64,000 nucleotides of DNA from Arthrobacter sp. PAMC25284. Lineage in GTDB: Bacteria > Actinomycetota > Actinomycetes > Actinomycetales > Micrococcaceae. The stretch covers positions 1,364,001 through 1,428,000 of the forward strand of contig NZ_CP080382.1 in assembly GCF_019443425.1 (NCBI RefSeq). The letters run 5' to 3'. The notes beneath the pieces are model-generated. The model saw nothing but the letters and a program-made list of their open reading frames with translations, made no database searches and was not told the origin of the DNA. The translations under genes were made by a program, and so were the position numbers. Shown in pieces: positions 1 through 64,000 of this stretch. Position 1 is the first letter of the stretch, and each line of letters opens with the position of its first letter.

Positions 1-1
1 C

Positions 2-1258
2 CCCAACCTGACAGGCCTGAACCCGGATCCGGCGGCCCCGGTGCTGCCCCCGGGCGTGACCGCCCTGCGGGATCTGCGCGATGCCGCGGTGCTGCGGAGC
101 GCTGTCGCCGGCGGCAAGCGCGTGGTGGTCCTCGGCGGCGGCGTGCTGGGCCTGGAGACGGCGTTGGCCGCGGCCGAGGAAGGCGCCACGGTGACTGTGG
201 TGCACAACGGACCGCACCCGCTGGGCCGGAACATCGACCGCGGCGGCGGGGCCGTGCTGGCCACGAGCCTGCGCAACTGTGGTGTGCGGATGGCCGGGAA
301 CGCCCGGTCCACCGGCCTCGAACACAACGCCCCCGACGGCGGCTTCTCAGCGCTGCTCCTGGACGATGGGTCCGCGATCGACGGCGACCTGCTGGTGCTC
401 TCCTGCGGTGTCCGCCCGCGGACGGAACTCGCCGAGGGCTGCGGACTCTCCACCGGTACCGGCATCCTGGTGGACCATAAGCTCCGGGCACACCATGAGC
501 CGCACATCTTCGCGATCGGCGACTGCGCCGAGGTCCGCTGCCCCGATCCGGAATGCGCCGAGTGCCGCACCGCGCGCGGACCGTCCGGGCTGGTGGGTCC
601 GGGGTGGCGGCAGGCCGAATGGCTGGCCGAGTATTTGATGCTGCTGGCTGCGGAGTCTAAAGCTGATGCCGGGCCGTCGTCGGACGCTGCGGCGGATGCT
701 GCTGCGGGTGCCGACGCGCTGCCGCCGCTGGCACCGGAACAGCCGGGCGTTATAGTCCTCAAGGCCCGCGGCATGAACATGGCCGTGGCCGGGGACAACG
801 GCGCGGAGCCGTGGGATGAAGAGGCGCTCGCCACCGGGGCGGTCAATGGACGGGCCCGGCTGCAGGTGGCCCAGTGGGCCGATCCGGAGCATGGCCGTTA
901 CGTCAAGATGATCACCCGCGCCGGAGTCCTGGAGGGGCTTGTGGCGGTGGGGATGCCCCGCACCGCGGCCGAACTCGTGCAGCTCTTCGAACGCGGCGCC
1001 GAACTCCCGGCGGACCGTTCGCTCCTGCTGCGCCTCGACGGCCCGGACCAGGTGGCAGCCGCCGGCGCGGCCGACCCGGCACGGACCGTGTGCCGGTGCG
1101 CCGGCGTCAGCGGCACCGCGATTGCCTCTGCTGCAGCTGACGGGTGCGGCACCGTGTCCGAGGTCTCGGGCGCCACCCGCGCAGGCACGGGCTGCGGCGG
1201 CTGCCACGAGGACATTAGGGGGATCATCGAGGCCCACTTTCAAGGGGCCGTCGCTTAA
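2..1258 (+). CDS. FAD-dependent oxidoreductase with C-terminal BFD-like [2Fe-2S] domain, 5' partial
   Basis: The reading frame is open to the left edge of the window, so the true start lies outside; a GTG at 41 is only an internal candidate. The visible part carries the NAD(P)-binding glycine motif (VVLGGGVLGLE), then the second FAD segment with FAIGDC, an Ala/Asp-rich low-complexity insert near the middle, and a C-terminal cysteine domain with CRCAG and GCGGC, which fits a BFD-like [2Fe-2S] module. This is the architecture of the front half of assimilatory NirB and of NasB-type electron-transfer subunits. Inference: it delivers electrons from NAD(P)H to a nitrate or nitrite reductase encoded to the left. 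The nitrite reductase genes further right in the window support this. Family certain, exact partner not. Confidence 0.8.
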   Translation, partial: PNLTGLNPDPAAPVLPPGVTALRDLRDAAVLRSAVAGGKRVVVLGGGVLGLETALAAAEEGATVTVVHNGPHPLGRNIDRGGGAVLATSLRNCGVRMAGNARSTGLEHNAPDGGFSALLLDDGSAIDGDLLVLSCGVRPRTELAEGCGLSTGTGILVDHKLRAHHEPHIFAIGDCAEVRCPDPECAECRTARGPSGLVGPGWRQAEWLAEYLMLLAAESKADAGPSSDAAADAAAGADALPPLAPEQPGVIVLKARGMNMAVAGDNGAEPWDEEALATGAVNGRARLQVAQWADPEHGRYVKMITRAGVLEGLVAVGMPRTAAELVQLFERGAELPADRSLLLRLDGPDQVAAAGAADPARTVCRCAGVSGTAIASAAADGCGTVSEVSGATRAGTGCGGCHEDIRGIIEAHFQGAVA

Positions 1259-1268
1259 CGGGTGAAGT

Positions 1269-1300
1269 GCGCTCAACGCGGGAAGGTCCGAGTTGAGCGC
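1269..1300 (+). terminator. Hairpin after the first gene, possible terminator
   Basis: A perfect 9-bp stem (GCGCTCAAC / GTTGAGCGC) with a 14-base loop begins 11 bases after the stop codon of the flavoprotein gene. There is no T-run after it, so termination efficiency is uncertain. Confidence 0.35.
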
Positions 1301-1599
1301 GATTAGCATGTCCAGGCTTTCTGTTTGCCGGAACCTCCCCTGCGACTAAGTGGCCCGGCCGCACGCGTAACGCCAGACCAGCCGTTGCAGTGATAAGGCT
1401 TTCCCGCCAAAATTCGGTTGCCGGCGCTGCAGTCCCACCACGTTGCGGGCCTGGAAATGTGGTCGGAAGATCTCCTCCACGGTGAAGGCTCGCCCGCGGG
1501 TGCCGTCTCGCGACGCGAGGCAGTTCAGTATGGTGATCGTCCCTGCGACAGGGTCGGCACCGCTCAGGGCTCGCTGATTAGGGTGATTGCCCGCAGCGC

Positions 1600-1640
1600 G
1601 GGAAGCCCCCGTCCGTCAGGATGCCTGACGGGGGTTCCCG
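1600..1640 (+). terminator. GC-rich hairpin followed by T-rich bases, likely intrinsic terminator
   Basis: CCGTCAGG-ATG-CCTGACGG forms an 8-bp stem with a 3-base loop, extended by flanking GGGAA / TTCCC and C/G runs, and followed by TTCTTAT. It sits just before the YHYH lipoprotein gene and would insulate it from upstream transcription. Confidence 0.5.
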
Positions 1641-1712
1641 TTCTTATAGTGCTGTGTGCTTTCTAAAGCATCGACACAGCCTCATCACAGCATCGATGGC
1701 TACCTTGAATCC

Positions 1713-2786
1713 ATGATTTCATCTCCTCCCCATGCACTTCGTCGCCCGTCCGCGGTTGCCGGCCTGCTTTCAGTCGTTGCCCTCTTCGCCTCTTCATGCT
1801 CCTCGCCCGGTACGACCACGGACGCCACGACAACCGAGGCCTCCGCGACCGCCACGCAATCCGCCGCGGCATCAACCGGCGTTGACCTGACGCTGTTCAA
1901 GGCCGGTGCAGTTGTTGGCGATCCGTCCACGGTGGACTGCACGCTGAGTGGAGGCGCCGAGACAACCTGCTACGAGATCACGATCTCCGGCTATCCCACG
2001 GACCATGAGGTCGGACCGTTCTGCCCCGAAACCATCACCACGGGCGCGGACAAGGCCGGTATCTGGTTCGACGGCGAAGGCGTCTACGACCTCGACGGGG
2101 AGTTCATCGCGAACCTTGCTGAGAAGTACAACGACAGCGGTTGGCAGATGTACGACGAAAACGGCAACGTCTTCGTGACTGATACTGCAGAAGCCTTCGA
2201 AGCCGCAGCGCGCCCCGACGTCGATCCGGCGTACCAGAACTACTGCATTGAAGGCAGCGTGGACTATCTGGAGAACGGTGAGCCCATCACGTCCACCGTC
2301 CTGATCCCGACGAGCCCCGTGGCCGCTGCGGCCCCGAGCGAACCTCAGGGAAACCAGGGCGTCACGCTGGACGGTGTGATCATCGCCGCCTCGGCGCCGG
2401 TCGACGCCATCCTCGGGGCTTACACGATCGCATCATTCGACGATTGCGGCGGCCACTTCAACCCGTTCGAGGGTTACCACCTGCACGGGGCAACGGGATG
2501 CTCCGAGACCGGAACGGCCAGCGAGGGCGAAACCGCCATGTTCGGCTACGCCATGGACGGTTACCCCGTGCACAGCCCGTACAGCGAAGCTGAACTTGCG
2601 AACGTCCAACTGGACGAATGCAACGGACACACCACCGAGGCCGAGGGTTACCACTATCACGCGAACTCCGCCGCAAAAAACCAGGTGATCCAGTGCCTGG
2701 TCGGTCAAACCGTCGCCGGTGAAGGGGATGGTGGTGGTCCCCCGGCCGGAGGCGTGCCCGCGGGCGGTGCGCCCGGCAACAACTGA
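1713..2786 (+). CDS. YHYH-domain lipoprotein
   Basis: Predicted secreted lipoprotein of 357 residues. The ATG at 1713 is chosen because it places a lipoprotein signal directly at the N-terminus, with the hydrophobic stretch AGLLSVVALFASSC and modified cysteine near residue 29; in-frame upstream starts would precede the signal with extra residues. A Thr/Ala-rich spacer follows. The C-terminal third holds the family's histidine motifs GYHLHG and GYHYHA with nearby cysteines (DDCGG, TGCSE, DECNG, IQCLV). The tail is Gly/Pro-rich. YHYH proteins are poorly characterised; the clustered His and Cys suggest metal binding (inference). Only three bases separate it from the HupE/UreJ-like gene downstream, so the two are probably co-transcribed and act together at the envelope. 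Confidence 0.8.
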   Translation: MISSPPHALRRPSAVAGLLSVVALFASSCSSPGTTTDATTTEASATATQSAAASTGVDLTLFKAGAVVGDPSTVDCTLSGGAETTCYEITISGYPTDHEVGPFCPETITTGADKAGIWFDGEGVYDLDGEFIANLAEKYNDSGWQMYDENGNVFVTDTAEAFEAAARPDVDPAYQNYCIEGSVDYLENGEPITSTVLIPTSPVAAAAPSEPQGNQGVTLDGVIIAASAPVDAILGAYTIASFDDCGGHFNPFEGYHLHGATGCSETGTASEGETAMFGYAMDGYPVHSPYSEAELANVQLDECNGHTTEAEGYHYHANSAAKNQVIQCLVGQTVAGEGDGGGPPAGGVPAGGAPGNN

Positions 2787-2789
2787 TCC

Positions 2790-3912
2790 GTGGCAAATAA
2801 AGTATTGTGGCGGCCCGCGCCACACCGGTGGGCCGCCGCGTTGCTCGGACTCGCCGCAACAGGCATCCTCCTCGCGGCGGCGCCGGCTGCGTACGCCCAC
2901 GATGAAACGAGCGACGCACTGTCCCTTGCTGTTGAGGAAAACCGCATTGTGGGCACTGCGCTGGTCGAGTACACGGACCTCGGGTTCAAGGACACCTCAG
3001 GCGACGGGCTGCTCGACGAGTCCGAGTTCAAGGAGCAGCAGTCTGCAGTCTCCGCGGGCCTCGTATCTACCGCGCGTGAACGGGTCGAGCTTGTAGTCAA
3101 CGGGACCGAAATGTCGATAGTCGGGGCCGGTCTCTCCTTTCCTGAAAAGGACACCGGCACAGCATCGGCGGACGTCGGACTCGCCTTCGTCTCTGGACCG
3201 TTCGACGGCGGGTTGTCGCAACTGGCGTTCTCCTGGGGCTTCAACTCGCCGGGTGACACGGTGGTGGTTTCCGATGCAGACAGTGCGGTCGTAGGACAAC
3301 TCAGCGACGACGGCACGGTCACGTTCACGCTCGACACGTGGGCCACCGCAACGTCTTTCCTCCGGCAAGGTGTCGAACACATTCGGCTCGGGCTCGACCA
3401 CACGCTTTTCCTCGTGGTGCTGACGCTCGGCGTGGTGGGTACGCAAATCACCCGCGCCACGGCATGGCGCGTCGTCAAGCTCGTCACAGCCTTCACGGTC
3501 GGCCACGCAGTGAGCCTCTGCCTGGCATATTTCAGCTTGCTTCCCGTGCCTGCGCAGATTGTCGAACCTGCCATTGGGCTGTCGATCGCCGGCGTCGCCG
3601 CCCTCGTGGTGCGTTCGAAACTGGGAACGCATCCCTGGTGGATCGCGGGCGTGGTTGGCTTGGTGCACGGACTGGGCTTTGCGTCGAGTCTCGCCGATCT
3701 CGGGCTGGCGACGGCGGACCACGCCGTCGCCCTCCTGACCTTCAACCTCGGGATCGACCTCGCGCAGGTCGCCGTCGTGGGCATCGTTATGGCTTCCTAT
3801 GCCCTGCTGGGGAGGCTCCTTCCGCGCCGGGTCGAATTCGTCCGGCTTGCCGTCTGCGTCGCGATTGGCGCCGTGGGCCCTGTTCTGGACAGTGACGCGA
3901 CTCATCCCGTGA
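2790..3912 (+). CDS. HupE/UreJ-type membrane protein; C-terminus shifted by one extra base
   Basis: Starts at GTG 2790. It has a signal peptide cleaved near AYA-H (residue 36), an extracellular domain of about 150 residues and a membrane half with the family signature FRQGVEHIRLGLDH and several hydrophobic spans. Residues 68-79 (DTSGDGLLDESE) match a canonical EF-hand calcium loop at positions 1, 3, 5, 9 and 12. As written, the frame runs to 4043 with an unrelated tail. Removing one base in GGGCCC at 3875-3880 restores a typical family end (VGLFWTVTRLIP) and a stop at 3910-3912, about 373 residues, well short of the next gene. HupE/UreJ relatives are linked to nickel or other metal uptake; the substrate here is unknown. 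Confidence 0.8.
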
Positions 3913-4053
3913 TGATCGGCCTACGGGACGTGCTGCCCACCGGCGAATCATCGACATCAGGTAAATGTCAGAGGAATGGAATCAATCCACTCCCCGGACT
4001 CAAACGCGTCATCCGAATCGGCCGGTCGCCGAATGGCAGGTAGCATCGGGGCC

Positions 4054-4743
4054 ATGAGCGCCGACGACGAGGACATCACCGACGAACTGCTGGCGGACGC
4101 CGGAAAACTTACCGGGCTGAGCCTGGAACTGCTGGGCCTCGACCCGCACCCGGATGACATGACCGCTGAGCAGCGGCTCCTGTTTGATCCCGAGGATCTG
4201 GCGGAGATGTCAGCCGCCGCTTCGGAGGACCGCGAGAAAGCCCTGCGCCAAACGCGCCTGCTCGCCGGGTTGCTGTGGAACTCATCGAGTGTCCTGCTGG
4301 ACCAGCTCTTCCGCGACCTTGAAACTCTGGGCCAGCTGGAGACCGTCACCCCTGCCAACATTGCCGGGTCCTCGGCCCTGTTCTCGCTGCCACCCCAGTT
4401 CGCCGCCGACTACGACGTCAAGTTCACCCGGAAGTTCATCGTCGTCGCCTCCGACGTCACCGCGTCGCTGGTCCGGGGCTGGACCGCCCCCGGCTGCCTC
4501 GCCGCCGAACTCGCCGTGCGCGCCCTGCTGGATCAGGCGCAAATCACCGAAGACATCTACGAACTGGACCTTCCGGACGACTGGCGGGCCGCCGTCGAGG
4601 AAGTTCTGCTGGAAGACGCGGACAGCGAATGGCTGTACGCGGACGACGCCGACGGCGGCGCCGGCACTGTCCCGCCCGGCGTCGGGCAGTGGTTCGAGTC
4701 CTTCACCCCCGCCGACACGGTGCCACCCTACGCCCGCAGCTAG
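4054..4743 (+). CDS. Uncharacterised acidic protein, 229 aa
   Basis: I do not recognise a family. ATG 4054 is preferred over upstream in-frame ATGs (3976, 4033), which would overlap the shifted reading of the HupE gene; a TAGCAT box just before 4054 suggests leaderless transcription. The protein is soluble, rich in Asp, Glu, Ala and Leu, starts MSADDEDITDELL, has no signal peptide or membrane span, and its centre reads like alpha-helical packing. It stands alone between the HupE gene and a secreted protein gene. Codon use matches the neighbours. Coding status is well supported; function is not. Confidence 0.65.
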   Translation: MSADDEDITDELLADAGKLTGLSLELLGLDPHPDDMTAEQRLLFDPEDLAEMSAAASEDREKALRQTRLLAGLLWNSSSVLLDQLFRDLETLGQLETVTPANIAGSSALFSLPPQFAADYDVKFTRKFIVVASDVTASLVRGWTAPGCLAAELAVRALLDQAQITEDIYELDLPDDWRAAVEEVLLEDADSEWLYADDADGGAGTVPPGVGQWFESFTPADTVPPYARS

Positions 4744-4886
4744 AGCCACCGCCAAAACGGGACAATAACGGCGTAAGGGTGCGGTACGGGGATCAGAGTT
4801 CAGTGTGCTGGATTACAGAACCCCGAACCAACGGGTGCGTAGGGTGGGGCTGGTCATCCGGCATCCATCCCTCATAGGAGACCACT

Positions 4887-5384
4887 GTGCGCCTACGAAC
4901 CATCCTTGCCCCCATGAGCATCGCCGCCCTGGCGTTGCTCGCTCCGAGTCCGGCGTTCGCGGACGCGGGCGGCAATCCCCCCATCGACTCCAGCGCCAGC
5001 GCGTCACATCGCATCAACGGGGCGGCCGTGAGTTCCCTGCCGGAGGACCAGCGCAGGCTGTCGGTCGAAGGCAAACTCGGCAGCGACGGTGTGGCCGACG
5101 GACGGCTGTCCTTCACGCATCAAAGCCCGTCGGGGCTATCCCATTTCACGGCCCGGGTGACATGCCTGGAGTTCCATGACGGCCGGACAGAAGTCAGCGG
5201 AACCATCACCAAGGGCGAGACCGCAGCCGGGGTTATCCTCGACGGCAAGATGGTGGCCTTCACCCTCGACACAGAAGGTGCGCAGAACTTCTCCCTCCCC
5301 CAGATCGGTCCCGGAGCCGCCAACTGCGGTGGTGGCCGGGATGAGACCGTGCCTGTAACCCAGGCGGGCTTCCACGTCCGCTGA
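4887..5384 (+). CDS. Small secreted protein of unknown function
   Basis: 165 residues from GTG 4887, with an AGGAG ribosome site about seven bases upstream. A clear Sec signal peptide (TILAPMSIAALALLAPSPAFA) would be cleaved after residue 25 or so. The mature protein looks like a small beta-rich domain with two cysteines (VTCLEF and AANCGG) that could pair. No catalytic motif is evident. It sits alone between an unknown gene and an NYN-domain gene. Likely extracellular or cell-wall associated; I cannot assign a role. Confidence 0.65.
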   Translation: MRLRTILAPMSIAALALLAPSPAFADAGGNPPIDSSASASHRINGAAVSSLPEDQRRLSVEGKLGSDGVADGRLSFTHQSPSGLSHFTARVTCLEFHDGRTEVSGTITKGETAAGVILDGKMVAFTLDTEGAQNFSLPQIGPGAANCGGGRDETVPVTQAGFHVR

Positions 5385-5494
5385 TTCATCCGCGGTAATC
5401 TGTCCCGGCCCGTGCGCGACCTGCCCGGCGTTCGGCGCGCACGGGCCGTCCCAAACATCCACGGCGGACGGACCCGGACGGTAGCATCAAGCCC

Positions 5495-6493
5495 ATGGTC
5501 ACGCAGAGTGCAATATTCGTTGACGCCGGATTCCTGCTGGCCGTCGGAGGTACCCAGGTTGCCGGGACGTCCCTGCGGTCGGCCTTCCGGGTGGACTTCG
5601 AGCGGCTCATCCGGGGCATCCTGGACCGTACCGTCGAGCACTCCGGGCTCAACGCCCTGCGGGTTTACTGGTACGACGCCTCTAAAGACGCCCTCTTCAC
5701 GGACCAGCACAAACAGATCGGCCTCCTGCCGGACGTGAAGGTCCGGCTCGGCCGCATCTCTTTCAGTGGTGAGCAGAAGGGCGTTGACCTCAAGCTTGGA
5801 CTGGATCTGGTCGGGGTGGCCCGGAACCGGGCGGCGTCGATCGCCTACCTGGTCTCCGGCGACGATGACCTTGCGGAGGCCGTCGAGGAGGCGCAGGACC
5901 TCGGCATGAAAGTGGTGCTGGTGGGTCTTGAAAACCCCGGGCACCGGCTCGGCGTGATGTCCGTGGCGGAGCATCTGGCCCTGCGGGTGGACAGCATCAT
6001 CACTCTTCCCGCGGAACTCATCGAGGCCTGCTTCACCAAGTCGGTGACCGAGGCGCCGCGGCCCTCCACGGATGCGGCAGCGCCCGCCGGGACAGACCTC
6101 GCCGGTCCTGTCCCGAAACCGGCAGCGCCGCCGGCGGCCAAGCCGGGACCGCCGCGCAAGCCGTTCCATCCCGCGGTGCCGCGGCCGCACCCGGCCGAAG
6201 CCCACATCGTCTACAGCTCCGGCGGGTCATCGGGGCACACCCCGCACTTCGAGGACACCGCGATGGACGTTGCCCGGGACGTCGGGGAAAGTGTCGCCGC
6301 GAGCTGGTACGGAACCGTGTTCCAGGGGGATCTGAACGATCTACTGGCGGACCGGCCCATCCTGCCGGTCGAGATCGACAGGGTCCTGCTGAAGGACTGC
6401 GCGCAGCGCATCGGCGAGTACAAGACCGATCTCCAGGGGGTCCGCCGCGCGCTGCGCGAAGCGTTTTGGCAGAAGCTCGACGAGCTCATCTAG
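5495..6493 (+). CDS. NYN-domain (PIN-like) putative RNA nuclease
   Basis: 332 residues. Residues 1-170 form an NYN/LabA-like PIN fold with the expected acidic residues: D10 in IFVDAG, D98 and D104 in GVDLKLGLDL, and D123-D125 in SGDDDL, which together would bind metal ions at a nuclease site. A Pro/Ala-rich linker of about 60 residues (roughly 185-245) leads to a C-terminal helical region of about 85 residues rich in charged residues. Bacterial NYN proteins are thought to process RNA; the target is unknown here. The gene is followed by 142 bases without a visible feature before the convergent flavodoxin gene. Confidence 0.8.
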   Translation: MVTQSAIFVDAGFLLAVGGTQVAGTSLRSAFRVDFERLIRGILDRTVEHSGLNALRVYWYDASKDALFTDQHKQIGLLPDVKVRLGRISFSGEQKGVDLKLGLDLVGVARNRAASIAYLVSGDDDLAEAVEEAQDLGMKVVLVGLENPGHRLGVMSVAEHLALRVDSIITLPAELIEACFTKSVTEAPRPSTDAAAPAGTDLAGPVPKPAAPPAAKPGPPRKPFHPAVPRPHPAEAHIVYSSGGSSGHTPHFEDTAMDVARDVGESVAASWYGTVFQGDLNDLLADRPILPVEIDRVLLKDCAQRIGEYKTDLQGVRRALREAFWQKLDELI

Positions 6494-6635
6494 CTGCTCA
6501 GCCCAGGTGCACGGGCAGCGTCCGGCACCGTGTCCAGAACGGCATCGGTTCAAGTTCGCGCCCGGAGCGGTCCACAGCCAGGCGGGTCAGCCAGGAACTC
6601 CGGACTCCCGATCGTAACCGGATGGGTGATGGCAG

Positions 6636-7169
6636 TCAGGATCCCAGGCCTTCCAGGAAGTCCTCGGTGAAATGCTTCACGCCGTCCCATTCGGTATAGA
6701 CGTAATCGCGCGTGGTGTCCGTGTCCCCGGTGCCCGCGCGGCTAGCGATCGTCTTCATCACCTGCTTCGTCACGAACCCGTAGTGGGTGTAAAGCAGTGC
6801 GCCGCCGAACAAGCCAACGCGGGCCGGACGCCACCCGGTCGCCGCCTCGAATTTCTCCACATAGCGTTCCGCCTCCTGCTCCCCGCCGTGGGCGGCGGCG
6901 AGGCTGACCGAGAACAGCGCGGACGGCAGGCGCTGGAGGGCCTCACGGTTGGTCCGCACGAAGTCCCGGACCTGGCTTTCGTGTTTGCCGATATGGACAG
7001 ACGCCCCGACGATGACGGCATCCACACCGTCGGGAAGGCCGTCTCCGGCCGACTTAATGTCAGCGGTCGTTGCCTCATGTCCGTGACTGCGGATCACCCC
7101 GGCAATATACTCGGCGATTTTTGCTGTTTGTCCTTCGACCGTCCCGTACGGGACATAGACCGTGGCCAT
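6636..7169 (-). CDS. Flavodoxin-domain protein, HemG protoporphyrinogen oxidase type
   Basis: 177 residues when started at ATG 7169, which is where the flavodoxin fold begins (MATVYVPYGTVEGQTAK); the longer open frame adds 35 unlikely residues. The phosphate-binding loop YGTVEGQT for FMN is near residues 8-15, and a conserved GASVHIGKH segment follows. Family members oxidise protoporphyrinogen IX using a quinone acceptor or act as general flavodoxins; the exact reaction cannot be read from the sequence. It lies 114 bases downstream of the quinone reductase gene lpdA on the same strand, which is compatible with shared redox function and possible co-transcription. Confidence 0.75.
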   Translation of the reverse strand: MATVYVPYGTVEGQTAKIAEYIAGVIRSHGHEATTADIKSAGDGLPDGVDAVIVGASVHIGKHESQVRDFVRTNREALQRLPSALFSVSLAAAHGGEQEAERYVEKFEAATGWRPARVGLFGGALLYTHYGFVTKQVMKTIASRAGTGDTDTTRDYVYTEWDGVKHFTEDFLEGLGS

Positions 7170-7283
7170 GCCCCCAGTCTGGCCGCCACACGGCAGACGG
7201 CTGTAGAGGACAAAGTCCCCCGGCACGCCCGTCCCGCCCGGCGGCAGCGCAGGAAGCCAGGCACGAGGAGCCAAGCCCCGGGG

Positions 7284-8693
7284 CTACATCCTCACGTGCA
7301 GGCGCCGGGCCGCTTCGGAGATGGACCCGCTCAGCGACGGGTACACCGTAAAGGTGCTGGCGACGTCGTCGACGTGCAGTTTCTGGGTCACGGCGAGGGC
7401 GATCGGGAAGATCAGCTCGGAGGCGTTTGGCCCCACAACCACGCCGCCGATCACGGTGCCGGAGCCCTTGCGGGCGAAGATTTTGACGAAGCCGTCGCGG
7501 TGGTTTCGCATCTTGGCGCGGGCGTTGCTGCGCAGCGGCAGCTTCACAACGTCGGCCTGGTACTTACCGGAATCGATCTCCGCCTCGGAGACGCCCACGT
7601 TGGCGATTTCGGGCGAGGTGAAAATGTTGGACGCCACCTGGTGCAACTTCAGCGGCATCACGGCGTCGCCCAGGAAGTGCGCCACCGCGATCCTGCCCTG
7701 CATTGCAGCTACGGAAGCCAACGCCAGGATGCCGGTGCAGTCGCCGGCCGCGTAGATGTTTGGGGCAGTGGTGCGGGAGACGCCATCGACTTTGATGTGA
7801 CCGCTCTCGGTGACCGCGACGCCGGCTTCCTCCAGTCCCAGCCCGTCGGTGTTCGGGATGGACCCGACACAGACCAGGCAGTGGCTGCCGGTGACGGTGG
7901 AGCCGTCACCGAGGGTGGCCACAACGCCGTCCTCGGTGCGTTCTACCGATTCGGCGCGTGAGCGGGAGAGCACCGTGAGCCCGCGGCGTTCGAAGACGCC
8001 TTCAAGGACCTCAGCGGCGTCGGTGTCGGACCCGGGCAGCACGCGGTCACGGCTGGAAATCAGGGTTACCTTGGAGCCCAGGCCGTTGTAGGCGGAGGCG
8101 AATTCGGCGCCGGTGACGCCGGAGCCGACCACGATGAGGTCCTCCGGAAGCTCGTCCATGTTGTAGATCTGGGTCCAGTTCAGGATCCGCTCGCCATCCG
8201 GCCGGGCGGTGGGCAGCTCGCGCGGGTGCGCGCCGACGGCGAGCAGGATCGCGTCGGCCTCAATGGTTTCGGTGCCCCCGGCGGTCTGGACTTCGATCGT
8301 GTGGTTGTCCAGCATCCGGCCGGACCCGATCATGATCCGCACGTTCTGGTTCTCCAGGCCCTTGCGGATGTCCTCGGACTGGTTCCGGGCCAGGCCCAGC
8401 AGCCGGTTGTTGATGTGCTTAAGGTCCGCGCGCATCGTCGGCAGGCAGTCGCCGCCGTCGACGTCGAACTTGACGCCCAGCTCCCCCGCCTCGCTGACTC
8501 GGGTCATCAGATCCGCCGTCGCGATCAGGGTCTTGGACGGCACTACGTCAGTCAGCACCGCCGAGCCGCCAAGGCCGGCCCGTTCAATGACGGTGACCTG
8601 GGCCCCCAGTGAGGCGGCGACCATGGCGGCTTCGTAGCCGCCGGGCCCTCCGCCGAGGATTGCGATGCGGGGTGAGCTGAAATCGGGATGCAT
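7284..8693 (-). CDS. lpdA: NAD(P)H-quinone dehydrogenase, LpdA type
   Basis: 469 residues from ATG 8693. It has the disulfide-reductase fold: FAD motif ILGGGPGGYEAA near the N-terminus, NAD motif VVGSGVTGAEF mid-protein, second FAD motif IYAAGDCTG, and a C-terminal dimerisation domain with VYPSLSGSISEAARR. The usual redox-active cysteine pair is missing: the segment reads GGSAVLTDVVPSK where dihydrolipoamide dehydrogenases have two cysteines. Mycobacterial LpdA also lacks a complete pair and acts as an NAD(P)H-dependent quinone reductase, so a dihydrolipoamide dehydrogenase label would be wrong here. It is divergent from the purine nucleoside phosphorylase gene, with about 150 bases between the starts. 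Confidence 0.88.
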   Translation of the reverse strand: MHPDFSSPRIAILGGGPGGYEAAMVAASLGAQVTVIERAGLGGSAVLTDVVPSKTLIATADLMTRVSEAGELGVKFDVDGGDCLPTMRADLKHINNRLLGLARNQSEDIRKGLENQNVRIMIGSGRMLDNHTIEVQTAGGTETIEADAILLAVGAHPRELPTARPDGERILNWTQIYNMDELPEDLIVVGSGVTGAEFASAYNGLGSKVTLISSRDRVLPGSDTDAAEVLEGVFERRGLTVLSRSRAESVERTEDGVVATLGDGSTVTGSHCLVCVGSIPNTDGLGLEEAGVAVTESGHIKVDGVSRTTAPNIYAAGDCTGILALASVAAMQGRIAVAHFLGDAVMPLKLHQVASNIFTSPEIANVGVSEAEIDSGKYQADVVKLPLRSNARAKMRNHRDGFVKIFARKGSGTVIGGVVVGPNASELIFPIALAVTQKLHVDDVASTFTVYPSLSGSISEAARRLHVRM

Positions 8694-8841
8694 AGTCACA
8701 ATCAGCCATTGTCCCCCATCCGGACCGGCCCCACCAACGGGTCCGCCCGGCATATGCCTGCAGCGTCCGGATCAGCGTGCCGGAAGCGTCGGCCGGCGGC
8801 GTCTGCTGGGCAGCGGCGGAGACACGCGATAGCTTGTACCG

Positions 8842-9660
8842 GTGAGTACAACAGAATTCCTGAACACAGATCCCTTTGATGCCGCCCGCAACGCCGCGGC
8901 CTACATCGCCGAAGAGACGGGCGTGGATGCCCACGACGTCGCGCTTGTGCTCGGCTCGGGCTGGGGTGACGCCGCCGACCTGATCGGCGAGACCACTGCC
9001 ACCCTGTCCGCCGCAGAAATCCCGGGCTTCTCGGCGCCGGCCGTGGAAGGCCACGTAGGCACGATCCGCTCGGTACTGACCAAGGACGGCAAACGCGCCC
9101 TGGTCCTGGGTGCCCGCACCCATTACTACGAGGGCAAGGGCGTCCGCGCCGTGGTCCACGGGGTCCGCACCGCCGCGGCCGCCGGCTGCAAGACCCTCGT
9201 CCTGACCAACGGCTGCGGCGGCCTGAACGAGAACTGGACGCCCGGCACCCCGGTCCTCATCAGCGACCACATCAACCTCACGGCCACCTCACCGCTCGAG
9301 GGTGCCACTTTCGTGGACCTGACGGACCTCTATTCCTCCCGGATCCGCGGCCTCGCCCGCGAGGTGGATCCGACCCTGGACGAGGGCGTTTACGCGCAGT
9401 TCACCGGCCCGCACTACGAGACGCCGGCCGAGGTGCAGTACGCGAAGCGGATCGGCGCCGAACTGGTGGGCATGTCCACCGCGCTCGAGGCCATTGCCGG
9501 CCGCCATGCGGGCATGGAGGTCTTCGGCATCTCCCTCGTGACCAACCTTGCTGCCGGCATCAGCCCGGTGCCGTTGAGCCACGGCGAAGTCCTCGAAGCC
9601 GGCCAGGCTGCCGGGCCGCGGATCTCGGCGCTGCTCGCGGAGATTATCGCCAAGCTCTGA
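8842..9660 (+). CDS. Purine-nucleoside phosphorylase
   Basis: 272 residues from GTG 8842. It cleaves purine nucleosides with phosphate to free base plus (deoxy)ribose-1-phosphate in cytosolic salvage. Family signatures visible are VLGSGWGD near residue 36 for phosphate binding, ARTHYYEG for the substrate site, TNGCGGLN and the GMSTALEA segment, matching the trimeric PNP class. Length is normal. It ends two bases from the convergent Rrf2 gene. A phosphohexomutase gene and deoC elsewhere in the window could act downstream on the pentose phosphate product, but they are not in the same operon. Confidence 0.92.
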   Translation: MSTTEFLNTDPFDAARNAAAYIAEETGVDAHDVALVLGSGWGDAADLIGETTATLSAAEIPGFSAPAVEGHVGTIRSVLTKDGKRALVLGARTHYYEGKGVRAVVHGVRTAAAAGCKTLVLTNGCGGLNENWTPGTPVLISDHINLTATSPLEGATFVDLTDLYSSRIRGLAREVDPTLDEGVYAQFTGPHYETPAEVQYAKRIGAELVGMSTALEAIAGRHAGMEVFGISLVTNLAAGISPVPLSHGEVLEAGQAAGPRISALLAEIIAKL

Positions 9661-9662
9661 CG

Positions 9663-10139
9663 CTAGTCCTCCGCGGCCAGGAAATGCAGGGCCTTGGCCT
9701 TGACCGCCGGGAACCGCCGCTCTATCGAGTCGGCGATCCCGGCGATCGTCTGGCGTGCCAGCGCCTGCCGCCACGCCAGTTCGGCCTGGCGCATGGTCTG
9801 CGAAATCAGGCACGTCCGGGCGAAGTTCTCCTGTGCTTCCGGTTCCGGGACACTGCCCAGGATCGCCTCGCAGCGGAACGCGGGCTCCGGGCCCTCCAGA
9901 GCCAGGACGATGTCCAGGACCGTGATGTTTTCCGGTCGGCGGGCGAGGTGGAAACCACCACCCGGGCCTGAGACAGAGGTCAGAATCCCGGCGCGGACGA
10001 GCGCTTGGAGTTGTTTCTTCAGGTATTCGGCCGGGAGCTGGTAGTACGCCGCCAGCCGGGCACTGTTGACCGCGTCGCCGGCCGGGGTCCAGGCCATGTT
10101 CACGCAACTGTGGAGGGCCCATTCCACACCACGCCCCAT
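9663..10139 (-). CDS. Rrf2-family transcriptional regulator
   Basis: 158 residues from ATG 10139; the frame is open further upstream, but the fold begins at GRGVEWALHSC. An N-terminal winged helix (LAAYYQLPAEYLKKQLQAL) is followed by the wing GPGGGFHLAR typical of Rrf2 proteins. Family members that sense iron-sulfur or nitric oxide carry three closely spaced cysteines. Here only two lie in that region (FRCEAI and RTCLIS) and they are about 22 residues apart, so cluster binding is uncertain. It is divergent from the phosphohexomutase gene and may regulate that gene or itself. Confidence 0.82.
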   Translation of the reverse strand: MGRGVEWALHSCVNMAWTPAGDAVNSARLAAYYQLPAEYLKKQLQALVRAGILTSVSGPGGGFHLARRPENITVLDIVLALEGPEPAFRCEAILGSVPEPEAQENFARTCLISQTMRQAELAWRQALARQTIAGIADSIERRFPAVKAKALHFLAAED

Positions 10140-10297
10140 CTTCACTTGCCTGACATTACGTGTCCGGAAAAAGGGGGTCAAGGGCCCCGCCGCCGAGCCT
10201 GCGCCGGCCCGTTTCACGCTCTGGCGTGATGGATCTGGTATCCGGCTTCAGCTTGTCGAGTGGGGACAACGGCCCAATTGCGGCTAGTTTTGTTCCC

Positions 10298-12037
10298 ATG
10301 ACGTCAACGGATGCCGATTTCAGCCGCTTGCTCGCCGATGCCCGCACCTGGGCCGGCCAGGATCCGGACCCTGCCACCGCGACAGCCCTCACGGAGCTGA
10401 TCCGGCAGACGGAGGACGGAGCCGCCGCAGCCGGCCAGGAACTCGCGGACAGCTTCCGCGGCACGCTGCAGTTCGGCACCGCCGGGTTGCGCGCCGCACT
10501 GGGTCCAGGCCCCAACCGGATGAACCGGGTGGTGGTGCGCCGCGCCGCCGCCGGCTTCACCGCGTTCCTGACCGAGACGGTGGGCAATGCCTCCCCGGGC
10601 ACCCGGCCGCGCGCCGTCGTCGGCTATGACGCCCGCTACAACTCCGATATCTTCGCCGAAGAAACCGCCGCGATCCTCACCGCCGCCGGTGTTGAGACCT
10701 TCCTGATGCCGTCCGCGCTGCCGACCCCACTGCTTGCCTACGCCGTCCGGGCGCTCAACTGCGACGGCGGCGTGATGGTCACGGCCAGCCACAACCCGCC
10801 GCAGGACAACGGCTATAAGGTCTACCTGGGCCGGCACGCCGTCGAGGACAGCGGCCGCGGCGCCCAGATCGTGGCACCCTACGACGCCCTCATCGCGGCC
10901 AGGATCGATGCCGTCGGCGCCACCGCCTCCATCCCGCTCGCCGCAAACGGCTGGACCGTCCTGGACGAGTCAGTTGCGGCGGACTACCGGGCCGCCGTCG
11001 CCGGGCTCGCGGCACCGGCGCACTTCCCCGCCCGGGCCCTGAAAATTGTTTTGACACCGATGCACGGCGTCGGCGGCGAAACCGCGGTATCGGTGCTGAA
11101 CGCCGCCGGCTTCGCCGACGTCACGGTCGTCAGCGAGCAGTCCGAACCGGACCCTGACTTCCCCACCGTGAGCTTCCCGAACCCCGAGGAACCCGGCGCG
11201 TTGGATCTGGCCCTCGAACTCGCCGGCGGTCTGGACGCTGACCTCGTGATCGCCAACGACCCCGACGCCGATCGGGCCGCCGTCGCGGCAAAGGACCCGG
11301 ACACCGGTCTTTGGCGCATGCTGCGCGGCGACGAAGTCGGAGCGCTGCTGGGGGCGCACGTCGCCGCACGGCTCGACGCCGCCGGCGAGGACCCGACAGG
11401 GGTCTTCGCAAACTCGATCGTGTCCTCACGGCTGCTCGCGCGGATCGCGACGTCGGCCGGCTACACCCACGAGGAAACCCTGACCGGGTTCAAATGGATC
11501 GCCCGCGTCCCCGGGCTGCGCTACGGCTACGAGGAAGCCCTGGGCTACTGTGTCGCGCCGGAGCTCGTCCGGGACAAGGACGGGATCTCCGCGGCCGTGC
11601 TCATTGCCGAACTGGCTGCCGCTGCCAAAGCGGACGGAAAGACGGTCTTCGACACCCTGGACGAGCTCTACCTCGTGCACGGGCTGCACGCGAGTGACCA
11701 GCTCAGCATCCGGGTGGCGGACCTCGGACTGCTGGACGCCATGATGAACCGGCTGCGGGTCAGCCCGCCGGAATCGTTCGGCGGCTCCGCCGTCGACGCC
11801 GTCACCGACCTCGCCGAAGGCAGCGAACACCTCCCGCCGACCGAGGGCCTGCTCTACCTGACCAGGGACCTCAGCCGGGTCATCATCCGCCCCAGCGGGA
11901 CGGAACCGAAATTGAAGTGCTACCTGGAGGTAATCCGGAGCGTCGACTCCGCCGCGGAACTCCCGGAGGCACGCCTGCAGGCCCGCGCGGCGCTCGATGC
12001 CGTCCTCGCGGACGTCCGCGAGGCGCTCGGACTCTAG
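10298..12037 (+). CDS. Phospho-sugar mutase (phosphoglucomutase/phosphomannomutase family)
   Basis: 579 residues from ATG 10298; a TAGTTT box shortly upstream suggests a leaderless or short-leader transcript, and longer open-frame starts lack support. The enzyme interconverts hexose (or pentose) 1- and 6(5)-phosphates. Visible motifs are TASHNPP with catalytic Ser164, the metal loop DPDADRAA, the sugar loop EEALGYC and the phosphate-binding RPSGTEPK near the C-terminus. The length fits the Pgm2/PgcA-type subgroup. The last five codons plus the stop region are copied as a 15-bp tandem repeat downstream. It could supply glucose-1-phosphate for surface polysaccharides or process pentose phosphates; the substrate is not resolved by sequence. 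Confidence 0.88.
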   Translation: MTSTDADFSRLLADARTWAGQDPDPATATALTELIRQTEDGAAAAGQELADSFRGTLQFGTAGLRAALGPGPNRMNRVVVRRAAAGFTAFLTETVGNASPGTRPRAVVGYDARYNSDIFAEETAAILTAAGVETFLMPSALPTPLLAYAVRALNCDGGVMVTASHNPPQDNGYKVYLGRHAVEDSGRGAQIVAPYDALIAARIDAVGATASIPLAANGWTVLDESVAADYRAAVAGLAAPAHFPARALKIVLTPMHGVGGETAVSVLNAAGFADVTVVSEQSEPDPDFPTVSFPNPEEPGALDLALELAGGLDADLVIANDPDADRAAVAAKDPDTGLWRMLRGDEVGALLGAHVAARLDAAGEDPTGVFANSIVSSRLLARIATSAGYTHEETLTGFKWIARVPGLRYGYEEALGYCVAPELVRDKDGISAAVLIAELAAAAKADGKTVFDTLDELYLVHGLHASDQLSIRVADLGLLDAMMNRLRVSPPESFGGSAVDAVTDLAEGSEHLPPTEGLLYLTRDLSRVIIRPSGTEPKLKCYLEVIRSVDSAAELPEARLQARAALDAVLADVREALGL

Positions 12038-12082
12038 GCGCCCGGACTCTAGGTGCTCGGACTCTACGCGCCCGGACTTTAG
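12023..12082. repeat. 15-bp tandem repeat, four copies, starting inside the mutase stop region
   Basis: Units begin at 12023, 12038, 12053 and 12068 with consensus GCGCCCGGACTCTAG. The first unit is the last four codons plus TAG of the mutase gene; units 2 and 4 again end in TAG in the same frame. More degenerate units continue to about 12112. It lies between the convergent mutase and nirD genes. Confidence 0.8.
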
Positions 12083-12121
12083 GTGCCCTGAGCCCGGCCG
12101 TTCGGACTCCGGGCGCGGCCC

Positions 12122-12488
12122 CTACAGCTCCACCTCGATCTGGCCATCCACAATCCGGGTGCCATACGTGGCGAGGCGGAGGCCGGAGTTGCCGAGGCAC
12201 TCTCCCGTGCGGAGGTCGTAGACCTCTTTGTGCAAGGGGGAGGCGAGCGTCTGCCGGGCCCCCGCGGGAGCCGACGATGCCGCGGGCCATCACGTGGGCA
12301 CCGGTGGCCGGGTCCTCCTGAGCGACCGCGAAGACGTCCCCGCCGACAGTGCGGATCAGCGCGACCTGTTGGCCGAAAATCAGCGCCGCTTCACCCCAGC
12401 CCGGCTCCAGATCGGCCACGGCGCACACCCGGTGCCAGCCCGCCCCGAGTCCGGTGGTCTGTTCCTCAAGCGTCAGTACGGTGGTCAT
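12122..12488 (-). pseudogene. nirD: Nitrite reductase small subunit NirD, broken by one extra base as assembled
   Basis: From ATG 12488 the protein reads MTTVLTLEEQTTGLGAGWHR and stays NirD-like through HVMARGIVGSRG. It then leaves frame at GGGCCCCC (12256-12263 on the plus strand). Dropping one base restores the family end: LASPLHKEVYDLRTGEC, then ATYGTRIVDGQIEVEL and a TAG at 12122. The span of 367 bases equals 121 codons plus a stop plus one surplus base. NirD is a Rieske-like subunit of NADH nitrite reductase; assimilatory versions often lack the cluster ligands, as here. Unusually it is divergent from nirB rather than downstream of it. The shift may be a sequencing error, see the findings. 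Confidence 0.85.
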
Positions 12489-12631
12489 CCTGGCCCCTCT
12501 CAATTACTGCATCAACCGCTGCTGCGGCCACATACCCACGCTAGGACGGCGGTGTAACAACGGCGTGCAGTGAATGTGTCCACCGTGTAAAAGAGAGTTC
12601 ACACGGCCGGAAACGTGTTCGTGATGCAGAA

Positions 12632-12669
12632 GTTAAGACCACGAAACATAAGGGAAACTGAAGCGAAAC
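12632..12669 (+). promoter_or_regulatory. GlnR-like operator in front of nirB
   Basis: Four half-sites lie in exact 11-bp register: GTTAA (12632), GAAAC (12643), GAAAC (12654), GAAAC (12665), each separated by six bases. Actinobacterial GlnR boxes have the form GTnAC-n6-GAAAC. The site lies about 70-105 bases upstream of the nirB GTG, with a TAGTCT -10-like box between, inside the nirD-nirB divergent region. Confidence 0.65.
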
Positions 12670-12736
12670 TGCCCTTGCCTAGTCTGGATGGACCAAGCTG
12701 CAGAGCACCGTCTGCGGCCCACCCGAAAGGCCCACC

Positions 12737-15416
12737 GTGACCGGACAGACTTCAAGCCCCCTGAACCAGGGCGCAGAGCTCCCCTCAACTCCGCGCCGTA
12801 TCGTCGTCGCCGGAGGCGGCCCCGCGGCCCACCGGTTCGCCGATGCGATGCACGCCCGCGGCCTTGACGGCTGGAATGTCACCGTCCTCACCGAGGAAGC
12901 CCACCTCCCCTACGACCGCGTCGCGCTGAGCAAGGCCCTCACGGACAGCACCGTGGACCTCACCCTTGGCAACACCTCGATGTGGGACCACGCCGCCCTT
13001 GACCTGAAAACCGGAGAGCGCGTCACCAGCATCGACACCGCCGGCAAGACGGTCCGGACCGCGGCCGGAAGCGTCTACCCCTACGACGAACTCGTCGTCG
13101 CAACAGGCTCGGACGCCGCCCGCCTGCCCATCCCCGGCGCTGAACTGACGCACGTTTACCGCACCCTGGAGGACGTCTGGGCCATCAACCAGGCGATTAC
13201 GGAGCTGACCGCCAGGCTGGGCCGCAAGGTCAGGGCTGTCACCATCGGCGGCGGTCTTCTGGGCCTCGAATCCGCCGCCGGCACTGAGCAGCTAGGCGCC
13301 ACCCCGATCGTCATCAACGGCTCCCCCTGGCTTATGAACACCCAGCTGGACGAGGGCGCGGGCCAAGCCCTCGGCCGCCTGATTGAGGCCAAGGGATTCA
13401 CCGTGCACGGCGGGGTGTTCCCCTCCGAGGTCCTTTCCGACGACGACGGCCAGGTCACCGGTGTCCTGATGGCGGACGGCCGCACCATCGACGCCGACCT
13501 CGTGGTCGTCGCCGTCGGCGTCCGGCCCCGCGACGAACTGTTCCGGGCTCCCGAGGGTGCCGAGCAGCTCTTCCAGCTCGGCCCCCGCGGCGGAGTTGTC
13601 ATCTCAGACGGCTGCGAAACTGAGATCCCCGGCATTTGGGCGATCGGAGAGGTCGCGAACTTCGGCGGCATGTGCCTGGGGCCTCGTCGCCCCGGCCAAC
13701 ACCATGGCCGAAATCGTCGCGGACCGGCTGCACGGCGGCGAGGCCACGTTCCCCGGCTTCGACACCGCCACCAAGCTCAAGCTTTCCGGCGTCGACGTCG
13801 CCAGCTTCGGTGATGCCTTCGCCCGGACCGAACACGCCCTCGAAATCGTCTATGCCGACCCCGCCCGCGGCGTCTACCAGAAGATCGTCACCACCGACGA
13901 CGCCAAGACCCTCCTCGGCGGCATCTTCGTCGGCGATGCGACCCCGTACACGTCCCTGCGGCCCATGCTGGGCCGCGAACTGGCCGCCGAGCCGGGCGCC
14001 TACCTCACCGCCGCCGGCGGCGGGGACGCCCCGGAGACGGAACTTCCGGACGACGCAACCCTTTGCTCCTGCAACAACGTCAGCGCCGGCAGCATCCGCG
14101 ACGCCATCAACGGCTGCGGCGCGTGCGAGGGCAACGCCCCGGTCCAGGAACTCGGCGAGCTCAAGGGCTGCACCCGGGCCGGTACGCAGTGCGGTTCGTG
14201 TGTGCCGATGCTCAAGAAGCTGCTGGAAACCGAACTGACCAAGTCCGGCGTCGAAGTCTCGAAGGCGCTCTGCGAACACATCGAGCTGTCCCGCCAGGAT
14301 CTCTTCGACGCCATCCGTGTCCTGGGACTGACCTCGTTCGAAGAGATCATGGCCAAGTACGGCACTGGCGCGGGCTGCGATATCTGCAAGCCGACCATTG
14401 CGAACATCCTCGCCAGCCAGAACAGCGCCTACGTCCTCGACGCCGGCCGCGGCACCCTGCAGGACACCAACGACCGCGCTCTCGCCAACATGCAGAAGGA
14501 CGGCACGTACTCGGTGGTCCCGCGCATTGCCGGCGGCGAGATCACCCCGAAGAAGCTCGGCGTGATCGCCGCCGTGGCGGAAAAGTACAGCCTGTATACC
14601 AAAATCACCGGCGGCCAGCGCATCGACATGTTCGGCGCCCGGCTCGAGCAGCTCCCGGAAATCTGGAAGGAACTGGTGGATGCCGGCTTCGAGTCCGGCC
14701 AGGCCTACGGCAAGAGCCTGCGCACCGTGAAGTCCTGCGTCGGATCCACCTGGTGCCGCTTCGGTGTCCAGGACGCGGTGGCCATGGCCATCGCACTGGA
14801 ACTGCGCTACCGCGGCCTGCGCAGCCCGCACAAACTCAAAATGGGAGTCTCCGGCTGCGCCCGTGAATGCGCCGAGGCGCGGGGCAAGGACGTCGGCGTC
14901 ATCGCCACCGCGGACGGCTGGAACCTCTACGTCGGCGGCAACGGCGGCGCCACTCCGGCCCACGCCGAGCTGCTGGCCAAGGACCTGGACGACGAAACAC
15001 TGATCAAATACATCGACCGGTACTTTATGTACTACATCCGCACGGCGGACCGGCTGCAGCGCACTGCGCGCTGGCAGGAAGAGCTCGACGGCGGCATCAC
15101 GCACGTCGAGGACGTGGTGGTGAAGGACACCCTGGGCATCGCCGAGGAACTCGAGGCAGCCATGGCCAGGCACGTGGACACTTACGTCGATGAGTGGGCC
15201 GACACGCTGAAGGATCCGGAGCGGCTGCGCCGGTTCCGCTCCTTCGTCAACGCCCCGGACCAGAAAGACGACTCGATCACCTTCGTCTCCGACGAGCGTG
15301 GCCAGATGCGCCCGGCCACGGCCGAGGAAAAGAGCTCCACGCTTATCGCCACGACCATCCCGGTCCGGCCCGTCGATGCACCCGAACCCGCCCCCGCCAC
15401 GGAAAGCAAGGTCTAA
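12737..15416 (+). pseudogene. nirB: Assimilatory NAD(P)H nitrite reductase large subunit NirB, broken by one extra base as assembled
   Basis: From GTG 12737 (AAAGG upstream) to TAA 15416, 893 codons once one base is removed from GGGGCC at 13678-13683. Reading stays NirB-like to VANFGGMCLG and resumes as LVAPANTMAEIVADRL in the +1 frame. Domains in order are a FAD/NAD(P)H module (VVAGGGPAAHRF, GGGLLGLES), a BFD-like cluster domain (LCSCNN, GCGACEG, QCGSC), and the siroheme/4Fe-4S half with CVGSTWC and CARECAEA, whose four cysteines ligate the cluster next to siroheme. It reduces nitrite to ammonium in the cytosol. cobA follows after two bases, supplying the siroheme precursor. A GlnR-like operator lies upstream. 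Confidence 0.9.
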
Positions 15417-15418
15417 CC

Positions 15419-16453
15419 ATGCAGCTCAGCATCGATCTCAGCGGCCGCGAAGTCCTCGTCACGGGTTCGGATTCCGCCGCCCGCCAGGCCGTCCGCCGCT
15501 TCGAGGCGGCCGGAGCTGTCGTCTCACGGCTGAGCACTCCCCAGGGCGCCGGCCAGGATGGTCCGCTGCCGGAACGGCCGTTCCTGGTGGCCGCCGTCGA
15601 CGACGGCCAGCCCGGCTGGGAGGCCCTGCTGGACCGGTGCCGCACCGTCGGAATCCTTGTCTCGGCCGAACCCGCTGCGGGTCCGGCCGGCCACATCACG
15701 CTCGTGGGCGGCGGCCCCGGCAGCGCCGAGCTGCTGACCGTCGCCGCGGTGGCGGCGCTGCGGGACGCCGACGTCGTCTTCTACGACCGGCTTGCGCCCT
15801 GCCAGGAATTGCCCGCCCTGACCTCGGCGGAGCTCGTCGACGTGGGCAAGAAGCCCGGCCACCACAAGGTCAGCCAGTCCGACATCGAGAAGCTCATGGT
15901 CGAGAGCGCCCTCGCGGGCAACAACGTGGTCCGGCTCAAAGGCGGCGATCCGTACGTCTTCGGCCGCGGCGGTGAGGAAGTTGCCTCCTGCGTGGCGGCC
16001 GGCGTTCCGGTCCGCGTGATCTCCGGGGTCACGAGTGCCATCTCCGTCCCGGCCGCGGCCGGGATCCCGGTCACGCACCGCGAGGTCAGCCATATGTTCA
16101 CCGTGGTTTCCGGCCACGCCCCGCTGACGGAGAAGGAACACACCCACCTTGCCGGACTCGGCGGGACGATCGTGGTCCTGATGGGTATTGGCACCCTGCA
16201 CCAGCTGGCGGCCGGTCTCCGCCGCGCCGGCATGCGCGCTGATATGCCGATGGCCGTCGTCGAACGCGGCTACCGTCCCGGCCAGCGCACCACCATCGCC
16301 GATCTTGGCACCATCGCCACCGCCGCCGCCGGCTGCTCCAACCCGGCCGTTCTGGTGATAGGCGACGTCGTGAAAGTGGCCGAAACCAACCGCGGCACGG
16401 CCGGGGCCGCGGCGGACCTGGACCGTCTGGCCGCCTCCCTGATGGAGGCGTGA
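15419..16453 (+). CDS. cobA: Uroporphyrinogen-III C-methyltransferase
   Basis: 344 residues from ATG 15419, two bases after the nirB stop. Residues 1-85 resemble a reduced CysG-type NAD-binding domain (REVLVTGSDSAARQAVRRF) that looks too short to be a full precorrin-2 dehydrogenase. From GHITLVGGGPGSAELLT onward it is a complete SAM-dependent methyltransferase with DVVFYDRL, RLKGGDPYVFGRGGEE and GVTSAISVPAAAGIPVTHR. It makes precorrin-2 from uroporphyrinogen III, the first step to siroheme, the cofactor of NirB. Its stop overlaps the next frame. The vestigial N-terminal domain raises the question of where ferrochelation and oxidation occur. Confidence 0.9.
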   Translation: MQLSIDLSGREVLVTGSDSAARQAVRRFEAAGAVVSRLSTPQGAGQDGPLPERPFLVAAVDDGQPGWEALLDRCRTVGILVSAEPAAGPAGHITLVGGGPGSAELLTVAAVAALRDADVVFYDRLAPCQELPALTSAELVDVGKKPGHHKVSQSDIEKLMVESALAGNNVVRLKGGDPYVFGRGGEEVASCVAAGVPVRVISGVTSAISVPAAAGIPVTHREVSHMFTVVSGHAPLTEKEHTHLAGLGGTIVVLMGIGTLHQLAAGLRRAGMRADMPMAVVERGYRPGQRTTIADLGTIATAAAGCSNPAVLVIGDVVKVAETNRGTAGAAADLDRLAASLMEA

Positions 16454-16461
16454 GGACCATC

Positions 16462-17664
16462 ATGAGTGCAGTGAACGCGATCGCACCGCCATCCCCGCCC
16501 CTGAACGCCCGCCAGCCGGACGAGCTCCAGCCGGACGGCTCTCTGCCGGAAGGGGACACCGCGGCGAGGGCGGACCAGCCGTTGGAGGGATTCCGGATCG
16601 GGGTCACCTCGGACCGGCGGTCCCAGGACCTGATCGAGGCCCTCGAACGGCGCGGCGCGGAAGTGCTGCACGCCCCGGCGCTGAAGATCGCCCCCGTGCA
16701 GGAGGACCTGCGCCTGATCGAGGACACCCGGGCCATCATCGACGCCAGACCGGACCTCTGCATCGCTACGACCGCCTACGGCATGCGCCGCTGGTGCGAG
16801 GCCGCGGACACCTTCGGGATCGGCGAACAACTGCTGGAGACGCTTGGGGCCTGCCGCATGTTCGTCCGCGGACCCAAGGCCCGCGGCGCGGTCCGCGCGG
16901 CAGGGCTGGCCGACGTCGGCATCAGCAGCGACGAAACCACCGCCACCCTGGTGGATATGCTCCTCGCCGAGGGAGTGCGCGGAAAGACAGTTGCGGTCCA
17001 GCTGCACGGTTACACCGATGTGCGCCAGCTGGAGCGGCTGCGGATGTCCGGCGCCACGGTCCTGACGGTTACGCCCTACCGCTGGGTAAAGCCCGACGGC
17101 GAGGACCGGCTGCCGCGGCTGATCGAGGCAGTCTGCAGCGGCAACCTTGACGTGCTGACCTTCACGAGTGCCCCCGCCGTCGATGCGCTGTGGAGCACCG
17201 CGCACGAGATGGGGATGTACCGGCAGCTGGTGGAGTGCCTGAAAACCACGGTGACGACCGCCGTCGTCGGCCCTGTCACCGCCCAGCCGCTGCTCGACGT
17301 CGGTTTGCACCCGCTGATCCCTGAGCGGTACCGGATGGGAGCGCTGATCCGGCTGGTCTGCGAGCACCTCGCCCTGAACCACGTCCGCCGGCTGGACACG
17401 GTGCACGGCAGCCTGGAGCTCCGGGGCCGTTCGCTCCGGATCGACGGCGAGGTCGTGGAGCTGGCGCCCGCGCCGCTGCTGCTCCTGCGTGCCCTGCTGG
17501 GTGCCGGCGGTGCCGTCCTGAGCCGGGAATCCCTCGCCGACCTGCTGGAACTGCGCGGCTCTGTGCATGCCCTGGACATGACGGTCAGCCGGCTAAGATC
17601 CGCACTGCCGGACGGCCGCCTGATCGAGACCGTAGTGAAGCGGGGCTACCGGATCCGGACCTGA
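16462..17664 (+). CDS. nnaR: HemD-like protein fused to a winged-helix DNA-binding domain, NnaR-type regulator
   Basis: 400 residues. ATG 16462 is chosen because GAGG lies six bases upstream; a GTG at 16450 overlapping the cobA stop is the alternative. Residues of about 40-300 have the uroporphyrinogen-III synthase fold (GFRIGVTSDRRSQDLIEAL, LTFTSAPAVDALW). The last 95 residues form an OmpR-type winged helix (LSRESLADLL, HALDMTVSRLRSAL, VVKRGYRIRT). In mycobacteria and Streptomyces this fusion, NnaR, acts with GlnR to switch on nitrate and nitrite assimilation genes. Its place after nirB-cobA and the GlnR-like sites nearby support that role. Whether it still has synthase activity is open. Confidence 0.82.
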   Translation: MSAVNAIAPPSPPLNARQPDELQPDGSLPEGDTAARADQPLEGFRIGVTSDRRSQDLIEALERRGAEVLHAPALKIAPVQEDLRLIEDTRAIIDARPDLCIATTAYGMRRWCEAADTFGIGEQLLETLGACRMFVRGPKARGAVRAAGLADVGISSDETTATLVDMLLAEGVRGKTVAVQLHGYTDVRQLERLRMSGATVLTVTPYRWVKPDGEDRLPRLIEAVCSGNLDVLTFTSAPAVDALWSTAHEMGMYRQLVECLKTTVTTAVVGPVTAQPLLDVGLHPLIPERYRMGALIRLVCEHLALNHVRRLDTVHGSLELRGRSLRIDGEVVELAPAPLLLLRALLGAGGAVLSRESLADLLELRGSVHALDMTVSRLRSALPDGRLIETVVKRGYRIRT

Positions 17665-17688
17665 TCCGGCCCCCAGCCCACGCCCCTT

Positions 17689-17715
17689 GTTACCGGCGGG
17701 TAAACACTGGCGAAC
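17689..17715 (+). promoter_or_regulatory. GlnR-like operator in front of the second flavoprotein gene
   Basis: GTTAC (17689-17693), six bases, GTAAA (17700-17704), six bases, CGAAC (17711-17715), again in 11-bp register. It matches the GTnAC-n6-GAAAC pattern less perfectly than the nirB site and lies about 120 bases upstream of the ATG at 17833. Confidence 0.45.
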
Positions 17716-17832
17716 AAACGGTAGGCATACTGCAACCGGGCGGAAACCTCCCGGAAAAAACCGACGCCTACGCTGGGTCCGTCAAGCATTCGGGGCCAAC
17801 ATCGCCGGCCCCACTTCTGAAGGGGCCAGCAC

Positions 17833-18789
17833 ATGTCCGTTAGCGCAGCGACCGCCGCACCGACCGTATCCGCCGCCGCGGGGCCATCCGCCGCGGCGCA
17901 CTCCACCGCACCGTCCGGCACGGCACCGCCCGGGCACCGAATCGTGATTGCCGGCGCCGGCCCGGCCGCCCGGGAGCTGGTCCGCAGCCTCACGCGGACG
18001 CCGTTCGCCGGTGTCATCACGGTGCTCAGCAACCGGGACGACGCTCCTGCCGAGCTCTTGGAACTCGCCGCCCTGCCCCGGGTGTCCGTGCGTTTCGGCC
18101 AGCCGGCCAGCTTCGTTGACCCCATGGGCCGGCTCGTGACCACCACGGACGGGCTCGAATTCGGCTATGACGAACTGGTCATTGCCACCGGCGCCGGCCC
18201 CGCAGAAGCTCCGGTGGAGGGCGGCGCCGGGTGCCTGAGCTATTCCACAATCGACGACGCCGGCCTGCTGGGCGAAACGGTCCGGGACATTGCCCTGGTC
18301 CTGGGCCGGCGGCCGCTGGGCATCCTCGTCGGCACCGGCGCGGCGGCGGGCCAGTCGGAAGCGGTCCTGCGGGCCCGCGGTGTCCGGCCGGTCCGCACGA
18401 CCCTCCGTCCCTCCGCTGCCCTGCCACCCGTCCCCGGGTCGGCCCTGCTCTCCACCGGCATCGTCTTTGCCGACGGATCCAGCATGAGCGGTGACCTTGT
18501 TGTCCTGGCCGAGGAGCGCGTTGCCCGGGACGGACTGGCGGCCAGCGCCGGACTGGCGACGGCAGCCGGGGGCGGCATTGTGATCGGCCAGGATTTCCGG
18601 ACCTCCGTGCCGGGTATCTGGGCGCTCAGGGACGCCGCAGCCTACGACGGCGTCCGGCTGGGTCTCCTGCTTTCGGCGGGAACGGCGGCGGCGGCCTGCG
18701 CCTCACACCTGCTGCATGCGACAGCATCAGGACGCGCGGGGGACTCTGTGCCGTGGCCTGCGGCAGGACCGGATGCAGTGGCCGCGTAG
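17833..18789 (+). CDS. NAD(P)/FAD-dependent oxidoreductase, NirB N-terminus-like
   Basis: 318 residues from ATG 17833, with AAGGGG about nine bases upstream. After an Ala/Thr/Pro-rich lead of about 35 residues comes the FAD motif [18 protein letters not shown], then a degenerate nucleotide-binding segment ([13 protein letters not shown]) and [13 protein letters not shown] in place of the usual second FAD motif with GD. It lacks any C-terminal iron-sulfur domain. This looks like a shortened or diverged relative of the NirB flavin half. Position behind the nitrite block and a GlnR-like site suggest a role in nitrogen assimilation, but the eroded motifs make catalysis uncertain; a regulatory or accessory role is possible. 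Confidence 0.65.
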
Positions 18790-18938
18790 AACTGCCCGGC
18801 AGCCCCGGGGCAGACTCCGCGGCTGCCCCCCGGGCCCCGGTGATATGGCAAGATGGACCTCTGATACGCCGCGAGCCCTGCGGCGCCGACAGGCCCACGA
18901 GGCCACCCGGAACAAGGCCCGCCAGGAAAGGGACCACC

Positions 18939-19664
18939 ATGAGCAACGAAGCCACGGCTGCCGGAAGCACCACCCCCGCAACCCGGGACAGCGCACCGAA
19001 CATTGCCGCCTATATCGACCACACCCTGCTCAAGCCCGAGGCCAGCGAGGCGGAGGTCCTCAAAGTCTGCACCGAGGCGGCCGAGTACCGGTTCAAGTCC
19101 GTCTGCGTCAACCCGGTCTGGGTCAAGACCGTCCACACCGCCCTCAAGGGCTCGGGCGTGCTGACGTGCTCCGTTATTGGGTTTCCGCTGGGCGCCACGC
19201 CGAGCGACGTCAAGGCCTTCGAAGCCCGCGGAGCCGTCCTGGACGGCGCGGAAGAGATCGATATGGTGATCAACATTGCCGCCGCCCGCGCCAATGACAA
19301 GGGCGCACTGGTGGAGGACATCGCCGCGGTTGCCCAGGCCGTCCACGACGGCGGGGCCATTCTGAAAGTCATCATCGAAACGGCCCTGCTGACCGATGAC
19401 CAGAAGGTCCTGGCCTGCGAAGCGGCGGTCGAAGCGGGGGCGGACTTCGTGAAGACCTCCACCGGTTTCAACGGCGGTGGCGCCACAGCCGGGGACGTCG
19501 CGCTCATGCGCCGCACAGTGGGCCCGGACCTGGGGGTTAAGGCCTCCGGCGGAGTGCGCTCCCTCGCCGACGCACAGGCTATGATTGCTGCAGGTGCAAC
19601 ACGTATTGGCGCCAGCTCAGGCATCGCGATCGTCAAGGGTGAACAGGGTTCGTCCGCGTACTGA
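18939..19664 (+). CDS. deoC: Deoxyribose-phosphate aldolase
   Basis: 241 residues from ATG 18939 with AGGAAAGGGA upstream; the open frame extends 62 codons further but without family similarity. The class I aldolase cleaves 2-deoxyribose-5-phosphate to glyceraldehyde-3-phosphate and acetaldehyde. Seen motifs are [19 protein letters not shown] with the conserved Asp, and VKTSTGF with Schiff-base Lys172, then KASGGVRS. Length is typical. It works in the same nucleoside catabolism as the purine nucleoside phosphorylase at 8.8 kb. A small membrane protein gene follows after 54 bases. Confidence 0.93.
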
Positions 19665-19718
19665 TCCGTGCCCGCCGCTGCCACAGGTTTGAGCCCCCTC
19701 GGGGCCTAGGAGGAACGA

Positions 19719-19943
19719 ATGTCCAAGAACACCAGCAAGGCCCCGCAGGGCGAGAACAACCTGATGTCCACCGTCATCATCTTCGCAGTGATGATGGCCC
19801 TGTTCCTGGGCTCCATCTACTCGCTGTCTTTCCTGACGCTCGGCAACCCGTGGCCGATGGCCGTCTGCCTGGGCCTTTTCGCGCTCGCGTTCTGGATCCC
19901 GCAGACCATTCTGGGCCGCTCCGATTCGGCCGGCGAGAACTGA
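19719..19943 (+). CDS. Small two-span membrane protein, 74 aa
   Basis: ATG 19719 has an excellent AGGAGG site seven bases upstream, so the gene is well supported despite its size. Two hydrophobic spans are visible (STVIIFAVMMALFLGSIYSL and PMAVCLGLFALAFWIP), with a short charged N-terminus and a C-terminal SDSAGEN. No family or function recognised. It is the last gene before a strong bidirectional hairpin and may be co-transcribed with deoC. Confidence 0.7.
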   Translation: MSKNTSKAPQGENNLMSTVIIFAVMMALFLGSIYSLSFLTLGNPWPMAVCLGLFALAFWIPQTILGRSDSAGEN

Positions 19944-19961
19944 TTCCTGCCGCCACCCGCG

Positions 19962-20007
19962 CTTAAACGACTGAAGCTCCGGTTTTCCGGAGCTTCAGTC
20001 GTTTAAG
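19962..20007. terminator. Bidirectional intrinsic terminator with a 21-bp perfect stem
   Basis: Arms 19962-19982 and 19987-20007 are perfect reverse complements around a TTTT loop. Both flanks carry short A/T tracts (TTAAAC inside the stem ends), so it can serve transcripts from both sides. It lies between the convergent small membrane protein and YdjM-like genes. Confidence 0.85.
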
Positions 20008-20009
20008 GC

Positions 20010-20840
20010 TCAGCCCGGTGCAGGACCGAACATTCCCTCCAGCAGTGCCGTCCCCAGCGCATACCCGGCGGGGACATACGATCTCGCCAAGGCCAGGACC
20101 GCTATGGCCACACCCACCATGGCGTAGGCGCTGACCGGGATCAGGACCAGCCATTCCCGCCGCGAACCGGCCCGGCCCAGCAACGGGATCGAGAACGCCC
20201 CGTTGGCCTTCCAGACGTCCTTGACCAGCGGCAGTTTCCGCAGGAACTTCGGCGGCTTGATCACGAGCGGCCAGAGCAGCGGCACTCCCCCGGTGGTAAT
20301 CATGTCCCCGACGATGTGCACAATGACGCCGGTGAGCATGGAGACCGGCAGCCAGGTCCATTGCTGCGGCGCGAACCACGTCACGAGTCCTGCCATCACG
20401 ATCGCGAAGACCCAGTTGCTGATCCAGCCGTACTTCGGAAAAAGCTTCAGCGCCTTGGCGGCGATGTTGATCAGAAACAGGCACAGCAACCCGGCGCCGA
20501 CGGACAGCAGCCCCCACTCCGTAGCGACCTGGAGCTGCCCGGCGAACGTTGCGAGCAGCACGAAGCACACCGCGCCGACGATTGAGTGGGTCCCCTGCCG
20601 GTGGCCGCCGCTGACCTTCTCGATGCCGCGGGCAATCAGGTTCGACAGCGGCGGCAGCGAGTGCGCCACGGTACTGGAGCGGTGGTCCCAGTCACAGATC
20701 AGGGCCGTTCCGGCCGTCGCCATGGCACCGATCACGATTCCGGTGGCATCCAGCGGATACCAGCCCAGCGCGTACGGCCCGGTCGAGGCTATGGCCACCC
20801 ACGCCGCGGCACCGGATGCAGCGTGGTGTCCGCCCATCAT
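20010..20840 (-). CDS. YdjM-like membrane-bound metal-dependent hydrolase
   Basis: 276 residues. It begins MMGGHHAASG with the conserved His pair, followed by CDWDHRSSTVAHS and GTHSIVG, the His/Asp motifs of the membrane-bound YdjM/LexA-regulated hydrolase family. Five or six hydrophobic spans are visible, including LLSVGAGLLCLFLINIAAKA and WLVLIPVSAYAMVGVAIAVL. ATG 20840 and 20837 are adjacent; either could be used. It starts only three bases after the mfd stop, so it is likely translated from the mfd transcript. In Escherichia coli ydjM belongs to the SOS response, which fits a repair neighbour, but I see no obvious LexA box here. Confidence 0.75.
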   Translation of the reverse strand: MMGGHHAASGAAAWVAIASTGPYALGWYPLDATGIVIGAMATAGTALICDWDHRSSTVAHSLPPLSNLIARGIEKVSGGHRQGTHSIVGAVCFVLLATFAGQLQVATEWGLLSVGAGLLCLFLINIAAKALKLFPKYGWISNWVFAIVMAGLVTWFAPQQWTWLPVSMLTGVIVHIVGDMITTGGVPLLWPLVIKPPKFLRKLPLVKDVWKANGAFSIPLLGRAGSRREWLVLIPVSAYAMVGVAIAVLALARSYVPAGYALGTALLEGMFGPAPG

Positions 20841-20843
20841 GCG

Positions 20844-23800
20844 TTACCCCACCGCCAGCGGCGCGTCCGAGAAAATGTTGCGGATGACCCCGTTGGCCCA
20901 GTCGAGGATTTCGGCGTCCTGCAGGTCCCGGCCACCGATCCGGGCCGTCTTGGGCTTGGGCACCAGGACCGCGTCAAGCGCCGGCTTGGCCTGAGCACCG
21001 GGATACATCCGGGTCAGCCGCATGAGTTTGGACTCCGGCAGTTGGGCCGGGGAGAACTTGATGAAATTGCCCTGCAGGGCAACGTCGGAGAGCCCGGCCT
21101 CGCGGGCCCCCACCCGGAAGCGGGCGACGTCGATCAGGTTCTTCGCCGGCAGCGGCGGCTCACCGTAGCGGTCCACGAGCTCGGCGAGGACCTCATCGAT
21201 GGCCGCGGAGGTCAGCGCCGAGGCGAGTTTCCGGTAGGCCTCGAGACGCAGCCGTTCACCGGGGACGTAGTCGTGCGGCAGGTGCGCGTTGACCGGCAGC
21301 TCAATCTTCATCTCGGCGGCCTTCTCCTCGGCCTCGCCGCGGTAATCAGCCACGGCTTCGCCCACGAGACGGATATAGAGGTCGAAGCCCACACCCTGGA
21401 TGTGGCCGGACTGTTCGCCGCCGAGCAGGTTGCCTGCACCGCGGATCTCGAGGTCCTTCATGGCCAGCTGCATGCCGGCGCCGAGTTCGTTGTGCGTCGC
21501 CACCGCCTTGAGTCGTTCCAGCGCCACCTCGCCCAGCGGTTTTTCCGCGGGGTACAGGAAATAGGCGTAGGCCCGTTCGCGGCCGCGCCCCACGCGCCCG
21601 CGGAGCTGGTGCAGCTGCGAGAGCCCGTACTTCTCCGCCCCGTCAACGATCAGCGTATTGGCGTTGGAGATGTCCAGGCCCGTCTCGATGATCGTGGTGC
21701 AGACCAGGACGTCGAAGCGCTTCTCCCAGAAGTCCACGATGATCTTCTCCAGCCGGCTCTCGGACATCTTGCCGTGGGCCACCTCCACCCGGGCCTCCGG
21801 AACGAGCTCGCGGATGTGCGCTGCGGTCCGTTCAATGGAGGACACCCGGTTGTGGACCAGGAAGACCTGCCCCTCGCGCATCAGTTCGCGCCGGATTGCC
21901 GCGGAGGTCTGTTTGTCCGTGTACGGCCCCACATAGGTCAGCACCGGGTGTCGTTCCTCCGGCGGCGTCGCCAGGGTGGAGGTCTCCCGGATGCCGGTCA
22001 GGGACATTTCCAGGGTCCGCGGGATCGGGGTGGCGCTCATGGCCAGGACGTCGACGTTGGTACGCATTTTCTTCAGCGCTTCCTTGTGTTCGACGCCGAA
22101 CCGCTGTTCCTCGTCCACGATCACCAGGCCGAGGTCCTTGAATTCGAAGTCCTTGGACAGCAGCCGGTGGGTACCGATGACGACGTCGACGGCGCCGGTC
22201 CGGACCCCTTCGGCCGTCTCCTTGGACTCTTTGGCGCCCTGGAAGCGGGACAATGGCTTGACCCGCAGCGGGAAGCCGGAGAACCGCTCGGTGAATGTCT
22301 CGTAGTGCTGTTGGGCGAGCAGCGTGGTCGGCACAAGCACGGCGACCTGCTTGCCGTCCTGGACCGCCTTGAAGGCCGCCCGGACCGCGATCTCGGTCTT
22401 GCCGTACCCGACGTCGCCGGAGATGAGCCGGTCCATCGGGATCTCCCGCTCCATATCGGCTTTGACCTCGTTGATGGTGGTCAGCTGGTCGGGGGTCTCC
22501 ACATAGGGGAAGGCCTCCTCGAGTTCGCGCTGCCACGGTGTGTCGGGTCCAAACGCATGCCCGCGGGAAGCCATTCGCGCCGAGTACAGCCGGATCAGTT
22601 CGCCCGCGATTTCCTTGACGGCCTTGCGCGCCTTGGACTTGGTGCTGGCCCAATCCGCACCGCCCATTTTGCTCAGCACCGGGGCGTCGCCGCCGACGTA
22701 GCGGGTGACTTGGTCCAGCTGGTCGGTGGGGACGAAGAGCCGGTCCCCCGGCGCGCCGCGTTTGGAGGGCGCGTATTCAAGCACGAGATACTCGCGGACC
22801 CCGTCCCCGCCGCCAGCTACCTTGCGCTGGATCAGCTCCACGAACCGGCCAATACCGTGCTGTTCGTGGACAACGTGGTCACCGGCGAGCAGCTGCAGCG
22901 GATCGACGGCGTTGCGCCGCTTGGACGGCATCCGGCGCATATCCTTCGTGGATCCGGCCGAGGTCCGGCCCCAGCAGGTCGGCCTCGGTCAGGAGTGCCA
23001 GCTTGAGGTCGTCCAGCACGAAGCCGCGACCGGCCGCGGCGGTGGTGATCTCGATCAGTCCGGCCTGCGGCTCCTTCTCGAGGGAATCAACCCGTGCGCA
23101 CGGGATGTCGGCGTCGTGGAAGAGTTCGGCGAGGCGCTGCGCTGGGCCGGGGCCTTCAGTTACCACCACAATCCGCCACTGCTCCCGGACGCGGGAACCG
23201 ATGAAGTCCATCATTTCGGCGACGTCGCCCTGGTAGCCACGCGGTTCGCGGGCGTGAAGGTTCAGCACGTCGACGTCGGGCATAAGTTCTTCATCGGTGG
23301 CCAGCGAGCTGATGGACCACCAGGACACCCCGTGGGTCAGGGCGGCGGTGCGGGTCTCGGTCAGTGACCGGAAGCTGGCCGAATGCAGGGCCGCCGAGGT
23401 CTGCGAACCCAGAATCGCGTCCAGCGCCAGCGGCGCGGTGCCGCCGTCGGACGCGGTCGACCAGGCGGCCTCAAGGAACTCCTCATTGGTGGCGGCGAGG
23501 TCGTGGGCTCGTGTCCGGACCTTTTCCGGCTCGATCACGACGGAGATGGACCCGGCCGGAAGCTGGTCCAGGAACGGGACCATGGCATCAACCAGTACGG
23601 GCGCGAGGGATTCCATGCCCTCGACGGCGATCCCGCCGGCGATCTTCTCCAGCATGTCCGCCGCAGCGGGCAGCTGGGACTTCAATGTCGCGGCGCGGGA
23701 CATCACGGAGGGAGTGATCAGGATTTCGCGGCACGGCGGGGCGTGCAGCGTGGTCGGATGGTGCACGCCCGGTGCGCTCAGCGAGCGCTGGTCGGCGACC

Positions 23801-24528
23801 GCGAACCAGCGCATCTGCTCCACCTCATCGCCGAAGAACTCCACCCGGATCGGGTGGTCATCGGTCGGCGGAAACACGTCCAGCATGCCGCCCCGGACGG
23901 CGAATTCGCCGCGGCGGGTCACCATGTCCACGCGGGCGTAGGCGGCGTCGGCGAGGCGCCTCACGACGTCGCTGAACGGGACCTCCTGGCCGGTCGTCAA
24001 CGTGACCGGTACCAGCTCGCCGAGTCCCGCCACGATGGGTTGAACAACGGCGCGGACCGGCGCCACAACGACGCGGAGGCCGCCCGCGGCGGAGGACTCC
24101 GGGTGGGCCAGCCTGCGGAGCACGGACAGCCGCCGGCCGACAGTATCCGAGCGCGGCGAGAGCCGCTCGTGCGGCAGGGTCTCCCAGCTGGGGAATTCGG
24201 CCACGACGTCGGCGGGCAGGTAGGCACGCAGGGCCGCGGCGAGGTCTTCGGCCTCCCGGCCGGTGGCCGTAACTGCCAGGACCACGGGCGCCCGTCCGGT
24301 CCCGGCAGTACTTGCGCCGGCCGCTTCGGCTGCTTCGACTGCGGACACGGCGAGTCCGTCCGCGAGCTCCGTCAGCAGGGCAGCCCGCAGCCCCGCCGGG
24401 GCGCTGATCTGGTAGTCCTCGCTGCGTTCGCCGAACCCGCGTGAGGCTTCGGCCCGGACCCGGGCGTAGTTCCGGTCGTCGGCGAGGGTGCGGCGCAGGC
24501 CGGTGAGAGAGGGGCCGTTGAGGCTCAT
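20844..24528 (-). pseudogene. mfd: Transcription-repair coupling factor Mfd, broken by one extra base as assembled
   Basis: From ATG 24528 (AGGAG seven bases upstream) the N-terminal half (UvrB-like and RNA-polymerase-interaction parts) reads to [10 protein letters not shown]. One surplus base in GGCCCC (22967-22972) then shifts the frame. Removing it joins to [10 protein letters not shown], the CarD-like RNA polymerase-binding domain ([15 protein letters not shown]), helicase motifs [11 protein letters not shown] and DEEQRFG, and the C-terminal TRG/D7 region. The span is 1227 codons, normal for Mfd. It removes RNA polymerase stalled at DNA damage and recruits UvrA. A perfect inverted repeat lies upstream. 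Because the rest is fully conserved, the break is probably a sequencing error. Confidence 0.9.
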
Positions 24529-24569
24529 GACTGAAGCTCCTGATGGGATCACGTACGTGCAGGCAACAC

Positions 24570-24603
24570 GAATACCCGGAATTCGTTGGAATCCCGGGTA
24601 TTC
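24570..24603. promoter_or_regulatory. Perfect 10-bp inverted repeat upstream of mfd, candidate operator
   Basis: GAATACCCGG (24570-24579) and CCGGGTATTC (24594-24603) are exact reverse complements with a 14-base spacer. The dyad lies 42-75 bases upstream of the mfd ATG and about 210 bases upstream of the divergent epimerase-like gene. It does not look like a LexA box. Confidence 0.4.
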
Positions 24604-24814
24604 CAAGCCTACCGCGGAGGCGGCGGCACCCCGTCCGGGACCCTGCGTCGCCGGGCAATTCCGGCAGCGGGGGCCTATGCTGGCAGGAGCGGCACCCGGC
24701 CGGTTGGCATCGCAGCACGGCCGGACACCGGAAGCGACCCGTCCGACGGGCCGGGCGCTCCGAACGGCTTAACTAGACGGTTGCACGAATCACGCCAGGA
24801 CCAAGGAGCCAACC

Positions 24815-26353
24815 ATGAACTCCATGCCCGAGGGATCGCCGCAAAGCGGCCCCGCCAGGCCCGCAAGCCCCCGGAAGGTGCTGGTCACAGGCGCCACCGG
24901 CTACATTGGCGGCCGACTGGTCCCCCGGTTGCTGGAGGCCGGACACACCGTGAAGGTCATCGTCCGGACGCCCGCCAAGATTGCCGGAGTGCCGTGGCTC
25001 AACGACGTAGAGGTCGTACAGGGCAGCCTCGACGACGGCGGGATCCTGCGGGAGGCGCTGGACGGCGTCGACGTTCTCTACTACCTGGTGCATTCGATGG
25101 CCGGCGGCACCGGCTTCGAACAAAAGGAAAAGACGATGGCGGAAACCGCGGCCGCGGCGGCGACGGCTGCGGGCGTCAGCCGGATCGTGTACCTCGGCGG
25201 CCTCCACCCCGGCGGCACCGAACTGTCCACCCACATGCGCTCCCGGGAAACGGTCGGCAAAGTCTTCCTCAACAGCCAGGTGGACGCTGTGGTCTTCCAG
25301 GCAGGGGTGGTCATCGGCTCCGGCTCAGCCTCCTTCGAAATGATCCGGCACCTCTCCGACACCCTGCCCGTCATGCCCGCACCGAGCTGGGTGCGGAACA
25401 AAATTGAAGCCATCGCCGTCCGCGACGTGCTCTACTACCTGGTGTCCGCTGCATCCGTTGCCGGTCCGGTCAACCGCACGTTCGATATCGGTTCCCGCCA
25501 GGTGCTGACCTACGCAGACATGATGAACGAATACGCCGCCGAAGCCGGCCTGCCCAAGCGGTTGGTGCTCGCGCTCCCGATCCCGGCTGCCAAACTCGCG
25601 GGAATGTGGGTGGCCCTGACGACTCCAATCCCGCTGTCCATGTCCCTTCCCCTGGTGGAATCCCTGCAGCACGATGCGATTTCCGGCGAGCACGACATCG
25701 ATGCGGTGATCCCCCAGCCAGAGGGCGGACTGACCGGTTTCCGGCACGCTGTGGCATTGGCGCTGAATAAGGAACGCGACGGGCAGATCGAAACGGCCTG
25801 GTCCAACGCTGGCGCCGACGCCGACCCGTTGCCGAGCGATCCGGACTGGGCCGGCCACCGGGTCTTCGTCGACGAGCGGACCTACGACAGCGAGGCCGCC
25901 CCGGAACACGTCTGGACCATCATCGAAGGCATCGGCGGCAAGAGCGGCTGGTACTCCATGCCTTTGGCCTGGACGATCCGCGGCTGGATTGACAGCGTTA
26001 CCGGTGGCGCCGGGCTCAGCCGCGGACGCCGGCACCCGCACCGGTTGGCCGAGGGCGAGGCAGTGGACTGGTGGCGGGCCGAGCGGATCGACCGCGGCAG
26101 GCTGCTGCGGCTCCGCGCCGAAATGAAGGTCCCGGGCCGGGCGTGGCTGGAACTGTCCGTCGAGCCGGACGGGGACGGCAGCCGCTACCGGCAGCGGGCG
26201 ATCTTCTTCCCCAAGGGGCTCGGGGGCCGGCTGTATTGGCTCGCAGTACTGCCGTTCCACAGCCTGATCTTCCCAGCCATGTCGCGCAACATTGCCGCCG
26301 CGGCCCTGAAGCTGCAGGAGGCCGAATCGGAGCAACCCCGGCCCAGCACGTAA
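24815..26353 (+). CDS. NAD(P)-binding epimerase-like protein with C-terminal DUF2867-type domain
   Basis: 512 residues from ATG 24815 with AAGGAG upstream. Residues of about 20-300 form an extended short-chain dehydrogenase/NmrA-like Rossmann domain beginning KVLVTGATGYIGGRLVPRLL; the usual YxxxK catalytic pair is not obvious. The rest (FVDERTYDSEAAPEHVW, WWRAERIDRGRLLRLRAEMK, RAIFFPKGLGGRLYW) resembles a polyketide-cyclase-like lipid-binding domain seen in DUF2867 proteins. These fusions are common in actinobacteria and uncharacterised. The DUF2505 gene follows after 47 bases, another member of the same ligand-binding superfamily, so the pair may handle a lipid-like molecule (inference). Confidence 0.75.
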   Translation: MNSMPEGSPQSGPARPASPRKVLVTGATGYIGGRLVPRLLEAGHTVKVIVRTPAKIAGVPWLNDVEVVQGSLDDGGILREALDGVDVLYYLVHSMAGGTGFEQKEKTMAETAAAAATAAGVSRIVYLGGLHPGGTELSTHMRSRETVGKVFLNSQVDAVVFQAGVVIGSGSASFEMIRHLSDTLPVMPAPSWVRNKIEAIAVRDVLYYLVSAASVAGPVNRTFDIGSRQVLTYADMMNEYAAEAGLPKRLVLALPIPAAKLAGMWVALTTPIPLSMSLPLVESLQHDAISGEHDIDAVIPQPEGGLTGFRHAVALALNKERDGQIETAWSNAGADADPLPSDPDWAGHRVFVDERTYDSEAAPEHVWTIIEGIGGKSGWYSMPLAWTIRGWIDSVTGGAGLSRGRRHPHRLAEGEAVDWWRAERIDRGRLLRLRAEMKVPGRAWLELSVEPDGDGSRYRQRAIFFPKGLGGRLYWLAVLPFHSLIFPAMSRNIAAAALKLQEAESEQPRPST

Positions 26354-26400
26354 GATGTTGGGTGCCCGATTCGTCAAGTTCCATCACCACGGAGGACCCC

Positions 26401-26898
26401 ATGGCCCTGAGTGCATCCACTACCGTCCAGCACAGCGTTGACCGTGTCGCCGCTGTCTTCGCCAATGAGGACTTCCTCCGCCACACGAGCGAACTCGTCG
26501 GCGGGACGCTGGAATCCTTCGTCATCGACGGTGATCCGGCCGGAGCGTTCAGCACCACCACCGTGCGGACCATCCCCACCACCCGGATGCCGGACATCGC
26601 CCGGAAGTTCGTCGGTGAAAGCGTGAACGTGACCCAGGTTGAGACCTGGGCGGCTCCCACGGCCGACGGTTCCCGGCACAGCAACATCTCCCTGAAAATC
26701 GCCGGGGCTCCGCTCGACGTGAAGGCTGTCCAGCGTCTTGTCTCCGACGCCGGCAGTACCCGGATCGAACTCGAAGGGACCGTGACGTCATCCGTACCGT
26801 TCCTCGGCGGCAAGATCGCCGACGCGGCCGAGCCGATGGTGGGCAAGGCCCTGAACATCCAGTCCCAGCAGGCCCAGGCCTGGCTCGAGAGCCACTAG
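26401..26898 (+). CDS. DUF2505 family protein
   Basis: 165 residues from ATG 26401, with GGAGG five bases upstream. The protein starts MALSASTTVQHSVDRVAAVF and has the SRPBCC-like pattern of an N-terminal strand, helix and long antiparallel strands (TRIELEGTVTSSVPFLGGKI) ending in a C-terminal helix. DUF2505 members are actinobacterial and of unknown function; the fold usually binds hydrophobic ligands. No signal peptide. It is followed after four bases by a SCO4848-type membrane protein, so the two are likely co-translated. Confidence 0.8.
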   Translation: MALSASTTVQHSVDRVAAVFANEDFLRHTSELVGGTLESFVIDGDPAGAFSTTTVRTIPTTRMPDIARKFVGESVNVTQVETWAAPTADGSRHSNISLKIAGAPLDVKAVQRLVSDAGSTRIELEGTVTSSVPFLGGKIADAAEPMVGKALNIQSQQAQAWLESH

Positions 26899-26902
26899 CC
26901 CC

Positions 26903-27124
26903 GTGCAGCTTCCTTTTTTTCTGGCCGTTGTGCTGATCGTTGCGGGCCTGTGGTCCCTCGTCGTCTGGCCGCAGTTTCTGCGCCGGGTGATGAAGGACCC
27001 ACGGGCCCGCGACGCCGGCGGCAAGGCCACCCGATTCCTCACCGTCCACGTTGTCCTCGTCAGCATCTCGCTGCTTTTCGGGGCGGCTACGGCCGCGGTC
27101 GGGGTGGCGGGGCTGTTCGGCTAG
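26903..27124 (+). CDS. SCO4848-family small membrane protein
   Basis: 73 residues from GTG 26903, starting four bases after the DUF2505 stop. Two hydrophobic spans are visible (FFLAVVLIVAGLWSLVVWP and VHVVLVSISLLFGAATAAVG) around a loop with FLRRVMKDPRARD, the pattern of the Streptomyces SCO4848 family. Function is unknown, but the family is restricted to actinobacteria. Confidence 0.75.
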   Translation: MQLPFFLAVVLIVAGLWSLVVWPQFLRRVMKDPRARDAGGKATRFLTVHVVLVSISLLFGAATAAVGVAGLFG

Positions 27125-27328
27125 CGAGCAGAGCCTGCGTTTCCGGCGGGGCCGTCGGAGGGCTCCCTGTTGTGTCGGCTTAAGAGGTCCACGAAGGTTA
27201 CTTACGCGGGACTTTCCCATGAGTCAACGCGGCCTCTAGTGCGAGCCCCTATCAACTGCTAGCATTCCGGCTCAGGGTGTTGCACCGGATAGCGGGCGGG
27301 GCCCTTTCGTCCGGAATTGGGGGCAGGG

Positions 27329-28321
27329 ATGACAGCCTATTTGGCGAGCGCACAAACCGAACCGCAGCAACGGTCGGTCCGCATCGATCTTGTACGTTTG
27401 CTGGGACTGACGGTGGTCGTGGCCGGCCACGTCTGGGCCCAGTTCCCGATCGGCGGTTACGTAGCGATTTTCTTCGTTCTCGCCGGCTACCTGCACTCCG
27501 GCCGGCGTTCCTTGGCCGCGGAGGTCCGGTACCAGACGTGGAAGCTCCTCATCCCCTATGCCGCCTGGCTGCTGTTGCTGGCCATCCCGTATTTTGTCCG
27601 ACTTACATTAGGACGGACCGGTCCCGTGGACTTCGGAGGCCGCGCCCTGGATCTGCTCTGGGGCGGCGAACGGGCCACCAGGCCATTTACCGCATTCTGG
27701 TTCATGACGGCGATGTTTGTCGCCGCGGTGCTCTTCCGAGTCCTCGTCCGGGCGCCCCGCTGGCTCTACGTCGGCTGCCTCGTGGCCGCCTTGGCAGCGA
27801 GCGTCTTTGACCAAGAGCTCCTCGGGGACCGGCCGGGCGCGGCGGACGTCGGGGCGGTGGCAATCCTGTTCATGGCCGCCGGGCATGCCTACCGGTGGAT
27901 AGAGCCGAAGATCGACCGGCCGTTCACGGCGGCCTTGGCCGTCATCGCCGGGTGCGCCATCCTGGTCGCGTCCGGAACAAGTGCCAGAATGACACTCAAG
28001 GCCGCGGACTTCGGGACGCCCGTCCTCAGCGTCGCCGTCGCCGTGCTGATTGCCGTAGCCGCGCTGTCTCTGGCCCGGCCGCTGGCCCGGTCCTTGTCCG
28101 CCAACGCGAGCCGGACCGTAACGGCGCTCGTACGGATGGGGACGCCCGTTATTCTGCTCCATGCTGTCCCGCTCTGGCTGTTACCGGACAGCGTTCCCCA
28201 GACCGTGAAGTTCGTTCTGGCCTGGGCATTTCCTGTTTGCGTGGCGCTGGCCCTGCTGCGGTTCCCGAATTCCTGGGCCAGGCGCACACTCATGCCGGAC
28301 AAGAACCACCATCTGCTCTGA
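27329..28321 (+). CDS. Acyltransferase 3 family membrane protein
   Basis: 330 residues from ATG 27329, preceded by GGGGGCAGGG; a longer GTG start at 27317 is possible. It opens with the family signature RIDLVRLLGLTVVVAGHVW, where Arg-Ile-Asp and the histidine of GH form the catalytic region, then shows about nine hydrophobic spans. Members acetylate or acylate sugars and other exported molecules at the membrane. UDP-glucose dehydrogenase lies directly downstream, so a role in decorating an envelope polysaccharide is plausible. The upstream 200 bases contain a TAGCAT box consistent with its own promoter. Confidence 0.8.
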   Translation: MTAYLASAQTEPQQRSVRIDLVRLLGLTVVVAGHVWAQFPIGGYVAIFFVLAGYLHSGRRSLAAEVRYQTWKLLIPYAAWLLLLAIPYFVRLTLGRTGPVDFGGRALDLLWGGERATRPFTAFWFMTAMFVAAVLFRVLVRAPRWLYVGCLVAALAASVFDQELLGDRPGAADVGAVAILFMAAGHAYRWIEPKIDRPFTAALAVIAGCAILVASGTSARMTLKAADFGTPVLSVAVAVLIAVAALSLARPLARSLSANASRTVTALVRMGTPVILLHAVPLWLLPDSVPQTVKFVLAWAFPVCVALALLRFPNSWARRTLMPDKNHHLL

Positions 28322-28418
28322 ACCAACCGGAAGTCCAAAACGCCTGTGCGAAGCGGTCGGCACGGACGTAGGCTGTGAGCAGTTGGCATGGATCACGTGC
28401 CAGGGAGGACGTCGAAGA

Positions 28419-29732
28419 ATGCGGATTTCGGTCATCGGTTGCGGATATTTGGGGGCGGTCCACGCGGCCTGCATGGCACGGCTTGGCCACGACGTGGTGG
28501 GCATCGATGTCGACGCCGCCAAAGTCGCCCAACTGTCCGACGGCCAGGCTCCCTTCTACGAACCGGACCTCGATGATCTCCTGACCGAACTGGAGGATAC
28601 CGGCCGACTGCGGTTTACCACCGACATGGCCGCCGCGCGCGGCTCCGAAGTCCACTTCATCTGTGTTGGCACACCGCAAAAACGCGGCGAAAACGGCGCC
28701 GATCTGCGGTATGTCGATGCCGCCGTTGAAGCCTTGGCCGCCTACGTCTCCCCCGGCGATGTGGTTGCTGGAAAGTCCACAGTTCCAGTCGGCACCGCTG
28801 CACGCCTCGCTGAGGTCATCACAGCCGCGGAGCCGCACGCCACGCTGGTCTGGAACCCTGAATTCCTCCGTGAAGGCCACGCCGTCGCTGATACCCTGGG
28901 CCCCGACCGGTTTGTCTACGGCGTACCTGACGGCAGTGAAGAGCACCCCGCAGTGGCTGTGCTGGACCGTGTTTACGAGACTCCGCTGGCCACCGGCACG
29001 CCGCGGCTCGTGCTGGACTATGCGACGGCGGAACTGGTCAAGGCAGCTGCCAATTCGTTCCTCGCCACCAAAATCTCCTTCATCAATGCGATGGCCGAGG
29101 TCTGTGAAGCCACCGGAGCGGACGTCTCCCGGCTGGCGGATGCGCTCGGCCTCGATGACAGGATCGGACGGAAGTTCCTGAACGCGGGCATCGGCTTCGG
29201 CGGCGGCTGCCTGCCGAAGGACATCCGCGCTTTTATGGCCCGCGCCGGTGAGCTGGGCGCGGACCAGGCCCTGTCCTTCCTGCGCGAGGTGGATGCCATC
29301 AACATGCGCCGGCGAATCCGGGTGGTGGAGTTGACCCGTGAGCTATGCGGCGGAACCCTGATGGGGCAGCGCATCGCAGTACTGGGCGCCGCGTTCAAGC
29401 CCGAGAGCGATGACGTCCGCGACTCCCCCGCGCTCAGCGCGGCGGCGCAACTCCAGCTTCAGGGCGCCATCGTCACCGTCACGGATCCCCAGGCGCTGGC
29501 CAATGCCGCCAAGCGATTCCCCGAGTTGCCACTGGAACCTGATCTGGAGGCCACGCTGCACAAGGCGGACGCCGTGCTGCTCCTGACCGAGTGGAAGCAG
29601 TACCGCGACATGGATCCGCACACAGTCAAGGCACTGGTGTCAGCTCCGCGCATCCTGGACGGCCGCAACGTCCTGGACCCGGCCAAGTGGCGCGCCGCTG
29701 GCTGGACCTATAAAGGCCTCGGCCGGCCCTGA
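28419..29732 (+). CDS. UDP-glucose 6-dehydrogenase
   Basis: 437 residues from ATG 28419; a start 12 codons upstream is open but precedes the fold. It oxidises UDP-glucose twice to UDP-glucuronate, a precursor for acidic polysaccharides. Visible features are the NAD motif VIGCGYLGAVHAACM, STVPVGT, WNPEFLREG, the Lys/Asn segment AELVKAAANSFLATKISF, and GFGGGCLPKD with catalytic Cys264, then the UDP-binding C-terminal domain. Length is typical. It may feed the surface-polymer genes that begin a few kilobases to the right. Confidence 0.9.
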   Translation: MRISVIGCGYLGAVHAACMARLGHDVVGIDVDAAKVAQLSDGQAPFYEPDLDDLLTELEDTGRLRFTTDMAAARGSEVHFICVGTPQKRGENGADLRYVDAAVEALAAYVSPGDVVAGKSTVPVGTAARLAEVITAAEPHATLVWNPEFLREGHAVADTLGPDRFVYGVPDGSEEHPAVAVLDRVYETPLATGTPRLVLDYATAELVKAAANSFLATKISFINAMAEVCEATGADVSRLADALGLDDRIGRKFLNAGIGFGGGCLPKDIRAFMARAGELGADQALSFLREVDAINMRRRIRVVELTRELCGGTLMGQRIAVLGAAFKPESDDVRDSPALSAAAQLQLQGAIVTVTDPQALANAAKRFPELPLEPDLEATLHKADAVLLLTEWKQYRDMDPHTVKALVSAPRILDGRNVLDPAKWRAAGWTYKGLGRP

Positions 29733-29785
29733 CCCGTTGGACCCGACCCGCCGGACCCGGGCCTGCCGGGACGGCGTGCTGCCTG

Positions 29786-30256
29786 CTATGCGGAGGGCGC
29801 CTCTGCTGAGAGCGCCTGGCCAAGGGCATCCTCGGCCGCAACCCAGGACAGCATGGCGCACTTGACCCGGGCTGCGTAGCGGGAAACTCCCTCGAACGCG
29901 GCGGCGTCACCGAGGACTTCCGGGTCCGCGGCCACTTTGCCGCGCGAGCGGAGCACTTCCCGGAAGCTGCCGATCACCGTGCGGAGCTCTTCCGGGGTCA
30001 TGCCCTCGGCCAGATCCGTCAGCACCGAAGCGGAGGCCATCGAGATCGAACATCCGTCGCCGTCCCAGCGCAGCTCGCTCACCTGACCGTCGGACACCGC
30101 AACCCGGAGCGTGATTTCATCGCCGCAGACCGGGTTGAGCTGGTGCGACTGTCCCGTTGTTGAACCCCCGGGCGCCGCGACGCCTGCCAGGCCGCTGCCG
30201 TGGCGGGCTTTGGAGTGCTCCAGGATGATCTGTTGATAAAGCTGGTCAAGACTCAT
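29786..30256 (-). CDS. sufU: Iron-sulfur cluster assembly protein SufU
   Basis: 156 residues from ATG 30256, 12 bases after the sufS stop. In Gram-positive bacteria SufU is a zinc-dependent sulfur acceptor that activates SufS. Ligand residues are present: C44 and D46 in NPVCGDE, C69 in DGDGCSIS and C133 in VKCAMLSW. The loop between helices matches SufU rather than IscU. It converges with the UDP-glucose dehydrogenase gene. sufB, sufC and sufD are not in this window, so either they lie elsewhere or this is an accessory desulfurase pair. Confidence 0.9.
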   Translation of the reverse strand: MSLDQLYQQIILEHSKARHGSGLAGVAAPGGSTTGQSHQLNPVCGDEITLRVAVSDGQVSELRWDGDGCSISMASASVLTDLAEGMTPEELRTVIGSFREVLRSRGKVAADPEVLGDAAAFEGVSRYAARVKCAMLSWVAAEDALGQALSAEAPSA

Positions 30257-30268
30257 GTACTGCTGTCC

Positions 30269-31576
30269 TTAAGCCTGGAAGTAACCGCGGACGCCGGCAA
30301 CGGCGTCAAGAAACGCGTCCACATCATCTGTTGTGTTGTAAAGGTAGGTGCTGGCCCGTGTGGTTGCCGTCAGCCCGAGCCGGCGGTGCAGCGGCTGGGC
30401 GCAGTGGTGACCCACCCGCACGGCGATGCCCCGGCTGTCCAGGAACTGTCCGACGTCGTGGGCGTGCACGCCCGCCACGTCGAAGGCGGCCAGGCCGATC
30501 CGTTCCCGGCCCGCCGCCGGGCCCAGCACCCGGATCCCGGGGATGGCTTCCAGGCCTTCCACGAGGCGCTGGCCCAGCTCAGCCTCCCAGGCGTGGATGC
30601 GGGCTATTCCGGTTTCGCTGAGGTAGTTCGCCGCGGCTGCCAGGGCCACAGCCTGGGAGATCCGCTGGGTCCCGGCCTCAAAACGCTGCGGGCTGGGCAG
30701 AAATCCGGCCCGGTCCATAGTAACGGTGGTGATCATGGAGCCACCGGTCAGGAAAGGCGGCATGGCGTTAAGCAGCTCGGCGCGGCCGTAAAGTCCGCCA
30801 ATGCCCGTCGGGGCCAGCATCTTATGCCCGGAGAAAACGGCGAAGTCCACGTCCAGGGCCTTGACGTCCAGCGGCAGGTGCGGGGCGGACTGGCACGCGT
30901 CGAGCACCACGAGTGCGCCCACGGCCCGTGCGAGGCCCACCAGCGTCTCCACCGGGTTGATGGTGCCAAGGACATTCGAGGCGTGGGTGAAGGCCACGAT
31001 CCTCGTGCGGGGTCCGATGATCCGGGCCGCCGCGTCGAGGTCCAGGGTTCCGTGGTCATCCACGGGAATGAATTTCAGGCTTGCCCCGGTACGTTCGGTC
31101 AGTTGCTGCCAGGGAATCAGGTTGGCGTGGTGCTCCATCTCCGTTACCACCACCTCGTCGCCTGCCGACAGCGCAAACCTCGCGGCCTCCGGAGCGGCGC
31201 CGGGGAGCGAGGCGTTAAGGAAGGAGTAGCTGAGCAGGTTCAGGCCTTCGGTGGCATTTGAGGTCCAGACAAGTTCATCGTCTGCGGCGCCAATGAAGGC
31301 CGCCACCGTTTCGCGGGCATCCTCGAAGACCTCGGTGGCCTCGACGGCCAGGTGATGGGCGCCGCGGTGGACCGCCGAGTTGCGCTGCTCGTAGAACTCC
31401 TGTTCGGCCTCCAGCACGCTGACGGGATTCTGCGACGTGGCCCCGGAATCGAGGTAAATCAGCGGCCTGCCGTTGACGGTCTGCTGCAGGATCGGGAAGT
31501 CGTTACGGATCCTCAGGACCTCGTCGTTTCCAATTGCCGCGGCAGAGCTGCGCAGGTGGGCTGGGATGGCAACCAT
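30269..31576 (-). CDS. sufS: Cysteine desulfurase SufS
   Basis: 435 residues from ATG 31576, which has CAGGAG seven bases upstream; the open frame continues 102 codons further upstream but reads unrelated antisense sequence. The enzyme is PLP-dependent and passes sulfur from cysteine to SufU. Motifs are TSNATEGLN, EMEHHANLIPW, FSGHKMLAPTG with PLP Lys252, and RVGHHCAQP with catalytic Cys392 on the short class II loop. A GATAAT box at 31665-31670 (minus strand) could be its -10 element and overlaps the end of the diesterase gene. Confidence 0.92.
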   Translation of the reverse strand: MVAIPAHLRSSAAAIGNDEVLRIRNDFPILQQTVNGRPLIYLDSGATSQNPVSVLEAEQEFYEQRNSAVHRGAHHLAVEATEVFEDARETVAAFIGAADDELVWTSNATEGLNLLSYSFLNASLPGAAPEAARFALSAGDEVVVTEMEHHANLIPWQQLTERTGASLKFIPVDDHGTLDLDAAARIIGPRTRIVAFTHASNVLGTINPVETLVGLARAVGALVVLDACQSAPHLPLDVKALDVDFAVFSGHKMLAPTGIGGLYGRAELLNAMPPFLTGGSMITTVTMDRAGFLPSPQRFEAGTQRISQAVALAAAANYLSETGIARIHAWEAELGQRLVEGLEAIPGIRVLGPAAGRERIGLAAFDVAGVHAHDVGQFLDSRGIAVRVGHHCAQPLHRRLGLTATTRASTYLYNTTDDVDAFLDAVAGVRGYFQA

Positions 31577-31665
31577 GGGAGGACTCCTGGATTGGCGTTT
31601 GCTGCAGCGCATATTCCCGCCGGCCAGTGAGGTCGATGGAAATACGTCACACAGATTCGTCCTAA

Positions 31666-33231
31666 TTATCCCACGGCCGAACAGCCGTCCTTCGCGCTGG
31701 GTTCCCGGAGCCGGACCCGGCGGAATTCGACCGGGGGGCCGGCAATGTAATTCTTCAGCAGGGAAAGCCACGCGCCGCCGTACCGGATGTCGTCCGACTC
31801 GGCCGTCCAGGTCTGGGATCCGCCGCCCGCGCGCCGGGCCGCGATCCGGCCGGGGCTCATCGCTACCACCAAGGCAACCCATTCTCCGGGCACCGGCGCG
31901 GGACTGGAAACGTGGGCAAGACTGACCGCGGGCGACGTGCCGCCGTCCTGTCGATAGAGCGTGAGGGTGCCGTCGGCGGTGAAATCGAGGTGGTACCCCA
32001 CCACGGACCGGGGGTCACCGGCGCGGTAGGGCCCGTCCCCGTCCTGCCCGAAGGCGACTCCGGCGCCGTTCCGCCCGGCAGGGACCCGCTCCGGCCAGCG
32101 GAGCTCAAACTCCAGCTCCCACTCCGGAACATTGACGGATTCGGCCATTGACCCGAGCACATAGCCGGACGTCTCCCGACTGGAGATGCGGACGGCCCCG
32201 TCCACGAACGAGGGCTGCTCATCCCAGACTGCGTCGGCCGCCCAGGGCAGATCGCCGGTGCCCCGCCGCCCGTCCGCGAAACTGTCCTCCATGCGCGGCG
32301 CATCAAGGTGCAGGACATTCCGGATGTTCGAGCAAATGAAACCGCGCACGCCGAGGTTCAGCAACCGGGCATGCTCGCTGCGCCGGTGGACCTCCCATGC
32401 GGCGACGGGCTTCCCCGTGCCCACCATCTCGCGGATCATGGCTTCCGGGGCCGTGTGATGGACGCCAAGCACATCCACCCCCGGCGAAAGCTCTGCGACC
32501 CGCTCTTTTTCCCGCGACGTCATGTAACCGAAGGTCGTGTACCCGCGGGCCGCCGCCAGGTCATGGCCGGGCGAGGACGCCGGCTGTTTCCAAACAATGT
32601 GTTCGCGCGCGTTTGGATAGTTCTCCAGCAGTTCGAGAATTTCGTCTGCGTTGGTGCCGGGTTTGTCCTCCAGGAAGATTACGTGCGTTGCGGCGAAGGC
32701 GTCCAGGACGTCGGTCAGCAGCGGAATGGGTTCCAGCGGTGTCGCCGGACCAAGCCATGCGCGCGCGTCATTGCGCAGCGATTCCACCGCGGCATAGGAC
32801 GCGCGCGGGATGGTCAAGTCGATCCCCGTCAAGCGCAGGGCGTTGAGGTCGTGGTGGCAGACGAGCACCTCCTCCCGGGTGGAGGACACTGACACCTCGA
32901 TCGCTTTGAGCCCGGCGTCCACCGACGACTGGTAGGCGCGCATGGTGTGCTCTGGCCAGTTATCCCCCGATCCCCGGTGCGCGACGAAGAACGACGGCGC
33001 CGCCAGCAACTCCGCAATCGTAAATGGCCCGCGGTCTCCCGGTGCCGCGATCACGCCCTCCGCCACGAACACGGCGGCCGCAGCGGAGGCCGGCACGATC
33101 TCGGCCCGCGGCCGGAACGGGCCGGCCGGCGGCACGGGACATGCCGAGCATCCTGCCGCGCCGAGAACGGTTCCGGCGGCGGTCAGGCCCAGGAAATGGC
33201 GCCGGGAGACCGGCATCCGGGAGCCCCTCAT
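31666..33231 (-). CDS. Tat-exported glycerophosphodiester phosphodiesterase lipoprotein
   Basis: 521 residues from ATG 33231, overlapping the preceding stop by ATGA. The N-terminus has a twin-arginine motif (SRRHFLG) and a lipobox-like LGAAGC, so it is probably exported folded and lipid-anchored. The GDPD TIM-barrel spans about residues 70-320: HRGSGDNWPEHT carries the first catalytic His, EVSVSSTREEVLVCHHDLN the acidic and second His residues, and EDKPG the later acidic site. The remaining 200 residues form a beta-rich LamG-like domain that may bind sugars. Being the last gene of the Wzz/Wzy set, it may trim glycerophosphate groups from teichoic-acid-like polymers (inference). Confidence 0.85.
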   Translation of the reverse strand: MRGSRMPVSRRHFLGLTAAGTVLGAAGCSACPVPPAGPFRPRAEIVPASAAAAVFVAEGVIAAPGDRGPFTIAELLAAPSFFVAHRGSGDNWPEHTMRAYQSSVDAGLKAIEVSVSSTREEVLVCHHDLNALRLTGIDLTIPRASYAAVESLRNDARAWLGPATPLEPIPLLTDVLDAFAATHVIFLEDKPGTNADEILELLENYPNAREHIVWKQPASSPGHDLAAARGYTTFGYMTSREKERVAELSPGVDVLGVHHTAPEAMIREMVGTGKPVAAWEVHRRSEHARLLNLGVRGFICSNIRNVLHLDAPRMEDSFADGRRGTGDLPWAADAVWDEQPSFVDGAVRISSRETSGYVLGSMAESVNVPEWELEFELRWPERVPAGRNGAGVAFGQDGDGPYRAGDPRSVVGYHLDFTADGTLTLYRQDGGTSPAVSLAHVSSPAPVPGEWVALVVAMSPGRIAARRAGGGSQTWTAESDDIRYGGAWLSLLKNYIAGPPVEFRRVRLREPSAKDGCSAVG

Positions 33232-34556
33232 GGCAGGCGCGATCCCGGCAACTCCGGCGCGTACAGGTCTCCGGCCATAGGTGCAGGATCAGCCGCAGGC
33301 ACCCGTGCGCGCTCGAGATTGGACCTCTCACGCGCTTCGTCGGCCGCGATGACCACCATGGCGAAAACGGTCCAAACGACAATTCCAGCGGCGGAACGGG
33401 TCGCCAGCGAGCTATAGGTCTGCGGAATGGCGAGCGCCATAATGCCGGCGAGCATCAGTCCGGGGTATCCCGTGCGGCGGCCGTAACGGGCCAACAGGAC
33501 GAGCATCGACCCGAAGTAAAGGCCCGCGAAGACGACGCCGATATCGATGCCGTACATCAAGGTTGGGTTCTCAAGACTGGTCTCCAGTCCTGCTTGGGCG
33601 GCAACACGGTAGCTGGAGCCTATGCCGTCCCCTGCCAGCGCGTAATCGGCCCACCTGCTCAGGTAGTACTCAAGGGCAAGGCCGCGCGCTTCGGTGGAGC
33701 CGGTGTCGTTGGAGAGCCGGGCCGCTACACCCGCGATCAAGGGCGAGGCCATGATGGCCGCGCCGCCGCCGGCCATCACCACCAGCATGGCCGACTTAAC
33801 CCAGACGGGCCGACGGGTGAAAATAAGGACAGCAAAAATGGAGACTGCCAGGCTGGCGAGCCCCACACGAGACTGGGAGATCAGCATGCCCACTGACATG
33901 AGTCCGAGCAGCGCGGCTTGGAGCCACGGCCTGCCAATTCCGATGACCAGCGGCGCGGCAACGCAGATAACAAGCGACAGAGCCAGCGGCTGGTCCAGTG
34001 TCCCCATCCAGCGGCCGGAATCCCGGGCAAACCAATACTGCGTGCTGAACCCGGACTGGAAGAAAATCACTGACCCCGTTATCCATTGCAGGACGGCAAC
34101 GCCACACACGAGGGCCACCAGGGACAGCATCAGCGTGCGAAGCATCACCACGAGACCTTGGCCGCGGGCCGCGTGGGACAACAGGAGCAGGAAATAGAGC
34201 ACCGGAACGACGATCTGATCGATGAGCAGGACCATTCCGCCCCGGCCGGAAGTTACGGAGGTCAGGAAGGCTGCGAGCATCACCACGAACAGAACCAGAA
34301 AGAGCACGAAGTGCCGGGCCACGGCCATCCGGATGCTTTCCGGATCGTGAAGCATTCTCATGACGAAGACCGAAAGGACAAGCCAGGTGGCGGCGTGAAC
34401 GGATAATGGACCGGACGATATTCCCGTGAGAACCGGGGACCCGATGGCCGGGACGAGAAACCAGAGGCAAAGAGCGGCGGCCAGCAGCACCCGCACCTGG
34501 TTCCGCAATAGGACTGACGCGCCAAGGCAGAGGCCAATCCACAGCGCCAACTGCAT
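33228..34556 (-). CDS. O-antigen ligase/polymerase (Wzy-like) membrane protein
   Basis: 442 residues from ATG 34556. About twelve hydrophobic spans are visible, with the large external loop typical of Wzy/WaaL proteins in the second half (QSGFSTQYWFARDSGRWMG region) and the motif ISQSRVGLASL. Such proteins polymerise lipid-linked sugar repeat units outside the membrane or ligate them. It follows the Wzz/kinase gene after 59 bases and overlaps the diesterase gene by four bases, so the three form one transcription unit. The C-terminal 35 residues are cytosolic and Arg/Ala-rich. Confidence 0.82.
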   Translation of the reverse strand: MQLALWIGLCLGASVLLRNQVRVLLAAALCLWFLVPAIGSPVLTGISSGPLSVHAATWLVLSVFVMRMLHDPESIRMAVARHFVLFLVLFVVMLAAFLTSVTSGRGGMVLLIDQIVVPVLYFLLLLSHAARGQGLVVMLRTLMLSLVALVCGVAVLQWITGSVIFFQSGFSTQYWFARDSGRWMGTLDQPLALSLVICVAAPLVIGIGRPWLQAALLGLMSVGMLISQSRVGLASLAVSIFAVLIFTRRPVWVKSAMLVVMAGGGAAIMASPLIAGVAARLSNDTGSTEARGLALEYYLSRWADYALAGDGIGSSYRVAAQAGLETSLENPTLMYGIDIGVVFAGLYFGSMLVLLARYGRRTGYPGLMLAGIMALAIPQTYSSLATRSAAGIVVWTVFAMVVIAADEARERSNLERARVPAADPAPMAGDLYAPELPGSRLP

Positions 34557-34615
34557 TTACAGCCCCTGGCCGGACGTCTGACGCCGGGACAGGCTGTCCC
34601 CGCAAGCGCCCATGC

Positions 34616-36118
34616 TCAGTGCTTTCCGGCAGCTTCGGTGACCGGCTGCGGTTCCACCGGCGCTGCCGGCGCCGCCCTCCGTTTCCGCCGCGCCCCCGAC
34701 AGCCGGGAACGCCTGAGGCCCGCCGGGACAGCCTCCGCGAGCTGGCGCGGCAGCGCCGTCAGAACGGCCCCCGACACCCGCCCCTTGACCAGTTCCAGGT
34801 TCCGCAGCGATGACCGCAGCAATTCGCGGCTGACCTTCTGGTACATCACGACCATCACCGTCGAGTCGGACCGGACCGCCAGCAGCGCTGCATCGCTCAG
34901 CGGCTGCAGGGCGGGCGCGTCAATGATCACACGGGTGTAAGAGCCCCGCATTTCGCCCAGCACGGCGGTCATGGACCGGCTTGCGATGAGTTCGGTCGGA
35001 TTGTCCGGGGCGGCTCCGGCGGCCACGACGTCGAACCCGGCGCCCGGTGCGTGCTGGATGACGCTTTTCAGGGCGGAGCGGCCGGCGAGGACATCAGTGA
35101 GGCCAAGTCCGCCTGGCAGCCCTAGATCGTGAGCCAGCTGCGGCTTGTGGAGGTCGGCCTCCACCAGCAGGGTGCGTTCCCCCGCCTCGGCCCAGGCGCG
35201 TGCCAGCATGAGGGCTACCGTGGATTTTCCCTCACCCGGGGTAGCCGAAGTAATAACCAGGACGGCGGAAGCCGGCGCGGCCGGTAAATGGTCGATATTG
35301 GTCCGGAGCCGCCGCGCGGCCTCGTCAAACCCGGAGGCCGGCCGCTGCTGCAGGATGGAGATGAAATTACCAGCCTCACCGGCAGCGGGAATGCGCGCAA
35401 GCACGGGCACCGCGGCGGCTTCCTCCACCTCAGCCGGGGTCCGGAGCCTCTTGTCCCCCAGCCGGCGCGAGACCACCAGAACGATGCCGGCGCCGAGTCC
35501 CAGCAATGCCCCGAGCCCGAGGTTCAACCCGACGCGCGGCGACACCGGATCCGTGGACGCCGTCGGCCCTCCAACCACGTTGAGGTCGGTCTGGCCGGCA
35601 GCGTCCTTGGTCTGCCCGGCCTCAACGGCGCGGAGCGATTCGCTGAGACGAGAGGCAATGGTCTGGGCCGCCTGGGTCGCCTTCGCGGGGTCGGGGAGGC
35701 TCACCACGACGGTGAGGATCCGGGTGTCCTGGTTTGCCGAGGCGCTGATGCTGCCCTCAACTTCCGCGGACGGGACACTCGAATTGCTGCTGAACAGCTG
35801 ACGGATGAAACTATCGCTCTCGATCAGGCTGGCATAGGCAGCGACACGTCCGCGCGACAGTTCGAGGGACTGAAGGGGTGACTGGCCGACCGCCGTATGG
35901 GACACCACATAGAACTTGACGGCGCTTTGGTACATAGGAATTGTGCTGGCAGTGACGAGCGCCGCGGCGCCCAGACCCGCCAGCAGACCTGCCAGTACCC
36001 ACAACCAGCCCCGGACTATCGCGCGCCCGTACTCTGCCAACTCCAATGGGCCACCCCCTGTGGCTTCCACGCCGCGCCGATTACCGACACAGTTCGTCAT
36101 GGTCCCCTGACGCCCCAT
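34616..36118 (-). CDS. Wzz-type chain-length regulator fused to a tyrosine-kinase-like ATPase
   Basis: 500 residues from ATG 36118; ATG 36100 with AGGGGA just upstream is an alternative that only drops six residues. Residues 26-110 form a Wzz domain with a membrane span near 38-58; a second span lies near 197-217. The cytosolic part has Walker A SATPGEGKST (291-300), a Walker A'-like LLVEADLHKPQ in which the usual first Asp is Glu and the Arg is His, and Walker B VIIDAPA. The C-terminus is basic, Pro/Ala-rich and has no tyrosine cluster, unlike typical BY-kinases. It likely controls polymer length together with the Wzy-like protein. Confidence 0.88.
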   Translation of the reverse strand: MGRQGTMTNCVGNRRGVEATGGGPLELAEYGRAIVRGWLWVLAGLLAGLGAAALVTASTIPMYQSAVKFYVVSHTAVGQSPLQSLELSRGRVAAYASLIESDSFIRQLFSSNSSVPSAEVEGSISASANQDTRILTVVVSLPDPAKATQAAQTIASRLSESLRAVEAGQTKDAAGQTDLNVVGGPTASTDPVSPRVGLNLGLGALLGLGAGIVLVVSRRLGDKRLRTPAEVEEAAAVPVLARIPAAGEAGNFISILQQRPASGFDEAARRLRTNIDHLPAAPASAVLVITSATPGEGKSTVALMLARAWAEAGERTLLVEADLHKPQLAHDLGLPGGLGLTDVLAGRSALKSVIQHAPGAGFDVVAAGAAPDNPTELIASRSMTAVLGEMRGSYTRVIIDAPALQPLSDAALLAVRSDSTVMVVMYQKVSRELLRSSLRNLELVKGRVSGAVLTALPRQLAEAVPAGLRRSRLSGARRKRRAAPAAPVEPQPVTEAAGKH

Positions 36119-36483
36119 TATTGACCGAGGTCAGGCGGTAAGGAAGCTTTTTTAGGGGATGGCTTTTGCGTGATAGCCGTGTTAACACCCGTCCCGCGCA
36201 GTATGGCCCGGCTGCCTGGTCCCAGGCAGCACACGCCGGAGACCGGGGTCCGAGGTACCGCGGCACCTAGCCAAACACCGCCGTCGGCCGTAGTCTGTCC
36301 TCAATCAAGGTGGATCTGCACGGTCTCAGCCAAGGTCTTGACCGCAGGATCCAGCAACAGGTCTCACTAAGCAACAGGTCTCAATAGCGGTCCGCGGCGA
36401 GTGGCGTGGCCGGGTCCCTGCAAGGGGGCCCTGTTCCTTCCGTCGTGCGCTTCGTGCGGCGGCGATTGATTTATGGGGGCACG
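36119..36483. promoter_or_regulatory. Divergent control region between the two polysaccharide gene sets
   Basis: About 365 bases without a gene separate the leftward Wzz/kinase gene from the rightward glycosyltransferase gene. It contains a 14-bp direct repeat AGCAACAGGTCTCA at 36353-36366 and 36370-36383 (17-bp period) and a further GGTCTCA at 36322-36328. These could bind a regulator of both gene sets. No -35/-10 pair is convincing enough to name. Confidence 0.45.
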
Positions 36484-37644
36484 ATGTCTAACAGGCGGCA
36501 ACACCTCTCGGTGCTGGTGGCGCATCCCAGCGCGGATCTCTATGGTTCGGACCGGGTGCTGCTGGAAACCGTTGAGGGACTTCGGCGGGCCGGCGCCCAG
36601 GTTGTGGTGACGTTGCCGGCGTCGGGCCCGTTGGTTCCGGAAATCGAGCGCCGCGGGGCTACGGTCGTGTTGTCCCCAACGCCGGTGCTGCGCAAAAGCA
36701 TGCTGTCCGTGCCCGGTATGTTACGGCTGGCCGTCACATCCGCCCGCGGACTACGCAGCAGTATCGGCGTAATCCGGACGGCGCGCCCGGACGTGATCCT
36801 CGCCAACACCATCACGGTCCCGCTCTGGACTCTGGCCGGCCGCCTGACGGGCGTGCCCGTGGTCACCCATGTGCACGAGGCCGAAGCGAACGCCCCGCGG
36901 GTGCTGCGGGCAGCCCTGGCCCTGCCGCTGCTTCTCTCCCACGGGATCCTGACGAACAGCCAGTTCAGCGCCGAGACACTGGCCGCGGCGCTCCCGTTCC
37001 TGCGTGGCCGCTCGGAGATCCTTTATAACGGCGTCCCCGGACCGACCGTTGCGGTCGCACCGCGTGACGGTCTCCACGGAGGGCTCCGGATCCTGTACGT
37101 GGGCCGGCTGTCCCACCGCAAGGGTGTCGACGTCGCGATCGACGCGCTGCTGGAGCTTCGGAGCTCCGGAGTGGAGGCCAAACTGGGCATTGTCGGTGCG
37201 GTTTTCCCCGGCTACGAGGATTACGAGGCGGGGCTGCGCGAGCAGGTTGCGGCCAACGGTGCGGAGAGTCATGTCACTTTCCACGGTTTTCAAAACGGGA
37301 TCTGGCCCTTCCTGGCTGAGTCCGACGTCGTCGTCGTGCCGTCACGGATTGATGAGCCGTTCGGCAACACGGCGGTGGAGGCAGTGCTGGCCTCGCGGCC
37401 GGTCATCGTCAGCAACACTTCTGGCCTGCGGGAGGCGGCGGCCGGTTACCGCTCGGCCCAGTTCGTTGAACCCGGCGACGTCGGCGAACTCGCCGCCGCT
37501 CTGGCGAGGGTTTCAGTCGGCTGGCAGGACTACCAGGCGGATGCGCGAGTCGACTCCGCGGAAGCCGTGCGTCGGCACAGCCCGGAGCACTACGGAAGGT
37601 TGATGGCAGGCCATCTGGCCCAGGCAGCCGGCAAGGCGCTGTGA
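36484..37644 (+). CDS. Glycosyltransferase family 4 protein
   Basis: 386 residues from ATG 36484 with GGGGGC seven bases upstream; the longer open-frame start reads non-family residues. It has a GT-B fold: N-terminal acceptor domain (LVAHPSADLYGSDRVLLETVEGL), then the donor domain with ILYVGRLSHRKGVDVAI and the nucleotide-sugar site SRIDEPFGNTAVEAVLASRP, which supplies the retaining-type ExxxxxxxE acidic pair in modified form. It transfers a sugar to a lipid-linked intermediate on the cytosolic face. It overlaps the flippase gene by four bases, starting a three-gene rightward operon. Confidence 0.85.
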   Translation: MSNRRQHLSVLVAHPSADLYGSDRVLLETVEGLRRAGAQVVVTLPASGPLVPEIERRGATVVLSPTPVLRKSMLSVPGMLRLAVTSARGLRSSIGVIRTARPDVILANTITVPLWTLAGRLTGVPVVTHVHEAEANAPRVLRAALALPLLLSHGILTNSQFSAETLAAALPFLRGRSEILYNGVPGPTVAVAPRDGLHGGLRILYVGRLSHRKGVDVAIDALLELRSSGVEAKLGIVGAVFPGYEDYEAGLREQVAANGAESHVTFHGFQNGIWPFLAESDVVVVPSRIDEPFGNTAVEAVLASRPVIVSNTSGLREAAAGYRSAQFVEPGDVGELAAALARVSVGWQDYQADARVDSAEAVRRHSPEHYGRLMAGHLAQAAGKAL

Positions 37645-39179
37645 CCGGAACCGCCGCCAGCCGGTCCGCCCCGGGGGCGCGGGCAGCCGGTCATGGCGAA
37701 CAGAACAGCGGACAGATGCCGACGACGGCACGCAGCGTCCGCTGGAGCTTCGGCGCAGTTCTGGCACGACAGGGATTCCAGCTCGCCTCCGCCGTCGTTC
37801 TGGCCCGAATCCTGGGTCCGGAAAGCTACGGCGTCATCGCCGCCGCCACTGTCTATATCAGCCTTGTCGCCCTGCTCCTTGACCAAGGACTATCGGCCGC
37901 GCTGATTCAGCACCCGGACGTTGACCGCCGGATGGCCGGTGCGACGGCGACGCTGAACCTGGTCGTTGCCACCGTTCTCGGGGCGCTGACCTGGTGGGCG
38001 TCTCCGTCGATTGCGGGGTTCTTCCGGGTGGACGAACTCGAACCGATCCTGCGGCTGTTGGCGTTCGCAATCCCGCTCAAAGCCCTCGCGATCACGCCCC
38101 GCGCTATGTTGTCCAGGGAAATGCAACTGCACCGGGTGGGCGCGGCGGACATCGTCGCGGCCGCAATCGGCAGCGCGGCCGGAATCAGCGCAGCGCTGGC
38201 CGGCTCCGGCCCCTGGGCCATGGTTTACCAGGTGGTGGCCACGGACCTCGTCTACAGCTGCCTGCTACTGCGCGCCAGCCGTGGACCGCTGCCAAACCTC
38301 GCGTTCCGGTCGATCGTTCCGTTGTTCCGCTTCAGCATCAGCGTTTTTGCCACTGATTGCCTGGCCTATGTCTCCCGGAACATGGACAACATCCTCGTGG
38401 GCCGGGTGCTCGGCGTGGGTGCACTGTCCCTCTACGGCATGGCCTACCGGATCCTCGTGGTGCCGGTGCAACTGATCGGCCAAACGGTCAACCGGGTTAT
38501 GTTCCCGGCCTTCGCCAGATCTGCCGACCGCCCCCACGAGGTGGCTGCCCAACTGCTCACCGCCACCCGGCTGCTGGCCATCGCCGCAATCCCACTCATG
38601 ACTTTCGTTGCCTGCACCGCACCCGAGCTCGTCAATTTGGTGCTGGGAACAGCGTGGCTGCCCGCCGCGGCCTTAGTGAGCGTCCTCGCTATCGGCGGCG
38701 CCCGCGAAACCGTATTTTATGTGACCCCGTCCCTCATGAAAGGTCTTGGCAAGGGCGCCCTGATCGTTCGCTACGAGATTCTGGCGGCGCTGATACAAGT
38801 AGGCGGCATAGTCATCGGCCTCCAGTTCGGGGTCCTTGGCGTCGCCATCGGCTACTCGGCGGCGGGCTTCGTGCTCACCCCGCTGCTGCTCTGGATCCAG
38901 CAGCGGTTGACCGGTGTGACGACCAAATCCCAGCTGGCCGCCATCCTGCCAGCGGTGCACGCCGCCCTCTGGGGCGCCGCTGGCTACTGGCTGTGGTCAC
39001 TCGTTGACCTGCCCTCCCTGTGGCGCCTGCTGGGCGGGCTGCCGGTTTTCTTCGGACCGGTGGTGGCGGTGCTCTTTGTGTTCCACCGCGCTGTACTGTC
39101 CGGCGTTCTTGCTCAAACGCGGGCACTTTTCCGCCGGCCGCCGAGCCAGCCGCAAGTTACATCGTCGGAAGGACCGTAA
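37641..39179 (+). CDS. Wzx-like oligosaccharide flippase
   Basis: 512 residues from GTG 37641, overlapping the previous stop (GTGA). Twelve to fourteen hydrophobic spans and the pattern VRWSFGAVLARQGFQLASAVVLARILGPESYG at the N-terminus place it in the polysaccharide-transport branch of the MOP superfamily. It probably flips undecaprenyl-linked repeat units across the membrane for the Wzy-like polymerase encoded to the left. The gene ends one base before the start of the GT2 gene. Confidence 0.85.
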   Translation: MTGTAASRSAPGARAAGHGEQNSGQMPTTARSVRWSFGAVLARQGFQLASAVVLARILGPESYGVIAAATVYISLVALLLDQGLSAALIQHPDVDRRMAGATATLNLVVATVLGALTWWASPSIAGFFRVDELEPILRLLAFAIPLKALAITPRAMLSREMQLHRVGAADIVAAAIGSAAGISAALAGSGPWAMVYQVVATDLVYSCLLLRASRGPLPNLAFRSIVPLFRFSISVFATDCLAYVSRNMDNILVGRVLGVGALSLYGMAYRILVVPVQLIGQTVNRVMFPAFARSADRPHEVAAQLLTATRLLAIAAIPLMTFVACTAPELVNLVLGTAWLPAAALVSVLAIGGARETVFYVTPSLMKGLGKGALIVRYEILAALIQVGGIVIGLQFGVLGVAIGYSAAGFVLTPLLLWIQQRLTGVTTKSQLAAILPAVHAALWGAAGYWLWSLVDLPSLWRLLGGLPVFFGPVVAVLFVFHRAVLSGVLAQTRALFRRPPSQPQVTSSEGP

Positions 39180-40160
39180 ATGACCGAGACCTTGCCCATC
39201 GGCGACGGAACCGCGCCGGGAGGCGTCGTTATCGCGGTGCTGACTTATCGCAGGCCCGCGGACATCGCACTCGCGTTGCCCCGGCTCGCGGCCCAGGCAG
39301 CCCCGGACAGCGGTCTCCCCGGACAGCCGCGGGCGACTGTGCTGGTGATCGATAACGATCCGGATGCTGGTGCCCGGGAGACCGTCAGCCAACTGGCCGA
39401 GTCCTTCCCTCCCGGGCTGGTGCGGTACGTCCATGAGCCGAGACCCGGAATTGCCGCCGCACGGAACCGTGCCCTGTCCGAAGCGGCTGCCAGCGAACTG
39501 CTGGTTTTCATCGACGACGACGAGGTACCGTCCGAGCAATGGCTCACCCATCTGGTGGAGCTTCAGGCGGCCACGGGCGCCGCCGCTGTAGTCGGCCCCG
39601 TGATCAGCGAATACGAACACGAGCCCGAGCCGTGGATTGAAGCGGGCGGCTTCTTCCGCCGCCGCAGGCTCGCGACGGGCTCCCGCCTGGACGTGGCGGC
39701 GACGAACAATCTGCTGCTGGACCTGCGGCAGGTGCGGGCTCTGGACCTGCGCTTTGACGAACGATTCGGCCTCAGCGGAGGTTCGGACACACTCTTCACA
39801 AGAAAACTCGTCCGTCGCGGCGGAGAAATGCTCTGGTGCGACGAGGCCGTCGTTGTGGACCGGGTGCCAACATCCCGGCTCACACGGTCCTGGGTGCTCC
39901 GCCGCGCTTTGCGCAGCGGGAACTCAGCCACACGTGTCAGTTTGGAACTTGCGGAGAACATCGGAACCCGTGCCGCGGCCAGGGGTTCGTCGCTCGCCGC
40001 CGGAGCGGTGCGGTTGATCGGCGGATTCGGGCGGCTCACGGTCGGCGCCCTGACCGGGTCAGCGGCGCATCAGGCGATGGGACTGCGGACGGCCGCACGG
40101 GGCCTCGGGATGGCCTCGGCGGCCTTCGGTTACGTCTACAGCGAGTACCGGAGGAAATAA
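39180..40160 (+). CDS. Glycosyltransferase family 2 protein
   Basis: 326 residues from ATG 39180, directly after the flippase stop. GT-A fold: VVIAVLTYRRPADIALALPR at the start, VIDNDPD, RPGIAAARNRAL, and the metal-binding DDDE in LLVFIDDDEVP. A later GGSDTLFTRKLVRRGG holds the acceptor/catalytic Asp region. It would add a sugar to the growing repeat unit in the cytosol. The C-terminus has amphipathic or hydrophobic segments that may associate with the membrane. Last gene of the rightward glycosylation operon. Confidence 0.85.
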   Translation: MTETLPIGDGTAPGGVVIAVLTYRRPADIALALPRLAAQAAPDSGLPGQPRATVLVIDNDPDAGARETVSQLAESFPPGLVRYVHEPRPGIAAARNRALSEAAASELLVFIDDDEVPSEQWLTHLVELQAATGAAAVVGPVISEYEHEPEPWIEAGGFFRRRRLATGSRLDVAATNNLLLDLRQVRALDLRFDERFGLSGGSDTLFTRKLVRRGGEMLWCDEAVVVDRVPTSRLTRSWVLRRALRSGNSATRVSLELAENIGTRAAARGSSLAAGAVRLIGGFGRLTVGALTGSAAHQAMGLRTAARGLGMASAAFGYVYSEYRRK

Positions 40161-40548
40161 AGTTTCCGGCGCGAGAATCGGCCCGGCCTGACGGATGCCA
40201 CCAACCCTGAAATCACGGGGAATTTTGAGCCCTTACGCAAGCGACACGCCCTGCCGTAATAGAGTCGCAACCTCACATATTCCACCGTTACCAATTTGCA
40301 ACCATTCGATGGCTCGACTAACGTGATCCACCAGAAGCCGGGGTCGGGGATGCCGTCCAGGAAGTCAGGCGTAAATGCTGCCCGTTTGCCCATGCGGACG
40401 TCGCAGCACACTCATTCTGCGCCGACAGTGCACATACTAAAATTCGGCAAAGCGACCCAGCGTGGACGCCGCCGGCTGTACCTGGAGCCGGGTGCCATGC
40501 TTCCCTCGCTATGACAGTGCGATTCCCTGTGCCCGGAGAACGAAACTT
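40161..40548. other. Intergenic region before the beta-helix lipoprotein gene
   Basis: About 390 bases of lower GC without a credible gene. A TTGCAA (40296-40301), 17-base spacer and TAACGT (40319-40324) resemble a housekeeping promoter, about 225 bases upstream of the next start; confidence in it is low. Nothing else stands out. Confidence 0.4.
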
Positions 40549-42012
40549 ATGAGGTATGACCGTATGGCTATCGCGCCCAAGAACAAGAACATCCGACGAA
40601 CGTATACTCTCAGCGCTGCCGCCCTCACCGCAGCAGCGCTCACCCTCACTGGGTGTGGAGAGCTCGGGGCATTGACGACTCCCGGCGCTGCGTCGGATGT
40701 CCAGGCCGCCGTGAGTGAGGCCAATCCGGCACCGGCCGCGGGAACCGCACCGAACTCCGGCACGGACGGTGCGCCGACGCCGACCCCAGCCACCGACGCA
40801 CCCGCCCTCGAGGAATCACCCGCTGAGGCACCCGCCGTCAAGGATGCACCCGCAAAGGCACCCGCCGTCGAGTCGGCTTCTGTGGAGTCAGCGGGGCCCG
40901 CCGCCTCCCTCACCCCGGCAACCACAGCCGGTTCAGCCGTCTCCGCGACACCCGCCGACGAAGGTTCTGTCGTCCGCGCGGCATCTACCGGCGCAAGTCC
41001 GGCAGTCGTAGCTGCTGTGACTGTGCAGCCGAAGAGCGCAATCGCGCCCCAGAGTGTTGCCGCAGCGTCAGCCCCCGCACGCACGGTTGCCGTGCAGGCA
41101 GCGCTGACGCCAGGCTCGTATAAGCCATCAGCATCAAACACGGGTGTGCCCGCCGGGACGACACTGAAGGCATACAACACCTCCGGAGCGGACCTGGTCA
41201 TCACCAAGGATGGCACCGTGCTTGACGGCCTGGACATCTACGGTGACATCAAGGTCCGCGCCAAGAACGTGACCATCAAGAACAGCCGTTTGCGCGGCGG
41301 CAAGGCGATCCCCCGGGCCAATACCGGGATCGTGGACGCCACCAACGCGGCCGTGGCAAACCTCGTAATCCAGGACAGCACGATTATTCCGGACCGCGCC
41401 TCGTACTACCGCGACGGTGTCGTTGGGCACGACTACACCTCCCGCCGGAACCACATCCAGGGCACGAACGATGGCCTGGGTATCTTCAACCGTCCCGGCG
41501 GGCCGGCGGCAGCCAACGTCACGGCCGAGGGCAACTACATCCACGATCTGACTTACTGGTCCAATGACCCGGCTCACCGGGACGGCACGCACAACGACGG
41601 CATCCAGGTCCAGGGCGGCCAGAATATCCGCATTGTCGGCAACAACGTCGTGGGAACCTCACGGCCTGGCCCCGGCAGCGCGCCCAATCCCCGTGGCGAC
41701 AAGGCGGGCACCGCCATCATGCTCCAGCAGAATGTTGCCCAGCTCGCCAACGTGATCGTAGATAAGAACTGGGTCGATGGTGGCCAGACGTCCATCAACA
41801 TCGACAACGGAAAATACTCGAAGATCACGGTCACACTCTCGGGCAACAAACTTGGCCGCAACCAGTTCGACTTCGGCAATGGCTCGAAGTATCCCGTCCG
41901 TATCATCAAGCGCAGCGCGAGCAACACTCCCGGGCTGTCGACCAACCGCTGGGCGGACAACCTCGCTCTGCTCGTCGAAGGCAAGACCGGCGGCATCCGC
42001 TACAACAGCTGA
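40549..42012 (+). CDS. Secreted beta-helix lipoprotein
   Basis: 487 residues from ATG 40549 (GGAG ten bases upstream; ATG 40564 is an alternative). A lipoprotein signal ends in LTLTGC near residue 35. About 140 residues of Ala/Pro/Thr/Ser-rich spacer with imperfect ESPAEAPAVKDAPAKAPAV-type repeats follow and would hold the domain away from the membrane. The C-terminal 300 residues are a right-handed parallel beta-helix (NTSGADLVITKDGTVLDGL, NVTIKNSRLRGG, GNYIHDL, VGNNVVGTS), as in pectate lyases and other polysaccharide-active enzymes. A conserved DGTHNDGIQVQGG segment may be part of an active site. It likely binds or cleaves the surface polysaccharide made by its neighbours. Confidence 0.75.
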   Translation: MRYDRMAIAPKNKNIRRTYTLSAAALTAAALTLTGCGELGALTTPGAASDVQAAVSEANPAPAAGTAPNSGTDGAPTPTPATDAPALEESPAEAPAVKDAPAKAPAVESASVESAGPAASLTPATTAGSAVSATPADEGSVVRAASTGASPAVVAAVTVQPKSAIAPQSVAAASAPARTVAVQAALTPGSYKPSASNTGVPAGTTLKAYNTSGADLVITKDGTVLDGLDIYGDIKVRAKNVTIKNSRLRGGKAIPRANTGIVDATNAAVANLVIQDSTIIPDRASYYRDGVVGHDYTSRRNHIQGTNDGLGIFNRPGGPAAANVTAEGNYIHDLTYWSNDPAHRDGTHNDGIQVQGGQNIRIVGNNVVGTSRPGPGSAPNPRGDKAGTAIMLQQNVAQLANVIVDKNWVDGGQTSINIDNGKYSKITVTLSGNKLGRNQFDFGNGSKYPVRIIKRSASNTPGLSTNRWADNLALLVEGKTGGIRYNS

Positions 42013-42083
42013 TATGTAGGCGTTCCTTGTCAAGAGGGCACACCACGACCGGGCGCACCGGGCGCGGTGGCGGTGTGCCGTAA

Positions 42084-42116
42084 CGAGGGCCGGATCCGTC
42101 ACGGATCCGGCCCTCG
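42084..42116. terminator. Bidirectional hairpin between convergent genes
   Basis: Arms 42084-42098 and 42102-42116 (core GAGGGCCGGATCCG / CGGATCCGGCCCTC) pair perfectly over 15 bp with a 3-base loop. It separates the lipoprotein gene from the end of the long leftward operon. No clear T-run, but position and strength fit a terminator. Confidence 0.7.
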
Positions 42117-42151
42117 GCCGTTCACGTTGAGGCTACCCACCTGCCTGCCGG

Positions 42152-43888
42152 TTATTTGGCGGTCAGGCTCACTGTGGCGGAAGCCCTTGAATTGCCAAAG
42201 ATATCCGCGACGACCACGCGGTAGCTGTGGTTCGTCCCGGGCGGGACGGAATCCACGTATTCCAGCATCGGCCGGTACCAGAACCGGGATGACGCCGCTA
42301 GGGTTTTGATGAGCACCCCGTCCCGATACAGCTTGTAAGTAAGCCGGGAGTTGTCACGGTCCCAGTTGGATTGCCAGCGGACTTTGACCTTGCCGGCCGA
42401 CGTCGACGTCAACTCCGGGTTCGTCGCCGTCGACGACGACCTCGGTCCTTCCTTGTTGGGCGCTATGGTGCTGACGGCAAAGCGTGCCAGGCCCTGCTGT
42501 CCCCGTTGATTGACGTTTCTGAACTCGCCGCCCATCACGATGTAGTTATTGTTTCCGGTGACGGCCCACGGGCCCTGGTTCTGGCCAGTGGCCGTGCCGG
42601 TGTCCATGTCCGGGTACCAGACGAGCAGCGTCGGAATGGGCTCGCCCACAAAACTGGGCAGCCTGGTGCTTGTCCTGGTCATGGTGCCCGTCGCTGCCTT
42701 GCTGTAAGCCAGTGCCCGGTGCCATGCCTTGGGGGTTACCTCCGGGAACCCGTTGATCTTCGAGCAGTCGTGAGAGTGGCCTGCCTTGTAGACCGCCGTG
42801 TTGTTGCCGAAGATGCTATACGAGTCGCCGCGGCAGTCGTCGATCCATTTGATGTCCAGGTCGGACCAGTTGGCGGCGAATGAACCCTCCAGGTTACCGG
42901 TCCCGCCTTTGGATATGCTGATGTAGGCCGTCCCGTACCAGCTGGTGCCATCGCTGGACAGGGACGTGATGGCCGCGTCACGACCGGCATTGCGCACAAC
43001 ACTGTTGACCGGCGCGGGCAGGCTTTTCCCGCTGACGGCGTCCACGGCGCCCAGGCCGAAGCCGGGTTCACTGCTGCCGTTCAGGGTGGTGAATGAACCT
43101 CCGGCCACCAACTTTGTCCGGTCCGGTGACAGGACCAGCGCGTTGACGCTTCCCCCCGCGGCCACCGGTTTCCACGGCAGCAGGCCCCCGTCGGTCGCGC
43201 GGACCGCCGCAAGCTTGGACCGTCCGGTGGATCCTACGGCACTGAACGATCCGCCGAGGTAGACGACGTCGTTCGTCGCGGAAATCGCTTTGACTGTCGC
43301 TGACATTGCCGGTGCCCAGCCGGGAATGACTGCGCCAGTCTTCGGATTGAGGGCGACCGCACGCTTCACCGCGGTGCCATTAACGTTGGTGAAGTCCCCT
43401 CCGACATAGAGCCGCTTGCCGTCTGGGGAGCGTGTAACGGCCAGGGCCTGTGCGTTGAGGGAGGCCGCGAAGCCGGTGACCAGCTGTCCGGTGCTGAGGC
43501 TGAAGGCCACGATGTTCTTCCGAGGCGTCGTCTGCGAGCCGGGCGCCGCGCCGGGGGGCCGGGCCGTAGCGAATTTGCCGACCGCATAAACGGTGTCTCC
43601 GATGATGGTCTGCTGCCAGACGACGCCGTCGATTTGTGCCGTCGGCAAGGAGTCCGCCGTGACGGTGACGGGACTTGCAGGATCAGACGGGTCGGCCGGG
43701 GCGGAGTCCGCAGATGCCGCGGGCGCAGTGGCTATCGCTGTGGCGGCCGCGAGCATCACGCTGAGTCCCAGGGCCGGCCACTGGCCTCCGCGCCCGGCAG
43801 CCGGTCCGGAATGGTCCGGCAGAATCCAACGGCGCGGGGTCTTACGGCGGCGATGCCCCCGCAGGAACCGGAGTGTCAACGGCATCAT
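42152..43888 (-). CDS. Secreted beta-propeller protein 1 (propeller plus FN3-like)
   Basis: 578 residues, the smallest of four tandem paralogues. A long basic N-region leads to a signal peptide with hydrophobic core GLSVMLAAATAIATAP and cleavage near ASA-D. Then comes the shared propeller domain (about 65-480): VTADSLPTAQIDGVVWQQ, repeated strands of the type VYLGGSFSAVGS and RLYVGGDFTNVNG, the cysteine/histidine block DDCRGDSY ... GHSHDC, and QGPWAVTGNNNYIVMGGEF. A C-terminal FN3-like module (VRWQSNWDRDNSRLTYKLYRD) ends the protein. It lacks the LamG, PKD and terminal domains of its paralogues. Extracellular, function unknown; last gene of the long leftward operon. Confidence 0.8.
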   Translation of the reverse strand: MMPLTLRFLRGHRRRKTPRRWILPDHSGPAAGRGGQWPALGLSVMLAAATAIATAPAASADSAPADPSDPASPVTVTADSLPTAQIDGVVWQQTIIGDTVYAVGKFATARPPGAAPGSQTTPRKNIVAFSLSTGQLVTGFAASLNAQALAVTRSPDGKRLYVGGDFTNVNGTAVKRAVALNPKTGAVIPGWAPAMSATVKAISATNDVVYLGGSFSAVGSTGRSKLAAVRATDGGLLPWKPVAAGGSVNALVLSPDRTKLVAGGSFTTLNGSSEPGFGLGAVDAVSGKSLPAPVNSVVRNAGRDAAITSLSSDGTSWYGTAYISISKGGTGNLEGSFAANWSDLDIKWIDDCRGDSYSIFGNNTAVYKAGHSHDCSKINGFPEVTPKAWHRALAYSKAATGTMTRTSTRLPSFVGEPIPTLLVWYPDMDTGTATGQNQGPWAVTGNNNYIVMGGEFRNVNQRGQQGLARFAVSTIAPNKEGPRSSSTATNPELTSTSAGKVKVRWQSNWDRDNSRLTYKLYRDGVLIKTLAASSRFWYRPMLEYVDSVPPGTNHSYRVVVADIFGNSRASATVSLTAK

Positions 43889-43955
43889 AGTCTTCCTTTC
43901 CGCACTGCTGCTCTTTTAAGGTGTATCCCTGCCATTCCGGTGACCCTGGCTCCGC

Positions 43956-46601
43956 TCAATCCGGTGTCACTTCGAAGTCGTCAAAGCGTGCCAGCACCGG
44001 GTCGTTGCTCGCGGATCCCGAAAGATAGGACAGCATCCCCACGGTTCCCGCGGATTGCAGGCCGGCGGTGTTGTCGGTGACGCTCAGGTCCCAACTGGCG
44101 GGCTCGGGAGTGCCCTGCAGCCATGTCCGTGCGCGGACGGTCGTGGGCGCAATGCCCGTGACTTCGACTCTTAGGTTCAACCTTTGGCCGGCTGTCAGCG
44201 TGATGCCGGGCGAGGATTGAGCGAGCGTCGTCTCAGACGTTCCCGAGTGCCGGGTCAGGCGCAGCGCGATGGAACCGGTCGCCGAAACCTTCACTTTGCC
44301 CCGGTACTCTGCGATCCCAATCCTCCGGCCGCTCAACCCGAGATATGTGCCGCCACCGTTGCCGATCTTGTCGAGCGATACCGTCACGAGGCTGTTGCTG
44401 CTGGTGCTCGAGACTGCCGGCAGGAACGTCGCCGGCCCTTGCCCGGGGGTCAGTCTCATGACACCCTGTCCGCCCGTGACGAAATAAACCGTTGGAGAGC
44501 CGTCCACGGACCACTCCCCGCCGGCGTCCGCCGCCCCCCAGCCGGAGGTTTGCGTGCGGGCGAAGGCATCCTGCGCAAGGATGGTCCCGTTCCCGGCCGC
44601 GACGGTCACACTGCGCGATGAGGTTGCTGTGGCGCCGGCGTTGTCCGTCACCGTGAGCGTGATCGTGTAGCCGCCGCCAGCCGCATAGTTGTGCGACGCC
44701 GTGGCTCCGGTGCCGGTCCCGCCGTCGCCGAAGTCCCAGGCGTGACTGCTGATCGTGCCGTCCGAATCCGTCGAAGCCGACGCATCCACCGCAACGGCCA
44801 GCCCGTTGACTGAACTGGTGAACGACGCCGACGGCGGCACGTTGTTCGAGCCGGCTATGGTGATGCTCCGGCTGTCGCCTGCAACGCTGTTTCCCAGCGG
44901 GTCTTTTACGGCGATGCGGTAGCTGTGCTGGCCTAATGCAAGTCCAGCGTCCTCGTAGCTCAGGGATGGCCGCTGCCAAAAGGTGGACTGCGAGGACACG
45001 GCGTAGACCGGGTCCGGCGCTGAATCCCGGAACACGCTGTAGGTGAGGTTTGAATTGTCCCGGTCCCAGTTGGACTGCCACTGGACGCGGATCCGCCCGG
45101 AGCCGGGGCTTGAAAGGGTCGGAACGAACTCGCTCCCCGAGACGCGCGGTCCCTGCAGATTCGGCGCCAAATCCGTGCGGGCGAATCGTGCCAGGCCCTG
45201 CTGCGGCTGCTGATTGATGTTGCGGAACTCCCCTACCATCACGACGTAGTCGTTGTTGCCGGTCACCGCCCAGGGGCCCTGGCTTTGGCCGCTTGCCGAG
45301 CCGTTGTCCACCTCCGGGAACCAGTTCAGAAGCGACGGTGCGGGTTGCCCGGGAAATGAGGGGTAGCCCTGGGTGTCTTCGGTCAGTGTTCCCGTTGCTG
45401 CCTTGCTGAAGGCCACGGCCCGATGCCAGGCGCGCGGTGTCACCTCGGGAAAGCCGCCCAGATTCTGGCAATAGTGCGGATGCCCGGCGACGTAGACGGC
45501 TGTTTCATTGGCAAACACCCCGTAGGAGTCACCGTGGCAATCCTCGACCCAAGTGATCCGGCCGTCGGACCATTTGGCGGAAAAGGCGCCCTCCAGGTTG
45601 CCACCTGTGCCATAAATGTAGCCGGTGCCGTAGAAATTAGTCCCGTCGGAGGCCAGCGACAGCACAGCGGAGTCCCTGCCGCCGTCACGGACAACATCAT
45701 TGGCCTGCAACGGCAGGTTGGCGCCGGTGACTGCATTGACCATCCCCAGCCCGTAGCCGGGTCGGTTTGAGCCGTTCAGGGTGGTGAAGGCCCCGCCCGC
45801 AACAACTTTCGTTCCGTCCGGGGACACGGTCAGGGCATTCACTTTACCGTTGCCTGCGACCGGGTTCCACGGCAGCAAGGCACCGTCGGCTGCGTTGACG
45901 GCGGCGAGTCGGGGCCGTGAGACCGAACCCACTGCGTTAAAGGTCCCGCCCATCCATACGGTGTTGCCGTGCGCGGCAATTCCCCGGACGCCGGCGGCCA
46001 TCTTCGGCGCGAAAGAGTCGATCAGGTTTCCCGTCACGGCGTCCAGCGCAGCGACCCGCCAGCGCTGGACGCCGTTGACGGAAGTGAAGTCGCCGCCGAC
46101 GTAGATCCTCGAGCCGTCCGGGGAAGGCGCGATTGACAACGCCTGGGCATTCAGGACAGGGGCAAAGCCTGGAATCAGTTGTCCGGTGGTGAGGTTAAAA
46201 GCGAGGATGTTGGACCGGGCGACCTGCTGGGTCCCGGGCGCGGCGCCGAACGGCCGGGCGTTATTGAATCGTCCGGCCACATAAACAGTGTTTCCGATGA
46301 CGGTGGTCTGCCACGCCACCCCGTCATGCTGGGCGGTGGGCAGGCTGTCCGCCGTGACCGTGACAGGCGTTTTTGGATCATTGGGGTCCACTGGGGCTGA
46401 GTCCGCGGAGCTCGCGGGCGCCCCGGTGAGAGCCAGGGCAACGGCCAGCAGCAGCGCGATCGCCGTTGCCGCGACGTTGCCAGCCACGCGCCCAGCACGG
46501 ACGGGCGCCCCTGGGCCCCGGCCCGGGTCACGCCGGCCCTGCCCGGGTTTTTTGGCTGACGAAACGCTGGCCCTTGGTGTGACAATTGCCCGCCGGGACA
46601 T
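43956..46601 (-). CDS. Secreted beta-propeller protein 2 (propeller, FN3-like, one PKD, C-terminal sandwich)
   Basis: 881 residues from ATG 46601, preceded by a GGATGGTGAGG ribosome-site-like stretch; a start 11 codons upstream is also open. The signal peptide core is TAIALLLAVALALTGAPASSA. The propeller carries EDCHGDSY ... GHPHYC and QGPWAVTGNNDYVVM; an FN3-like module follows, then one PKD domain (STDSDGTISSHAWDFGDGG) and a C-terminal sandwich of about 190 residues starting DAFARTQTSGWGAADAGG and ending ARFDDFEVTPD. No LPXTG or other anchor is seen, so it is probably released or bound non-covalently. It lies 67 bases upstream of paralogue 1. Confidence 0.82.
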   Translation of the reverse strand: MSRRAIVTPRASVSSAKKPGQGRRDPGRGPGAPVRAGRVAGNVAATAIALLLAVALALTGAPASSADSAPVDPNDPKTPVTVTADSLPTAQHDGVAWQTTVIGNTVYVAGRFNNARPFGAAPGTQQVARSNILAFNLTTGQLIPGFAPVLNAQALSIAPSPDGSRIYVGGDFTSVNGVQRWRVAALDAVTGNLIDSFAPKMAAGVRGIAAHGNTVWMGGTFNAVGSVSRPRLAAVNAADGALLPWNPVAGNGKVNALTVSPDGTKVVAGGAFTTLNGSNRPGYGLGMVNAVTGANLPLQANDVVRDGGRDSAVLSLASDGTNFYGTGYIYGTGGNLEGAFSAKWSDGRITWVEDCHGDSYGVFANETAVYVAGHPHYCQNLGGFPEVTPRAWHRAVAFSKAATGTLTEDTQGYPSFPGQPAPSLLNWFPEVDNGSASGQSQGPWAVTGNNDYVVMVGEFRNINQQPQQGLARFARTDLAPNLQGPRVSGSEFVPTLSSPGSGRIRVQWQSNWDRDNSNLTYSVFRDSAPDPVYAVSSQSTFWQRPSLSYEDAGLALGQHSYRIAVKDPLGNSVAGDSRSITIAGSNNVPPSASFTSSVNGLAVAVDASASTDSDGTISSHAWDFGDGGTGTGATASHNYAAGGGYTITLTVTDNAGATATSSRSVTVAAGNGTILAQDAFARTQTSGWGAADAGGEWSVDGSPTVYFVTGGQGVMRLTPGQGPATFLPAVSSTSSNSLVTVSLDKIGNGGGTYLGLSGRRIGIAEYRGKVKVSATGSIALRLTRHSGTSETTLAQSSPGITLTAGQRLNLRVEVTGIAPTTVRARTWLQGTPEPASWDLSVTDNTAGLQSAGTVGMLSYLSGSASNDPVLARFDDFEVTPD

Positions 46602-46649
46602 GGCCTCACCATCCTCGTCTGCGTGGATCCACATTTCAGCCGCCGCCCC

Positions 46650-49600
46650 TCAGTTGAGCCGGACTTCAACATCGTCAAAGCGTGCCCGTACAGGTGCGTT
46701 GGCGGCACTGCTCCACAGGTAGGACATCAGCCCGACGGAGCCTGGGGCCTGGAGCGAGGCTGTGGCATCACCCGCGCTGAGCAGCCAGTTGGCCGGCTCA
46801 CTGGCACCGACGCGCCAGACTTTCGCTTGGAGCGTCGTGGGCGAGGATCCGGTCACGGTCATGCGCAGACGGAGCTGGTCCGCCGCGGCCACGGTCAGAC
46901 CGGGAACGGCGACAGACTGCAGCGTGACCTCCGATCCCCCTGCAACCCTCGTGAGGTAGAGGCTGGCGCTTCCGGTGGCGGAAACCTTTAGCTTGGTGCG
47001 GTATTCGTCCGCGCCCACTTTCCGTCCGACAATGCCGAGGAACATCCCGCCGCCGCTGGCTATCTTGTCTGCCGAGACCGTGGCCTGGACATCAGCGCCC
47101 GGAGTCGAGATCCCGGCAAGGTAGGCGAGCCGTGAAACTCCGGGGCTGCCCATGACCATGGAGCCGCGGTCCTCTCCCACTGTGTAGTTGCCGGCCGAGC
47201 CGTTGACCGTCCAAGCGCCTCCCGGATCGGTTGTCCCCCAGCCCGAGGTTGTGGTCCGGCCAAAGGTGTCGGCGGCGAGCGGGGTCCCCGCTGGCGGCGC
47301 CGTCACAGTGACCGGCTTCTTGATGGACGTGGCGGCACCGTCGCTGTCCAGTACCGTCAGGGTGACTTGATACGTGCCGGCTTTGAGATAGCTGTGCGAC
47401 GCAGTAATTCCGGTGCCCGTGGCAGCATCCCCGAAGTCCCAGGAGTATGTGCTGATCGTCCCGTCGGGGTCGCTGGATGCTGCGGCGTCGAAAGCTGCCG
47501 TGAGGTTGGTGACTGCCACCGTGAAACCGGCCGACGGCGGCCGGTTCGGTTGAACGGTCACCGGGGAGGACGTTCTGCTGACGGCGCCGATATTGTCCGT
47601 GACCGTCAGGGTGACCTGGTAGGTGCCGCTGCTGGCGTAGCTGTGGTCCGCGGTTCGCCCTGTCGCCGTTGCCGCGTCGCCGAAGTCCCAGGCATACGAG
47701 GCGATGGTCCCGTCCGGGTCGCTGGATGTCGATGCGTCCACGGAGACCTTGAGCTTGCTGGTGCTGGAGGCGAACGCGGCGACGGGCGGCTGGTTGCCTG
47801 GCGGTGCCGTTGCCGTAACTGTGCGCGTTGTGCTTGCCGAGCGTCCGTCGCCGTCCAGCACCGTCAGGCGGACCATGTAGGAACCTGGCGCTGCATAGGT
47901 GTGCTGGGCTGTTACACCGGTTCCCGTGCTGCCGTCGCCGAACGCCCAATTATAGGAGGCGATGGGACCGTTCGGGTCCGAGGAGCCGGAGGCGTCGGCG
48001 CTGAGCGTGAGGTAGGTGATCGATGAGGCGAAGGCGGCCGTCGGCGGCGTCGACGCGACGTTCAGGGTCCGGCCTGAGGCACGGTAGTGGGACTGCACCT
48101 GTTGCAGTCCCAGGGCTGCCGGGTAGAGCGCCACCTCATCAATGTCTCCCTGCAGGTTGTCGCTTGTGGGGTCGCTGGGCCAGCCGGCCAGTAGGCCCGA
48201 TCCGATCCGCCAGTATCCGTCAAACACCCTGCCGGTGGTTACGTCCGTGCGGAAGGCTACTCGCGCCCCGTCAATGTAGAGGAACATGCCGCCGGTTCCG
48301 AGCGTGGCCACAATGTGGTGCCATTGGCCATCGTTGAACCCTGTTGCGCTGTTGACGGTTCGGATCGCGCCGTTCCACGTGCCGAAATAGATCCGCCCTG
48401 CGTCATCCATGTAGACATTGCGGTCCGTCACCTTGGACGTGCCGGCGGCTACGTTGCCGAATCCGATGATATTGCCTCCCTTGGTGGTGCCGGTTCTCAC
48501 CCAGGCCTCTGCGGTGAAAACGTCCGGGGCTCGGAGGATCCCGTTGTTTACGGCGACGCTGTTGACCGTGCCGTCGAAGGTTCCGGCGCCCGGACCCTCG
48601 CCGATGACGGCCCCGTCCATGCGGAGTCCGGCGCCCGGGGCTGCGCCCAGGTCCTCCGCCCCCGCGGAGTCGACGAGCGTTGATCCGGGGCCGTCGCTAA
48701 ACCGCCAGAAGTTGCCCGGGCCGTCGGCAAGAATGGCGGCCGCGTACCCGCTGGCAGGAGTCGCTTCGGAGGCCGTGATGTTCACGGTGTCAGAGCGCAC
48801 CTCATTGCCGAGCGGGTCCGTGACGAAGACCCGGTAGCGGTAGCTCTGCCCCGGCACCAGGCCGGAGTCGAGGTAACTCATGCCCGGCCGCTTCCAGAAA
48901 GTACTGTCCTGGGTGACGGTATAGACCGGGGAGGCGGTGACGCCATCCCGGATGACGCGGTAGGTGAGCCTGACATTGTCCTGGTCGTGGTTCGCCTGCC
49001 AGCGGACCCGGACGGTTCCGGCCGCGGGTGACGTCAGGGTGGGGTTGATGCGGGCGCCGCTAAGTACCGGACCGCGCTTGTTGGGCGCGTTGTCGCGGAC
49101 TGTGAACCGGACAAGCCCTTGCTGACGGATTCCGTTCACGGTGGTAAATTCGCCGCCCATCACCACGTACTGGTTGTTGCCAGTCACCGCCCAGGGCCCC
49201 TGGTTCTGGCCGGTGTACGTGCCCGTGTTCAGGGTGGGGAACCAGTTAAGCAGGGACGGAGACGGCAGCCCGGCCCAGTTGGGGTATCCCAGCGGGTCCC
49301 GGATGATGGTGCCGGTGGCCGCTTTGCTGAAAGCGAGGCCGCGCTGGAACCCCCACGGCTCGGTCTGCGGAAAGCCACCGATGTTGCCGCAGTAGTGCGG
49401 GTGCCCCACCTTGTAGATGGCGTTGTCCGCCACGTAGACGCCGTAGCTGTCCCCATGGCAGTCTTCCAGCCACCGGATGGCGCCGCCGTTCCACCCGGCG
49501 GCGACGGTCCCTTCCAGGTTGCCTCCGGTGCCGAAGACGTAGCCGGTCGCGTATACGTTCTCGGCATCGCTGGCCAGACTGGTGATGCTGGCGTGGAGGC

Positions 49601-50459
49601 CGCCGTTGCGGACCCTGTTGTTGGCGGCCCAAGGCTGCAGGCCGCCGGTCACGGTGTCCACTGCGGCCAGCCCGTAGCCGGGGTCCGACGAGCCGTTAAG
49701 GGTGGTGAACGCTCCCCCGATGACCATCCGACTCCCGTCAGGCGACAGTGCGAGCGCATTCACCCGGCCACCCACCGCCGAGGGCGCCCACCCGGTGAGG
49801 GCACCGGTTGAAGCCTGCACCGCGGCGAGCCGGTTTCGCGCGACCGAACCCACCGCGGTGAACAGGCCACCAAGGTACACGGTGCCGGCCGTGGGGACGA
49901 TCGCCCGGACGGCGGCGGCGGCCTTGGGCAGGAAGGAAGTGATGACCGCGCCTGTGACGGGATTGAGGGCGGCCACGCGCCAGACCGTGGTGCCGTTGAC
50001 GGAGGTGAAGTCGCCGCCGACATAGATCCTGGACCCGTCGGGGGCTGCCGCGATACTGAAAGCCTGGGCGTTCAGGACTGGAGCAAACGGGAGCAGGTCG
50101 CCGGTAGTGAGGTTGTACGCCAGGATGTTGCGGCGGACCACAGTGTTGCTGCCGGCCGGTGCGCCGGCAGGACGCGCCGTACCGAAGCTTCCGGCGACAT
50201 AAACCGTGTTGCCGACGATGACCTGCTGCCACACCACACCGTCAATCTGCACGGTCGGCAGCCCGTCTGCGGTCACAGTGGCCGGGTCGGCGGAGCTGGC
50301 CGGCACCGGCGGGGCGCTATCGGCACCCGCCGGGGTGATCCCGGCCATCCCCATCGTCACTGCCACCGCCGCTGCCGTAGCGCCGGCCAGTAACTTCTTC
50401 AGCAGCCGGCGCCCTGCCGGGCGGCGGTCCGATGACGGCAGTGATGTTGGCATGCTCAT
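46650..50459 (-). CDS. Secreted beta-propeller protein 3 (propeller, FN3-like, LamG-like, three PKD, C-terminal sandwich)
   Basis: 1269 residues from ATG 50459 with AGGA just upstream. As written, the frame is joined to the preceding gene because of that gene's frameshift, giving a false single protein of over 2500 residues; the signal peptide (LAGATAAAVAVTMGMAGITPAGA) and own ribosome site show it is separate. Domains in order: propeller with EDCHGDSY ... GHPHYC, FN3-like, LamG-like (NFWRFSDGPGSTLVDSAG, GQWHHIVATLG, IDEVALYPAAL), three PKD domains each with a WDFGDA/WAFGDG motif, and the C-terminal sandwich ending ARFDDVEVRLN. Likely extracellular polysaccharide binding or adhesion (inference). 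Confidence 0.82.
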   Translation of the reverse strand: MSMPTSLPSSDRRPAGRRLLKKLLAGATAAAVAVTMGMAGITPAGADSAPPVPASSADPATVTADGLPTVQIDGVVWQQVIVGNTVYVAGSFGTARPAGAPAGSNTVVRRNILAYNLTTGDLLPFAPVLNAQAFSIAAAPDGSRIYVGGDFTSVNGTTVWRVAALNPVTGAVITSFLPKAAAAVRAIVPTAGTVYLGGLFTAVGSVARNRLAAVQASTGALTGWAPSAVGGRVNALALSPDGSRMVIGGAFTTLNGSSDPGYGLAAVDTVTGGLQPWAANNRVRNGGLHASITSLASDAENVYATGYVFGTGGNLEGTVAAGWNGGAIRWLEDCHGDSYGVYVADNAIYKVGHPHYCGNIGGFPQTEPWGFQRGLAFSKAATGTIIRDPLGYPNWAGLPSPSLLNWFPTLNTGTYTGQNQGPWAVTGNNQYVVMGGEFTTVNGIRQQGLVRFTVRDNAPNKRGPVLSGARINPTLTSPAAGTVRVRWQANHDQDNVRLTYRVIRDGVTASPVYTVTQDSTFWKRPGMSYLDSGLVPGQSYRYRVFVTDPLGNEVRSDTVNITASEATPASGYAAAILADGPGNFWRFSDGPGSTLVDSAGAEDLGAAPGAGLRMDGAVIGEGPGAGTFDGTVNSVAVNNGILRAPDVFTAEAWVRTGTTKGGNIIGFGNVAAGTSKVTDRNVYMDDAGRIYFGTWNGAIRTVNSATGFNDGQWHHIVATLGTGGMFLYIDGARVAFRTDVTTGRVFDGYWRIGSGLLAGWPSDPTSDNLQGDIDEVALYPAALGLQQVQSHYRASGRTLNVASTPPTAAFASSITYLTLSADASGSSDPNGPIASYNWAFGDGSTGTGVTAQHTYAAPGSYMVRLTVLDGDGRSASTTRTVTATAPPGNQPPVAAFASSTSKLKVSVDASTSSDPDGTIASYAWDFGDAATATGRTADHSYASSGTYQVTLTVTDNIGAVSRTSSPVTVQPNRPPSAGFTVAVTNLTAAFDAAASSDPDGTISTYSWDFGDAATGTGITASHSYLKAGTYQVTLTVLDSDGAATSIKKPVTVTAPPAGTPLAADTFGRTTTSGWGTTDPGGAWTVNGSAGNYTVGEDRGSMVMGSPGVSRLAYLAGISTPGADVQATVSADKIASGGGMFLGIVGRKVGADEYRTKLKVSATGSASLYLTRVAGGSEVTLQSVAVPGLTVAAADQLRLRMTVTGSSPTTLQAKVWRVGASEPANWLLSAGDATASLQAPGSVGLMSYLWSSAANAPVRARFDDVEVRLN

Positions 50460-50497
50460 TCCTGTCCTGGGTCCGGCATTGAGGGGTTGTGTGGCGC

Positions 50498-53400
50498 TTA
50501 CGGGTTCTTGACGACGAAGTTGTCGAAACGCAGTGCCACCGGCACGTTGGTCGCCGAACCGGACAGGTACCCGATCAGGGCCCGGGCTGCCGGCGGTCTG
50601 CAGTGCCGCGGTTGAGTCGGCAACCGTCAGGTTCCAGTCAACAGGCTCCGTCCCGGAGGCCCGCCAGACTTTGCCGCTAAGGGTCGTCGGTGCCGCCCCG
50701 TCGAGTTTGAGCCTAATGACGATGGGGTCATTGGTGCCCATGGTCAGCCCGGCAATATTGATCGGACCGGCCAGCGTGGTCTGAGCATCGTTGATGACCT
50801 TCGTCAGGTACAGCGACACCGCTCCGTTGCTCGCGATCTTGACCTTGGCCCGATAGTCGTTGTTGTCCGCCCGGCGGCCGACCAGGGAGACGTACATGCC
50901 GCCGCCGTTGGCGATCTTGTCCGCGGAGACGGTCACGCTTCCGTCGAATGGGGCCGTCGACATTGAGGTGAGGTAGGCGGTGCGGCTGGCTCCCCCCACC
51001 CCGAGTGTTACCGCTCCGGTTCCGTTGTTGACCGCGAAGTTGGAGTTCCCTCCCGAGACCGTCCAGGCCCCACCGGTGTCCGCCGCGCCGAAACCGTTCG
51101 CCAAGGTCCGTCCGAAGGCGTCTGCAGCGAGGACGGCGTTGGCCGGCGGAGCTGTCACGGTCACAGTTGCGGTGGCGGTGCCCTTGCCGCCGTTGTTATC
51201 CGTCACCGTCAGGGTGACGGCGTAGCTGCCGGCGGCGGCGTAAGTGTGCGATGCCGTCGACCCCGTGCCCGTTGACCCGTCCCCGAAAGTCCAGGCATAG
51301 CCGGTGATGGTTCCGTCGGTGTCCGTCGAGCCCGAAGCGTCGAAGGCGGCCGCCAGTCCGGAGACCGTTTTGGTGAATGCGGCCTTCGGGACAACGTTCG
51401 CCGGCGGCGCCGTCACCGATACGGCACGAACCACACTGTTGGTGTTGCCGGTGTTGTCCGTGACCGTCAGTTTGACGTTGTAGGTCCCGGCCGCCGCGTA
51501 CTTGTGCTGAGCCGTGACGCCGGTGCCTGAACTGCCGTCACCGAAGTCCCAGCTGTAGGCCGCGATCGGACCATTGGCGTCGGAGGACGTGGTGCCGTCC
51601 ACGGATGCGGTGAGTCCTGCCGTTGTCGAGGTAAAGGCCGCTACCGGCGGGGCCGGCGCCGCGTTGACGGTCCGGCCGGAGGCGACGTAGTGGGCCTGAA
51701 CCCGGGAGAGCGGCAACACCGCCGGGTAGACGGCGACTTCGTCGATCTGGCCGGCCAGATAACGGCTCGTGGGTTGGCTCGGCCAACTGTTCAGGTTGTC
51801 TCCGCCGATCCGCCAATACCCGTCGAACGCCCAGGCCGCGGTGGTGTCGGTCCGTCCCGCCACCTGGGTGGCGTCGACGAAGAGCTGCATGCCGTTCGGT
51901 CCCAGGGTCGCGACGACGTGATGCCATTGGTTGTCGTTAAAGCTCTTCGTTGTGTTGACCGTGATCCGGGACCCGGTGCTTCCCTGCGGGCGGACTCCGA
52001 AGAAGATACGTCCGGAATTGTCCATGTAGACGTTTCTGTCGTAGTCGGCAGAGACGCCCGTCTGTGAGTTGCCATAGCCGACGATCTCCCCGCCGGCCTT
52101 GGTGCCGGTACGGATCCAGGCCTCGGTGCTGAAGACCTGCGGACGTTCAGTCAGGGTCGGGCTGGCGGCGACGCCGTTGGTGCCGCCGTTGAACGTGGCG
52201 GCAGTATTGGACTCTCCTGACAGCGCCCCTGCTGCGCCGAAGCTGACGCCGGGGCGGACGAGGAGGTCGTCTTTGCCGGAGAGGTCCACTCCGGTGCCTC
52301 CGCCGGTCTCACCCAGCCGCCAGTAGTTGCCCGGCTTGTCCGCCAGAACCTGCTGGGCATAGTTCCCCGGCGGCGTGACCGAACCCGCTGCGGCGATCGT
52401 GACTGTGTCGCTGCGTGCTTCGTTGCCGAACGCATCCTTGACGAAAATCCGGTAGCCGTAGCTCTGTCCCGGGGTCAGCCCGGTGTCCAGGAAGGTCATG
52501 CCCGGACGCTTCCAGAACGTGGACGCCTGTTTCACTGTCGCGAGCACGGCGCCATTGCGGCGGATCTCGTAGGTCAGGTTCTCATTGTCCTGGTCCCAAT
52601 TGGCCTGCCAGCGCACCCGCACGGTACCGGCGGCCGGGGTGGACAGGGTGGGGTTGAAGTTTTGCCCCGTCACCCGCGGACCGCGCTTGTTCGGGGACAG
52701 TCCGGTACGGGGAAAACGGGTGAGCCCCTGCTGGGGCTGGTTGTTGATGATGGTGAATTCACCGGCCATCACGACGTAGTCCGCGTTGCCGGTGACCGTC
52801 CACGGCCCCTGGTCCTGGCCCGTGAAGCTTCCGGCGTTAAGGATCGGGTACCAGTTGAGCAGCGACGGCGCTGGGTTGCCCTCGAAGTTGGTGTAGCCGT
52901 GATTTTCCTTCGTGACGACGCCCGTGGCGGCTTTGCTGAACGCGATGCCCCGGTTGAACTGCCAGGGCTGGGTCTGCGGGAAGCCGCCGACGTTGCCGCA
53001 GAAGTGCGCGTGGCCGGCCACGTAGACGGCGTCCCCAAGCGGAACGATCGAGTAGGTGTCGCCATGGCAGTCCTCCAGCCACGTGACGGAATCATCTGAC
53101 CATTTGACCGAGAACATCCCTTCTAGGGTGCTGCTGCGGCCATAGGTGTACCCGGCACCGTAGACGTGGGTGCCGTCGCTGGCGAGGGTCGTGATGGAAC
53201 CCGTGGTGCCGCCGTTACGCACGATGCTGTTAACCGGGAACGGCAGGACCTTGCCCTGGGCTGTGTCCAGCTTGGCGATGCCGTAGCCGGGGTTGCTGGA
53301 TCCGTTCATCGAGGTGAAGGCTCCGCCCACGACGATGCTGGCACCGTTCGGGGACAGCACCAGGGCGTTGACCCTGCCCCCCACTGCGGAGGGGTTCCAC

Positions 53401-54101
53401 GGCAGCAGGGAACCGTCAGAGGCCTTGAGCGCGGCGAGCCGGTCCCGGGTGACAGAGCCGACGGCGTTGAAGAGTCCGCCCATGTAGACGGTGGTGTCGG
53501 TGGCGATAATCGTTCGGACGGAGGCAGACATCCGGGGCAGGAAACTCATGATGAGGTCACCGTTGGTGGGGTTCAGCGCCACCGCCCGCCAGACGGTGGC
53601 GCCGTTGTAGGCGGTGAAAGAACCTCCGACGTAAAGCCGGGAGCCGTCCGGTGAGACCGCCAGTGCCGTGACTTCGGCATTGAAGCTGGGAGTGAAGGTG
53701 TTGAGCAGCTCGCCGGTCGTGAGGTTGTACGCCAGGATGTTGTTCCGGGTTACGGTGCCGGTGCCGGGTGCGGCGCCGGCGGGCCGCGCCTCCGTGAAGT
53801 CGCCGCCGACGAACACCGTGTTGCCGAGGATCACCTGGGTCCAGGCCACACCATTGATCTGGGCGGTCGGCAGGCCGTCCGCGGAGACCGTGGCAGGGGT
53901 GGCCGGATTGGCGGGATCAGCGGGGGCCGTGTCGGCGGAGGCAGGCAGCGCGCTGGTCAGTCCCAGCGACAAGGCCATGGCCGCGGCGAGCACCACCGCC
54001 AGCAATTTCTTTGTGGCCGTCAATCCGGCGTACGTCGGCGCCGGTCCCGTAGACCGGCCACCTTCGCTCCGAGCGCTCCCCAGCATTGCGTTCCTCAGCA
54101 T
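50498..54101 (-). pseudogene. Secreted beta-propeller protein 4 (propeller, FN3-like, LamG-like, two PKD, C-terminal sandwich), broken by one extra base
   Basis: Starts at ATG 54101 with AGGGGA seven bases upstream and a signal peptide (KKLLAVVLAAAMALSLGLTS, cleavage near ASA). Domains are the propeller with EDCHGDTY ... GHAHFC, FN3-like, LamG-like (NYWRLGETGGG, DNQWHHVVATLG), two PKD domains, and the C-terminal sandwich. One surplus base in GGGCCC (50578-50583) shifts the last 27 codons; removing it gives LIGYLSGSATNVPVALRFDN and a TAA at 50498, matching the ends of paralogues 2 and 3. About 1200 residues. The damage affects only the last strand. Its start codon overlaps the stop of the upstream glycosyltransferase by one base. 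Confidence 0.82.
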
Positions 54102-55028
54102 TATCGTCCCCTTTGGTTCAGTTGAAGACCGGCCGTGGTAGCGCTGAGCGCAGCCACGTCCTGGGCCGTGTAGAGGCCTCGGATCCAGTGATCGTTGCGG
54201 TTTTCTCCTACATTGGTTTTCATAAGCGCCTGGCCTTGACTGCCCGGAATGATCGGGAAGTGGCGGGGCGCAGACCGTACCTGCCGCACCGGAATACCCG
54301 CACGCAGCGCCACCCAGTGCAGCCAAATGTCGTCGGCGCCGGGGCAGGCGCTCAGGAATCCGTCACCACGCCGCCGCAGCTCATCGAGCATCGCCGGCGG
54401 GTAAATCACCCCGGACACTCCGGGGGCGAAGTTGGTGGGCCGCACGGCAGTGTCCTTCGCCCGCGGCCAGGTGCCGTACTCGGCGACAGCGCCGTCAGAG
54501 ATCCCCATGACGCTGACCCAATGGCCGCTGATGGCATCGGGGTGCCGTCGGCTGGCGTCCAGCAGCAGTGCCAGCCAATTTCGCGGGTAGATAATGTCGT
54601 CGTCGGCGGTGACAAGCCGCGCTGTGTGCCCCTCCACTGACTGCACAAACGGGAAGTACTTGGTGTGCGGACCGTAATTCGAGGTGAGCTTAACTTCCAG
54701 GCCTCGACGTTCCAGCCTGGCCAGCGACTCCGGACGCGCCTCGAACAACTCCCGGGAATCCAGCCACAGAATAAGCCGGCGCGGCTTCACCGTCCCACGG
54801 CCGATCGATTCGATGGCCACGGCCACCGAATGGATCCGGTCCCCATAGCTGGTCAGCGACACGACGACGTCGGCTGTTCCCGTGACCGCGTCGCGGGCGA
54901 CACCATTCCGCAAGCGCAGATAGGCCAGGGCACCACCGGCCCCGCCGCCTTTTGAGTGTCTTCCGGACTTTGCGGACGGTCATCCGGACAAGCCCCGGCG
55001 TGCGCGGGCGCTCCGTTGATCTGGTCAT
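54101..55028 (-). pseudogene. Glycosyltransferase-like protein, broken near its start by one extra base
   Basis: ATG 55028 opens MTRSTERPRTPGLVRMTVRK. A surplus base in GGCCCC (54938-54943) then shifts the frame; removing it gives RRAGGALAYLRLRNGVARDAV and joins to the long downstream frame, 308 codons in total. The main part reads VVVSLTSYGDRIHSVAVAIES, RLILWLDS, and TADDDIIYPRNW with a DDD metal site, like GT-A fold sugar transferases that are often found in capsule loci. ADDIWLHW later may be the catalytic acid region. It sits between an anchored protein gene and the propeller genes and might glycosylate them or the polymer (inference). Confidence 0.78.
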
Positions 55029-55114
55029 GGCCCGCTTCCTTCCTGGCTGTTGCTGGACGGTTGTTTCGAAGAGACTGCTTTCTGCGGTCGCCTGTGGCTG
55101 CCGGGCATCGGCGC

Positions 55115-55906
55115 TCAGACCGGCGCCTTTCCTGCAAACGTCGCAATAGGCGTCTCGGCCTCGAGGTTGAAGTGGATCGTCACGCTGTCCCGTGCCTCGT
55201 TCGGTACAGCAAAGACGAACACACCGTCCCCTGTTTGACCGGGGGCGACGGACTCTGGAAAGGCCACGGGACCGGGTCCGCTGAGCTGGCCCGCCGGGGC
55301 CGCGTCCTTGCCGTAGCTCACATCGACTACGGCACGGTCCAGTAAGAGCGCAGCGCCGGTGTTATTGACCACGGTGATCTTGAAGCGGATCGCAGGGCCT
55401 GCAACTTCACCGATGCCCGTTGCAATTCCCTGGACGGCCGTCAACTCCGTGATCGTTGCCGAAACGCCGCCCTTCACCTCTTTCTTCGCCTGGAAATCGA
55501 CCGGAGCGGCCGACGGCTGGGCAATGGCAGCCAGTTCCTCCTCGGACTTTCCGGCCCGGTCAACCGGGGCCGGGTTCACCTCACCTGACGCAGGTGGGGC
55601 TGCTTCGCCGGCACCCGGAGGTGCCACCGGCACTGTCCCTGGTTCGGCGGGAACGGCGGCGTCCTTGCCCGGATCCGGCGTTCCGGCGGTGGCGGCAGGG
55701 CTTGAGTTGTCCGAAGGTCGCGCCGTCGCAGTGCCGGTCCTGGCATCCTGCGCAGCGTTTGTCCGGCTGGCGCCCTGGAGGGTCGACGCCCATGCGACTC
55801 CGCCAATAACGAGCAGTGCGGACACCGCTACCGACGTCGATATCAGCCGTTTGCGCCGGTCTCCCGGCTCGCCCTTGCCCCGGGGTGACCTGGTCAGCTT
55901 CTTCAT
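55115..55906 (-). CDS. Membrane-anchored extracellular protein with DUF4352-like domain
   Basis: 263 residues from ATG 55906, overlapping the preceding gene's stop (ATGA). A basic cytosolic N-terminus (KKLTRSPRGKGEPGDRRKR) precedes one membrane anchor (LISTSVAVSALLVIGGVAWA). About 90 residues of Ala/Pro/Gly-rich spacer follow, then a beta-sandwich of about 120 residues (GVSATITELTAVQGI, RFKITVVNNTGAALLLDRAVVDV, VFVFAVPNEARDSVTIHFN), which fits DUF4352-type immunoglobulin-like domains. Probably displayed outside the membrane; partner unknown. Confidence 0.7.
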   Translation of the reverse strand: MKKLTRSPRGKGEPGDRRKRLISTSVAVSALLVIGGVAWASTLQGASRTNAAQDARTGTATARPSDNSSPAATAGTPDPGKDAAVPAEPGTVPVAPPGAGEAAPPASGEVNPAPVDRAGKSEEELAAIAQPSAAPVDFQAKKEVKGGVSATITELTAVQGIATGIGEVAGPAIRFKITVVNNTGAALLLDRAVVDVSYGKDAAPAGQLSGPGPVAFPESVAPGQTGDGVFVFAVPNEARDSVTIHFNLEAETPIATFAGKAPV

Positions 55907-56775
55907 GGCATCGCTCCTGTTCCGACGGCGCCGGCGGCTTCCGCCGCCGTTCCGTGCCGTCTGTGCCGGGGTGGTGCTGGGACGCCTTGTTGCAGCGTTT
56001 GATGGTCGTGCCGGGATAGCGGCGCCATGGCGGAGAGCTCACGGAACCATTTGATGGAGGCCAGCACCAGAAAGGCCGCCGTAGCGGCGAAAATGAGGGT
56101 GTAGACGGTCAAGAAGACAGGCAGCGCCCCGTAGAAAATGAACGAGAGGCAAAGAACGCCGTAATCCATTGGCACAACCAGCAGCGAGCGGAGCCACGAC
56201 CGGCCGCCCGGGTCGGCCACGGAAACCCGTCCGGTGTGGCGGCGCAGCTGCTCGGTCAGGATCATGCAGAAGAACAGCGCCGCGGACACGACAGCTGCGC
56301 CCAACGGCACGAGCAACCATGTGTGCGCGACCGCGTCGAACCGGTACAGCCCAACGGCGAGCGCCAAGGGCATGAGTGATGTCTTCACGGCATCCACCAT
56401 GTGGTCCAGCCACTCACCGGCCGGGGAACCGCTCCCCTGCATACGCGCCACCTGGCCGTCGGCGGAGTCGAAGGCGTACCCCACCACCAGACACAGGGCA
56501 ACGCTGACGCCCACTGCCGCCGAGGGCGGGAATACCACGAGCAAGGCAATGCCGGCGAAGGTGAAAACCGCACTGATGGCGGTCACCGCGTTGGGCCCGA
56601 GTCCGGCCCGCAACGCGGCTGCCGCGAGCAGCCGACCGAGCCGGCGGTTGATGTAGCGCGAGTAGGCGGGTGCGCCGCGGGCTGCGGTCTTTTGGGCCGC
56701 GGACAATTCTTTGACGGTGGCCCAGTAGCCGGTCGTGCCCCACACGCGGGCAGAGCCGGAGCCGACGGCGGTCAT
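55903..56775 (-). CDS. CDP-alcohol phosphatidyltransferase family protein
   Basis: 290 residues from ATG 56775, overlapping both neighbours by four bases. The CDP-alcohol signature is complete: D103-S-A-D-G-Q-V-A-R111 with D124 and D128 (GEWLDHMVD), so two metal ions and catalysis are expected. Five or six membrane spans follow. These enzymes join a phospho-alcohol from a CDP-activated donor to a second alcohol, making phospholipids or phosphopolyol lipids. Directly upstream genes encode a TagD-like cytidylyltransferase, which could make the CDP donor, and a glycosyltransferase. A dedicated lipid or linkage unit for this locus is a reasonable inference. The C-terminal 35 residues are His/Arg/Pro-rich. 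Confidence 0.85.
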   Translation of the reverse strand: MTAVGSGSARVWGTTGYWATVKELSAAQKTAARGAPAYSRYINRRLGRLLAAAALRAGLGPNAVTAISAVFTFAGIALLVVFPPSAAVGVSVALCLVVGYAFDSADGQVARMQGSGSPAGEWLDHMVDAVKTSLMPLALAVGLYRFDAVAHTWLLVPLGAAVVSAALFFCMILTEQLRRHTGRVSVADPGGRSWLRSLLVVPMDYGVLCLSFIFYGALPVFLTVYTLIFAATAAFLVLASIKWFRELSAMAPLSRHDHQTLQQGVPAPPRHRRHGTAAEAAGAVGTGAMP

Positions 56776-57947
56776 CGCCCGGCTCCGATGCTCTCGTGGG
56801 TTGCGCGGGCGGAATGCCGGGGCGCCTTGCGCGGCGACGGTGCCGTCGACCGGACGAGGTCCTGGCAGAGCTGCTCGTAACCGTCCGTGACGGTGTCCCA
56901 GTTGTAGCGGCGCGCAATCAGTTGCGCGTGCGCCCCCCTGGCTGCGACGTCGGAGTCTTCGGCTTCGGCGTCCGCCACGAGCCGTGCCACATCTGACGGG
57001 TCGGCGAAATACCGGCCGGAGTCTCCGAGCACTTCGCGGTTAAAGCCGACATCGAAGGCATTGGTTGCGGTACCGGAGCCGATGGCCCGGAGAAGGGACG
57101 GGTTTGTTCCCCCGACAGAATGGCCATGCCAGTAGACGAGTGCATTCGCGTACATTTGGTCCAGCAAATCCTGGTCCCAGACACCGCCGACAAAGCGGAC
57201 CCTGTCATCGCCAAGTTCGTGGACCAACCTGGTGTAATGGTCGGAGTACGGGGCGGAACCGACCACCACCAGGGGAAAGCGCGAGTTACTCCGGGCGAAG
57301 CCTTCAACGATCATATGGACGTGGTTTTCCGGCTCGAAGCGGGCTACAACCAGATGGTAACCGCGGGCCTCCAGGTCCAGTTGCGAGAGCTTGTCCGCCC
57401 GGCCCTGCGTCTGGAGCGGCGCGCCATAGGCCAGGTAGACAGTATCCGCGTCAAACTTGTCCCGGTAATACTCCTGGATTCCGAGGGCGTCGGCGATTAA
57501 CGCGTCGGACAGCTTGACTGCCAGCCGTTCCACCAACTGGTAATACTTCTTGCCTGTCCGGCCCCATTTGGCGCGTTTCCATTCGAGCCCGTCTACATGA
57601 GTTGCGACCGGGATGCCGGCCGCCCGCACCACCGGAAGGTAGGGGGCATTCGCTGCGTTGAACATAATGGCGGCATTTGGCCGGTTCCGCAGCATGTGGG
57701 CGACGGACAGGCCGGTGTGGCTCAGCGTTTCGAGCGACCTTTTGCGCAGCGCCGGGAGGTGGATCAGGTCCATGCCCAGATGCTGGGACTGCTTTTCGGC
57801 ACCATCGCCCGCGTCCCGGCAATAGACAGAGACCTTGTGGCCTCGGAGGACCAGGCGTTTGCCGATTTCCTCGATGGCCGTTTCGAATCCGCCGTAGCGG
57901 GCCGGTACTCCGCGGGTTCCCACCATGGCGATATGCAGCCCGCTCAT
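56772..57947 (-). CDS. Glycosyltransferase with N-terminal DUF1972 domain, rhamnosyltransferase-like
   Basis: 391 residues from ATG 57947, overlapping the cytidylyltransferase gene by four bases. It starts IAMVGTRGVPARYGGFETAIEE, the signature of the DUF1972 branch of GT4 enzymes that includes capsule rhamnosyltransferases of streptococci. The C-terminal donor domain has YHLVVARFEPENHVHMIVEGF and HGHSVGGTNPSLLRAIGSG. It acts in the cytosol on a lipid-linked acceptor. The sugar is not predictable from sequence. Confidence 0.85.
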   Translation of the reverse strand: MSGLHIAMVGTRGVPARYGGFETAIEEIGKRLVLRGHKVSVYCRDAGDGAEKQSQHLGMDLIHLPALRKRSLETLSHTGLSVAHMLRNRPNAAIMFNAANAPYLPVVRAAGIPVATHVDGLEWKRAKWGRTGKKYYQLVERLAVKLSDALIADALGIQEYYRDKFDADTVYLAYGAPLQTQGRADKLSQLDLEARGYHLVVARFEPENHVHMIVEGFARSNSRFPLVVVGSAPYSDHYTRLVHELGDDRVRFVGGVWDQDLLDQMYANALVYWHGHSVGGTNPSLLRAIGSGTATNAFDVGFNREVLGDSGRYFADPSDVARLVADAEAEDSDVAARGAHAQLIARRYNWDTVTDGYEQLCQDLVRSTAPSPRKAPRHSARATHESIGAGR

Positions 57948-58405
57948 CGCCGGCCTCCCTGCCGGCGCTGCGCCGGCGCTTGGGAGTGATTGATCAGCTC
58001 GAGTGCTGTACGCAGGGCCGAACTGGAGGTGTGCACGGTGTAGGGGAAGTACACGACTTCGACGCCGACGGCGCCAAAGGACTTTTCCAGCCGCTGGCCC
58101 TGCGGCGTCCCTTTCCAGTCATCACCCTTGAAGAAGACGTTGAATCCGAGTTCTTCCCAGACCTGGATCTTGTCCGGGACGACCTCGGCGAAGGCCTTGT
58201 CGACGAAGTCGATGCTGCCGACAATTTCCATCCGCTCAGAAAGCGGGATCAGCGGCGGGCGTCCTTTTACTCTTTCCAGCATTTCGTCGGACACGACCCC
58301 GGCAATCAGGTAGTCGCACTCGCTCTTCGCGTGCTTGAGGACGTTGAGGTGCCCAATATGGAATAAATCAAACGCCCCCGGGGCATAACCGATTCTGAGA
58401 CCCAT
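57944..58405 (-). CDS. TagD-like cytidylyltransferase
   Basis: 153 residues from ATG 58405, with GGGGAAGG nine bases upstream. The nucleotidyltransferase motif GAFDLFHIGHLNVL holds the HxGH catalytic pair (H16, H19); FVDKAFAEVVP and FFKGDDWKGT follow as in glycerol-3-phosphate cytidylyltransferases. The usual RTEGISTS motif appears as HTSSSAL. It would activate a phosphorylated polyol or similar alcohol with CTP. As first gene of the leftward operon, followed by a CDP-alcohol transferase, it probably supplies that enzyme. The donor could be CDP-glycerol or another CDP-alcohol. Confidence 0.85.
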   Translation of the reverse strand: MGLRIGYAPGAFDLFHIGHLNVLKHAKSECDYLIAGVVSDEMLERVKGRPPLIPLSERMEIVGSIDFVDKAFAEVVPDKIQVWEELGFNVFFKGDDWKGTPQGQRLEKSFGAVGVEVVYFPYTVHTSSSALRTALELINHSQAPAQRRQGGRR

Positions 58406-59468
58406 TATTTTTTTACCTTCCCCTTACTTCTTTCTTGACGCCGGGCTGCCGGTGTTTAGTTCGCATCAACGAACATCCTCGACCCAGCCGAGGATTGATC
58501 GTCGTTGCTTTGCCACAGCCCCGGGATACAGGGACGTGTGAGCAGCTGCCGGCCCACGCCGCCGCACTTCGCGGGAGCAATCCTGGCGAGAAGGACTGCG
58601 AGGCTGACAGCAGGAAATTGGATGCCGGCCGCCGGACCCGGCGTGGCATTTCTGCGGTGGAAGTCACGGGCGGATGCCCCGGTCTTTGCTATTGCGACAA
58701 TTCCGGGGTCTGCGACTCGCGGCCGGCGGCGGTAGCGCGTGGGCCATGACTTTCCCGGGTCCACGCGCCCGGCTTGGCGATCACGGTCAGCTTCAACGCT
58801 CCAGGGCGGGCTGCGCACCGTGCCGGCGGCAGTTCCTAAGAACCGGGCCGGGCTGAGATTCCATCGATTGCCCAGTGGGCGGTACCAGCCGTGGTGCCGA
58901 ATGGCGGCGCTCACTTCTGGACAACCGTTCGTTGACGGGCATTCCACTAAAAGGGAGCCGGCGGCGGCTGGGGGGAGAGCCTCGGTCTCAGAAGGCTCTG
59001 ACGCCGCCGGCTCCGACCTTGGCGCACGGCGGCCGGCTAGGGCCCCGTGCGAATCCACTGAAGGAGTTCGGTAATGCAAGGTTTTGACGCGTCCACTATC
59101 AATGGTGGCAAGGGCAGACCCAGCAATCAAGACTGGATCTTGTATCCACACTGTCCTGCTGGTCATGCGCGCGGTCGAAACCGCCCTGAAGCTACTCATT
59201 TGAGACCTTTGTGAGTTGTTCCTGGGACTGCGCTAAGTCAATCGCGCGGGTCTGCTCCGTGCACGAGTAGCGCTCACCCGACTTCTCCCGTGGATTCCTC
59301 GCCGCGACTACTTGGAGTTACTCCCGCCGATACCCGCGGACACCTGCGCCCTACGCAGGCCAGCCGGACGACGGCGCCGCACGTGCCCTACACCCGGCCT
59401 CGGACGGGGAAGCGCCCGCGGGAGACTGCCGGATTGCGGCAGAGGCGCCGCCGGGCGGGAGCACGGCT
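58406..59468. other. About 1.06 kb without a recognisable gene, contains a large hairpin
   Basis: Open frames here (for example 58456-59199 minus) have biased, family-free translations and no ribosome site. The region holds the promoter of the leftward operon near its left end, a nested hairpin at 58954-59014, and nothing else I can name. GC content and codon-like structure drop compared with flanking genes. Confidence 0.5.
58954..59014 (-). terminator. Nested hairpin followed by a T-run on the minus strand
   Basis: Outer arms 58954-58966 and 59002-59014 (GGAGCCGGCGGCG / CGCCGCCGGCTCC) pair perfectly over 13 bp; inside, AGAGCC (58976-58981) pairs with GGCTCT (58994-58999). Read leftward, the stem is followed by CTTTTAG. 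It could terminate the luxR transcript about 455 bases after its stop, or be part of a small RNA. Confidence 0.5.
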
Positions 59469-62124
59469 TCAGGAGCGCAGCGCGGGTTCCCCGCTGAGTT
59501 CCGTCCGCCGGCGGACCCCGAGCTTGGCCAGGATGTGCGAGAGATGTCCGGCGACGGTTCGTGGTGACACTCCCAGGACCGCAGCGATTTCGGCGTTCGT
59601 CGCGCCGCCTGTGACCAGGTCCCGGATTTCTTCTTCCCGGCCGGTCAGCGCGGTGCCTGCGGTGCCCGGCACAAGGTGGAGGTGCGCGGTCGTCCCGGCT
59701 TCAACCAGGCGGTGGTGCACGCGCCGCTGAACCGCCGTCTGCTTCCACCGTTCCGGCGTTTTTTCCACGAGCCGCCCGGCCTGCTCGGCGGCCTCCAGAG
59801 ACAGCAGCAGGTGTCCGGCGCCCAGGGCGTCGTCGCTGAAATTGATAAGTCCGCCCGCATCGGCGGCGGCCACCGCAGTTGCGTACGATGACAGCAGCCG
59901 CGCCTCTGCGCCTTCGACACGATTGCTGCACGCGGCAAGCGCCGCAGCCTGCCCGGTGTCTCCGCAGCGGACTGCCAGGCGCCTGATGTCTGCTTCCACC
60001 CCGGCGAGGCCCTCGTGGTCTGCCTCGCGGGCAAGTTGGAGCAGGCCGGCACCGGCGCTGCGGCTCGGGCCCCGGCACTGGGCCCGCCGCATGGCAGTAG
60101 GCATCGGCCAGCAACCGCAGGGTGCGCGGCTCTCCGCAGCCGGAGCGGCCATAGGCCACGACATACTTGTGTGCCGCGTCCGGGTTCCCGGCACACCTTG
60201 CTGCGTATGCCGCCAGGGCGAGGGCGAAGGGCCGCAGGATCAGCGGATCCGCGATCAGAAGTTCCTCGTCCGCCCACCGCAGTTCAGCAAGGCTGTCCCG
60301 CATCCGGCCCTGACGCAACAGCGCGTATCCGCGCACAAGGTGCAGCATGCCACCGCTGAAGAGCAGGCGTCCGGGCTGCTGCGCCGCATAGTCGTCGAGG
60401 ACCGCCGCCACCTCGATCCAGCACCCGGCACGACTAAGGTTCAGGCAATGGCGGAAGACCATCTCCTCGTAGACCAGCGGAAGAGCCCGGCAGGCGGCTG
60501 ACGCCCCCAGCCACGCCTCTTCGTCAAGTTGCAGGCCGGACACCATCCGGCCTTGCGCGGTCAACAGTTCGGCGAGTTGGGACAACGCCGGGAGACAGAT
60601 TTCCGGAACGGACCGGGATGCCTCGGCAAGTTCGCGCAGCCCGGCAGCAACGGCCGGGAACCGCCCATCCCGGCCGCGCAACAGCATATCGGCCGCCATC
60701 CCTGCCGCCGGCAATGACGTCCACGGCGTTCCGGCCAGGGACAGCCCGGGGCTGCGTCCGGCCCCTCCAGAGACCGTCCCGCACGCCTTGGCCTGTGTCC
60801 GGGGTTCGCTCGTCGCGTGTCTGAGCCTGTCGGCAAGGAGGGCAGCCAGATAGACGGCGCGTCCGTGGTGCAGGGGCAGTGCGTCCTCCAGGTGCCCGGC
60901 AGCCGCGTCCATCCGGCCAAGCAGATAGTTTGAGTACGCAAGTTGGATCCGGGCTTCAGGAAGGAACAGCGCGTCATTCACGGCGGCGGCAGCCCGTAAG
61001 GCTGTTTCCGGGTCCAGCGCCGTGTTGGCAGCCTCGGCCGCTTGGACGAGTTGCCCGGGAGGAATGGCCGCCCCGCAGTCCAGGGACCAGCGAAGCCGGT
61101 TCAGGCGGGCTTCAGGCCGGACATCGTCCGCGCGGAAAAGGCCCAGAATGTTGGCCCGCAGCATAGAACTCCGGGCGGCCGGAACCCGTTGCCTGATGAT
61201 TTCGCCCACCATCAAACTCGCTGGCCGGACCTCACGGTCCGTTCCGGCTGTGACTGCGATGATCCCGGCCAGGTCCAGGGCATCCACGGCTCTGGACCCG
61301 CTGAACCGGAGGACCTGGCTCAGCGGAAGCGGCCCTGCGAGGGCAACAATGGTCGCTGCTGTCCTCGCCTCCGGCGCCATCGAGCGGAGCTGTTGGTACA
61401 GGACATCTGAGGCGGGCACCTGCGCAAGTGCCGGGTTGGACAGCAGAAACCACGCGCCGTGGCGCCAACCCAGGACCCCGCTGTCCCGTGCGTGCCGGAT
61501 CAGCGACATCAGCATCAGCGGGTTGCCCGCTGCCGCAGTGTGGAGCCACCTGCTGACCCACGGGGATACGTCGGACCGGAGGATCTGTTCGCACAACTGA
61601 TGGGTGCCGCCCGGGCTGAGCGGGGACAGAGTGAATTTTGCCAGCAACCCGTCGTCCCACAGCGTCAGAAAATCCTCGGGAATCAGACTCCCCGGCAGGC
61701 TCGTGGCCATGAGACCTGCGACCCCCGTGGCGGCGGCCCGGGCCAGTACCTGGGCGGTGCTGCGGTCCAGGCAATGTGCATCGTCGATCACGAAGAGCGG
61801 AGGCTGCGCTTCGGACCGCAGGCTTTCGGTTATTCCGGCCAGAACGGCCGCGTACGAGTCAAGGTCTCTGACTGGAACATTGCCCAGATAGGGCGCCAGC
61901 GCCCCGAAGGGTACCGAAGCCAGGGTCCGCGTCGCCGTCAGACGGATGAAATGTTCACCTTGCCCGAGCTCCCGAAGGACCGCTTTGACGATGGCTGTCC
62001 TGCCGGTCCCGGCAGGACCGATAATCAGCACCCCGGACCCGGTGCCGGACCGAAGACTGTCCAGCGCACCGCTGACCACGCCGTCGCGTTCGATCAGCGC
62101 TGTGCTGTCCGCGGGGCGTGCCAT
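59469..62124 (-). pseudogene. Large LuxR-family ATP-binding regulator, broken by one extra base as assembled
   Basis: From ATG 62124 the protein has an AAA/STAND ATPase with Walker A IGPAGTGRTA (residues 35-44) and Walker B LFVIDDAH, followed by a long helical repeat region. At GGGCCCC (60067-60073) a surplus base shifts the frame after LLADAYCHAAG; removing it joins to SRSAGAGLLQLAREADHEG and the C-terminal LuxR helix-turn-helix (LTGREEEIRDLVTGGATNAEIAAVLG, SPRTVAGHLSHILAKLGVRR), stop at 59469, about 884 residues. These MalT-like proteins bind a small ligand and activate transcription. Its position suggests it may control the adjacent surface-polymer operon (inference). Confidence 0.85.
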
Positions 62125-62181
62125 CCTCGAATCCTCATGCCGGGGTCGGGGCCCGCGAATGGACTGCGGGTGTGGCCGGAG

Positions 62182-64000
62182 TCAGCCGAGCCGGGCGCTC
62201 TCCGCCGGCGTGGAAATGACATCTTTGAGTTCCGTTCTGCTGGCAACATGGAGCTTTGAGTACACCTGGTAGAGATGGCCTTCCACCGTACGAACCGATA
62301 CATGCATTTGCTCCGCGATCTTCCGGTTTGAGGTTCCGGCCGCGGCCCGGACCGCCACCTCGCATTCCCTGGCTGTCAGGGTCGACGTCGTGAGCGAATG
62401 CAGACCGTTCTTCGGGCTGCCAAACCGGTCGTCCAGTGATTGCTGGGCCCGTTGGGCGACCCGAAGCGCGATCCTGTTGCCGGCATCGTTGGCGCAGCTG
62501 ACGGCTTTCCGGGCAGCGTCCCTGGCGAAAACGGCGTTTCCGGCGGCGTCCGCTTCCTTGGAAGCGGCCAGCAACTGCTCGCTGTCGGCTTCCCGCATGC
62601 CGTCAGCCAGCCGTGCGCATATGCCCGCGAACGGCCCGCTGACGGTGCCCGCGACGGCACCAAGCTTTTTGCTAAGCTGCCGGTCGCCGAGACGGGCCGC
62701 GCCCGCCAGGAATGCGAGTGCCGTCATCGGGGCGGAGGCGTCGGAGTCGGCCTCTGCCTCCGCGACGAGCGCGCGGACCGAGCTCGCCCGCTGGCCGAGC
62801 TCTGCCAGCGCCGAGAGTTCCAAGTACCGGGTCATCCGGTCCACGAGCCAGCCCGCGTGGGTCCGCCAAGGGGCGAGTTCGTCCAACAGCCGGCCCGCAA
62901 CCTCTTCGTCGCCGTGCAGCGCTGCCGTATAGGCGCAGGCAGCCATGGCCAGCCCGGCCAGCGCATCGGGGTCGTGGGCGCGAAGCTGCCACATGCCTGC
63001 CTGGAGCCGCGACAGGGCTTCCTCAAGATGCCCGGCGTGGACATCCATGACTCCGTGCCCGATTTCGAACATCCCGCCGATCCGAGTCTGCGGGTCGCCT
63101 TTGGAACACGTCTCTTCGATGAAGACCGTTGCCTCCTTGAATCTGGAGGAGAGCAGGAGCAGGAGCAGGAACCGGCCCCGGATCCGGCGGATCACCCGGT
63201 CGGAGAGCCGTACTTTTTCTGACGCTGTGTTGATGTGCTGCCCCAGTGCGATCGCGCTCGTGACGCTGCCGGTGGCCGCGAGCGCCTCGCATCGCAGGCT
63301 CGCCGCGACGATCTGGGCCTCACTTCCCAGATCACCTGCATCGGCACCGGCGGTTACCGCAAGGACGTCCGCGTAGCGACCCTGAAATGCAGCGAGCTCT
63401 GCTTCTGCCAGACGCAGCAACTCCCGGGCGGGCACCACCATGGCGTCGTGCTCAGGTGTTCCTGTGTCGAGCCGCGGCGCGATCTCCCGGAGCCTGCCGC
63501 GGGCGTCCCCCGCCGTTGCCTTGCTGCGGCCATCGAGCTCTGCGCGCAGCAGTTCAAGCGTCGCCCACTCCGCTACGGGAAGATCCGCGGCGGTGGAGGC
63601 CCCGAGGGCATTGAGGGTCCGGCGGGCGGCCTCGTCGTCATTGAGTGCCAGGAGTGCGCGCACGGATTCGACGGCTATCCCGGTACTCGTACCTGCACCG
63701 CGAATCTCGTGCACGAATCTCAGGGCCGCGACAGGGTCGGATGCCTCGTTGGCGCGGCGTGCCGCTGCAAGGGCGGTCCCGGGCAGCACCTTCTCGCCGC
63801 AGTCCAGCGCCCACGCGACGCCGACCGGCGCGTCAGCGGCCGTACGGTCCGAGTCCTCAAGCACCGCGGTCAGCCGGTGCCGCAGTTCCGCACTGCGTCC
63901 GGGCGGGACGACGCTGGCGACAATTCCGGCGGTCACCGGGTTGGTGATGCTGACCATCGGCGGATGATCATGACTGACCATAATCATGCCCCGCTCCTGC
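62182..64000 (-). CDS. LuxR-family regulator, paralogue of its neighbour, N-terminus outside the window
   Basis: The frame is open to the right edge of the window. An ATG at 63987 follows AGGAG, but the residues just after it align with the middle of the neighbouring regulator (SLDCG and ALDCG segments, then similar helical repeats), so a missing N-terminal ATPase domain is likely. The C-terminus has a clear LuxR helix-turn-helix (LTARECEVAVRAAAGTSNRK, MHVSVRTVEGHLYQVYSKL). It lies 57 bases upstream of the other regulator on the same strand, so the two are probably co-transcribed. Confidence 0.8.
   Translation of the reverse strand, partial: QERGMIMVSHDHPPMVSITNPVTAGIVASVVPPGRSAELRHRLTAVLEDSDRTAADAPVGVAWALDCGEKVLPGTALAAARRANEASDPVAALRFVHEIRGAGTSTGIAVESVRALLALNDDEAARRTLNALGASTAADLPVAEWATLELLRAELDGRSKATAGDARGRLREIAPRLDTGTPEHDAMVVPARELLRLAEAELAAFQGRYADVLAVTAGADAGDLGSEAQIVAASLRCEALAATGSVTSAIALGQHINTASEKVRLSDRVIRRIRGRFLLLLLLSSRFKEATVFIEETCSKGDPQTRIGGMFEIGHGVMDVHAGHLEEALSRLQAGMWQLRAHDPDALAGLAMAACAYTAALHGDEEVAGRLLDELAPWRTHAGWLVDRMTRYLELSALAELGQRASSVRALVAEAEADSDASAPMTALAFLAGAARLGDRQLSKKLGAVAGTVSGPFAGICARLADGMREADSEQLLAASKEADAAGNAVFARDAARKAVSCANDAGNRIALRVAQRAQQSLDDRFGSPKNGLHSLTTSTLTARECEVAVRAAAGTSNRKIAEQMHVSVRTVEGHLYQVYSKLHVASRTELKDVISTPAESARLG

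Follow-up and report, generated by a model that had tools for sequence, protein, structure and literature searches.

Frame breaks at G-run/C-run blocks in the genome of Arthrobacter sp. PAMC25284: almost certainly consensus errors, probably at phosphorothioated GGCC

We have analyzed a stretch of 64,000 nucleotides (the window) from the genome of the soil bacterium Arthrobacter sp. PAMC25284, in which seven genes each appear to be broken by one extra base in a run of G followed by a run of C. Are these genes really broken, or has the sequence been misread at one kind of site, and if so, why there? The original prediction placed the breaks in seven such runs. All seven runs are found at the coordinates given below, each coincides with a frame change, and a comparison with relatives and database homologues yielded frame-intact homologues for every one of the genes. 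The observation itself is thus confirmed, with support that is uneven among the sites. The features are as follows.

3875..3880, plus strand: block in hupE; ORF 2790-4043 changes frame and the family-like C-terminus lies in another frame (homologue alignment).
12256..12263, plus strand: block in nirD with frame change; nirD is on the minus strand (G010 ORF alignment).
13678..13683, plus strand: block in nirB with frame change; pieces 12737-13813 and 13557-15416 (complementary domains; G010, G020).
22967..22972, plus strand: block in mfd with frame change; minus-strand gene, pieces 22879-24606 and 20844-22940 (domains; G010, G020).
50578..50583, plus strand: block close to the C-terminal end of propeller gene 4; minus-strand gene (GC3, paralogue match).
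46650..54326, minus strand: ORF of 2558 aa, two propeller genes joined through the event at 50578 (ORF list, GC3).
54938..54943, plus strand: block in a glycosyltransferase, frame change ~29 residues from the start at 55028; minus-strand gene (homologue alignment).
60067..60073, plus strand: block in a luxR-type regulator with frame change; minus-strand gene (two-frame domains; G010 homologue).

The frame change was placed by tblastn with the ORFs of relatives for nirD, nirB, mfd and luxR; database homologues located it in hupE, in the glycosyltransferase and again in nirB, and the neighbouring paralogue did so in propeller gene 4. Support for the predicted change is strong for nirB and mfd, where two relatives and complementary domains agree: P0242 matches nirB in two pieces (82.7% and 95.7%) that join at 13680/13681, and in mfd one piece carries UvrB_inter and MFD_D3 and the other the CarD, DEAD and TRCF domains. 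Support is good for the predicted changes in hupE and the glycosyltransferase. The HupE homologue P0122 aligns with 2790-3878 in frame 3 (99%) and then switches to frame 1, where its final 10 residues align with 3880-3909 (100%, E 0.12); the three homologues compared, P0122, P0123 and P0124, agree in placing these ten C-terminal residues in the other frame with 9-10 of 10 identical, the pieces being short (E 0.12-0.21). The glycosyltransferase is matched by P0003 and P0004 from 55028 to 54948 and 54942, respectively, in frame -3, and then from 54940 in frame -1. Its N-terminal piece is matched by two of four homologues (E 2.5e-6 and 3.5e-7), while P0013 and P0035 align in the second frame alone, with no N-terminal match; the best 20 homologue rows have lengths of 302-308 aa, compared to 270 aa here.

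For nirD, luxR and propeller gene 4 the support for a putative frame change is weaker. The G010 ORF of 132 aa divides over nirD into pieces 61% and 80% identical with the shift inside the block, and this shift is seen with G010 only, not with the ORFs of G020. The AAA ATPase domain of luxR lies in 59701-62124 and GerE in 59469-60194, in two frames; the G010 homologue is 56-58% identical and its DNA alignment is noisy. In propeller gene 4, GC3 drops to 0.63 at 50427-50726, and the C-terminus of the paralogue matches 50593-50507 in another frame (29 residues, 45%, E 0.02). The gene is not truncated: the shift fuses it with the next propeller gene into one ORF of 2558 aa. One further frame mismatch in the window, at 8741-8801 beside lpdA, has a first side only 60.5% identical and a junction without a block, and is probably a misalignment of the start region. 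The runs at 8643-8648 in lpdA and 9889-9894 in the Rrf2 gene, cited originally as unaffected, are present in the sequence; the window holds 310 G2+C2+ blocks of at least five bases (847 in total minus 537 GGCC).

The same signature is found across the genome. At a G-run/C-run block of at least five bases lie 28 of the 31 frame breaks in 400 kb (5.3 expected), a count that includes rows 323678 and 356594 though their DNA gap is placed off the block, and all 11 of those in a 200-kb hold-out (1.3 expected); the seven breaks are therefore not a matter of chance. The rows without a block in the 400-kb sample are 119818, 172741 and 383008. Before counting, a filter dropped breaks with less than 60% identity or fewer than 25 residues on either side, a junction of more than 100 bases or large query gaps; among others it removes the luxR row and a block row at 66434 from the 400-kb sample, and 3 of 14 rows (56087, 63924 and 97238) from the hold-out. 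The statement that every event is +1 is accurate for the seven and too narrow for the rest of the genome, where insertions of two bases are found within or next to such blocks (positions 122881, 130038 and 233972 of the 400-kb sample and 112709 of the hold-out). The aligned coding DNA yields one event for every 9-13 kb, from which we infer by extrapolation that ~300 places in coding sequence are wrong genome-wide. Pseudogene counts and missing-function calls from this genome are for that reason unreliable, though its listed completeness is 99.99.

This signature is absent from the five comparison genomes, which were compared irrespective of platform and show block breaks at chance level or as mirror images. 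The ORFs of G010 and G020 give 34 shifts (30 +1, 4 -1) and 24 shifts (22 +1, 2 -1), respectively, against the PAMC25284 genome; against each other they give 11 (5 +1, 6 -1; G010 ORFs) and 10 (4 +1, 6 -1; G020 ORFs). With the ORFs of PAMC25284 as queries there are 15 breaks in G010 (9 -1, 6 +1) and 18 in G020 (14 -1, 4 +1), some of which mirror insertions in the query genome and others of which lie at gene ends. Breaks at blocks number 2 of 16 in G010 (2.3 expected), 1 of 1 in a second G010 stretch (0.2), 2 of 16 in G020 (2.1), 3 of 15 in G647 (2.6), 2 of 18 in the single-contig G717 (2.4) and 0 of 2 in the draft G086 (0.2); those in G010 and G020 come from the PAMC25284 queries and mirror its insertions. 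Among the gaps listed for the nirBD loci of 22 genomes of the genus, none falls at a block of at least five bases.

Could the insertions be real, arising by slippage or at a phosphorothioate-driven hypermutation hotspot? A motif-specific and strongly insertion-biased signature would be in keeping with such an origin. However, elsewhere in the genome the broken genes are ProS, GatA, GatB, UppS, FolD, monomeric Idh, DnaE, RecN and a cytidylate kinase-like protein (named from intact G010 copies, the last being below its model's cut-off), and DnaE, the replicative DNA polymerase, is split twice into three pieces; the search for second copies covered DnaE only. DnaE, ProS, GatA, GatB and UppS are genes that a cell cannot lose, and thus their breaks are not real. 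In all 42 filtered breaks both sides are at least 60% identical to relatives, as the filter demands, and in many >85%. The near-identical HupE (P0122, 99%) on another contig is intact, and the dnd-positive draft G086 has no block break in ~31-35 kb aligned, where about three would be expected at the rate of PAMC25284. Real mutation is accordingly extremely improbable, and slippage or hypermutation, originally the less likely alternative, is close to excluded. The seven breaks are almost certainly errors of the consensus sequence in genes that are intact in the cell. The systematic base-calling error first proposed is borne out by a signature that extends over the 600 kb sampled in a single context, with indispensable genes hit and intact copies available.

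The main rival to a modified backbone as the source of these errors is a fault on unmodified DNA, in which the base-caller, polisher or chemistry over-counts the G-run/C-run junction in high-GC DNA and the dnd genes are present by coincidence. As with run-length faults, the error scales with block length as read: relative to G010, +1 is found at 23 of 271 blocks of six bases (8.5%), at 5 of 1017 of five bases (0.5%) and at 4 of 2408 isolated GGCC (0.2%; 4 have -1), so that isolated GGCC is spared; in addition, the dnd-positive G717 is clean. A plain homopolymer error was nevertheless rejected as unlikely, since neither plain G, C, A and T runs nor C-run/G-run blocks have a comparable +1 excess. 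Relative to G010, G-runs show 5 +1 and 1 -1 of 474 and C-runs 4 +1 and 3 -1 of 533; C-run/G-run blocks show 26 +1 and 13 -1 of 4411 relative to G010, and 13 of each of 3899 relative to G020. The dnd locus, moreover, would be a coincidence of ~1% in the genus, and its specificity triplet points to GGCC. We consider a fault on unmodified DNA possible but rather unlikely.

Modification of a GGCC-type site, as originally suggested, is plausible, but not by way of a C5 methyltransferase. The proposed search for such an enzyme found no match to PF00145 in this genome, against 8 of 17 screened genomes that encode such a protein; with no enzyme to carry it out, C5 methylation of GGCC was rejected. The two PF01555 enzymes of the genome have their best scores, below cut-off, with adenine-methyltransferase models. 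Modification-mediated nanopore errors at specific motifs have been reported (PMC10687267), which would suit m4C or m5C at GGCC as the cause; on the evidence of the PF00145 and PF01555 families, we regard this as improbable. No avoidance or excess of GGCC is seen (observed/expected 0.92-0.93 in two samples of this genome, 0.91-0.94 in G010 and G020).

The genome does encode a complete dndA-E locus. DndC (695.6 bits, cut-off 290.4), DndD (589.1, cut-off 245.85) and DndE (96.4, cut-off 71.85) exceed the curated cut-offs of their models, DndA (479.8) is marginally below its cut-off of 480, and DndB is in two pieces in two frames, dndB itself being split at a GGGCCC block. DndC above cut-off is found, this genome included, in 2 of 206 genomes of the genus, 2 of 396 of the order and 8 of 394 of the class. 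A search by sequence found no relative of DndC with a solved structure. Its loop, GYPAP-RPK-FRW, contains an Arg-Pro-Lys triplet, which fits the Arg-Xxx-Lys/Arg pattern reported for GpsGCC specificity (PMC12193691). GpsGCC is a known motif, with <15% of sites modified (PMC9521924), and nanopore base calls are reported to err at phosphorothioate sites, ~4-10% of motif sites being modified (PMC9069010). The complete locus, the rarity of DndC in the genus and the triplet tied to GpsGCC favour phosphorothioation of GGCC by the strain's own Dnd system, and this is probably the cause of the errors. The Dnd system would put sulfur on the DNA backbone at GGCC; native DNA would then have been read by a long-read method, with the sulfur altering the signal such that insertions result rather than other errors, and error sites would be phosphorothioate sites. 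Where the length of the runs is difficult to count anyway, one base, sometimes two, would be added to the consensus. Among blocks with an inferred true length of five, ~2% carry extra base(s).

Several observations count against phosphorothioation. Isolated GGCC, the core motif, is hardly affected, and C-run/G-run blocks show a small +1 excess relative to G010 and none relative to G020. A comparison of flanks (41 affected blocks, hand-picked from the break lists and the window sites, and unaffected ones) found no longer recognition motif, the one difference being a slight enrichment of A at distance 1 in the affected blocks (0.39 versus 0.24; p 0.004 uncorrected, 24 tests). The idea that the signature accompanies dnd in every genome does not fit G717, the one other single-contig genome with DndC that was compared: its DndC has the same Arg-Pro-Lys triplet, yet it lacks the signature, so that dnd alone would not be enough.

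Should phosphorothioation prove to be the cause, polishing that takes account of methylation would presumably not cope with a backbone modification, and a simple test for +1 scars at G-run/C-run blocks could flag affected assemblies. More tentatively, with somewhat less than even confidence, the insertions may be an imprint of the phosphorothioate landscape of the strain, native long-read assemblies with GpsGCC-type Dnd carrying scars at their most fully modified GGCC-containing blocks; modification sites could then be deduced from finished genomes without reads. A literature search over titles and abstract openings found no report of insertions at phosphorothioated GGCC.

The nearest parallels are partial ones. 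Nanopore consensus errors in Listeria (PMC10687267) are likewise systematic and uncorrected, and arise in long-read genomes where a lineage-specific modification marks a short motif; those are described as mismatches at GCAGC and GCTGG, whereas the present errors are insertions in G-run/C-run blocks, for which a modified backbone, not a modified base, is the candidate. In Salmonella, where phosphorothioates were detected by nanopore error profiles (PMC9069010), base calls are also disturbed and most motif sites are left unmodified, but the motif reported is GAAC/GTTC and the error is at the level of reads, unlike the +1 in a finished assembly seen here. The Dnd system itself most resembles that of Streptomyces lividans 1326 (GpsGCC), which shares the dndA-E locus and the Arg-Pro-Lys triplet of DndC (PMC12193691); in contrast, modification by the system of PAMC25284 is putative, and its dndB is one of the genes split at a GGGCCC block.

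We examined the distribution of frame breaks in the genome of Arthrobacter sp. PAMC25284, presumably an environmental actinobacterium, whose genome is assembled as one contig of 3,883,676 bases. The frame breaks are almost certainly a sequencing artefact, concentrated at blocks in which a G-run is followed by a C-run (G2+C2+). With ORFs of the comparison genome G010 as queries, the 400 kb surrounding the window contains 34 frame breaks among 265 ORFs (30 +1, 4 -1); ORFs of a second genome, G020, yield 24 among 234 (22 +1, 2 -1). G010 and G020 compared with each other in both directions give 11/253 and 10/254 breaks, with no +1/-1 bias. After filtering and merging of breaks, as applied to all genomes for the block counts, 28 of the 31 breaks in the 400 kb lie on a block of at least 5 bases (5.3 expected), as do 11 of 11 in a separate 200 kb (1.3 expected). 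The corresponding counts elsewhere are 2/16 for G010 (1/1 in a second stretch), 2/16 for G020, and 3/15, 2/18 and 0/2 for the further comparison genomes G647, G717 and G086. The block matches of G010 and G020 arise with PAMC25284 ORFs as queries and are mirror images of its insertions. The original prediction that every event is +1 needs amendment in the wider genome, where some -1 breaks are two-base insertions within or next to blocks.

All seven runs predicted to disrupt window genes lie where they had been placed. The mfd, nirB and luxR genes each fall into two ORFs, one of which carries the family domains that the other lacks. Homologues place the frame change inside the block for nirB and mfd (both G010 and G020 ORFs) and for nirD (G010 ORFs only), and less cleanly at the block for luxR, whose G010 homologue is 56-58% identical. 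The hupE frame change is backed by 3 of 3 database homologues tested, and the N-terminal piece of the glycosyltransferase was seen with 2 of 4. For propeller gene 4 the frame change is backed by a neighbouring paralogue (E 0.02), but the gene is not truncated: a single ORF of 2558 aa spans it and the propeller gene that follows. The propeller, glycosyltransferase, luxR and hupE genes sit in stretches not common to PAMC25284 and G010; G010 alignments >1.5 kb are absent at about 650-10300 and at 32000-64000 of the window, restarting just past it. An additional frame mismatch next to lpdA (window 8741-8801, against a 639-aa G010 ORF) has no block at its junction and is probably a start-region misalignment. 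The SufS-type cysteine desulfurase at window 30269-31882 has ~100 extra N-terminal residues, unmatched in most relatives, which may reflect a wrong start. Among the named genomes returned, its nearest match is in Arthrobacter sp. ok362, with 89% for the best-matching segment; for a 6-kb stretch, the main same-genus genome matches are 77-83% identical.

Susceptibility depends on block length as read in PAMC25284. Against G010, a net +1 was counted in 4 of 2408 GGCC sites (net -1 in 4), 5 of 1017 five-base blocks (3) and 23 of 271 six-base blocks (3); against G020 the figures are 2 of 2138 (4), 6 of 894 (3) and 18 of 230 (1). If the +1 six-base blocks are five-base blocks with one base added, the error touches ~2% of the blocks with a true length of five. 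Blocks of the reverse order, C-run then G-run, show 26 +1 and 13 -1 of 4411 against G010 and 13 of each among 3899 against G020, and plain G, C, A and T runs show 1-5 +1 per run type. Flanking sequence contributes little to which blocks are affected.

That the breaks are errors is indicated by the genes they hit and by intact homologues. The broken genes, named from their G010 copies, include ProS, GatA, GatB, UppS, FolD, monomeric Idh, RecN and a cytidylate kinase-like protein. DnaE, the one protein for which a second copy was searched, is in three pieces; the sole other DnaE-family match is a single piece (300279-302900, 454 bits), probably an error-prone polymerase. In the nirBD locus, a gap at a block of at least 5 bases is listed in none of 22 other same-genus loci, G010 and G020 included, and flagged breaks elsewhere in the locus occur in 5 of the 22. 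Among NirB matches, the 120 listed show 93-96% identity and lengths of 725-899 aa, compared with 619 aa for the PAMC25284 ORF. The database HupE homologue P0122, from a 49,406-base contig, shares 99% identity across 363 residues, and in the other frame the PAMC25284 genome encodes its final ten residues without a mismatch. The length of this contig, together with two residue differences besides the start, identifies the source of P0122 as a separate assembly; the 99% identity suggests that it represents the same species or a very close one. The finding is a matter of assembly quality; its probable chemical cause is testable and somewhat unexpected.

Because of the sequence context of the breaks, a GGCC modification was looked for. 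For the proposed GGCC-type methyltransferase, the genome has no match to the C5 methyltransferase family PF00145, and the top-scoring models for its two PF01555 enzymes, with scores under the cut-off, are those of adenine methyltransferases. Phosphorothioation was considered because GpsGCC is a known motif for it and because modification is reported at no more than a fraction of sites (PMC9521924, PMC9069010). The first search for phosphorothioation genes found DndC, which lies in a complete locus (L186 and L187 are coordinate handles of this region):

about 1667839-1675282 (L186:12839-19981 and the start of L187): dnd locus, dndA-E
1671524-1672828: DndC, 695.6 bits
within the locus: dndA, 479.8 bits against a cut-off of 480
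within the locus: dndB, in two pieces
within the locus: dndD, present
within the locus: dndE, 96.4 bits
within the locus: dnd-associated putative methyltransferase, TIGR04096

The dndB gene changes frame at ~L186:15799-15821, adjoining a GGGCCC block at L186 15794; all three of the dndB proteins compared, each from another genome, show this. A type IV restriction-like protein of 1103 aa is encoded near the locus (L187:2270-5581).

On balance we lean towards phosphorothioation as the cause of the artefact. The scarcity of changes at plain GGCC does not fit it, and G717, which is dnd-positive with the same Arg-Pro-Lys triplet and assembled as one contig, has no block signature among its frame breaks. 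In the dnd-positive G086, assembled in 130 contigs, a small sample of ~31-35 kb contains no frame break at a block, which would fit short reads. Overlap seems to have been left untrimmed in the G717 assembly, since rpoB occurs three times at the ends of its contig (5894, 7705360 and, in inverted orientation, 7714283); three of the G717 frame breaks cluster ~3 kb from the contig start. Counting PAMC25284 each time, DndC scores above cut-off in 2 of 206 genomes of the genus, 2 of 396 of the order and 8 of 394 of the class. The specificity loop of the PAMC25284 DndC reads Arg-Pro-Lys, and in this it resembles the DndC of S. lividans, for which the same triplet and modification of GpsGCC are reported (PMC12193691).
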